From positions 1 through 33,254 of the forward strand of contig JAPLEH010000057.1 of the NCBI GenBank assembly GCA_026391455.1: a DNA stretch of 33,254 nucleotides, read 5' to 3'. Origin of the DNA: Bacteroidota bacterium (GTDB taxonomy: Bacteria > Bacteroidota > Bacteroidia > Chitinophagales > Chitinophagaceae). The number at the start of each line of letters is the position of its first letter. The stretch's first letter is position 1. Below, one piece after another: positions 1 to 33,254 of the stretch. The translations under genes and the position numbers were made by a program. The notes beneath the pieces were generated by a model, which worked only from the letters and a program-made list of their open reading frames with translations, made no database searches and was not told the DNA's origin.

Positions 1-170
1 TCCTGATAAAGAGGCTTTTCCTGTGATAACAAAGCCCCTATAATCCTGGTGCAAAAATAACCCGATCTTGAATTACAAAAATTGTCAAAGAACTTTATTT
101 ATCTTTATTTCTTAAGTAAACGGCATTGATTCACCATTGACTGCCTGCCTGCCTCTTCGCGGATTTCTTC

Positions 171-190
171 CCATCCCATGAATGGGATGG
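171..190. repeat. Small perfect hairpin, 8-bp stem
   Basis: The arms CCATCCCA and TGGGATGG pair perfectly around a TGAA loop. There is no T-tract on either side, so it is not an obvious terminator. It resembles the small palindromic elements found elsewhere in this window's intergenic DNA. Confidence 0.5.
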
Positions 191-284
191 CTTGGCATGA
201 ATGATGCTTGAGTCGTTGCCTGATTAAATATTCCTGCTTTGCGAGGTACTAACAGTCTGTCAAACGAACCATTCACCATTCACT

Positions 285-302
285 TCCCGATAGCTATCGG
301 GA
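285..302. repeat. Perfect 18-bp palindrome
   Basis: The palindrome has the arms TCCCGATAG and CTATCGGGA with no loop. A degenerate relative (GATAGTTATCGGGA) occurs near 24793-24806 in another intergenic gap. This suggests a dispersed palindrome family rather than a one-off operator, though an operator role cannot be excluded from sequence alone. Confidence 0.5.
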
Positions 303-320
303 CACCATCCACACTCATCG

Positions 321-357
321 TCTAAAAATAAAAAACACCACCCTTTCGGGCAGTGTT
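321..357 (-). terminator. Rho-independent terminator of the TPR gene
   Basis: Read on the minus strand, AACACTGCCC pairs with GGGTGGTGTT around a GAAA loop: ten pairs, two of them G-T wobbles. A T-rich run (complement of 321-333) follows directly. It lies about 35 bases past the TPR stop codon, as expected for that gene's terminator. Confidence 0.8.
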
Positions 358-390
358 CACTATTATCTATTCGTTTTTAACTCTTAACTA

Positions 391-1455
391 TTACATTCCC
401 GCCATCATCTTTTTCTGTTTCAGGTTGGCTAGGCTGGGGTCCATTTCGATGGCTTTGTCGCACAGCGCAATTCCCTTTTCTGTGTTTTCCTTGCCTCCTT
501 TCTTCTGATAGGCCATGCCGATCATATAGAGGGAGGAGCCGCTTGTTTTGTCGTACTCGAGTACTTTATCCCAATATTCGATAGCCTGATCATATTTGCC
601 TTTGTAGTAATAGGCTTCAGCTACCATATTTAGGATATTCATATCGCTGGGCTTGCGCTTCAATATTTCGTTGAGTATCTCTACACCTTTATCCAGTTCG
701 CCCACATTGAGGTATGCGATACCCAGGTTTTCGAGATAGTCGTTGTCTTTTTTATATCCCTTCTCCCCTGCTTCGAGAATGTATTTCAGCGCATCTTTAT
801 CGGCATTCATGGCGTAGCAGATAAGACCGAGTTCGTAAGTCCAGTAGCTTTGTTTGGGATCGAGTTCGATGGCTTTTTTGAAGTACGGAACGGCCAGTTT
901 GTAGTTCATCATATCGGCATAGCTGCGGGCCACCATGTAGGGAATTTCTGCGTTTGCCGGATCTTCTTTGGCCGCTTCATTCAGGTATTTGATGGCATCG
1001 CCATAGTTCTCCATTTCGTAATTGGCTTTCCCTACATAATACAATACTTTTTCCGCAGGGTCGGCTGCTTTCAGTTTGTCGGCGTACAGTAGTACGTCCT
1101 GGTATTGTTTCAGTTGAAAGGAAAGATTCAGTAATTGCTTGTAATTGGCAGCGTTGGCATCACCCATTTCCACCAGCTTTTTAAACGATTCACGGGCCTG
1201 GGTGTACTTGCGTAAGTCGAAATAGGCCGACGCGAGTTCTGCCACGATAGCCTTATTGTTGGCATCGTATTTTGCTGCTTTTTCAAAATTGCGAAGGGAT
1301 TCCATTCTACGGCCGTTTTGCTTCTCAAGCAGGCCTTTTTGCAGAAAATAATCAGCACTGTCTGTGCCGAAATTGATTGGTGTAACGGCTGCCTGACCTT
1401 GCGCACCAGCCAAGGTGCTCAGCATCAGGCAAATGCCTAAAAATTGTACTCTCAT
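391..1455 (-). CDS. Secreted tetratricopeptide-repeat protein
   Basis: This 354-residue protein has a Sec signal peptide (basic start, hydrophobic residues about 4-18, cleavage near A-Q-G-Q-A, residues 18-22). From about residue 33 to 345 it is a chain of TPR units. The clearest are the unit ending FKKAIELDP near the middle and the C-terminal units around YYYKGKYDQAIEYWDKVLEYD and the final CDKAIEMDPS. TPR arrays are protein-binding scaffolds and have no catalytic residues, so the exact partner cannot be named. The signal peptide places it in the periplasm or at the outer membrane. It is transcribed after glgB with a 114-base gap and is followed by a strong terminator. The ATG at 1455 is chosen because the signal peptide begins there. 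The family assignment is sure; the role is unknown. Confidence 0.85.
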   Translation of the reverse strand: MRVQFLGICLMLSTLAGAQGQAAVTPINFGTDSADYFLQKGLLEKQNGRRMESLRNFEKAAKYDANNKAIVAELASAYFDLRKYTQARESFKKLVEMGDANAANYKQLLNLSFQLKQYQDVLLYADKLKAADPAEKVLYYVGKANYEMENYGDAIKYLNEAAKEDPANAEIPYMVARSYADMMNYKLAVPYFKKAIELDPKQSYWTYELGLICYAMNADKDALKYILEAGEKGYKKDNDYLENLGIAYLNVGELDKGVEILNEILKRKPSDMNILNMVAEAYYYKGKYDQAIEYWDKVLEYDKTSGSSLYMIGMAYQKKGGKENTEKGIALCDKAIEMDPSLANLKQKKMMAGM

Positions 1456-1569
1456 AGGGTCTTTTTTAAGATTGGATTTAAATACCTTCTCATAACTAAG
1501 TTAGTTCAGAGAATTTACTAATAGAGCTGTTAACGTAAAAATGTATCCAAAATTATTCCAAACTGCGTA

Positions 1570-3606
1570 TTATTTCAGAACAATTCCTCCCAAGGCCGGT
1601 AAATTTACGGTCAGTTTGTATTTTTTTTGATCCTTATCAAGAATCTGGCACCTGATTTCGGGGTTATACACATCCCCGGTACCCCAGAAATCACGGCTGT
1701 CGCTGTTGAAAATTTCAGCCTTGTATTTCTTCCCGCTGGTCTCAATTTCCCAATCTGTACGCACCACAGGGGTCATATTCAGAATGATGAGCAGGTCGTC
1801 TGCAGGCTTCTTCCCTTTCCGCTTGTATACCACTACTGATTCCTGCCGGTGATCCAGATCCACCCATTCAAAACCTTCCATGCTGAATTGTTTGACATAC
1901 AGCGCTGGCTCCTTTTTCAGCAGGGCATTCAATGACGTAATACACTCTTTTAGTAAACGGTGACCGTCGAATTGTAACAAGTCCCACTGTAATTCTGATT
2001 TATAATTCCACTCTGCGGTTTGCCCGAACTCCCCACCCATGAACAACAGTTTCGCACCGGGGTGAGTCCACATATATGTATACAGCAGGCGCAGATTGGC
2101 AAATTTCTGCCATTCATCGCCGGGCATTTTATAAAGCATGGGGCTTTTGCCGTGTACCACTTCATCATGACTGAGGGGAAGCATAAAATTCTCATCGTAG
2201 TAATACATCATACTGAAAGAGAATTTATCCTGTTCAAACTGCCTCAATAGCGGGTCAGTCTTGAAATAGTTCAGGGTATCATGCATCCACCCCATCATCC
2301 ATTTCATGCCAAAACCCAGGCCGCCTTCCCAGGTGGGTTTGGAAACCCCGGGCCAGTCAGTGGCTTCTTCTGCGATGGTTTGCACATCAGGAAAATCGCG
2401 GAAAATGGTTTCATTGAGGTCTTTGATGAAAGCAATGGCTTCCAGATTCCCATCTCCCCCCATTTCATTGGGTTCCCATTCGCCTTCTTTGCGGGAGTAA
2501 TTGAGTTTGAGCATGGAGCTAACCGCATCTACGCGTATGCCATCTATATGAAAGAGATCAAACCAGAAGCGGGCGCTGCTGATCAGAAACGATTTTACTT
2601 CCCCTCTTTTGTAGTTGAAGATATAACTGTTCCAGTCCGGATGAAATCCTTTTCGCATATCGGCATACTCATAGGTATGGGTGCCATCGAACATAAAAAG
2701 TCCATGTGCGTCATAGGGAAAATGGGAAGGCACCCAATCGAGTATCACGCCGATCCCTTCCTGATGAAATGCGTCGATGAGACGCATGAGTCCCTGCGGA
2801 TCGCCAAAGCGGGAGGTGGCCGCAAAATAACCGGTGACCTGGTATCCCCAACTGCCATCGAAAGGGTGTTCGGTAAGCGGCATGAATTCCACATGCGTAA
2901 ATCCTGTTTCTTTTACATAGGGTACTAAGCGTTCGCGGATCTCATCGTAGGTATTGTAAGTTTCCTCGTCGTGTTTATCGGGGCGTTGCCAACTGGCCAG
3001 GTGTACTTCATATACACTCCACGGCGCGTTGAGGGCATTTTTCTTTTTCCGGTTTTTCATCCAGGCCGCATCATTCCATTTGTAATACATGTCCCAGGTG
3101 ATACTGGCCGTTTGTGGTCTTTTCTCCCAAAAATTGGCGAAAGGGTCACCTTTATCCAAAGCCCGTTTGGCATAGCCTACGATATGGTATTTGTAAGCTT
3201 CCCCAAGGTTGATACCCGGAATGAATCCTTCCCATATTCCGCTTTTATCCCAACGCGGAAAGAGTTCATACTGGTGATTGGTCCAATCGTTGAAATTTCC
3301 TTTTACCGATACCGAAGTGGCATTGGGCGCCCATACACAGAAATACATGCCCCACACTTCGTTGACTTGAATAGAATGTGATCCGAATAATTTGTATAAC
3401 TGATAATGTGTGCCGGCCTGGTAATTACTTACGTCTGCATCACTCAGCAATGAATAATTCCAAACTGGCTGTGTGGTGTCTATGAAATTATTTTCCTCGT
3501 AAACTGCAGATGCGGGCAGGTTGTCTGACAAAGATGATTGCTCAGGGGCAACGGTTTCCTCATTTTCTGCATTCTCTTGTAAGTGCTTTTCCTTATTGCC
3601 TTCCAT
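1570..3606 (-). CDS. glgB: 1,4-alpha-glucan branching enzyme
   Basis: GlgB cuts alpha-1,4 glucan chains and re-attaches the piece by an alpha-1,6 bond, making the branches of glycogen in the cytoplasm. The 678-residue protein has an acidic, probably disordered N-terminal extension (1-50), a CBM48 domain (about 75-150, with FCVWAPNATSVSVKGNFNDW) and a GH13 barrel with all four signatures. These are DWVPSHF (290-296), RVDAV (358-362, nucleophile D360), AEE (412-414, acid/base E413) and SHDE (479-482). The stretch SRKEGEWEPNEMGG after the nucleophile is diagnostic of GlgB rather than other amylases. It is shorter than two-N-domain GlgBs such as that of E. coli, having only one N-terminal carbohydrate module. 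It is separated from glgA and glgC by about 7.8 kb but belongs to the same pathway. The divergent neighbour at 3716 shares a 109-base promoter region. Confidence 0.95.
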   Translation of the reverse strand: MEGNKEKHLQENAENEETVAPEQSSLSDNLPASAVYEENNFIDTTQPVWNYSLLSDADVSNYQAGTHYQLYKLFGSHSIQVNEVWGMYFCVWAPNATSVSVKGNFNDWTNHQYELFPRWDKSGIWEGFIPGINLGEAYKYHIVGYAKRALDKGDPFANFWEKRPQTASITWDMYYKWNDAAWMKNRKKKNALNAPWSVYEVHLASWQRPDKHDEETYNTYDEIRERLVPYVKETGFTHVEFMPLTEHPFDGSWGYQVTGYFAATSRFGDPQGLMRLIDAFHQEGIGVILDWVPSHFPYDAHGLFMFDGTHTYEYADMRKGFHPDWNSYIFNYKRGEVKSFLISSARFWFDLFHIDGIRVDAVSSMLKLNYSRKEGEWEPNEMGGDGNLEAIAFIKDLNETIFRDFPDVQTIAEEATDWPGVSKPTWEGGLGFGMKWMMGWMHDTLNYFKTDPLLRQFEQDKFSFSMMYYYDENFMLPLSHDEVVHGKSPMLYKMPGDEWQKFANLRLLYTYMWTHPGAKLLFMGGEFGQTAEWNYKSELQWDLLQFDGHRLLKECITSLNALLKKEPALYVKQFSMEGFEWVDLDHRQESVVVYKRKGKKPADDLLIILNMTPVVRTDWEIETSGKKYKAEIFNSDSRDFWGTGDVYNPEIRCQILDKDQKKYKLTVNLPALGGIVLK

Positions 3607-3715
3607 GCCGTGTTAGTTTTGTCTTAAAATTACATGAATGGTAACGCAATGACCCGGTTTTTCAAAAGAAAATCTTCAATTTAGCCGTTGTAAACTAACC
3701 AACCTGTTCCCAGCC

Positions 3716-6475
3716 ATGATTAAAACTGTTTTTCTCTCATTTGTGCTACTTCTGGTAGCATTTCCCCTGTTTGCTCAAAAAGCTACTATTTCAGGTACTG
3801 TTACTGATACAGCAGAAAAAAAGAACCTATCGCTGGCTTCAGTCACCCTCCTTCGAAAAGCCGATTCCACATTGGTTAGTTTTACCCGAGCCGGTGTTAA
3901 TGGAAAATTCCAGTTGCCCCAGGCGGATACCGGCAAATATGTTATTCTGATCACCTATCCACGATTCGCCGATTATATGGACGATGTGCAGGTGCAGGGA
4001 AATACTGATCTGGGCAATATATTGATGACCATGAAGAGTAAACTGCTGGATGAAGTGGTATTAAAAACAGTAGCAGCGATCCGTATCAAAGGCGATACCA
4101 CCGAGTTTGTGGCCGACAGTTTCAAAGTAAAGGAAGGCGCCACGGTGGAAGACCTGCTGAAACGGCTTCCCGGATTTTCGGTTAATGCAAAGGGTGAGAT
4201 CGTGGCACAGGGTAAGCGGGTGGATAAAGTGCTGGTAGATGGTGAAGAATTCTTCGGAGATGATCCCACTATGGCCACGCAGAATATTTCGGCCAAAGCC
4301 GTGGATAAAGTGCAGGTATTTGAAACCAAGACTGAACAGCAGAAACTAACCGGCATGTCCACGGGCAGCGAAGGGAAAACTGTAAATATTAAACTAAAGG
4401 AGAACGCGAAAAAAGGCGCTTTCGGCAAACTATACGCCGGCACTGATTTCAATAAATTCATTGACAGCAAAGCGCTTTATAACAAGTTTGTAGGTAAGAA
4501 AAAGATATCCACTTATGTTACCCGCACCAATGTAAATGCGGGAAGCCTTAACTGGGAAGACCGGCAAAAACTGGGCATTGAAAACGATTATGAATATGAT
4601 GAATTGAGTGGCTATTATTTCAGTTTTGGAGGCAATGATGAGTTCAACGACTGGAATCTCCGGGGCTTACCGGATGCGTGGACCGCCGGTGCGCTATACA
4701 GCGATAAATGGAAAGAGGATAAAAACAACTTGAATCTATCTTACCGTTACAACCGCCTTCGCACCACCAATACCGGCACCCTGCTTACGCAAAATATTTT
4801 GCCCGGAGGGCTTACCTATTCTAACCGCTATACCGGAAAGAATGCCCTGAATCAGCAACATGCGGGCAATTTCAAATACGAATGGAAAATTGATTCACTC
4901 GCTTCCATCAAGCTCACTTCGGTTAATACGTATAAAACCAGTGATGTGAATGGTTATAACAATGGTGAATTCATCGGTACCAGCCTGGATACCGTGAACC
5001 AGAGTTTCAATACGTACGACAATCAGACCCGCCGAACGCAAACAGACAACCAGCTTACGTACAAACAACTTTTCAAAAAGAAAAACAGGCAATGGCTCAC
5101 CGTATTGCGTTATGGCATTATTGATGATGATAACAGCGGCCTCAATAATACCCTGATCCGGTATTATAAAAACGGGCTGTTTGATTATGCCGATACCCTT
5201 GACCAGCAGAAAAACTTCACGGGCAGGTCCATTTCCATGGGAGTAAAGTCAACCTTTAGTGAACCGATTTCTGACAAGTGGATGTTATTGCTGGATTATG
5301 CATACAATAAAAACCATTCCACTTCGCTCCGTAATACACTCGAAAAAAGTTTTAATGGCAAATACGAAGTATTGGTACCCGAGTTCAGCAACAACTTTGA
5401 AATGAAAGCCTTTTCGCACAGTGGTAATGCCCTGCTGCGGTATATGGGTACGAAGATAAAAGCGGGTATTGGTTCGGGCATATCAGCCATCAAACTGGGG
5501 CTCGACAACTTGGATAATGTCAGCACCAGTACCTATAATTTTCTGAATTTTACACCGCAGGCACAAATTACCTTCACCCCAAAAACACAAACGAATATCG
5601 GGTTCAATTACCGCGGTACCACCCGTCAACCTACGATCAACCAGTTGCAGCCTTTGCGCGACAACACCGATCCGCTGAATGAATACAAGGGTAATCCTGA
5701 TCTGAAAGTGGGGTTCAATCATGGCTTTTCCCTCTATTTCAACCAGTATAAAGTATTGAAGCAACAGGGCATCTGGGCAAATTTCAATTATAATTTACAG
5801 GACAATGCCATTACCCAAAATAATACCATAGATACATCAACCGGTAAGCGTACCTATTTCCCGGTGAATGTAAATGGTAACCGTAGTTGGAATTTGTGGA
5901 CCAATTTCAACAGAGGCTTTGGTGAGAAGAAGCCCTATTTCGGCATCAGTATCAATGGCAATGGAAACCGTTTTGTGAATTTTGTGAACGGAGAAAGAGT
6001 AACTACCATATCGTCTATGTTTACACTGGAAGTGAACGTGGGACTCGACATTACCGACAAACTCAGTTTCAATATGGAGCCTTATATCGGTTACAACAAA
6101 ACGAAGACCACACTTAAGAGTGCGATTGATAATAATTACTTTACCTATGGGGTACGTACCAATGGCAACGTGAACCTTCCCTGGAAGATGGAACTCAGCA
6201 CCGATGTAAATGCCGATCTCCGAAGCAGAATCAATGCCTTTGCCACTAATACCAACCTGGTGGTGTGGAACGCGGGATTATCTAAAAAATTCCTGAAGAA
6301 AGATTCCGGTAAGATCAGCTTTACCGTGAATGACATACTGAATGACAATAAAGGATTTACCCGTACCATCAATAGCACATTCATTTCAGATGACCGGTTT
6401 CAGCGTATCAGCCGTTACTTTCTGCTTCGCTTCGAATGGTCATTTAATCAATCACCCGGAGGAGATACAAAATGA
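3716..6475 (+). CDS. TonB-receptor-like outer-membrane beta-barrel protein
   Basis: The protein has 919 residues. A signal peptide (1-20, ending FPLFAQ) leads into a carboxypeptidase-regulatory-like beta-sandwich (about 22-105). A plug-like domain follows (about 112-215, with ATVEDLLKRLPGF, VDGEEFFGDDP and AVDKVQVFE), then a long beta-barrel rich in aromatic and Asn/Thr residues to the C-terminal Phe-containing strand. This is the Bacteroidetes 'outer membrane beta-barrel family' related to TonB-dependent receptors. I see no clear TonB box. Its stop codon overlaps the start of the GLPGLI gene by four bases (ATGA), so the two are translationally coupled and probably work together at the outer membrane. 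The substrate is unknown. Nothing in the sequence ties it to the flanking glycogen genes except position. Confidence 0.88.
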   Translation: MIKTVFLSFVLLLVAFPLFAQKATISGTVTDTAEKKNLSLASVTLLRKADSTLVSFTRAGVNGKFQLPQADTGKYVILITYPRFADYMDDVQVQGNTDLGNILMTMKSKLLDEVVLKTVAAIRIKGDTTEFVADSFKVKEGATVEDLLKRLPGFSVNAKGEIVAQGKRVDKVLVDGEEFFGDDPTMATQNISAKAVDKVQVFETKTEQQKLTGMSTGSEGKTVNIKLKENAKKGAFGKLYAGTDFNKFIDSKALYNKFVGKKKISTYVTRTNVNAGSLNWEDRQKLGIENDYEYDELSGYYFSFGGNDEFNDWNLRGLPDAWTAGALYSDKWKEDKNNLNLSYRYNRLRTTNTGTLLTQNILPGGLTYSNRYTGKNALNQQHAGNFKYEWKIDSLASIKLTSVNTYKTSDVNGYNNGEFIGTSLDTVNQSFNTYDNQTRRTQTDNQLTYKQLFKKKNRQWLTVLRYGIIDDDNSGLNNTLIRYYKNGLFDYADTLDQQKNFTGRSISMGVKSTFSEPISDKWMLLLDYAYNKNHSTSLRNTLEKSFNGKYEVLVPEFSNNFEMKAFSHSGNALLRYMGTKIKAGIGSGISAIKLGLDNLDNVSTSTYNFLNFTPQAQITFTPKTQTNIGFNYRGTTRQPTINQLQPLRDNTDPLNEYKGNPDLKVGFNHGFSLYFNQYKVLKQQGIWANFNYNLQDNAITQNNTIDTSTGKRTYFPVNVNGNRSWNLWTNFNRGFGEKKPYFGISINGNGNRFVNFVNGERVTTISSMFTLEVNVGLDITDKLSFNMEPYIGYNKTKTTLKSAIDNNYFTYGVRTNGNVNLPWKMELSTDVNADLRSRINAFATNTNLVVWNAGLSKKFLKKDSGKISFTVNDILNDNKGFTRTINSTFISDDRFQRISRYFLLRFEWSFNQSPGGDTK
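6458..6471 (+). promoter_or_regulatory. Strong Shine-Dalgarno sequence for the GLPGLI gene
   Basis: GGAGGAG (6458-6464) lies seven bases before the ATG at 6472, inside the last codons of the barrel gene. Most starts in this window have no such sequence, as is usual in Bacteroidetes. This one therefore stands out and supports translational re-initiation at the ATGA overlap. It could be a coincidence of the Gly-Gly codons it encodes. Confidence 0.5.
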
Positions 6476-7218
6476 AAAAACTAATTATAATAGCCCTTGC
6501 ATTTATCCTGGGCCTGCAGGCAGCCAATGCACAAGCGCGTTTTTTCCCCACCATCAAAGTGGAATTTGAAAAAACCACCAGTGTGCGTCAACTCATCAAA
6601 GAATTGTGGGAAGACCAAAGCTGGTTTGAACAAAACAAAGACCGGTACCCCGTGAGCATGTTGAGTTATTATGAATTCACAGGAGACACAAGCCGCTCCC
6701 TGTATAAACCTGGCAAAGAGGTGCCGCTAGACCCCAGGATGTGGTGGCGCCCTGTGGCGGATAAAAATGTGGTGTATACTGATTTTCAAAAGGGGATTAC
6801 CATTGCACAAAAACCGGTATTTGAAGAAACTTTCCTGATGGAGGACAGCCTCCTGGAGATCAAATGGAAAATAACCAACGATATCCGAACCATAGCCGGG
6901 TACGATTGCCGGAAAGCTATCGGGCTGATCAATGACTCTATTACGGTATTTGCATTTTATTCCGACGAATTGATGGTGAGCGGTGGTCCCGAAGGTATTC
7001 AGGGACTTCCGGGTATGATACTCGGAATGGGTATACCCCGTTTACATGCCACCTGGTTTGCTACTAAAGTGGAAGTGTTTGATGTAAATATGAGCAAGGT
7101 AACTCCGGCCACAAAGGGAAAGAAAGTGACCCGGACAACGATCTCGTCCCAGTTGGAAAAAGTGATGAAAGAATGGGGTACGTATGGGAGTAAGCTGATT
7201 GTGAATTTTTTGATTTGA
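6472..7218 (+). CDS. GLPGLI family secreted protein
   Basis: The protein has 248 residues with a clear signal peptide (1-20, ending AANA|QA). The family hallmark is at 171-183 as GGPEGIQGLPGMI, a slight variant of the name-giving GLPGLI. Upstream lies the usual TIAGYDCRKA segment (141-149), followed by conserved beta-strand-rich sequence. GLPGLI proteins are confined largely to Bacteroidetes, are exported, and typically sit next to a TonB-receptor-like barrel, exactly as here. No enzymatic activity is established for the family. It overlaps the barrel gene by four bases and ends 54 bases from the convergent gene at 7273, with no convincing terminator between them. The family call is firm; the function is unknown. 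Confidence 0.9.
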   Translation: MKKLIIIALAFILGLQAANAQARFFPTIKVEFEKTTSVRQLIKELWEDQSWFEQNKDRYPVSMLSYYEFTGDTSRSLYKPGKEVPLDPRMWWRPVADKNVVYTDFQKGITIAQKPVFEETFLMEDSLLEIKWKITNDIRTIAGYDCRKAIGLINDSITVFAFYSDELMVSGGPEGIQGLPGMILGMGIPRLHATWFATKVEVFDVNMSKVTPATKGKKVTRTTISSQLEKVMKEWGTYGSKLIVNFLI

Positions 7219-7272
7219 TTACGAAATATCAATCAGCGAATTCTTTATAATCGGATAAAAAAACGCAATACG

Positions 7273-7935
7273 TCAATCCAGGAGTATGATGATTCTGTCC
7301 CAACGTTTCCATCCATTACCTGTTAAGGTATAAATGGATAATTCACCATATTTCATGATTGGCTCTGCCTGATAAAAGATAAAGGCGATCGTATTATTTC
7401 GTATCAGAACAGGCTCCATAATCTGCACCCGGGGTATTGAAACTCCAAGATCTTCATCCGGGATTCTTTTATAAAAAACAAATTTTCTGTTCAGCTTGCA
7501 GGATGCTTCTTTTGCGTCTTTCCAAACAAATGTTCGATGGGCAACAATACTATCGAGTTCCTTTCGATCTGTATCGGTCATAAACAAGGTATCAAATCCG
7601 AACTTACCATTCAATGGAGTCTGTCTCACAAAATAGGGCTTTGCAAGTCCCTCCCGGATCGTTTTTAGTGATCGTTGGTCAAGACTAGCTTTCAATCTGA
7701 TGGTAAACCGGCTGTCAATATCTATGACAAACTCTGATAAATCTACTGCATCCATTACTTTACGGGTTACTGCAGCAGTATCGCACTGGCCAAATGCATT
7801 GCCAGATATAAAAAGAAAAAGTATAATGTGTATAAAAAAACAGGCCTTCCCTTTATCTGAGGAGAGTATATTCCGTTTTTCAATTGCATGGAAAGGATAA
7901 AAACTATTTGGCAACAATTCATCGAAGCAACTCAT
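7273..7935 (-). CDS. Hypothetical exported protein
   Basis: I do not recognise the family. The ATG at 7935 gives 220 residues; a GTG nine bases further upstream is also possible. A long N-region of about 35 residues precedes a hydrophobic segment (ACFFIHIILFLFISGNAFGQ), which looks like a signal peptide. The real start may therefore be an internal non-ATG codon such as TTG near 7914-7917. The mature part is mixed alpha/beta with many charged residues and no motif I can name. The start overlaps the end of the GH13 gene by 17 bases, so it is the third gene of the MFS-GH13 unit and probably co-transcribed. This hints at, but does not prove, a role in the cell envelope alongside alpha-glucan use. 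Confidence 0.65.
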   Translation of the reverse strand: MSCFDELLPNSFYPFHAIEKRNILSSDKGKACFFIHIILFLFISGNAFGQCDTAAVTRKVMDAVDLSEFVIDIDSRFTIRLKASLDQRSLKTIREGLAKPYFVRQTPLNGKFGFDTLFMTDTDRKELDSIVAHRTFVWKDAKEASCKLNRKFVFYKRIPDEDLGVSIPRVQIMEPVLIRNNTIAFIFYQAEPIMKYGELSIYTLTGNGWKRWDRIIILLD

Positions 7936-9808
7936 ACACCACACTATTTTTTGATCCTGCGGCCAATCCGCTCAATGATTTTATATTTCCTGACACCACA
8001 TCCTTGGCGCGGGTAAAGCCGTTGAGCCGCTCTGTGAAAACTTTCCAGTCGGGTATAGTGTCTTTAGCACCCGTATTCGTAACCACCATGATGGTTTGCT
8101 TTGCATCATACCGGAAATACACATACAGGCTGTCCTTCGGCACATATTGCATCGTTTTTCCCGTGGTAAGAGCGGAAGAACTTTTACGGAAACCGGCCAA
8201 TGCACTTATATACTCAAACGCGGCATGCTGTGTATCAGTTCTGCCGGCTTTGGTAAAGCGGTTTTCGGAGGGTTTATCGGAAGCCCACCCTCCGGGAAAA
8301 TCTTCCCGTACAGTAGCATCAGTTTTTACTTTTTTATTCTTCATCAGTACTTCGGTGCCGTAATAAATCTGAGGGATACCTCGAAGGGTAAGCAACCAGT
8401 TGATCCCCATTTTAAGTTTATTCCAGTCTTCCTCCACCTCAGAAAAAACCCTGTCCATATCGTGGTTGTCAAGAAAGATGCAATTGTTCATGGGATCTTG
8501 ATAAAGCAGATCGCCGGCGAGGGTGTTATAAATTTTACCAAGCCCGGTCAGCAATCCAAATTTTTCATTCATACCGGCCAGCATGGCAAAACAGACCTGG
8601 AAGTCGAGCATTCCCCTTGCATTGTGCTTAAAAGGTGCATTGATATTATTTCGGGTAAAATAGGCGTTGGCTATTGTAGTATTCACCCAGGATTCTCCAA
8701 ATACTGTTATGGATGGAAATTCTCTTTCCAATGCTGTATTTACATCGTTCATGAATTTCTCTTCGCAATATTTATAGGTATCCACCCGCCAGCCATCAAT
8801 TCCAAATTCTTCGGTGGTCCATACGGCATGTTGAATTAAGAAATTAGCTACATAGGGGTTGCGCTGATTCAGGTCAGGAAGGTGGGGTACAAACCATCCG
8901 TCGAGCATCTGGCGTTTATCCTGTTGGGAAACATAGGGATCATAGAATACTTCTTCCCGATGGCTGGGGGCTTTGTCGCCTTGTGATGTGTTGAACCAGT
9001 CTTTTGAAGGAGAATCCAATACAAACCAATGGTGATTGCCAACATGATTATATACGGCATCCTGTATCACTTTCATGCCGCGTTCATGCAGTTTATTACA
9101 AAATGCCTTGTATCCTTCATTGCCACCGAAACGTTTATCAATGGAATAATGATCGGTGAACCAATAGCCATGGTAACCGGCCACTTTGTTGCCCCATTCG
9201 GTCATGCGGGGCATATCATTTTCAATAACCGGCGTGAGCCAAAGGGTGGTTACGCCCAACTGATTGAAATAATCGAGGTGATTTTCGATACCACGGAAGT
9301 CGCCCCCGTGGCGGGAAAATTTATCGCTGCGGTCGCATTGATTATCCCGGTAGCCCGGAATAATATCATTGCTTTGATCGCCGTTGGCAAAACGGTCGGG
9401 CATGAGCAGGTAAATAAAATCAGCGGCATTAACGCCCTGTACCCTTGTTTTGCCATTATCGCGGCTCCGGGCTTTCAGTTCGTAATCAACCGATGTCCAT
9501 TCAGATCGCAAAATACCACCAAATGAAAAAGAGAGTTTTTGTGGTTTTGCATTCTTCGCTATCTCCAGGTCAACAATGAGATAGTGTTTATTCTCCACTT
9601 TATTGACCCGCACCACTTTTACATCTTTACTGGAGGATTGAAAAACAAGTTTGTCAACCGCAATATCCTTATCTGCATGAATAATCAACTGCAGCTTTGT
9701 GTCTTTCATACCCGCCCACCAGTGGGTGGGGTAAACCTGCACATCATCAGCATTTGCAACCACTGAAAAAAGCAGCAATACGCCCAAAAGAACCTTTTTC
9801 ATATTCAT
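7919..9808 (-). CDS. Exported GH13 alpha-amylase/neopullulanase-like glucanase
   Basis: This 629-residue protein probably hydrolyses alpha-1,4 (possibly also alpha-1,6) links of maltodextrins or cyclodextrins outside the cytoplasm. A signal peptide is visible (1-20, ending VVANA|DD). It is followed by a beta-sandwich resembling the N-terminal domain of cyclomaltodextrinases (about 24-112), a GH13 barrel and a short C-terminal beta domain (about 535-629). The catalytic signatures are intact: DAVYNH (250-255), GWRVD (339-343, nucleophile D343), GES (371-373, E372) and DNHD (447-450). Length and domain order match the SusA neopullulanase type. It follows the MFS gene by eight bases, giving an uptake-plus-degradation pair. 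There are no SusC/SusD genes here. The exact linkage preference cannot be read from the sequence. A second ATG six bases downstream is equally plausible as the start. Confidence 0.9.
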   Translation of the reverse strand: MNMKKVLLGVLLLFSVVANADDVQVYPTHWWAGMKDTKLQLIIHADKDIAVDKLVFQSSSKDVKVVRVNKVENKHYLIVDLEIAKNAKPQKLSFSFGGILRSEWTSVDYELKARSRDNGKTRVQGVNAADFIYLLMPDRFANGDQSNDIIPGYRDNQCDRSDKFSRHGGDFRGIENHLDYFNQLGVTTLWLTPVIENDMPRMTEWGNKVAGYHGYWFTDHYSIDKRFGGNEGYKAFCNKLHERGMKVIQDAVYNHVGNHHWFVLDSPSKDWFNTSQGDKAPSHREEVFYDPYVSQQDKRQMLDGWFVPHLPDLNQRNPYVANFLIQHAVWTTEEFGIDGWRVDTYKYCEEKFMNDVNTALEREFPSITVFGESWVNTTIANAYFTRNNINAPFKHNARGMLDFQVCFAMLAGMNEKFGLLTGLGKIYNTLAGDLLYQDPMNNCIFLDNHDMDRVFSEVEEDWNKLKMGINWLLTLRGIPQIYYGTEVLMKNKKVKTDATVREDFPGGWASDKPSENRFTKAGRTDTQHAAFEYISALAGFRKSSSALTTGKTMQYVPKDSLYVYFRYDAKQTIMVVTNTGAKDTIPDWKVFTERLNGFTRAKDVVSGNIKSLSGLAAGSKNSVVYELLR

Positions 9809-9816
9809 TCCGATTT

Positions 9817-11160
9817 TTATGCGGCCTCATCGCCGGCTTGTTCACTTTTAGTTTCCCGAATAAAGAAATAACAGATCATAGCTGCCACGATTAATAGACC
9901 ACCGCCAATCGTAAGTGCTGCCATGCGATCATTGTTCAATACATTTTTCATCAGCCATCCAAAGCCCAATGAAGCCACGATCTCGGGTAATACGATAAAG
10001 AAATTGAAAATACCCATGTATATGCCCACTTTATCTTTGGGAAGGCAACCGCTTAACATTGCATAAGGCATTGACAAAATACTTGCCCAGGCTATACCGA
10101 TCCCGATCATCGACCCGAAGAGCAGGTTCTTATCATGTATCCAATTGACACTGATTAGTCCAACTGCACCGCATAATAAACAGAACGCATGTGTTGTTTT
10201 ACGTCCATATCGGTCGGCAATAGCAGGAAGTACAAGTGCAAAAAGGAAAGTAACAACACTATAAAATGACAATGTAAGGCTGCCAAAATCAGCCCCCTCG
10301 GCATATACGGGATCTGCTCCATCTTTTCCATGAAATACATTTACTGCCACTGCAGTTGTATAGTAGAACCACATCAGGAACAATGCAGGCCAGGTAAAAA
10401 ATTGTACCAGTGATACGATACGCATTCGCTTTGGCATATTTACAAGGGCATCAAAGATTTCACCAAAGAGTCCTTTTTTAACCTCGCCATCGGTCACTTT
10501 GCTCTTATCCGTTTCCGAAGGCGGGTATTCTGAAGTAGTGAACACGGTAAACATCACCGCTGCAATAAAAAAGAATGAGCCGATATAAAAAGACCATTTT
10601 ACGTTGTCGGGTATCCCTCCCTGCTCTGCTGTATTTTTGAAATGAAAAAGATTTTTCATAATCCAGGGCAAAGCGGAGGCAATACTTCCACCCAGCCCGA
10701 TCATGAGGCTTTGCATAATAAAGCCTCTGTTTACCTGTGAATCAGGCAATTTATCAGTAACAAAAGCCCGGAAAGGTTCCATGGTTACGTTGCCAAAAAC
10801 ATCGAGTACCCATAATAATCCAGCAGCCATCCACAATTCACTGCTATGAGGCATAAAGATCAGTGCGATCGAACTGAGGATTGCTCCCAACATAAAATAA
10901 GGTCTTCTTCTGCCCCATCGCGGATGCCAGGTCCTGTCGCTCATATAACCGATCACGGGCTGTACCAACAACCCTGTAAGTGGTGCTGCCAGGAATAACA
11001 AGGGTACTTGATCAGGGTTGGCACCCAGATTTTCATAAATACGGCCCATATTGGCACGTTGCAGATCCCAGCCGAACTGAATGCCAAAAAAACCGACACT
11101 CATATTGATGATGGCAGAGAGACTAAGATTTGGCTTTTCGCCGGTATAAGCAGATGACAT
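9817..11160 (-). CDS. MFS transporter, SLC45/GPH-like, probable maltose or maltodextrin permease
   Basis: This inner-membrane carrier has about 447 residues and 12 predicted membrane segments. The N-terminal INMSVGFFGIQFGWDLQ and the loop GYMSDRTWHPRWGRRRPYF are characteristic of the sucrose/maltose proton-symporter branch (SLC45 in animals, SUT in plants, GPH-like in bacteria). I choose the ATG at 11160. The reading frame stays open to a TTG at 11193, but the preceding residues look non-native. It lies directly upstream of the GH13 gene (eight-base gap), which supports a sugar substrate released from alpha-glucan, most likely maltose or short maltodextrins. The promoter should lie in the 11161-11282 gap, beyond the glgC terminator. 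Confidence 0.88.
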   Translation of the reverse strand: MSSAYTGEKPNLSLSAIINMSVGFFGIQFGWDLQRANMGRIYENLGANPDQVPLLFLAAPLTGLLVQPVIGYMSDRTWHPRWGRRRPYFMLGAILSSIALIFMPHSSELWMAAGLLWVLDVFGNVTMEPFRAFVTDKLPDSQVNRGFIMQSLMIGLGGSIASALPWIMKNLFHFKNTAEQGGIPDNVKWSFYIGSFFFIAAVMFTVFTTSEYPPSETDKSKVTDGEVKKGLFGEIFDALVNMPKRMRIVSLVQFFTWPALFLMWFYYTTAVAVNVFHGKDGADPVYAEGADFGSLTLSFYSVVTFLFALVLPAIADRYGRKTTHAFCLLCGAVGLISVNWIHDKNLLFGSMIGIGIAWASILSMPYAMLSGCLPKDKVGIYMGIFNFFIVLPEIVASLGFGWLMKNVLNNDRMAALTIGGGLLIVAAMICYFFIRETKSEQAGDEAA

Positions 11161-11282
11161 AAGCAAACGTTGTTTTAATTGAAAGCAGCGCAACTAATAT
11201 AAGAATAATATGTGAATGATACACATTTTGTACCAAACACATGTCACCCTTTTCGCCATTAATAAATCAGTGTAATCCGGAT

Positions 11283-11322
11283 AAAAAAATCCGTTGTAAT
11301 ACGCTGCCGTACCACAACGGAA
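11283..11322 (-). terminator. Rho-independent terminator of glgC
   Basis: On the minus strand, TCCGTTGT-GGTAC pairs with GTATT-ACAACGGA around a GGCAGC loop. That is 13 pairs including two G-T wobbles, followed by seven T residues (complement of 11283-11289). It lies about 90 bases past the glgC stop and before the MFS gene, which separates the glgA-glgC unit from the maltodextrin unit. Confidence 0.85.
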
Positions 11323-11364
11323 TCTATTTGATTAATCCTACTGAAAGCTTATTAAAAAAAAGAC

Positions 11365-11414
11365 TCCTGTATTCCATTAGCACATCAGCAAATTATCGAA
11401 TTAGCTAATTAAAT
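11365..11414 (-). repeat. Dispersed ~50-bp element at the glgC 3' end
   Basis: The stretch resembles 26246-26281 and 26298-26351. All three share a TCCTnTGTATT block followed by TTAGCTAATTAA. This copy and the one at fdx share the 19-bp string AATTAGCTAATTAAATCAC right at the stop codon. Here the string supplies the TAA of glgC. The orientation relative to the gene is the same in both cases. Confidence 0.65.
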
Positions 11415-12701
11415 CACAAAGCCATTCGGAATAATCGCTCCCTTCTTCACCACCACAATCCCATCTTTTACAGTATACAAAGCATGGTCGGTATTTTCCA
11501 GGTGACTGCCCCCATTGATGCGCACATCATTTCCGATACGCACGTTCTTATCGAGGATCGCATTCTTGATATAACAACGATCACCCACGCCCAGCAATGG
11601 AATGCCTTTTGCCGCTGCATCAGAAATATCGGTGAGCGTTTCATAGTAATCGCTTCCCATGATATACGTGCTTACAATAGTGCTGCCATGCCCTACGCGG
11701 GAGCGTATACCAATCACTGAATGTTCAATGCGGGATGCATTGAGGATAGAGCCTTCGGCCACCAATGTTTTTTCCAATGTGGTGCCGCTGATCTTTGCGG
11801 GTGGCAACATGCGTGAACGGGTATAGATAGTGCGTTCATTGTCGAACATGTTGAAGTCGGGTATATCCTTGGTAAGATCGAGGTTGGCCTCAAAGAAAGA
11901 ATAGATATTTCCGATATCGGTCCAGTAGCCGGAGTATTGATAGCTGGCCACTTTGTATTTGAAGATGGATTGTGGAATGATCTCTTTACCAAAGTCCGTG
12001 GCAGCTTTAAATTCATTTTGCAGGAGGTCGAATAGCAGGTTGCGGTTGAAGATATAAATGCCCATGGAGGCCAGGTAAATTCGCCCCGCAGCTTTCATTT
12101 CATCACCGGTCTCGCTGACCCAGTCGCCCAATACTTCTTTCTTGGGTTTCTCTACGAATGAAGTAATCAATCCCTCGTCACTTTTCAAAATGCCGAATTC
12201 AGGGGCTTCCCGCTGTGCCACGGGAATGGTGGCCACCGTGATGTCTGCCCCTAAGGCTTTATGGTTGTCGAGCATTTCTGCAAAATCCATCTGGTACAAC
12301 TGGTCGCCGGAAAGAATAAGGATATAGTCACTGTCGAATGGTTCGATATGGCGAAGACCCTGACGTACGGCATCGGCGGTACCCTGGTACCAGGCCGGGT
12401 TGTCGGGGGTTTGTTCGGCAGCCAGGATATCCACAAAGGCTTTACTGAAAGCACTGAAATGATAGGTATTCTTGATATGCCGGTTCAGCGATGCCGAGTT
12501 GAACTGGGTGAGTACAAACATGCGGCCGATGCCATTATTGAGGCAGTTGGAAATCGGAATATCCACCAGCCTGTATTTACCGGCAATGGGTACAGCAGGT
12601 TTACTGCGGCTTGCTGTCAGGGGATAGAGCCTTGAACCTGCGCCACCGCCAAGAATAACCGATAAAATTTCGCGGGAATGGGTGATTGTTCGTATTGCCA
12701 T
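11409..12701 (-). CDS. glgC: Glucose-1-phosphate adenylyltransferase (ADP-glucose pyrophosphorylase)
   Basis: GlgC makes ADP-glucose from glucose-1-phosphate and ATP, the committed and usually allosterically controlled step of bacterial glycogen synthesis. The 430-residue protein has the nucleotide-binding signature GGGAGSRLYPLT (18-29), the WYQGTADAVRQ segment (104-114), SGDQLYQMDF (131-140, with the catalytic Asp) and the sugar-phosphate site FVEKPK (182-187). A C-terminal left-handed beta-helix runs from about 310 to 430. The N-terminal HSREILSVILGGGAGSRL context is typical of GlgC rather than other nucleotidyltransferases. It is the last gene of the glgA, four-helix-bundle, glgC series. 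The final codons run directly into a dispersed repeat, which provides the TAA stop. A strong terminator follows. Confidence 0.96.
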   Translation of the reverse strand: MAIRTITHSREILSVILGGGAGSRLYPLTASRSKPAVPIAGKYRLVDIPISNCLNNGIGRMFVLTQFNSASLNRHIKNTYHFSAFSKAFVDILAAEQTPDNPAWYQGTADAVRQGLRHIEPFDSDYILILSGDQLYQMDFAEMLDNHKALGADITVATIPVAQREAPEFGILKSDEGLITSFVEKPKKEVLGDWVSETGDEMKAAGRIYLASMGIYIFNRNLLFDLLQNEFKAATDFGKEIIPQSIFKYKVASYQYSGYWTDIGNIYSFFEANLDLTKDIPDFNMFDNERTIYTRSRMLPPAKISGTTLEKTLVAEGSILNASRIEHSVIGIRSRVGHGSTIVSTYIMGSDYYETLTDISDAAAKGIPLLGVGDRCYIKNAILDKNVRIGNDVRINGGSHLENTDHALYTVKDGIVVVKKGAIIPNGFVI

Positions 12702-12702
12702 G

Positions 12703-12745
12703 ATATAAGATGATAATTTATTAGATGATAGATGATAGTTATTAG
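12703..12745. repeat. Word repeat based on GATGATA between the four-helix-bundle gene and glgC
   Basis: The stretch consists of repeated GATGATAG/TTATTAG words. It begins two bases after the stop of the four-helix-bundle gene and ends against the glgC start. The 13-mer GATAGATGATAGT at 12727-12739 recurs in inverted orientation at 13168-13180, so the pair brackets the gene. Related words occur at 19565-19626. Confidence 0.7.
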
Positions 12746-12746
12746 T

Positions 12747-13112
12747 TTAGGTTTTCTGCAAATTTCTTTTGATCGTCTTTATGCTGGATATAAGCATTTT
12801 AATAAGTTCTAAAAGATCTGCCTGTAATGAATCAAACATTTTTTTTGTGATATAATTCGTAGCGAATAAAAGCTCCAGCCAGTATATACTTTCATTTGCT
12901 TCCTTCAAACCGATATTCAGTTTATGTACAAAATCTTTCCGGCTTTCCGCATGCTCTGCTTCACGGATCAGGGCACCAACAGATGTACCTGATCGCAACA
13001 ACTGTCCGGATATCTCAAATGCCCTGTGTTCTTTTGTTAAATATTTGTTCATCTTAATATTACGCACAGCAAAATCAAAACTCTTAGTTTTCAAAATACT
13101 TTCACGGCTCAT
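12747..13112 (-). CDS. Four-helix-bundle protein, S23/IVP family
   Basis: The 121-residue, all-helical protein carries the family signature in full: LLRSGTSVGALIREAEHAES (38-57), the segment from about 50 to 75 with AESRKDF and KLNIGLKEANES, and YWLELL (77-82). The family was first seen inside 23S rRNA intervening sequences. It shares its fold with the Avd accessory protein of diversity-generating retroelements, but there is no reverse transcriptase or template repeat here. Its cellular role is unknown. It interrupts an otherwise ordinary glgA-glgC pair and is clearly AT-richer than both. It is bracketed by 13-bp inverted repeats. This makes it look like an inserted, possibly mobile, cassette rather than a glycogen gene. 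Confidence 0.9.
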   Translation of the reverse strand: MSRESILKTKSFDFAVRNIKMNKYLTKEHRAFEISGQLLRSGTSVGALIREAEHAESRKDFVHKLNIGLKEANESIYWLELLFATNYITKKMFDSLQADLLELIKMLISSIKTIKRNLQKT

Positions 13113-13167
13113 ACGGTACGAATTCGAAAATAAATGTAATATAATAATTACAATTTAGATACCTCAA

Positions 13168-13198
13168 ACTATCATCTATCCACTATCATCTGTTATCT
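13168..13198. repeat. Word repeat based on ACTATCATC at the glgA stop codon
   Basis: ACTATCATCTATC (13168-13180) and CACTATCATCTGTTATC follow each other. The glgA TAA stop (13193-13195) lies inside the run. The first 13 bases are the exact reverse complement of 12727-12739 on the other side of the four-helix-bundle gene. Confidence 0.7.
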
Positions 13199-14614
13199 AA
13201 GCGAAGCATAAAGGTCAATATACTGCTGCGCCGAACTATCCCAGGAATGGTCGATCGTCATCATGTGGGAGCGCATCCAGGAATAGAGGTCGGGCTTGTT
13301 TTGGTAGAGGTCGATGGCGCGGCCTACGGAATAGGTGATATCCCATACCGACGCCTGGTCGAAGCGAATACCCACCCCCTGCCAGTCGCCCATATCGCTC
13401 ACGGTATCCCGCAATCCACCTACATTCCTTACCATAGGCACGGTGCCATAGCGAAGCGCATACATCTGGTTGAGCCCGCAAGGCTCCACCCGGCTGGGCA
13501 TAAGCAGAAAATCGGACCCGGCATACATCAGGTGACTGAGCGGTTCGCTGTATCCTATATAGGAATTATAATAACCGTTGAACTGGTGATTCATCTGGTC
13601 GAGCCGGTCTTCCAGTTCAGGATCACCGGAGCCGAGTACAAGAAAGTTGACCTTGCCATGATGCTGGTAGATCGCCTGGCTGATGGCTTCGGGTAGCAGA
13701 TCGGCCGCCTTTTCTCCCACCAATCGGCCGATGAACGAAATCAATGGCTTGTCCGGATCCAGTCCGAACTGACCGGCGAGTTCTTTCTTATTTTTCAGTT
13801 TTCCTTTTTCTACTAATTCGGTATCATAGTTTTTTATGATCATGGAATCGGTTTCCGGGTTCCATACATGCGTATCGATTCCGTTTAAGATCCCGGAGCT
13901 TTTTCCTTGTTCGTAGTTAAACAGATTTTCGAGTCCGTTGGCGGCGCCGCGCAATTCATCGAGGTAGCTATTACTAACGGTGGTTACTTTCCAGGCACAT
14001 TTCACCGCAGAAGCAAGGGGATTGATGGTGTTGTTCCAATCCAGCATACCCCATTTCCAGGAGTCGAAGGCGGGTAGCAGGTTATGTTTGTCCCACCCGA
14101 TCCAGCCCTGGTATTGGGCATTGTGTACAGTAAGTACGGTAGGTATATCGGCCAGCCGGTCTTTGAACTCCAGGCAATATTTTACCATAAAGGGTATAAG
14201 ACCGGTATGGTGATCATGACAGTGGATAACATCGGGTTTATGTTGCCATTTATTGAGCCAGTCGCATACGGCAGACTGAAAGGCCAGGAAACGTTCGGTA
14301 TCGTCGTCGTAACCATATATCTTTTCGCGGTCGAGCAGGCCGTTGATATCTACCAGGTAAAGATCGAAACCCAGTTTATTGGTCTTTTCCTTAATTACAC
14401 TGTAGTTAAAAAAGTGCGGGCCCATGGTACGGGTTCCCTCGTGTACCAGTTCCCAATCATTATTGTAAAGAAACTTGGTGCGGTACATGGGCATTACCAC
14501 TTTGGCCACATGGCCGAGTTCACACTGGTATTTGGGAAGGGCTCCTACAACGTCACCCAATCCGCCGGCTTTGGCTACGGGATAACACTCTGCGGCTACA
14601 TGAATTATTTCCAT
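13193..14614 (-). CDS. glgA: Glycogen synthase (ADP-glucose type)
   Basis: GlgA transfers glucose from ADP-glucose to the non-reducing end of a growing alpha-1,4 glucan. The protein has 473 residues, a typical length. It has two Rossmann domains of the GT5 family. The N-terminal ADP-glucose signature KAGGLGDV is at 15-22 and HCHDHHTGL at about 131-139. In the C-terminal domain, SFIGRLVGEKAADLL starts near 293 and RVEPCGLNQMYALRYG spans 375-390, with the catalytic Glu at 377. It is the first gene of the minus-strand glgA, four-helix-bundle, glgC series. It is divergent from the glucose transporter at 14834, with a 219-base region for both promoters. Its stop codon lies inside a word repeat. 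Confidence 0.96.
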   Translation of the reverse strand: MEIIHVAAECYPVAKAGGLGDVVGALPKYQCELGHVAKVVMPMYRTKFLYNNDWELVHEGTRTMGPHFFNYSVIKEKTNKLGFDLYLVDINGLLDREKIYGYDDDTERFLAFQSAVCDWLNKWQHKPDVIHCHDHHTGLIPFMVKYCLEFKDRLADIPTVLTVHNAQYQGWIGWDKHNLLPAFDSWKWGMLDWNNTINPLASAVKCAWKVTTVSNSYLDELRGAANGLENLFNYEQGKSSGILNGIDTHVWNPETDSMIIKNYDTELVEKGKLKNKKELAGQFGLDPDKPLISFIGRLVGEKAADLLPEAISQAIYQHHGKVNFLVLGSGDPELEDRLDQMNHQFNGYYNSYIGYSEPLSHLMYAGSDFLLMPSRVEPCGLNQMYALRYGTVPMVRNVGGLRDTVSDMGDWQGVGIRFDQASVWDITYSVGRAIDLYQNKPDLYSWMRSHMMTIDHSWDSSAQQYIDLYASLR

Positions 14615-14833
14615 GAAGAATTGAACAGTTTAAAAATTATTGAAACTGAAATTAAGGCTTTTTACCAAGCAAAAAGCAGAATTGATGTACCAATTAAAAG
14701 GACTTTTTAAAATACCCCTAAGCCATACCACCGGTTTTTTGTACAAGGTATCAACAACGCGAACAAGTGTTTTTTCCCCATCAATGAAAATTGTACTATT
14801 TTCAGCACTTATATAAACTTAACAACGATTGAT

Positions 14834-16492
14834 ATGAGCCAATCCAAACAACCAACCAATTACGGTGCATTAGGAACGCTGGTGACGGTTTTCTTCTTCT
14901 GGGGTTTTATTGCTGCCGGAAACAGTGTGTTCATCCCTTTTTGTAAGCATTATTTTCACCTGGATCAGTTCCAGAGTCAGTTGATCGACTTTGCTTTTTA
15001 TACTGCCTATTATATCGGGGCGCTGGTATTGTTTGCCTATGGTGCATTTGGAGGGAAAGACCTGGTGGGTAAATGGGGTTTCAAACGCAGTATTGTGTAC
15101 GGGTTGTTATTCTCCGCGCTGGGTGCAGCAACTATGATCATGGCTGTAAAAGGAAACACATTCCCCGGCATGTTGTTAGGTTTGTTCATTGTGGCGCTTG
15201 GGTTTTCATTGCAGCAAACCGCAGCACAGCCTTTTGCCATCGCATTGGGCGATCCTTCTACCGGTACCAGTCGCGTAAACCTGGGTGGTGGAGTGAACTC
15301 CTTTGGCACATCGGTAGGCCCGCTGGTAGTGGCGCTTGCATTATTTGGTTCCACCGCTGCTATTACCGATGAGCAGATCGCAGGATTGAGCCTCAGTAAA
15401 GTGATCACCCTTTATACTGGTGTCGGATTATTATTTGTAGCTGCTGCCGCATTATTCTTTTTCTCCAAAAAAGTACCTTCCGGTATTCTGGAAGAGAAGA
15501 CAGAAAAAGCTAACAAAGCTTTATATACATTACTGATCATGACGGGGCTGCTGATCATTATGTTTGTACCCGTTTTCAATAGTTATAAGACTGACCTCAC
15601 GAATGCTCCAAAGGAAGAAATCGATGCGATGCAGGTTTACCGTCTGAAATGGCTGATCGGCGCTTTGATCGTGGTAGTGGGCGGTTTGCTTGTCGCGAAT
15701 ATGAGTGCTAAAAAGAAGCCCGAAGGATGGGGCGCTATGCAATACCCGCAATTGGTATTGGGTATGCTTGGCATTTTTGCGTATGTGGGTGTGGAAGTGG
15801 CTATCGGAAGTAACCTGGGTGAATTATTAAAGAGAGAGAGCTTTGGTTCACATGAAGCCTCTGAAGCCACTCCATATATCATCATGTATTGGGGAAGTTT
15901 GATGATTGGTCGCTGGACGGGTGCTATCAGTGCGTTTAATATGTCGGCCAGGACCAAGCTCATTCTGCAATTCATTGTTCCGCTGGTGGCATTTGGTATA
16001 TTGATCGGATTGAACACACTCGCCAAATACGACATGAAACCCTTGTATTATTATGTAGTGTGTGTATTCATACAAATTGCAGCTTTTTATATTAGTAAAG
16101 ACAAACCAGCCCGTACCCTGCTTGTGTTCAGCCTGCTGGGAGTAGCGGCCATGGTAGTTGGATTGATGACAACGGGTACTGTAGCAATCTATGCGTTCCT
16201 GAGCGGTGGTTTGTTCTGCTCCATCATGTGGCCCAGTATTTTCAGTTTGTCCATTGCCGGATTGGGGAAATACACTTCACAGGGATCTGCGTTTCTCATC
16301 ATGATGATCCTGGGTGGTGGTATCATCCCTCCTATTCAGGGTAAATTGGCAGATATCATGGGTATACATCATTCCTATGTGATCGCCGCCGTATGTTTTG
16401 CATACCTCGCATTCTTTGCTTTTGCTGTAAAAGGCATCCTGAAAAGACAGGGTATCGATTACGATGCGGAAGTAAGTGCAGGCGGACATTAA
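14834..16492 (+). CDS. FHS-family MFS sugar transporter (glucose/galactose-fucose permease type)
   Basis: This inner-membrane carrier has 552 residues, well over the roughly 400-440 usual for FucP/GluP relatives. The N-terminal [22 protein letters not shown] (21-42) and [11 protein letters not shown] (53-63) match the FHS family, as does [16 protein letters not shown] (126-141). The extra length is mainly central. After TM6 there are two further hydrophobic stretches (about 230-248 and 272-290) with a charged loop, giving a probable 14-segment protein. The ROK kinase starts 29 bases downstream, so the pair probably imports and phosphorylates glucose. It is divergent from glgA, which would allow joint control of sugar uptake and storage. 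The substrate is inferred from context and family, not from binding residues. Confidence 0.88.
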
Positions 16493-16521
16493 TTTTTAAT
16501 TTCTAATTTTTACTTTTTATT

Positions 16522-17475
16522 ATGGCAACATTCGTTGTAGGTATAGACATCGGCGGTACCAATACCAAATTCGGCATCGTCAATAAGGAGGGTACCATTA
16601 TGGCGCAGGACCGTCTCCTTACTAATAAGCATGAAGACGTGGAAGAGTTCATCGTGGAATTGCATGAAAAGCTTTCCCCCATGATCGAAAAGGCCGGTGG
16701 TACAAAAAATTGCCTGGGAATTGGCATCGGAGCCCCCAATGGAAATTATTATACCGGTAATATCGAATATGCGGCCAACCTGAAATGGAGAGGCATCATT
16801 CCCTTTGCCAGAATGGTATCTGAGAAAATGGGCCTCCCTGTAAAACTCACCAATGATGCCAATGCGGCTGCCATGGGTGAAATGAAATACGGCTGCGCCA
16901 AAAACATGAAACATTTTATCACCATCACTCTCGGTACGGGTGTGGGCAGTGGTATCGTGATCGATGGCAAGATATTACTGGGGCACGATGGATTTGCCGG
17001 TGAACTGGGGCATACCATTGTAAGACCGGGCGGACGCTTGCACAAAGGCACCGGTATCAAAGGAAGCCTGGAATCATACGCCTCTGCTACCGGCGTGCGG
17101 GAAACAGCCCTGGAAATGCTTACTCAGCATCCGGAAGTGGAAAGCCTGTTGCGCGATTATTCCATCAATGAACTGACCAGCCAGTCCGTATATGATTGTG
17201 CCATGAAGGGGGATAAAATTGCCAATGAGATATTTGAATTCACCGGGCATATTCTGGGTGAAGCACTGGCTAATTTTGTGATGTTTTCTTCACCGGAGGC
17301 GATCATCCTATTCGGTGGACTTACCAAGGCTGGTGATCTTATCATGAACCCCACCCGTCAATCGATGGAAGCTAATCTGATTCAGATTTTTAAAAATAAA
17401 GTGACCCTGATGTACAGTGATCTTCAGGAAGCTGACGCAGCGATTCTTGGTGCAAGTGCACTGGTATGGGACTGA
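16522..17475 (+). CDS. ROK-family glucokinase with altered zinc motif
   Basis: This 317-residue cytoplasmic sugar kinase most likely makes glucose-6-phosphate for glycolysis and glycogen synthesis. The phosphate-1 loop DIGGTNTKFG is at 9-18. The catalytic Asp is D112 in NDANAAAMGE, the adenosine/phosphate-2 segment is TLGTGVGSG (136-144), and GELGHTIV (160-167) carries the expected zinc His (H164). However, the following CxCGxxGCxE motif of ROK proteins reads KGTGIKGSLE (175-184), so all three zinc cysteines are replaced while LESYAS is kept. The enzyme therefore probably holds its fold without zinc. It follows the FHS transporter by 29 bases and ends at a bidirectional terminator. Glucokinase is the best call from context; another hexose or an amino sugar is possible. 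Confidence 0.88.
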   Translation: MATFVVGIDIGGTNTKFGIVNKEGTIMAQDRLLTNKHEDVEEFIVELHEKLSPMIEKAGGTKNCLGIGIGAPNGNYYTGNIEYAANLKWRGIIPFARMVSEKMGLPVKLTNDANAAAMGEMKYGCAKNMKHFITITLGTGVGSGIVIDGKILLGHDGFAGELGHTIVRPGGRLHKGTGIKGSLESYASATGVRETALEMLTQHPEVESLLRDYSINELTSQSVYDCAMKGDKIANEIFEFTGHILGEALANFVMFSSPEAIILFGGLTKAGDLIMNPTRQSMEANLIQIFKNKVTLMYSDLQEADAAILGASALVWD

Positions 17476-17490
17476 TGCTGTATTGATTCT

Positions 17491-17544
17491 GAAAAAAAAT
17501 AATGGAATGTCATCCTCGTATATCGATGGGTGACATTCTTTTTT
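17491..17544. terminator. Bidirectional rho-independent terminator between convergent genes
   Basis: GAATGTCATCC (17505-17515) pairs with GGGTGACATTC (17528-17538) in 11 pairs with one wobble. There is an A-run on the left (17492-17499) and a T-run on the right (17539-17544). It serves the ROK gene on the plus strand and the DUF1223 gene on the minus strand, which ends 20 bases away. Confidence 0.88.
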
Positions 17545-17564
17545 GGGGAAATGCAATCAAAAAA

Positions 17565-18335
17565 TTATTCGGGCTGAAAAGTCGCAGCGCCGGTAATACG
17601 TAAGGATTTTTTATGACGGACATATACCACCAGCATCCATTCATTTTTTTGTAATTCAGCCGGCAACTGCAATTTGAATTGGTTTTGAGGAGCCGTGAAT
17701 TGTTTGGCAAATGAACGTACCACATTGTAATGGGTAAGGGTGGCCCCGCTGTTTTCACCTGCGTTGACCTTCATCACGGCCATTTTTTGTACCAGTGCTG
17801 CCTGTATTTCTGTTTGGGTGGTATCTCCTGCTGCTGCGGCATTGAATGAAATGGTATGATCCTGATTGGCTGCAACATCACTGATGGAAATGGATACGGC
17901 CGCCTTTTCAGCCAGGGCTTTACGAATGGTTAGTTCGGCTTTACTGCGCACATTCCCTACCAGTTCATACTGCCCGTTTACAACCAATTGAGGTGTATAA
18001 ATACTGGTAAGCTTAAATTGCTTGCCATATTCCTTTTGCCGGTCGGAAGCAATGCGGCTACTGAAAGGGTCTTTCCAACCGAGACGATCCCAATAATCCA
18101 CATGAAAGGAAAGAGTGATGATACCGGGATCCAGTTTGGCCAGTTCCGGCAACAGACGATCCGCAGATGGGCAACTGATACAGCCTTCGGAGGTAAACAG
18201 TTCCAGTACAGCCACCGCCTTGCTCTCCCCTTTTACAGGTTGCATGGCCAGTGGTTGCTGCGCTTTATGCCGGCCAATAGTGAATGCAAGGCCGATGAAT
18301 CCGCAAGCAAAAAACAACAGGGTTATTTTCTTCAT
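17565..18335 (-). CDS. DUF1223 thioredoxin-like exported protein
   Basis: The protein has 256 residues. An N-terminal hydrophobic segment (4-20) acts as a signal peptide or anchor. The DUF1223 core is clear: VLELFTSEGCISCPSAD (43-59) with the CxxC pair C52/C55, then FHVDYWDRLGWKDPF and YTPQLVVNG. The fold is thioredoxin-like and the CxxC suggests a redox role outside the cytoplasm. No substrate is established for the family, and it should not be called a thioredoxin without proof. It stands alone between a bidirectional terminator and a 125-base gap to the phosphodiester glycosidase gene upstream. Confidence 0.87.
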   Translation of the reverse strand: MKKITLLFFACGFIGLAFTIGRHKAQQPLAMQPVKGESKAVAVLELFTSEGCISCPSADRLLPELAKLDPGIITLSFHVDYWDRLGWKDPFSSRIASDRQKEYGKQFKLTSIYTPQLVVNGQYELVGNVRSKAELTIRKALAEKAAVSISISDVAANQDHTISFNAAAAGDTTQTEIQAALVQKMAVMKVNAGENSGATLTHYNVVRSFAKQFTAPQNQFKLQLPAELQKNEWMLVVYVRHKKSLRITGAATFQPE

Positions 18336-18460
18336 ATTGTAAAACTATCCTTTCAAAAAGCCACTGTATGTCGGGTAAAGGACAATCAAAATTAACGGAT
18401 ACGGATTTAACATACTGTATAGAAAAAATGCAAAGGCATACAGCCATCTTCTTCTCCGTA

Positions 18461-19462
18461 TTACTGATTCCGATGGCTTACCAGCAATACGGCGGGTACG
18501 GCCCGTTGTCCTTCTTTATCAGATGGTCTGATCGTTTCTTTTCCGTTGATCAGCATTGCGCTGCTGCCACCCCCATCCAGATTCATGGCTTCAAAGCAAC
18601 CAATGTCTTTGAATAATTGAGCTTCCTGCCTTAATGTTGCGCCTTCTGCCACGCCGGGAAATCGCCCTTGTATCACCAATATGATCAGCTTTCGGTCGCT
18701 TGTATAGCCGATTCCGGTACGCGGATGTTTATCATCGATGGCTTTACCGGCAAATTTGCGTTCTTCGTTGTTGGCAATAAATACGGTGCCGCTTTCCATC
18801 AGTACCGGCCCCCCACCAACAGCGGTATGCATCCGCCAGCGTTGCAGCGCGATACCTGCATCGCTATGCCCATTGATTACTATATTGTATTTATCCAACG
18901 AATCTCTGGAAAACCGGCTGGCTGAATCTATCCAATGTACAGGGAAAGGCGATACCCAGGCTTTCTTTCCCAATCGTTTTGCATAAACCCAACCGATATC
19001 TGCATAGCCGTTTCGGGTGATGCCAATGGCGGAACTTAGAGCATGGAAATATTTCAACGTGTCTTTCCCTTTCAGGGGAATGGCATCCGGACTTCTGGCA
19101 ACTATTTTTCCATTCCGAATCACCATGTTGAGGCTTTGATGCGTGGTAAAAGAAAAAAACGTAGTGTTCACCACCAGCAATGGTTGAGCATTCTTTGTAT
19201 AAAATTGAGCCGGTGTTAGCCGCCTGTTTTTAGTTGTATCTGCTTCCACTGCAATAGCAGGATCTTTCAGATCAATTTCTGCATAGAAGGCAATATTAGG
19301 CTTACCATCAAGTGGTGTGGTGGTTTTGTACACATGCACCGATGCAGGTAATGGCTGATACAATGAATCCACGTTTTGCCAAACCACTTGTGCATTCACC
19401 TCTCCTGCCAATAAAAAACCCGGAATCAATATCATTCCGGGAATCAATTTCTTTACTATCAT
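18461..19462 (-). CDS. Exported phosphodiester glycosidase family protein (NAGPA-like)
   Basis: The protein has 333 residues. The signal peptide (1-24, ending VNA|Q) is followed by the domain of the GlcNAc-1-phosphodiester alpha-N-acetylglucosaminidase ('uncovering enzyme') family, formerly DUF2233. The late hallmark GCFEAMNLDGGGSSAM is present, with DGGGSS at 296-301. RTGIGYTSDRKLIILVIQGR occurs before it, and AVGGGPVLMESG in the middle. Family members cleave sugar-phosphodiester bonds; in bacteria the substrates are mostly unknown and may be envelope polymers. The protein should act in the periplasm or outside the cell. The gene appears monocistronic. Behind it, on the lipA side, is a word repeat. 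Confidence 0.88.
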   Translation of the reverse strand: MIVKKLIPGMILIPGFLLAGEVNAQVVWQNVDSLYQPLPASVHVYKTTTPLDGKPNIAFYAEIDLKDPAIAVEADTTKNRRLTPAQFYTKNAQPLLVVNTTFFSFTTHQSLNMVIRNGKIVARSPDAIPLKGKDTLKYFHALSSAIGITRNGYADIGWVYAKRLGKKAWVSPFPVHWIDSASRFSRDSLDKYNIVINGHSDAGIALQRWRMHTAVGGGPVLMESGTVFIANNEERKFAGKAIDDKHPRTGIGYTSDRKLIILVIQGRFPGVAEGATLRQEAQLFKDIGCFEAMNLDGGGSSAMLINGKETIRPSDKEGQRAVPAVLLVSHRNQ

Positions 19463-19564
19463 TCGATCTTGAATTAGATTACCAACCCATCTTCAAATTT
19501 CAGCATTTATGTCATTTTTCCGAGGCCGCGCAATTTATAGAAGGAAATCTACCAGCATCTTTGC

Positions 19565-19626
19565 ACTATCATCTATCAACTATTAACTATCATCTATTAA
19601 CTTTCATCTATTAACTATCATCTACT
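19565..19626. repeat. Word repeat of CATCTATTAACTAT type at the lipA stop
   Basis: About seven degenerate units alternate CTATCATCTA and TTAACTAT words. The lipA TGA stop (19618-19620) and its last two codons lie within the array. The same vocabulary flanks the four-helix-bundle gene at 12703-12745 and 13168-13198. In the lipA sense direction the array carries stop codons in all three frames. Confidence 0.75.
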
Positions 19627-20529
19627 CGCTTCCCACTCTTTTCTCCCCAATCCCGCAAACACATGTTTTTCGCTGTGGTAGGAGGAACGAACAAGCGGCC
19701 CGCTTTCCACATAATCTAACCCCAATGTATAACCGATTTCTTTGTATTCAGCGAATTCATCGGGATGTACAAAGCGATGTACCGGCAGGTGTTTCGCAGT
19801 AGGCTGCAGGTATTGCCCGATCGTTACCACATCGCATCCGTTGGCCTGCAGGTCTTTCAGTGTTTGTATTACTTCTTCTTTTTTCTCTCCCAGACCGAGC
19901 ATGATACCACTCTTGGTACGCATGCCTCCTTCTTTCAGGGTGCGGATCACTTCCATACTCCGCCAGTACTTGGCCTGTATACGCACCTGCCTGGTGAGGC
20001 GCTCTACCGTTTCTATATTATGGCTCACCACTTCTGGTGCTGCTTCTATTACACGTTGAATATTTTCTTTCTGCCCTTTGAAGTCGGGGATCAATGTCTC
20101 AAGTGTGGTATCAGGATTGAGCGCCTTTACTGCCCGGATTGTGTTTTGCCAAATGATGGATCCGCCATCGGCCAGTTCATCGCGATCCACCGAAGTAATG
20201 ACCGCATGCTTCACTTTCATAAGGTGAATGGCTTCAGCCACCCGTTGTGGCTCATCCCAATCCACGGGATCGGGGCGCCCGGTGGCCACCGCGCAGAATC
20301 CACAACTGCGGGTACAGGTATTCCCCAAAATCATAAACGTGGCAGTGCCTGCGCCCCAGCATTCGCCCATATTGGGGCAATTGCCGCTTTCGCAGATCGT
20401 ATGCAGTTTATGCGTATCCACGAGTCCGCGGACATGCTTATAATTTTCTCCAATGGGAAGTTTTACACGCAGCCAATCCGGCTTACGGGGCCTGTTCACA
20501 GCGGCAGGTACTACGGGGAGCTCTGTCAT
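19618..20529 (-). CDS. lipA: Lipoyl synthase
   Basis: This radical-SAM enzyme inserts two sulfurs into protein-bound octanoyl groups to make lipoyl cofactor for pyruvate and 2-oxoglutarate dehydrogenases and the glycine cleavage system. It has 303 residues, a normal length. The auxiliary cluster cysteines are C46, C51 and C57 ([12 protein letters not shown]) and the radical-SAM CxxxCxxC is C72, C76 and C79 (CTRSCGFC). The C-terminal RSSYHSE (281-287) carries the conserved Ser ligand of the auxiliary cluster. All key residues are intact. It lies 18 bases downstream of the predicted outer-membrane protein gene, so the two are probably co-transcribed. The last codons and the stop come from a word repeat. 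Confidence 0.96.
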
Positions 20530-20547
20530 GCTGCAAAAATACGGGCA

Positions 20548-21348
20548 TTACTTACGACGTCCAAACATGATGGCGAGATAGCCCTGCAGGAAAAATTGCT
20601 TGTCTTTCTGGTCCACCATCAGGGGTATTTTGGAGGAATAAAATTCGCCGCTAAGGCCAATTTCCAATCCATTCACCACTTCGTTGAAACGGCCATAATC
20701 GAAGCGCAAAGCCAGTTTGGCGAAGGCCCCGGGTTTTACCGACAATTCGTTCCAGCCTTTTCCAAAGCCGCCACTGCCTACAATGCCGGTGGATCCGAGA
20801 AATACATCTTTATTGGCGTCTGTATATTTAATGAGTTCATTTTGACCACTGGTGGCGGATTGTACTTCGAGGTAATAGGGTTTTAATAATCCCAGTGCAA
20901 GACCTCCATTATAAATGGCCGATACGGCCACCCCATTCTTGTTACCTTTTTGCCCAAGAATATACTGCTGACCGAAGCCCAGCGTTACCTGGTAAAAATT
21001 ATTTCGCTTACCATAGAGATAGGGGTTCCCGAAAATAACACCGGCTCCCTGTTGTTTTTCTTCTTTGGGATGTTTGATCTCGGTAATGTCGAGGCGATAA
21101 ATATTGGTGCGGCGATTGGTCTTCATTTGGCCGATTTCAAAATATCCGCCATAACCGTTATTGCGCAGTTGAAATCCAAAAATGGTCTGCTTAGAATACA
21201 CCAATACCCCTTCCTCCGACTGTTTGATCAATTCACTGATCTTCTTGCGGCGGGCCTCTTTCTTGTCATTTTTATTTTTGGTAGTTTCCTGCGCCCAAAC
21301 GTTAAGGCCGGCAGCAATACAGAACAGCAGTACAACAATTTTTTTCAC
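20548..21348 (-). CDS. Predicted outer-membrane beta-barrel protein, unknown function
   Basis: The protein has 266 residues and starts with GTG, which best matches the signal peptide (1-19, ending NVWA|QE). A short basic, lysine-rich segment (22-38) follows. After that come amphipathic beta strands rich in Gly and aromatic residues (for example GYGGYFEIGQ, FYQVTLGFGQQYILG and ALRFDYGRF), ending in FLQGYLAIMFGRRK. The pattern fits a small outer-membrane barrel. I do not recognise a named family. It is directly upstream of lipA with an 18-base gap. The link to lipoate synthesis is likely only organisational. Confidence 0.75.
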   Translation of the reverse strand: MKKIVVLLFCIAAGLNVWAQETTKNKNDKKEARRKKISELIKQSEEGVLVYSKQTIFGFQLRNNGYGGYFEIGQMKTNRRTNIYRLDITEIKHPKEEKQQGAGVIFGNPYLYGKRNNFYQVTLGFGQQYILGQKGNKNGVAVSAIYNGGLALGLLKPYYLEVQSATSGQNELIKYTDANKDVFLGSTGIVGSGGFGKGWNELSVKPGAFAKLALRFDYGRFNEVVNGLEIGLSGEFYSSKIPLMVDQKDKQFFLQGYLAIMFGRRK

Positions 21349-21456
21349 GGAGCTACATTTTTATTTTTTCCGGGCAAAAGCGGGATGCACCCTTCTTTTC
21401 AGTGAATAACTTCAACTCCCGGCGTTATAACGTAAATTTAGGGCAAAATATTGATA

Positions 21457-21870
21457 ATGACCTCTACAGTAGTTTATAACGGGAATTTAAGAACCACCTG
21501 TACCCATCTTAAAAGCGGCAATTCGTTCGAAACGGATGCCCCTGTGGATAACAATGGCAAGGGCGAACGCTTTTCCCCCACCGACCTGCTGGCCACCAGC
21601 CTGGCTACCTGTATGATCACCGTAATGGGCATTAAAGCCCGCACCATGGACTTTGACCTGGATGGGGTAAAGATCGAGGTACTCAAGATCATGAAAGCTG
21701 ACCCCCGCCGGGTAGGTGGTATCGAACTTACTTTTCATATTCCGGAGGCACTGGCCGCTATAGATGAAAAAACGAAAACCATTTTACGAAATACCGGCAA
21801 TACCTGTCCGGTACAGTTCAGCCTCCACCCGGATATTGAAGTAAAGATCGACTGGGGTGCCTGGAGCTGA
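21457..21870 (+). CDS. OsmC family peroxidase-like protein
   Basis: The protein has 137 residues from the ATG at 21457; an in-frame TTG six bases upstream is less likely. OsmC/Ohr proteins reduce organic hydroperoxides using a Cys pair and an Arg. The candidates here are C52 in LATSLATCMITV, C117 in GNTCPVQF, and R38 in GERFSPTDLL. The sequence is closer to the general OsmC/YhfA-like branch than to Ohr, so the substrate is uncertain. It is cytoplasmic. It is convergent with the DUF2851 gene 12 bases away, and no terminator is visible between them. Confidence 0.88.
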   Translation: MTSTVVYNGNLRTTCTHLKSGNSFETDAPVDNNGKGERFSPTDLLATSLATCMITVMGIKARTMDFDLDGVKIEVLKIMKADPRRVGGIELTFHIPEALAAIDEKTKTILRNTGNTCPVQFSLHPDIEVKIDWGAWS

Positions 21871-21882
21871 CCCTCAACCATT

Positions 21883-23157
21883 TTATTTAAACAATGCATG
21901 TCCAACGGCACATTGCAGGCAGCGTTTATGATCGCAGTATTCATTCTTTAATTCGATGAGTGCCTGGGAATCGAATGCCGTGGCAACATGTATACCGGCT
22001 TTCTGAAACCCCCGTGTGATAAAATTAGATTCCGCTTTCGTCTGCTCCAGCCATTGCAGCGCTTTATCCCGAAACATATCATCATCATGTTCTTCTCCCC
22101 AGGCAAATAATAAGGGCGCCACTGTATTTACGATGATATTTCCGATCATGGATTCGCCCAGTTTTTTCTTTTTATAGGTTGAATATTCCTCAAAACGGTA
22201 ATGGTATTGCCAATACGGCCCGGCAGTTACAGCGAGTTTATCTTTTACCGTTTCTAACGTGGCCGCTTCCTTTATATCCGAAAACAAATGGGTGGATTTA
22301 TTGACCAGTTTGGCCAATTGTGCCAATCGTACAGCGGGAAAATTCATCGGGCGCATGCGGAGGGAATGTAAGGGGCGACCGCATTTGCGCAGCCCAAACT
22401 TATGCTGCATAAACCGATATTCCCGCTGCAGCAATAACGGATAATCATCCCTGAATTCTTCTTCAAGCAATCCCGCCTGCCCCATCAGCAGGGCTTCCAA
22501 TTGATGAAGATGGGGCTTGGTACGCATCAATACCGGAAAAGGGATGGAACGGGCAATGGCTTCGAAAGCATCGGCATTGATCCGTACCCCGAAATTGCGG
22601 GCCAGCAACCACCAGGTCGTTACCTCCCAATGGTGTTTATTCTGGCGCAGGCTGATCTGCACCTGTTTGGTCTTGCGCAATAAGCGTTCGGCCAGCAACC
22701 TTTCTTTCCAGCTTTTCCATACGAGATCCTTTACTCCGCTAATGCTTTTTTCACACGCGATGAAGGAAGCAGCATTCATCATCTCGGTATAGCGCTGTAA
22801 CAAGAGACCGGGCACCCGGCCTTTTAATTCGAGAATGGGTACGGTGGGTGTTCCCCGTTTTGCCTTCGTGACGGGCGCATCATCATGTTCCCATACCACG
22901 TGCAGCACTACGTTGTTATAGTTTTTATCATGCTGATGGCCGTGCTTATACCAGTCGGAGGTTTTGATATGCAATTCGGCAGATCCGGCCCAGGTGGTGT
23001 TGCCGATGCTGATCCGGGCATTATGAAAGTCGGGGCCCTGATTCGTATTCAATTCGCCGGCGAAAAGAATGCGAAGCGGCTCACCGGATACGGTGGTCAG
23101 TTCGCCTTTATTGAAATACTGGAATTGCCAGATAAACTGGAGTAATTTTTCATTCAT
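21883..23157 (-). CDS. DUF2851 family protein
   Basis: This 424-residue protein belongs to a Bacteroidetes-enriched family of unknown function. The N-terminus carries a very conserved-looking block: GELNTNQGPDFHNARI (34-49), then AELHIKTSDW (60-69), HGHQHD (72-77) and NVVLHVVWEHD (82-92). Near the C-terminus is a Cys cluster, C408, C413 and C416 (CDHKRCLQC). The density of Asp, Glu and His suggests a metal-dependent active site, and the spacing of D43 and E61-x-x-x-K65 loosely recalls PD-(D/E)xK nucleases. That is my inference, not established. It has no signal peptide. The gene follows Maf with a 71-base gap and may belong to the same transcript. Confidence 0.85.
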   Translation of the reverse strand: MNEKLLQFIWQFQYFNKGELTTVSGEPLRILFAGELNTNQGPDFHNARISIGNTTWAGSAELHIKTSDWYKHGHQHDKNYNNVVLHVVWEHDDAPVTKAKRGTPTVPILELKGRVPGLLLQRYTEMMNAASFIACEKSISGVKDLVWKSWKERLLAERLLRKTKQVQISLRQNKHHWEVTTWWLLARNFGVRINADAFEAIARSIPFPVLMRTKPHLHQLEALLMGQAGLLEEEFRDDYPLLLQREYRFMQHKFGLRKCGRPLHSLRMRPMNFPAVRLAQLAKLVNKSTHLFSDIKEAATLETVKDKLAVTAGPYWQYHYRFEEYSTYKKKKLGESMIGNIIVNTVAPLLFAWGEEHDDDMFRDKALQWLEQTKAESNFITRGFQKAGIHVATAFDSQALIELKNEYCDHKRCLQCAVGHALFK

Positions 23158-23228
23158 AGCGGGTACGTTTTGATAGTTTACGACAGGTCGTAAAGATTCA
23201 ACATACCCGTTATTTTCAGAAAAACGTT

Positions 23229-23792
23229 TTACAAACTGGCTAATGCGCGTACAACCCGGCTTACCGGCAGCCCCATTACATTGTAAAAATCGCCGTGAAT
23301 GGATTTAATGCCCACCACGCCGATCCATTCCTGAATGGCATAGGCCCCGGCCTTATCATATGGTTTGTACTTATCTACGTAGAATTCGATTTCCTCCACG
23401 GAGAGATCATGGAATTCCACTTCGGTGATATCGGCAAAAGCGATCTCGGTATCTCCTTTCCGGATCACCACACCCGTAACCACTTTATGCTTTTCGCCCG
23501 AGAGGGCGAGCAAAATACTTACAGCATCTTCCCGGTGTACCGGTTTACCAATAATATTATCACCCAATACCACGATGGTGTCGGCGGCCAGAATAACGGG
23601 TTCATTACCGGTATCTTTCTGTACAGCAAGTGCTTTGTTGCGGGCAATATAGATGGCCACATCATCGGAGGAAAGCCCCGGCGGAAAATGTTCGTCGGTT
23701 TCTTTTACGATCACATCGAAAGGCACTTCTGCCCATTCGAGCAATTGTTTACGGCGGGGAGATTGGGACGCTAGAATAATTTTGTTCATCAT
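23229..23792 (-). CDS. Maf-like nucleoside triphosphate pyrophosphatase
   Basis: Maf proteins hydrolyse non-canonical or pyrimidine nucleoside triphosphates to the monophosphate and pyrophosphate, and in some bacteria influence septation. The 187-residue protein has the N-terminal ASQSPRRKQLL (8-18), the AADTIVV segment (69-75, key D71) with GKP at 82-84, KVVTGVVI and YDKAGAYAIQEW. That is the YhdE-type arrangement associated with dTTP/UTP. Its start overlaps the end of the UbiA gene by four bases, so the two are translationally coupled. It is cytoplasmic. The exact nucleotide preference cannot be read off with certainty. Confidence 0.92.
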   Translation of the reverse strand: MMNKIILASQSPRRKQLLEWAEVPFDVIVKETDEHFPPGLSSDDVAIYIARNKALAVQKDTGNEPVILAADTIVVLGDNIIGKPVHREDAVSILLALSGEKHKVVTGVVIRKGDTEIAFADITEVEFHDLSVEEIEFYVDKYKPYDKAGAYAIQEWIGVVGIKSIHGDFYNVMGLPVSRVVRALASL

Positions 23793-24721
23793 AAATAAAA
23801 ACGAAATATAACCATGGATACGATACCGGTGAACATGATCAATTTGGTGAGGGTGCTCAGCCGGTGAAAATCTTCGGTGGTATGGCTTTTACGAAGCCTG
23901 AACAACAATACGATCAGCGGAAAGATAATGGCGGGCACACTGTATGCCACTGCCAGCCACCATTTAAACTGGAGCACATATACCTGCAGTAATAGCAGGA
24001 TAGCGATGAGTACAACTAACCATACGGCCACATACATTTTTACGGCATTCACGCCCCACACAATGGGCATGGTGCGGCAACCGTATTTCTGATCGCCCGG
24101 CATATCTTCCATATCCTTGATGGCTTCGCGGATGAGGGAGATGATGAAGGCAAATCCCGCATATAAAAATGCCAGCCGGAAAAATCGGGGCTGGCTGGCC
24201 AGACTGTTTCCCCAGGCATCCGTAAGGTTGAATTTGGAGAAGAAGATGATCAGGATGGTCCAGGCGGTAAGCAACGAGATCACAATATTACCGGACAAAA
24301 GCGATCGTTTGAAATTGGTGGAATAAAACCACAGCAATACCACACAACCGATATTGGCCAGTATCAGGTACCATTGCTTCATAAAGGGCAGCGCAAAGAA
24401 GGTGAGTAACACTCCCGACGTGCTGAGCATAAAATGCCAGGCAATAGCCCACCGGCGATGGATGACTTTATCCACCACCATTTTCTTCGGCTTATTGACC
24501 TCATCGATATTGATATCAAAATAATCATTGATCACATAACCCGCAGCAGCAATAAAGAGTGATGCAAATACCAGCAGAATAAATCTGCGCAGGTCGCTGT
24601 CAGGGATATGTCCGTCGTAGAGGGGGTAATAAATGCAAAACTGAAACAGCACCTGGGTGAGTGCCATAAAAAAGAGATTGGGCAGGCGAATCATTTTCAA
24701 AAAGGCTGCAATCAATCTCAT
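23789..24721 (-). CDS. UbiA-family prenyltransferase (geranylgeranylglycerol-phosphate synthase-like)
   Basis: This integral membrane protein has 310 residues and eight or nine hydrophobic segments. The two Asp-rich motifs that bind prenyl diphosphate through Mg are NDYFDINID (65-73) and DMEDMPGD (203-210). IREAIKDMEDMPGDQKYG and VNKPKKMV resemble the branch annotated as digeranylgeranylglyceryl-phosphate synthase, which in Bacteroidetes lacks a clear archaeal-lipid context. The physiological acceptor is therefore unclear. It overlaps Maf by four bases. The 188-base gap to the KdsC-like gene contains two 14-bp direct repeats. The family call is firm; the substrate is not. Confidence 0.88.
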   Translation of the reverse strand: MRLIAAFLKMIRLPNLFFMALTQVLFQFCIYYPLYDGHIPDSDLRRFILLVFASLFIAAAGYVINDYFDINIDEVNKPKKMVVDKVIHRRWAIAWHFMLSTSGVLLTFFALPFMKQWYLILANIGCVVLLWFYSTNFKRSLLSGNIVISLLTAWTILIIFFSKFNLTDAWGNSLASQPRFFRLAFLYAGFAFIISLIREAIKDMEDMPGDQKYGCRTMPIVWGVNAVKMYVAVWLVVLIAILLLLQVYVLQFKWWLAVAYSVPAIIFPLIVLLFRLRKSHTTEDFHRLSTLTKLIMFTGIVSMVIFRFYL

Positions 24722-24724
24722 TAT

Positions 24725-24752
24725 TAGTTAAGAGTTAATAGTTAAGAGTTAA
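24725..24752. repeat. Two perfect 14-bp direct repeats upstream of the UbiA gene
   Basis: TAGTTAAGAGTTAA occurs at 24725-24738 and again, with no gap, at 24739-24752. The array starts three bases from the UbiA start codon. It belongs to the same style of short-word repeat as elsewhere in the window. Confidence 0.75.
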
Positions 24753-24870
24753 AAATTTGGAACTCCTAACTACGAGGTTGTCAATATACTCCAGATAGTT
24801 ATCGGGATGGGCAATTGTGAATACAATAGTACGAAAGCAATCTAAAACCGCAAACCTAAAATCCAAAACC

Positions 24871-24898
24871 TAACATCGTACATCTAACATTGTACATC
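24871..24898. repeat. Two 14-bp direct repeats behind the kdsC-like gene
   Basis: TAACATCGTACATC and TAACATTGTACATC are adjacent and differ at one base. They lie about 11 bases past the stop codon of the phosphatase gene, in the sense direction of that gene. Confidence 0.75.
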
Positions 24899-24909
24899 AA
24901 ACCCCGTAC

Positions 24910-25425
24910 TTACTTCGACGTCACATCCGTCATATAATTCCACTTCCCATTTATCTTCATCACTTTTTCGATTACGTCGCGTACGCAGGCAGCACCGCCG
25001 GCGAAGGGAGAGATATAATGGGCGATATCTTTTAGTTCGTTCACTGCATCGGCGGGGCAGCAAGCCAAGCCCACTACGGTCATAGCGGGCAGGTCGGGCA
25101 GGTCATCCCCCATGTACATTACTTCTGTTTTTTTCAGTTGGTTGCTTTCCATGTATTGGAGCAGCAATTGCTTTTTATCGAGCACAGACATTTCCACATC
25201 GGTTACGCCCAGTTTTTCGAGGCGGTCTTTTACTTCGGGCGAGTTGCCCCCGGAAATGATCTTTACCCGGTAGCCGTTTTTTATCGCCATTTGCAAGGCA
25301 AATCCATCTTTGATATTCATCCGTCTTGCCTGCAATCCATTTTCCAGCACGAGCACTGTACCGTCGGTAAGTACGCCATCGATATCGAAAACAAATGTTG
25401 TTATGGATGAAAATCTATCGAGCAT
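24910..25425 (-). CDS. KdsC-like HAD phosphatase (3-deoxy-D-manno-octulosonate 8-phosphate phosphatase type)
   Basis: KdsC removes phosphate from KDO-8-phosphate on the way to lipopolysaccharide. The 171-residue protein is a C0-type HAD hydrolase with no cap domain and has a typical length. Motif I is FDIDGVLTDG (13-22, nucleophile D14 and acid D16), motif II is IISGG (56-60), motif III is a Lys at 84-85, and motif IV is MGDDLPDL (105-112). ACCPADA and the ending AGGAACVRDVIEKVM agree with KdsC. It lies between the UbiA gene and the iscX region, separated from both by repeat-rich gaps. The enzyme class is sure; KDO specificity is inferred. Confidence 0.9.
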   Translation of the reverse strand: MLDRFSSITTFVFDIDGVLTDGTVLVLENGLQARRMNIKDGFALQMAIKNGYRVKIISGGNSPEVKDRLEKLGVTDVEMSVLDKKQLLLQYMESNQLKKTEVMYMGDDLPDLPAMTVVGLACCPADAVNELKDIAHYISPFAGGAACVRDVIEKVMKINGKWNYMTDVTSK

Positions 25426-25432
25426 GTTATAA

Positions 25433-25467
25433 TGTGCTAATTTGCTAATGTGCTAATATGCTAATGA
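25433..25467. repeat. GCTAAT word repeat
   Basis: Four or more units of GTGCTAAT/TTGCTAAT type with a period of about 8-9 bases lie just upstream of the KdsC-like start codon. The same words recur at 26140-26168 and in the elements ending at glgC and fdx. Confidence 0.7.
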
Positions 25468-25556
25468 AATACAGGGTCGTTTTCGGAGTATAAAACTTTC
25501 TGTTTTCCTTTGCCTTTCTTTGCCTCTTTGCGTAAAAATGAAACAGCCAGAAATTA

Positions 25557-25601
25557 GCTACAAGCCGCAAGCCGCAAGCTACAAGCCGCAAGCTACCTGC
25601 C
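25557..25601. repeat. AAGCCGCAAGCTAC word repeat
   Basis: About five degenerate 7-9 base units (ACAAGCCGC, AAGCTAC) follow one another. They are followed by a small hairpin TGCCCC/GGGGCA around TGT. The stretch is non-coding and lies between the KdsC-like gene and iscX. Confidence 0.65.
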
Positions 25602-25731
25602 CCTGTGGGGCAAGTAAAACAGCCAGCAACCAGCCTTCGCTAAAGCTACGGTTTACCTACCTTAATGAAATGAAGGTAGGCAGGCATGCAACCAGCAACA
25701 AACAACCGCCAACTGTATTCAACTTCTTGAA

Positions 25732-25756
25732 CCTGCCTTCGGCTACGCTCAGGCAG
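25732..25756. repeat. 25-bp dispersed palindromic element, copy 1
   Basis: The arms CTGCCT and AGGCAG enclose TCGGCTACGCT. The whole 25 bases are identical to 28826-28850. Both copies are preceded by a TTnAAC word and sit beside an AACCT array. A related palindrome with a CGCTAAAGCTACGG core lies at 28885-28914 and, one-armed, near 25639-25657. Confidence 0.75.
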
Positions 25757-25766
25757 CGGCCTATTG

Positions 25767-25855
25767 AACCTTTTGAACCTCTTAAACCTCTTGAACCTAT
25801 GTAACCTATGCAACCTCTTCAACCTATGCAACCTTCGAGAACCTATGGGACCTAT
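25767..25855. repeat. 9-bp AACCT tandem array ending in the iscX stop codon
   Basis: Ten degenerate units of AACCTnTTn/AACCTATGn are arranged head to tail. The period of nine preserves reading frame and creates spurious Asn-Leu-Leu open frames on the plus strand. Read in the iscX sense, the array starts with the iscX TAG stop. A matching array lies at 28922-29002. Confidence 0.8.
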
Positions 25856-26091
25856 TTCTGCCCATCCCTCCACTCATACACCCACGAGCTCTGGATCATT
25901 TCAAGGTGACCTTCATTGCTTTGTTCGCGGGTGCCTTCGAAACCGGGAATCTGTAATACCCATTCTAGTAAGTCGGTAAAGCGGACCCTGTATATTTTCC
26001 CTTCATTGAACTCATCACCAAAACGCTCATACAATTTCAGTGCAATATCTTCATAATCGTTCCAATGTATCGGGGGTTCAAACTGACTCAT
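25852..26091 (-). CDS. iscX: IscX, iron-sulfur assembly accessory protein
   Basis: IscX binds the cysteine desulfurase IscS and iron, and tunes iron-sulfur cluster assembly. The protein has 79 residues, slightly longer than the 66 of E. coli because of N- and C-terminal extensions. Family features are IHWNDYEDIALKLYERF (8-24), VRFTDLLEWV (36-45), and SNEGHLEMIQ with a final W-VYEW (58-74). The acidic helix surface typical of IscX is present. It lies downstream of the ISC-type ferredoxin gene in the same direction, as in the tail of proteobacterial isc operons, but with a 257-base repeat-filled gap and without iscS, iscU, hscA or hscB nearby. Its stop codon is inside an AACCT array. Confidence 0.9.
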   Translation of the reverse strand: MSQFEPPIHWNDYEDIALKLYERFGDEFNEGKIYRVRFTDLLEWVLQIPGFEGTREQSNEGHLEMIQSSWVYEWRDGQK

Positions 26092-26097
26092 TTTAAT

Positions 26098-26170
26098 TTG
26101 ATAATTTAATAATTCTATAATTAGATAATTATAATTTGCTAATTAGCTAATGTGCTGATGTGCTAATTGA
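26098..26170. repeat. AT-rich AATTTAATAATT/GCTAAT word repeat upstream of iscX
   Basis: The stretch consists of AATT-TAAT words grading into GCTAATGTGCTGATGTGCTAATTG. It occupies the first part of the gap between iscX and fdx. The words are shared with 25433-25467 and 26325-26348. Confidence 0.6.
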
Positions 26171-26245
26171 AACAGCCAATGCGTTTTACTAAATCGAAAT
26201 TCAACCAATTTTCAAACAGTTTGATTTCCAAAAAACTATTTGAAT

Positions 26246-26281
26246 TTCCTTTGTATTCCATTATCGAATTAGCTAATTAAC
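26246..26281 (-). repeat. Dispersed element, middle copy between iscX and fdx
   Basis: The block TTGTATTCCATTATCGAATT followed by AGCTAATTAA matches the element at the glgC 3' end (11365-11414) almost base for base, apart from an internal insertion in the glgC copy. It has no gene of its own in the same orientation. Confidence 0.6.
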
Positions 26282-26297
26282 CAATTTCCAAATCAAT

Positions 26298-26351
26298 AAA
26301 AAATCTCCTCTGTATTTAATTATTGAATTAGCAAATTAGCTAATTAAATCA
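26298..26351 (-). repeat. Dispersed element at the fdx 3' end
   Basis: CTCCTCTGTATT is followed by TTATTGAATTAGCAAATTAG and CTAATTAAATCAC. The last 19 bases equal those at the glgC end. Here the TGA in the string terminates fdx, whereas in glgC a TAA two codon positions away is used. Thus one repeat supplies the stop for two unrelated genes in different frames. Confidence 0.65.
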
Positions 26352-26684
26352 CTCGCCGAGGAATTGCGTTTGATCCGGAAGGGTTACTTCGATCTGGCCG
26401 CTTTCATCAATCAGGATGCATTGGCAACCCAATCGGGAATTCAAACGGGGGTTAACGGCACGGTCAATAAAGTCCTCCTCCTTGTCCGACAGTTCTTCGA
26501 TGTGATCTGCCCCCTTTTCCACATATAAATGACAGGTGCTGCAGGCACATACCCCACCGCAATTATGGTGCAATTCAATATCGTTGGTCAGTGCAATTTC
26601 CAATAAGGACTGCCCTGCTTCCACATTGTTCAATACTACCGGCTCGAGCCCCTTCTGTTCAAAATTAAATTTAATAGTGTACAT
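26349..26684 (-). CDS. fdx: ISC-type [2Fe-2S] ferredoxin
   Basis: This adrenodoxin-type ferredoxin supplies electrons for iron-sulfur cluster assembly. I choose the ATG at 26684. It gives 111 residues, the length of E. coli Fdx, and the start MYTIKFNF fits the first beta strand. A longer reading from 26789 adds 35 residues with no resemblance to the family. Cluster ligands are C42, C48 and C51 (CGGVCACSTC, 42-51) and C87 (RLGCQC), the same spacing as in ISC ferredoxins, with the extra C46 also present. DKEEDFIDRA (67-76) is typical. It lies upstream of iscX on the same strand. Its stop lies in a dispersed repeat. Confidence 0.94.
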   Translation of the reverse strand: MYTIKFNFEQKGLEPVVLNNVEAGQSLLEIALTNDIELHHNCGGVCACSTCHLYVEKGADHIEELSDKEEDFIDRAVNPRLNSRLGCQCILIDESGQIEVTLPDQTQFLGE

Positions 26685-26810
26685 CTTCCCGATCAATTTG
26701 GCTGCAAATGTAATGCAAAACAAAAATCGGGGTTTACTTGTTCGGGAAATAAGCGGAGGTAATGATATGGAAGACTGTATTTTACCCAAAAAGGGAACTT
26801 ACAGCCAGCA

Positions 26811-27569
26811 TTATCCCTGCTGAATGCTTTCTGTGAGCAATACGTATATATTCTTCAGATGCGGGTACGCCTGCAGCAATTCGAGGTGTTTTTGAATGGT
26901 GTCCCCGTCATGCCGTACGGCGGGGCCCGTCTGTGCCTCCCGGGGGGGAACGTTTTTAATGCGCAGGGCCGTTTCTTCAATCAGGGGTAGCAATTGTTTA
27001 AAGTCGAGCCCTTCTTTGCGGCAGTAATCGGCTGCCAGGGCATAGAGATGATTGGTGAAATTGCTGACCATAACGGCCGCCACATGCAATTTCAGCCGGG
27101 CCTCATCTCCGGCCTCCTTCACTTTTTCATTAGAAATGGAATGGGCCAGTTCCGCCAGTTTCCGTTTGGCGGTATCGGTATTGCCATCAAAAAAAACAGG
27201 TACATCGGGCAGGCTCACCATTTCTTTGCGCAGCGATTGCAGGGGGTAAAAGACTCCGTATTCCTCACTCACACCTTTCAGTACTTCCATAGGCACGGAG
27301 GCGGCGGTATGTGCCACCAGTTTACCGGGAAGCAACAGGTTGTCTGTTACCTCGCTGATCGCATCATCATTCACGGCAATCAGGTAAAAATCGGCCTGCC
27401 GGCTGATCATGGTTTTATAGTTGGTGGATTCGGTATCCAGTTCATAGGCCAATACCGAAGCGGCAGAGGCATTGCGGCTATAAACCTGCAGAATGGTATG
27501 GCCGGCAGCTTTGAATTTACGTCCCAATACGGCGGCCACATTTCCGGACCCGATGATTACAATATTCAT
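26811..27569 (-). CDS. DUF2520 Rossmann-like oxidoreductase-family protein
   Basis: The 252-residue cytoplasmic protein has an N-terminal NAD(P)-binding fold starting MNIVIIGSGNVA (GSGNVA at 7-12), typical of the pyrroline-carboxylate-reductase/F420-dependent reductase-like superfamily. A helical DUF2520 domain (about 130-245) follows, with SNFTNHLYALA and LLPLIEETALRI. The reaction is not known. In Bacteroidetes this gene is often found with the KdsC-like, UbiA and Maf genes, and the same set is present here on one strand, interrupted by fdx, iscX and repeats. It is divergent from the alpha/beta hydrolase at 27830. Confidence 0.85.
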   Translation of the reverse strand: MNIVIIGSGNVAAVLGRKFKAAGHTILQVYSRNASAASVLAYELDTESTNYKTMISRQADFYLIAVNDDAISEVTDNLLLPGKLVAHTAASVPMEVLKGVSEEYGVFYPLQSLRKEMVSLPDVPVFFDGNTDTAKRKLAELAHSISNEKVKEAGDEARLKLHVAAVMVSNFTNHLYALAADYCRKEGLDFKQLLPLIEETALRIKNVPPREAQTGPAVRHDGDTIQKHLELLQAYPHLKNIYVLLTESIQQG

Positions 27570-27735
27570 ATCGCGTGAATTGGTGTTAATTTTACAACGT
27601 ACTCAACCAGTACGGGGTAGTTTCCGAATTTAACCATTATTATCCATACCCCGTTGGTTCAGTAGTATTAAATGACTGATTCATTTTTGCTTTACAGAAT
27701 AATACCAGGTTCTATTAACCTGACCTCTCCCACAC

Positions 27736-27758
27736 CCCCCTCTCCAAAGGCGAGGGGG
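27736..27758. repeat. GC-rich palindrome CCCCCTC/GAGGGGG
   Basis: The seven-pair arms plus CC/GG pairs, separated by one mismatch, surround an AAA loop. The element lies between two divergent genes and so is not a terminator for either. Its base composition contrasts with the AT-rich gap around it. It looks like an inserted small palindromic element. Confidence 0.6.
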
Positions 27759-27829
27759 CCAGGAACCTTAAACCACATAGTGTTATTTTGATTTAATTTA
27801 GTTTTATCTGAACATCATTTATTGCATTC

Positions 27830-28684
27830 ATGAAATTATCACAACGGATCGCACTGGGATATATTCGTACAAAATTCAAACTTCTCGCCACGCTTTCCAA
27901 AAAGAAAGCGGCCGAGCAAGCCTTCACTCTTTTTTGCACGCCGCAAAGCCGGAATAAGAAAAAGATTCCGGAAGTATTTGAAAAAGCAGAGAAACTGAGT
28001 TTTGTGATGGAGGGGATCACGGTACGTGGCTGGCGGTTTAATCATGATGAGGAGGATAAAAACCGGCGCAAAGCACTCATCATTCACGGCTTTGAATCAT
28101 CCGTTATCAATTTCGACCGGTATATCAAACCCCTCATAAAGAAGGGCTACGAAGTACTGGCCTTTGATGCACCCGCACACGGGAGAAGCGGTGGCAAACA
28201 GATCAATGCGCCGTTGTATCAAAAAACTATTCAAACCATTTACCAGCACTATGGCCCTATTCAAGCATATTTAGCCCATTCCTTTGGCGGACTGGCGGTA
28301 TGCCTGGCATTGGAGAATATCAGTCATACCCCCGACTACCGGCTGGCCCTGGTGGCACCGGCTACGGAAACCACCAGTGCCATCAACAGTTTTTTTCATT
28401 TCCTGCAACTGGACCCCGGCATACGACCCGAATTTGAAAAGCTGATCGTAAAAAAAAGCGGGCTTAGTTCGGAATGGTTTTCCATCAACCGAACCATGCG
28501 GCATATCAAAGCCCATGTGCTCTGGCACCATGATGAAGAAGATGAGATCACACCCTATAAAGATGTACAGGCCATACAGGCCCAAAACCATCCGCATATA
28601 CAATTCGTAATTACCAAGGGACTCGGCCACCGCCGCATCTATCGGGATAATAAAGTGAGCAAGGCGATTGTTGAATTCCTTTGA
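27830..28684 (+). CDS. Alpha/beta hydrolase
   Basis: The 284-residue protein has no signal peptide. The oxyanion segment is IIHGFESS (84-91), followed by FDAPAHGRS (112-120). The nucleophile elbow AHSFGG has S151, and the first Gly of the classical GxSxG is Ala. The acid is D238 in HDEEDEITP and the base H267 in GLGHRRIY, so the triad is complete. The substrate is unknown; esterase or lipase-like activity on small esters is most likely. The gene ends in TGA followed without a gap by a word repeat (28685-28716). Confidence 0.88.
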   Translation: MKLSQRIALGYIRTKFKLLATLSKKKAAEQAFTLFCTPQSRNKKKIPEVFEKAEKLSFVMEGITVRGWRFNHDEEDKNRRKALIIHGFESSVINFDRYIKPLIKKGYEVLAFDAPAHGRSGGKQINAPLYQKTIQTIYQHYGPIQAYLAHSFGGLAVCLALENISHTPDYRLALVAPATETTSAINSFFHFLQLDPGIRPEFEKLIVKKSGLSSEWFSINRTMRHIKAHVLWHHDEEDEITPYKDVQAIQAQNHPHIQFVITKGLGHRRIYRDNKVSKAIVEFL

Positions 28685-28716
28685 TTAGTTAAAAGATAAT
28701 AGATAAGAACTAATAG
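28685..28716. repeat. Word repeat directly after the alpha/beta hydrolase stop
   Basis: TTAGTTAAAAGATAATAG followed by ATAAGAACTAATAG forms a degenerate run that begins on the base after the stop codon. In the sense direction it carries TAG or TAA stops in more than one frame. Confidence 0.65.
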
Positions 28717-28825
28717 TTTACCTCAATTCCGGTTTACCGCCCGATGGCAGGATACCGATAGTGCGTATCTGGTATCTGTATTCACAACCTACCTGCCGGA
28801 AGGCAGGGCTGTTCAACTTATTCAA

Positions 28826-28850
28826 CCTGCCTTCGGCTACGCTCAGGCAG
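28826..28850. repeat. 25-bp dispersed palindromic element, copy 2
   Basis: This is an exact copy of 25732-25756. A hairpin CCTGCC/GGCAGG with a GGAA loop (28786-28805 region) lies just upstream, and a larger relative (CCTGCC...GGCAGG at 28885-28914) just downstream. The element is therefore locally reiterated. Confidence 0.75.
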
Positions 28851-28884
28851 CCCATAGGGCAAGCGGGCCTCAACAACCTATGAA

Positions 28885-28914
28885 ACCTGCCTACGCTAAA
28901 GCTACGGCAGGCAG
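28885..28914. repeat. Related palindrome with CGCTAAAGC core
   Basis: CCTGCC pairs with GGCAGG around TACGCTAAAGCTAC. The core resembles the stretch near 25639-25657. This looks like a second subtype of the same small palindrome family. Confidence 0.65.
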
Positions 28915-28921
28915 GCCTATG

Positions 28922-29002
28922 TAACTTATGTAACTTATTCAACCTATTCAACCTCTTCAACCTCTTAAACCTCTTGAACCTCTTCAACCTCTTCAACCTC
29001 CT
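28922..29002. repeat. 9-bp AACCT tandem array (nine units)
   Basis: There are nine consecutive 9-base units, beginning with two TAACTTATn units and continuing as CAACCTnTT variants. Because the period is three codons, the array generates a false in-frame Asn-Leu-Phe leader upstream of the SGNH hydrolase. It is the same family as 25767-25855. Confidence 0.85.
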
Positions 29003-29066
29003 CTCCCTATTTGTCTTTACTTTTACACCCACATCCTTTTGGGAACCAACACACAAAAACGGAACC

Positions 29067-29669
29067 ATGCGATCATACAGTTATCTGGCTTTGGGTGATT
29101 CGTACACCATCGGTGAATCGGTGTTGATCACGGAAAATTTTCCTGCGCAAGCGGTGCAGTTGCTGCGTAAGCAGGGGATTGATATGGAAGCACCGGAGAT
29201 TATTGCCAAAACCGGTTGGACCACCGATGAATTGCAGGCAGCCATTGATACCCATCATTTCCGGCCCCGCTATGATTTTGTATCGCTGCTCATCGGCGTG
29301 AATAATCAATACCGGGGACGCAGCATTGCAGAGTATGAAAAAGAATTCACCGCCCTGCTGGATCAGGCCATCCGCTTTGCGGGAAATGATGCCAGTCATG
29401 TGGCTGTACTGTCCATACCAGATTGGGGTGTAACGCCCTTTGCCGAAGGCCGCGACCGCGCACAGATCGCCCGGGAGATAGATATATACAATGCGGCCAA
29501 TCGCAAAATAGCAGAAGCCCGGCATGTACATTATATATATATCACGGAGCATACGCGCGAAGCGGTAGAGGATGCGGACCGATTCGCTGCCGACGGTCTT
29601 CATCCCTCATCCAAAGAATATGCGATATGGGCAGATATGCTGGCGGCATTTATTAAGACCCGGATCTGA
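29067..29669 (+). CDS. SGNH/GDSL-type hydrolase
   Basis: The ATG at 29067 gives 200 residues starting MRSYSYLALGDSY, which places the GDS block (S12 nucleophile) where the family has it. A TTG further upstream would add 31 residues encoded by the AACCT array; these mimic a signal peptide but are not real family sequence. Block III reads IGVNNQYRG (76-84; N79/N80 in the place of the GxND Asn). The catalytic Asp/His are D176 and H179 in ADGLHP. The protein is probably a cytoplasmic esterase or lipase of GDSL type; the substrate is unknown. A possible weak terminator lies at 29805-29830. Confidence 0.88.
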   Translation: MRSYSYLALGDSYTIGESVLITENFPAQAVQLLRKQGIDMEAPEIIAKTGWTTDELQAAIDTHHFRPRYDFVSLLIGVNNQYRGRSIAEYEKEFTALLDQAIRFAGNDASHVAVLSIPDWGVTPFAEGRDRAQIAREIDIYNAANRKIAEARHVHYIYITEHTREAVEDADRFAADGLHPSSKEYAIWADMLAAFIKTRI

Positions 29670-29804
29670 TTTTTACGCCCGGCATGTCGGTCGGGTACGT
29701 AATTTCCAGCAGAAAGGCTGCGCCGAAGCGGCTGAAAATCAGGCTGGTTACATACAAATAAAGAATGTTTCCGGAAAAATTTATTATTCTTGCCCTAACT
29801 TGCG

Positions 29805-29830
29805 ACCGCTGAAAAGCGGTTTTGCCTTTT
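29805..29830 (+). terminator. Possible weak terminator between the SGNH hydrolase gene and topA
   Basis: ACCGCT pairs with AGCGGT around a GAAA loop, followed by TTTGCCTTTT. The T-tract is interrupted and the stem is only six pairs, so termination may be partial. Confidence 0.4.
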
Positions 29831-29878
29831 CTCACGTAACCTTTGTAAAGCACCTGATTTAATTATTTACTATCCATT

Positions 29879-32476
29879 ATGGCGAAAAATTTACTGATTG
29901 TAGAGAGCCCTGCGAAAGCAAAGACCATAGAAAAAATACTGGGAAAGGATTTCCAGGTAAAGAGCTGTTTTGGCCATATCCGCGATCTGGAGAAAGCCGG
30001 TATGGGTATCGACGTGGAGAAAAACTTCACGCCCCGGTACATTGTACCCGATGATAAACAGAAGGTGGTAAACGAACTGCAATCCTTAGCCAAAAAATCA
30101 GGTGAAGTATGGCTGGCAACGGATGAGGACCGTGAAGGGGAAGCCATCAGTTGGCATTTATGTGAAGTATTAGGCCTCGACCCCAAGACCACCAAGCGCA
30201 TCGTATTCCATGAAATTACCAAACCCGCTATACAAGCAGCCGTAGCCAATCCCCGGTTGCTGGATATGAACCTGGTAATGGCCCAGCAGGCCCGGCGCAT
30301 ACTCGACCGCATCGTGGGCTTCGAATTGAGCCCCGTACTCTGGCGCAAGATGAGTATGCGAAACAATCTCAGTGCAGGCAGGGTGCAGAGTGTGGCTGTA
30401 CGCATCATAGCAGAAAGAGAAAGAGAGATCAATGCCTTTACACCCGTGAGCTCCTTTAAACTGGAAGCTTTCTTTACCGCGAAAGATGTATCGGATAAGA
30501 ATGTAACCTTTAGTGCAGAAGGGAAAAAACAAAATACGCCGGAAGATGCCGAAGCCTTTTTAAAGTCCTGCATCGGCGCTTCGTATAAAGTGACCGATAT
30601 ACAGGTAAAGCCCGGCAAGCGCTCCCCTGCCCCGCCCTTTACCACTTCTACCCTGCAGCAGGAAGCCTCCCGCAAGCTGGGCTATGGCGTGGCACGTACC
30701 ATGCAGATCGCGCAGCGGCTGTATGAGAATGGATATATAACCTATATGCGTACGGACAGTGTGAACCTGAGTGGTACCGCCCTCAGCGATATTACCAATA
30801 CGGTAAAAGGGATGTACGGAGAAGAATACCACCAGTTCCGCAAATTCAAAAACAAAAACGAGAGTGCGCAGGAAGCACACGAAGCCATTCGCCCCACCTA
30901 TATGAGCAATACCACCATTGCTGAAACAGAATGGGCCCGCCTCTATGAACTGATCTGGAAACGCACCATGGCCTGTCAGATGGCAGATGCCGAACTGGAA
31001 AAGACCACCGCAAAGATTGAGATCTCTACCAATAAAGAAGAACTGACCGCCTCTGGTGAGGTATTGAAATTCGACGGGTTTCTGAAAGTGTACCGCGAGG
31101 ATAAGGATGAAGAAGAACTCGAAGAAAGCGATAATGAAGGTATGCTGCCCCCGCTCGCTGTGGGCCAGCCTTTGCCGCTGAAGGAAATGAAAGCTACTGA
31201 GCGTTTTTCCAGGCCTCTGCCCCGCTATTCGGAAGCATCGCTGGTAAAGAAGCTGGAAGAAATGGGAATCGGTCGCCCTTCTACGTATGCGCCCACTATC
31301 TCCACTATTCTGAAAAGAGGCTATGTGGAAAAAAGGGATAAGGAAGGTACGCGCCGCGATTTTCGGGTATACAAGCTCGTTAGTGATAACGTGACCAAAC
31401 TGGTGGACCAGGAGAATACCGGTGCGGAGAAATCCAAACTCTTCCCCTCTGATCTTGGACTGGTGGTAACCGACTTTTTGAAACAGTACTTCGATGACAT
31501 CATGGATTACAGTTTCACCGCACGCATCGAAGAAGAGTTTGATGAAGTGGCCGAAGGCAAGATGAAGTGGAACAAAATGATCGATGATTTTTACCTGCCC
31601 TTTAAAAAGGATGTGGACAAAACCATCGAGACCGCAGAGCGCATCAAAGGCGAACGCGAACTGGGTGTGGATCCGGAGAGTGGTAAGCCCGTAGTGGCCC
31701 GTATGGGGCGCTTTGGTGCTATGATACAGATTGGTTCTGCCGATGATGAAGAAAAGCCCCGCTTCGCGAAAATACCTACCGGACAAAGTATAGAGACCAT
31801 CACCTACGAGGAAGCGATGAACCTCTTCGGAGCCCAGGGCACCATGGGGCAATATGAGGGCAAGGATGTATCGGTGAATGTGGGCCGCTTTGGTCCTTAT
31901 GTAAAATGGGGTGATGAATTCATTTCGCTGCCGAAGGGCACCGATCTGGGCACGGTGGATCTTGACCGCGCAATTGAACAGATCAAACAAAAGCAAATAG
32001 CCGATGCCCCCGTGGGCACCTATGATGATAAACCCATTACGAAAGGCACCGGGCGCTTTGGTCCCTATATCAAATGGGATGGTATGTTTATCAACGTACC
32101 ACGCCGCTACAATTTTGCCAACCTGCAGCAATTCGAAATGGATGAATTGATCGATGCCAAGGTGAAGAAAGAAGCCAACCGCTATATCCAGCGCTGGGCC
32201 GATGATAAGATCGCTGTGGAAAATGCCCGCTGGGGTCCCATCATCAAGTGGGGCAAGAAGATCATTAAGATGCCGCGCAAAGCGGATGATACCAAATATA
32301 CCGCTGAAGATGCAGCCGCCTTTACACTGGAACAAGTGAAGGGCTTTATCGAACTGGAAGTACCGGGCGCCTTTACTAAAAAAGTAAAGAAGACCGCTGC
32401 TAAAAAATCAGCCACGCCGAAAAAAGCGGCCGCGAAGAAAACAGCGGTGAAGAAGAAGGCGGCGAAGAAGAAATAA
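29879..32476 (+). CDS. topA: DNA topoisomerase I
   Basis: This type IA topoisomerase relaxes negative supercoils through a transient 5'-phosphotyrosine. The protein has 865 residues. The TOPRIM domain runs from 3 to about 120, with VESPAKAKTIEKIL (8-21) and the acidic triad in TDEDREGE (81-88). The active-site tyrosine is Y289 in YITYMRTDS, and AHEAIRP follows. The C-terminal region has no Cys4 zinc fingers. Instead it has four short repeats of (G/A)R(F/W)GPxIKWG type (for example VGRFGPYVKWG and TGRFGPYIKWD). It ends in a lysine/alanine-rich tail (about 834-865) that resembles histone H1-like DNA-binding tails. A classic terminator follows 20 bases downstream. Confidence 0.97.
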   Translation: MAKNLLIVESPAKAKTIEKILGKDFQVKSCFGHIRDLEKAGMGIDVEKNFTPRYIVPDDKQKVVNELQSLAKKSGEVWLATDEDREGEAISWHLCEVLGLDPKTTKRIVFHEITKPAIQAAVANPRLLDMNLVMAQQARRILDRIVGFELSPVLWRKMSMRNNLSAGRVQSVAVRIIAEREREINAFTPVSSFKLEAFFTAKDVSDKNVTFSAEGKKQNTPEDAEAFLKSCIGASYKVTDIQVKPGKRSPAPPFTTSTLQQEASRKLGYGVARTMQIAQRLYENGYITYMRTDSVNLSGTALSDITNTVKGMYGEEYHQFRKFKNKNESAQEAHEAIRPTYMSNTTIAETEWARLYELIWKRTMACQMADAELEKTTAKIEISTNKEELTASGEVLKFDGFLKVYREDKDEEELEESDNEGMLPPLAVGQPLPLKEMKATERFSRPLPRYSEASLVKKLEEMGIGRPSTYAPTISTILKRGYVEKRDKEGTRRDFRVYKLVSDNVTKLVDQENTGAEKSKLFPSDLGLVVTDFLKQYFDDIMDYSFTARIEEEFDEVAEGKMKWNKMIDDFYLPFKKDVDKTIETAERIKGERELGVDPESGKPVVARMGRFGAMIQIGSADDEEKPRFAKIPTGQSIETITYEEAMNLFGAQGTMGQYEGKDVSVNVGRFGPYVKWGDEFISLPKGTDLGTVDLDRAIEQIKQKQIADAPVGTYDDKPITKGTGRFGPYIKWDGMFINVPRRYNFANLQQFEMDELIDAKVKKEANRYIQRWADDKIAVENARWGPIIKWGKKIIKMPRKADDTKYTAEDAAAFTLEQVKGFIELEVPGAFTKKVKKTAAKKSATPKKAAAKKTAVKKKAAKKK

Positions 32477-32495
32477 ATTAAGTAATAATCATCAT

Positions 32496-32519
32496 AAGGG
32501 GCTTCGGCCCCTTTTTTTT
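32496..32519 (+). terminator. Rho-independent terminator of topA
   Basis: AAGGGGC (32496-32502) pairs with GCCCCTT (32507-32513) around the stable TTCG tetraloop. It is followed by an uninterrupted T-run to 32519. It lies 20 bases after the topA stop codon. Confidence 0.93.
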
Positions 32520-32526
32520 GTCGCTC

Positions 32527-32756
32527 TGCGAAACTTGTAGTTTCGCAGTTTTATTCGAGTGCCTGTGGCAATGTTATCAATACAAATTGCCGAAGACAAT
32601 AGAATAGTAATGCCAGACTGCAAGTCTGGCACAGCATGCTATGCGAAACTTGCAGTTTCGCAGGTTTATTTTATTGCCTGTGGCAATGTTATGCATTCAA
32701 ATTGCCGGTGAAAATAGAATACCAATGCCAGATACTTTGCCGGAATATACCATTCC
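32527..32756. repeat. 115-bp palindromic modules M1 and M2, tandem
   Basis: Two modules begin with TGCGAAACT at 32527 and 32642, exactly 115 bases apart. Each carries up to four hairpins in order: TGCGAAACT/AGTTTCGCA; ATTGCC-TGT-GGCAAT (clear at 32673-32687); ATTGCC with a partial partner; and TGCCAGACT/AGTCTGGCA (32611-32631 in M1). M2 decays in its last 30 bases. There is no coding capacity with family resemblance. Confidence 0.85.
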
Positions 32757-32768
32757 TGCTTTTCACGG

Positions 32769-33011
32769 TTTGGTGTGGAATAAATTCCACACCTATGCAT
32801 GAGTCCGGTAAAATGCCTTCCGCCATGGTTCGTCTCCTAACTATCCATGTTTGGTGTGGAATAAATTCCACACCTATACATGAGCCCGGTAAAATGCCTT
32901 CCGCTATGGTTCGTGTCCTAACTATCCATGTTTGGTGTGGAATAAATTCCACACTTATGCATGAGCCTGGTAAAATGCCTTCCGCCGTGGTTCGTGTCTT
33001 CACGAACCAGT
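32769..33011. repeat. 81-bp tandem repeat, three copies
   Basis: Copies start at 32769, 32850 and 32931, each with the perfect hairpin GGTGTGGAAT/ATTCCACACC. They are 90% or more identical. The third copy passes into the 73-bp repeat at 32988. Because 81 is 27 codons, long open frames appear on both strands, but they show no signs of a real gene. Confidence 0.88.
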
Positions 33012-33127
33012 ACACGTGAACCCATATCACAAAGAATTGTATTGACACGCTCTCTCGCCCTGGTTCGTGTCCTCACGAACCAGTACACGTGAACCCATAT
33101 AACAAAGAATTGTATTGACACGCTCTG
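32988..33127. repeat. 73-bp tandem repeat, two copies
   Basis: Copies start at 32988 and 33061 and are nearly identical. Each opens with the perfect hairpin TGGTTCGTG/CACGAACCA (4-base loop), followed by GTACACGTG and an AT-rich tail ending ATTGACACGCTC. The second copy runs into module M3. Confidence 0.88.
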
Positions 33128-33254
33128 CGAAACTTGTAGATTCGCCGGTTTATTTTATTGCCTGTGGCAATGTAATAAGTTGAAATTGCCGAAGGCAATA
33201 GAATAGTAATGCCAGACTGCAAGTCTGGCACAGCATGCTCTGCGAAACTTGCAG
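33126..33254. repeat. 115-bp modules M3 and M4 (M4 cut by the window end)
   Basis: M3 (33126-33240) matches M1 most closely and has the clearest copies of the third hairpin (ATTGCC-GAA-GGCAAT, 33186-33200) and the fourth (TGCCAGACT/AGTCTGGCA, 33210-33230). M4 starts at 33241, again exactly 115 bases later, and leaves the window after 14 bases, so the array continues to the right. Confidence 0.85.

What the first reader, a model, noticed from the sequence alone, without database searches (positions are those of the whole stretch)
11409..28716. Short-word tandem repeats begin at the stop codon of at least eight genes
glgC, the four-helix-bundle gene, glgA, lipA, the kdsC-like gene, iscX, fdx and the alpha/beta hydrolase all pass within 0-13 bases of their stop into a degenerate 7-14-base word repeat. 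In several (glgC, glgA, lipA, iscX, fdx) the stop codon itself is part of the repeat. The vocabularies differ (GATGATAGTTAATAG, TTAGCTAATTAGC, AGGTTGAAG), but most of the AT-rich ones carry stop codons in all three sense frames. This position bias suggests a functional or mechanistic link to 3' ends: a translational insulator, an mRNA-end element, or a preferred insertion site. I know of no named element class for it.
Basis: partly seen in the sequence, partly recalled or inferred. Interest (0 to 1): 0.7.

Follow-up and report, generated by a model that had tools for sequence, protein, structure and literature searches.

The report
Word-repeat inserts at gene stop codons
In this bacterial genome, degenerate 7-9-base word repeats really do start at stop codons; at least some of them are the two mirror-image arms of a small insert between neighbouring genes that carries a four-helix-bundle protein gene of the kind known from ribosomal RNA intervening sequences.

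Summary
In 1.59 Mb of the window's genome, 48 of 197 intergenic word arrays reach or overlap a stop codon (random placement: about 4). Held-out stretches, relatives and a second repeat finder agree. A second rule appeared: most word families have a fixed polarity, the C-poor strand reading outward from the flanking gene (146 to 42, 9 neutral). Both rules are in print for G-rich heptamers of Xanthomonas and Nostoc (Rehm 2015).

The new part is a gene. The window's "four-helix bundle" gene is PF05635 (23S_rRNA_IVP). With its two word arrays it forms one 491-bp insert between glgA and glgC; 12 of 13 congeners examined have 2-13 bp there. In the genus, PF05635 genes lie between inverted copies of one word (27 of 39 loci at score >=14; 19 of 1571 genes overall), and the upstream arm starts within 13 bp of the preceding stop in 22 of 27 testable loci. 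The pattern recurs, more weakly, across the phylum (12 of 29). This is the layout of 23S rRNA intervening sequences, moved between genes. That arrays without an ORF are the same class, that the units move, and that RNA processing makes them harmless, is inferred.

The parts
12702..13192 (-). insert between glgA stop and glgC start (491 bp): word arm, PF05635 ORF, inverted word arm
   Evidence: gap is 2-13 bp with no insert in 12 of 13 congeners examined; the 13th, G001, has an insert of 563 bp
13167..13200 (-). upstream arm of the insert, word GATGATAG, running across the glgA stop (13193-13195)
   Evidence: arm TTAGATAACAGATGATAGT paired with downstream TTAGATGATAGATGATAGT
12747..13112 (-). 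four-helix-bundle ORF, Pfam PF05635 23S_rRNA_IVP, 121 aa
   Evidence: E 5.7e-26; 12 PF05635 matches in the genome
12720..12747 (-). downstream arm, same word inverted (CTATCATC in sense), touching the ORF's stop
   Evidence: (period 7, score 11.5)
11375..11411 (-). array TAATTAGC-type (period 8) overlapping the glgC stop by 3 nt
   Evidence: C-terminus of the same length in relatives..NGFVI or close variants
19566..19624 (-). array GATGATAGTTAATAG (period 7/14) overlapping the lipA stop by 7 nt
   Evidence: other words or none at this site in congeners
24842..24909 (-). GTACGATG / TTTTAGG words directly after the kdsC-like gene's stop
   Evidence: TRF rows; not significant with the strict finder
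24721..24752 (-). C-type array (TTAACTCTTAACT in sense) just upstream of the UbiA-family gene start, same gap as the previous part
25424..25466 (-). TAATGTGC array upstream of the kdsC-like gene's start, outward orientation
25561..25596 (-). GCTTGCGGCTTG array (period 7) inside the iscX-kdsC gap
25760..25847 (-). AGGTTNMAD array (period 9) after the iscX stop
   Evidence: the 23-mer motif occurs 137+131 times in the genome, reversed control 0
26094..26167 (-). TAATTTGA/TAATTAGC arrays upstream of the iscX start, outward orientation
26313..26346 (-). TAATTAGC array 2 bp after the fdx stop
   Evidence: C-terminus ..QFLGE in all 18 genomes; gap 5-39 bp without array in 12 of 17 congeners
28686..28706 (+). 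weak GATAATAG words 2 bp after the alpha/beta hydrolase stop
   Evidence: P=0.025
28918..29003 (+). C-type AGGTTNMAD array (CTTCAACCT in sense) before and across the called start of the next + gene

Best explanation
The word arrays are, at least in part, the arms of small inserts that sit between neighbouring genes, directly after the upstream gene's stop codon. Full inserts read: stop codon, C-poor degenerate word array, PF05635 four-helix-bundle ORF, the same word inverted, next gene. This is the plan of a 23S rRNA intervening sequence (IVS: a PF05635/S23 ORF in the loop of complementary ends), here placed between genes. Shown: position, polarity, matched arms, one ORF-bearing insert with its empty sites, link to PF05635, recurrence across the phylum. 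Inferred: (1) the inserts are mobile; (2) they persist after stop codons because the coding regions stay whole, and possibly because the RNA hairpin is cut out of the mRNA, as RNase III does with rRNA IVSs; (3) the many arrays without an ORF, which use the vocabulary of the ORF-bearing arms of the same genome, are ORF-less or decayed members; (4) start, stop and ribosome-binding signals add a selective filter that sharpens the polarity.
For: Empty sites: glgA-glgC gap 2-13 bp in 12 of 13 congeners examined, insert in G000 and G001 (the upstream gene was taken as glgA by position and size). lipA, fdx and kdsC gaps are also short and array-free in many congeners, with different words where filled. 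PF05635 flanks: inverted similarity >=14 in 27 of 39 genus loci, against 19 of 1571 genes overall; 6 of those 19 are PF05635 themselves. In G000 10 of 11 callable PF05635 genes have a word array beside them, 5 on both sides; baseline 225 and 34 of 744 genes. Word array within 150 bp: 34 of 39 genus and 21 of 29 phylum PF05635 loci. Upstream arm within 13 bp of the upstream stop in 22 of 27 co-directional genus loci and 10 of 13 phylum loci. Upstream gene co-directional in 34 of 39 (837 of 1189 gaps in G000, P=0.02). Upstream arm G>C in 44, C>G in 0, equal in 3 of 47 arms scoring >=12. Beyond the genus 12 of 29 loci >=14, against 0.8% of mismatched pairs. G000's own arms match its other arrays in 8 of 9, congeners' arms in 8 of 23, phylum arms in 1 of 15. 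Flanks pair with each other more than with swapped flanks as RNA (44.5 vs 32.5 bp, P=1.5e-4).
Against: Most arrays have no ORF: 126 gaps with arrays in 29% of the genome, against 12 PF05635 matches in all of it. In G000 the two arms of a gap are not clearly more alike than shuffled partners (6 of 51 pairs >=14, null mean 3.0, maximum 8); in relatives 5 of 13 are (null 1.2, maximum 5). G009 has 11 PF05635 matches but no array in 40 kb. 12 of 39 genus and 17 of 29 phylum PF05635 loci stay below 14. No target-site duplication, integrase or reverse transcriptase was identified. G000 is closer in glgC to the empty G009 and G004 than to G001 (93%, 90%, 84%), so the shared glgA-glgC insert needs parallel insertion or precise loss. 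RNA folding of array gaps is no stronger than of array-free gaps. Xanthomonas and Nostoc show the same polarity (Rehm 2015); I did not test them for PF05635. Two DDE transposase genes, a Y1 transposase gene and a GIY-YIG gene also have matching inverted flanks, so PF05635 is not the only gene between such arms.
Confidence: 0.5

Rival explanations
1. Ordinary lineage-specific tandem repeats (the heptamer-class SSR/STRR) that spread through non-coding DNA. They end at stop codons because constraint begins there, and their polarity is a filter: stop codons, start codons and Shine-Dalgarno-like words contain no C, so C-poor words are favoured after stops and excluded before starts. PF05635 genes simply land in such gaps.
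For: At stops polarity fades with distance: overlap 52:8, 1-20 bp 20:7, 21-60 bp 15:11, beyond 60 bp 11:11; at starts it lasts to about 80 bp. Bias is stronger where the filter applies (40:6 vs 32:9 at stops, 51:4 vs 21:5 at starts); arrays at stops hold more stop frames.
Against: Polarity survives where the filter gives no advantage (32:9, P=4e-4; 21:5, P=0.0025). Words keep some positions at 97-100% across unlinked arrays while others vary freely, and neighbouring units vary almost independently, which local slippage does not give. Matched inverted arms at PF05635 genes are not expected.
Confidence: 0.25
2. The inverted word arrays come first and are landing sites: PF05635 cassettes and some IS elements insert at the centre of an existing pair of arms.
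For: Vocabulary shared between other arrays and PF05635 arms in the same genome; two DDE transposase genes (vL084 3536-4639, C53 61724-63082) also have word arms continuous with their inverted ends.
Against: PF05635 loci have matched arms in small congeners and in distant families; matched arms without an ORF are rare in G000. G001 and G000 have different words at the same glgA-glgC insert, matched within each.
Confidence: 0.12
3. Break healing: after a double-strand break in a gap, both 3' ends are extended with C-poor words by a telomerase-like or untemplated activity and then joined, sometimes capturing a cassette.
For: Polarity is that of 3'-strand extension at both ends; leftmost/rightmost array signs in 51 gaps with two or more arrays are +- 30, -+ 1, ++ 10, -- 9, +0 1; C is 11.5% and G 23.9% of the outward strand.
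Against: No such enzyme found; polarity vanishes far from stops; does not explain the frequency of PF05635 or of co-directional gaps.
Confidence: 0.06
4. Functional mRNA elements: evenly spaced binding sites for an RNA- or DNA-binding protein, or terminators/insulators at gene ends.
For: Fixed core plus free spacer positions looks like repeated binding sites; Rehm 2015 report that transcripts start or stop more often at G4-forming repeats in Xanthomonas than at control repeats.
Against: The same gap carries different words or none in congeners; in the window the neighbours are unrelated in function; folding is not enhanced; at least 22 word clusters would each need a binder.
Confidence: 0.07

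Closest known systems
23S rRNA intervening sequences (IVS) with S23/PF05635 ORF (Coxiella IVS paper PMC4990558; passages seen)
   Same: small insert bordered by complementary ends, S23-family ORF in the loop, inside a transcription unit
   Different: lies between protein genes at stop codons, not in an rRNA helix; arms are degenerate tandem words that differ from insert to insert; many arrays have no ORF; excision not tested
G-rich heptamer repeats of Xanthomonas and Nostoc, GGGNATC / GGGGA(C/T)T (Rehm et al. 2015, PMC4692102; abstract, sections 13, 15, 16 and passages seen)
   Same: intergenic, near or overlapping stop codons on the coding strand, near starts on the non-coding strand, convergent inverted pairs (70 in Xcc, 75 in Xac), one degenerate position
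   Different: here at least 22 word clusters of mainly period 7, 8 and 9, the 11 consensuses checked without GGG; no PF05635 link in the parts I saw
TAACTGA repeats (MacGregor 2015, PMC4679880; abstract, sections 3 and 10 and passages seen)
   Same: intergenic heptamer direct repeats, some in Bacteroidetes, overlap of upstream stop codons in some
   Different: one word, mostly just upstream of start codons in forward orientation; no TAACTGA pair in the 1.59 Mb here
REP/REPIN elements with RAYT (Y1) transposases (recalled, and search listing only)
   Same: dispersed, intergenic, often paired in inverted orientation
   Different: REPs are short palindromes (recalled); here arms are tandem degenerate words. 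Y1_Tnp matches exist (4 in G000) but were not linked to the arrays

Membership tests
23S rRNA IVS element | PF05635 (S23) ORF inside the insert | tested here: met
   window ORF E 5.7e-26; met for ORF-bearing inserts only, most arrays lack it
23S rRNA IVS element | complementary termini around the ORF | tested here: met
   27 of 39 genus loci and 12 of 29 phylum loci at score >=14
23S rRNA IVS element | location inside a 23S rRNA gene | tested here: not met
   the window insert lies between glgA and glgC; flanks of the other loci were called as protein genes, not each identified
23S rRNA IVS element | excision from the transcript by RNase III | not testable with these tools
   no RNA data; flank pairing exceeds swapped flanks
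Rehm-type polar heptamer repeats | coding strand near stops, non-coding strand near starts | tested here: met
   146 outward, 42 inward, 9 neutral of 197 arrays; AGGTTGAAG arrays in two groups of public MAGs 12:1 and 10:2
Rehm-type polar heptamer repeats | G-quadruplex-forming G tracts of three or more | tested here: not met
   none of the 11 family consensuses has GGG; smaller clusters not checked
TAACTGA repeats | direct repeats of the word TAACTGA | tested here: not met
   0 occurrences of two adjacent copies, both strands, in 1.59 Mb
Simple slippage microsatellite | neighbouring units are the most alike and variation is spread over all positions | tested here: not met
   position effect chi2 38-515 in 11 families; most variable position of the AGGTT family: adjacent identity 0.42, within-array shuffled 0.34, chance 0.31, so a small neighbour effect remains
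DNA transposon or MITE | target-site duplication at a filled site compared with its empty site | not tested
   congeners too diverged for base-level comparison of gaps

The most novel reading that the evidence does not exclude
The window's phylum (Bacteroidota by inference) harbours a widespread, undescribed class of mobile elements, IVS-like units built as word arm - PF05635 four-helix-bundle gene - inverted word arm. They insert co-directionally right after stop codons in operons, probably through RNA, and make or rewrite their own arms; ORF-less relatives account for the stop-codon word arrays, and perhaps for the polar heptamer repeats reported in Xanthomonas and Nostoc.
Probability: 0.35. 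Interest if true: 0.88.

Novelty: new variant of a known kind. Interest (0 to 1): 0.74.

Why it matters
PF05635 genes are common in this phylum (90 of 118 sampled genomes have a match, up to 16 in one genome) and their role outside rRNA is not explained in anything I saw. The origin of rRNA intervening sequences is called unclear in the Coxiella paper (PMC4990558, passage). If PF05635 genes travel as inserts at stop codons between word-repeat arms, both questions get a concrete, testable unit with empty sites, and a puzzling strand rule of bacterial heptamer repeats gets a candidate cause.

Tried and rejected
Terminator or hairpin function of array gaps in general: fold z-scores of 30 array-bearing and 40 array-free tandem gaps did not differ (-1.37 vs -1.81, P=0.42). 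Hairpin arms as a general rule in G000: not clearly above shuffled partners. Stop-codon selection as the full cause of polarity: residual bias remains, but words without any stop codon were too few to decide (3:1; 4:4 when only the G strand lacks stops). Simple slippage: rejected as the whole story. Spread of single words: AGGTTNAAN triple repeats in the own genome and 2 of 295 others of the phylum, AGGTTNMAD in 3 of 38 other congeners, GAAAGTC in none of 38. Literature searches listed nothing that I recognised on PF05635 with word arms outside rRNA; the library holds only open-licence PMC papers and most listed papers were seen as titles and abstract starts only.

Rows dropped and limits: one search set aside 56 arrays inside called genes and 22 at stretch ends. 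One search dropped 1 of 40 PF05635 loci (no ORF); L266 was measured with a wrong ORF start (an in-frame TAG lies within the family match) and L271 is below the family cut-off, both kept in the 39. Loci were fetched for only part of the matches (28 in the genus beyond G000's 12, 29 in the phylum), best-scoring first. could not place 5 of 17 and 3 of 16 arrays (inside ORF calls), and each of its two groups holds a MAG whose record names no taxon (Loclat_bin-19464, RUG10674). Controls inside the PF05635 loci themselves were few (7 and 3 genes). In the glgA-glgC comparison five further congeners gave no usable locus. The polarity idea arose by eye and was then tested on held-out stretches. Taxon: no call names the window's organism; among named sequences at hand the nearest proteins lie in a Chitinophagaceae MAG and an untyped lake MAG, so Bacteroidota is an inference.
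Full report
What was checked first. I looked at the 27 called gene ends of the window with a finder for ungapped period-5-12 self-similarity and 400 shuffles each. Nine ends carry a periodic stretch at P<0.05. kdsC is seen only by Tandem Repeats Finder. One strong end was missed, the MFS-type gene ending at 16492.

Genome test. I took 40 stretches as a discovery set with the window (816 kb, 652 called genes) and 40 more as a held-out set (777 kb, 688 genes). Arrays inside gaps: 99 against 1.0 in shuffles at the threshold used. Arrays reaching or crossing a stop: 32 against 3.3+-1.1 by random placement within the same gaps, and 16 against 0.7+-0.8 in the held-out set; starts 5 against 0.7 and 3 against 0.6. 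TRF in place of my finder gave 41 against 3.8 for stops and 7 against 1.2 for starts. Starts are thus enriched too, less strongly; my start calls are less exact than stops.

Second rule. Most word families have a polarity. Read outward from the nearest gene, the strand has more G than C in 84 of 116 arrays (26 reversed, 6 neutral) and in 62 of 81 of the held-out set (16 reversed, 3 neutral), and 42 against 11 in relatives. By family: AGGTTNMAD 26:2, TAATTAGC type 14:1, GTACGAT 12:0; a few small clusters are mixed, such as 5:3 and 3:2. In 51 gaps with two or more arrays the leftmost/rightmost signs are +- 30, -+ 1, ++ 10, -- 9, +0 1. Array-free gaps show no such skew at stops (-0.04 in both sets) and a small one at starts (+0.10 to +0.12). 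The rule also holds for AGGTTGAAG arrays in public MAGs: 10:2 in a mainly Chitinophagaceae group and 12:1 in a mainly Verrucomicrobia group, with 5 of 17 and 3 of 16 arrays not assessable.

Prior art. Rehm et al. 2015 (PMC4692102; abstract, sections 13, 15, 16 and passages seen) report this position and strand rule for G-rich heptamers in two Xanthomonas and one Nostoc, including stop-codon overlap and convergent inverted pairs. They found no function.

What the words are. Families are periodic degenerate motifs. In the AGGTT family (28 unlinked arrays, about 181 bases per position) five positions are 97-100% constant, while another takes all four bases. Variable positions of neighbouring units are nearly independent. 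The 23-mer AGGTTNMADAGGTTNMADAGGTT occurs 137+131 times in this genome, never reversed, and in 3 of 38 other congeners. Local slippage alone does not produce this.

Selection filter. Start codons, stop codons and Shine-Dalgarno-like words contain no C, so coding signals alone could favour C-poor words after stops and exclude them before starts. The data fit in part: polarity at stops fades from 52:8 (overlap) to 11:11 (beyond 60 bp). But it persists where the filter gives no advantage, 32:9 at stops and 21:5 at starts.

Comparison with congeners. Where array-free congeners keep the same gene pair, the gap is often short, and the C-termini keep their length (glgC ..NGFVI or close variants; fdx ..QFLGE in all 18 genomes). 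After fdx, 12 of 17 congeners have a gap of 5-39 bp without an array. The same gap has different words in different species: after fdx, TAATTAGC words in G000, GAGTTGTGAG words in G010, AATGTG words in G001; after lipA, GATGATAG words in G000 but AGTAGTTAGTAG words in G012 and G004. So the arrays are gained, or replaced, repeatedly at these places.

The gene in the middle. The four-helix-bundle gene at 12747-13112 matches PF05635, 23S_rRNA_IVP. The gap between glgC and the gene before it is 2-13 bp in 12 of 13 congeners examined; G000 (491 bp) and G001 (563 bp) hold upstream stop, word arm, PF05635 ORF, inverted word arm, glgC start. The upstream gene is glgA by Pfam in the window and was taken as glgA by place and size elsewhere. 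The two ORFs are 64% identical, while the next best among the fetched set is 48%, yet the words differ between the two species and match within each. G000 has 12 PF05635 matches. Of 11 callable, 10 have a word array beside them and 5 on both sides, against 225 and 34 of 744 genes.

Genus and phylum. For 39 of 40 fetched PF05635 loci the best inverted match between 200 bp upstream and 200 bp downstream averages 16.5, against 8.6 for mismatched pairs; 32 exceed the 95th and 18 the 99th percentile. Over 1571 genes only 19 reach 14, six of them PF05635; others include two DDE transposases, a Y1 transposase and a GIY-YIG gene, the rest were not typed. Among PF05635 loci 27 of 39 reach 14. The upstream arm starts within 13 bp of the upstream stop in 22 of 27 co-directional loci, and the upstream neighbour is co-directional in 34 of 39 (background 837 of 1189 gaps, P=0.02). 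In 29 loci from other genomes of the phylum, 12 reach 14 (mismatched pairs 0.8%) and 10 of 13 testable arms start within 13 bp of the stop. Of 47 upstream arms scoring 12 or more, 44 have more G than C, none the reverse, 3 are even. In G000 the arms use the vocabulary of its other arrays (8 of 9; congeners 8 of 23; phylum 1 of 15).

Reading. The plan of these inserts is that of the 23S rRNA intervening sequence: PF05635/S23 ORF in the loop of complementary ends, reported to be cut by RNase III in several bacteria (PMC4990558, passages seen). Here it sits between genes, right after stop codons. I take the window's arrays at glgA and at the four-helix-bundle gene as the two arms of one such insert; this rests on empty sites and matched arms. 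That glgC, lipA, fdx, kdsC, iscX and hydrolase arrays are ORF-less or decayed members of the same class is inferred from shared words, polarity and position. Against it: in G000 the arms of gaps are not clearly matched above chance (6 of 51 pairs, null mean 3.0), and G009 has PF05635 genes but no arrays in 40 kb. Mobility, its enzymology and RNA processing are untested; pairing of own flanks exceeds swapped flanks (44.5 vs 32.5 bp), a modest support. PF05635 is related to the accessory protein Avd of diversity-generating retroelements (recalled, not tested), which is why an RNA-based route is in the bold reading.

Noticed in passing
window 32523-33126: Long-period tandem repeats (115, 81 and 73 bp units, 85-95% matches) at the contig end, unlike the short word arrays.
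   Followed up: no
window 25730-25757, 28770-28920: Palindromic CCTGCCTGAGCGTAGCCGAAGGCAGG-like elements inside the same gaps as the AGGTT arrays, seen by eye.
   Followed up: no
C19:191223-191780 (stretch L027 of the own genome): Y1_Tnp gene (E 8e-7) with the strongest matching inverted flanks of all 1571 genes tested (score 45).
   Followed up: partly
L084 3536-4639 (C2) and C53 61724-63082: Two DDE_Tnp_1 transposase genes whose matching inverted ends run on into TAATGTGC and GTGAATAG words, as if the words belonged to the element or marked its target.
   Followed up: partly
L260, L261, L264, L265: Four PF05635 genes of the genome share a leader TTTTAATCCGTA just before the start codon.
   Followed up: no
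C7:62-174 of the own genome: A contig starts next to an AGGTT array (first match at base 62), so assembly gaps may hide further arrays.
   Followed up: no
genus-wide: Congeners range from 1.5 to 5.5 Mb; the small genomes have few or no PF05635 and no Y1_Tnp matches, and no arrays after glgC, fdx or kdsC where looked at.
   Followed up: partly
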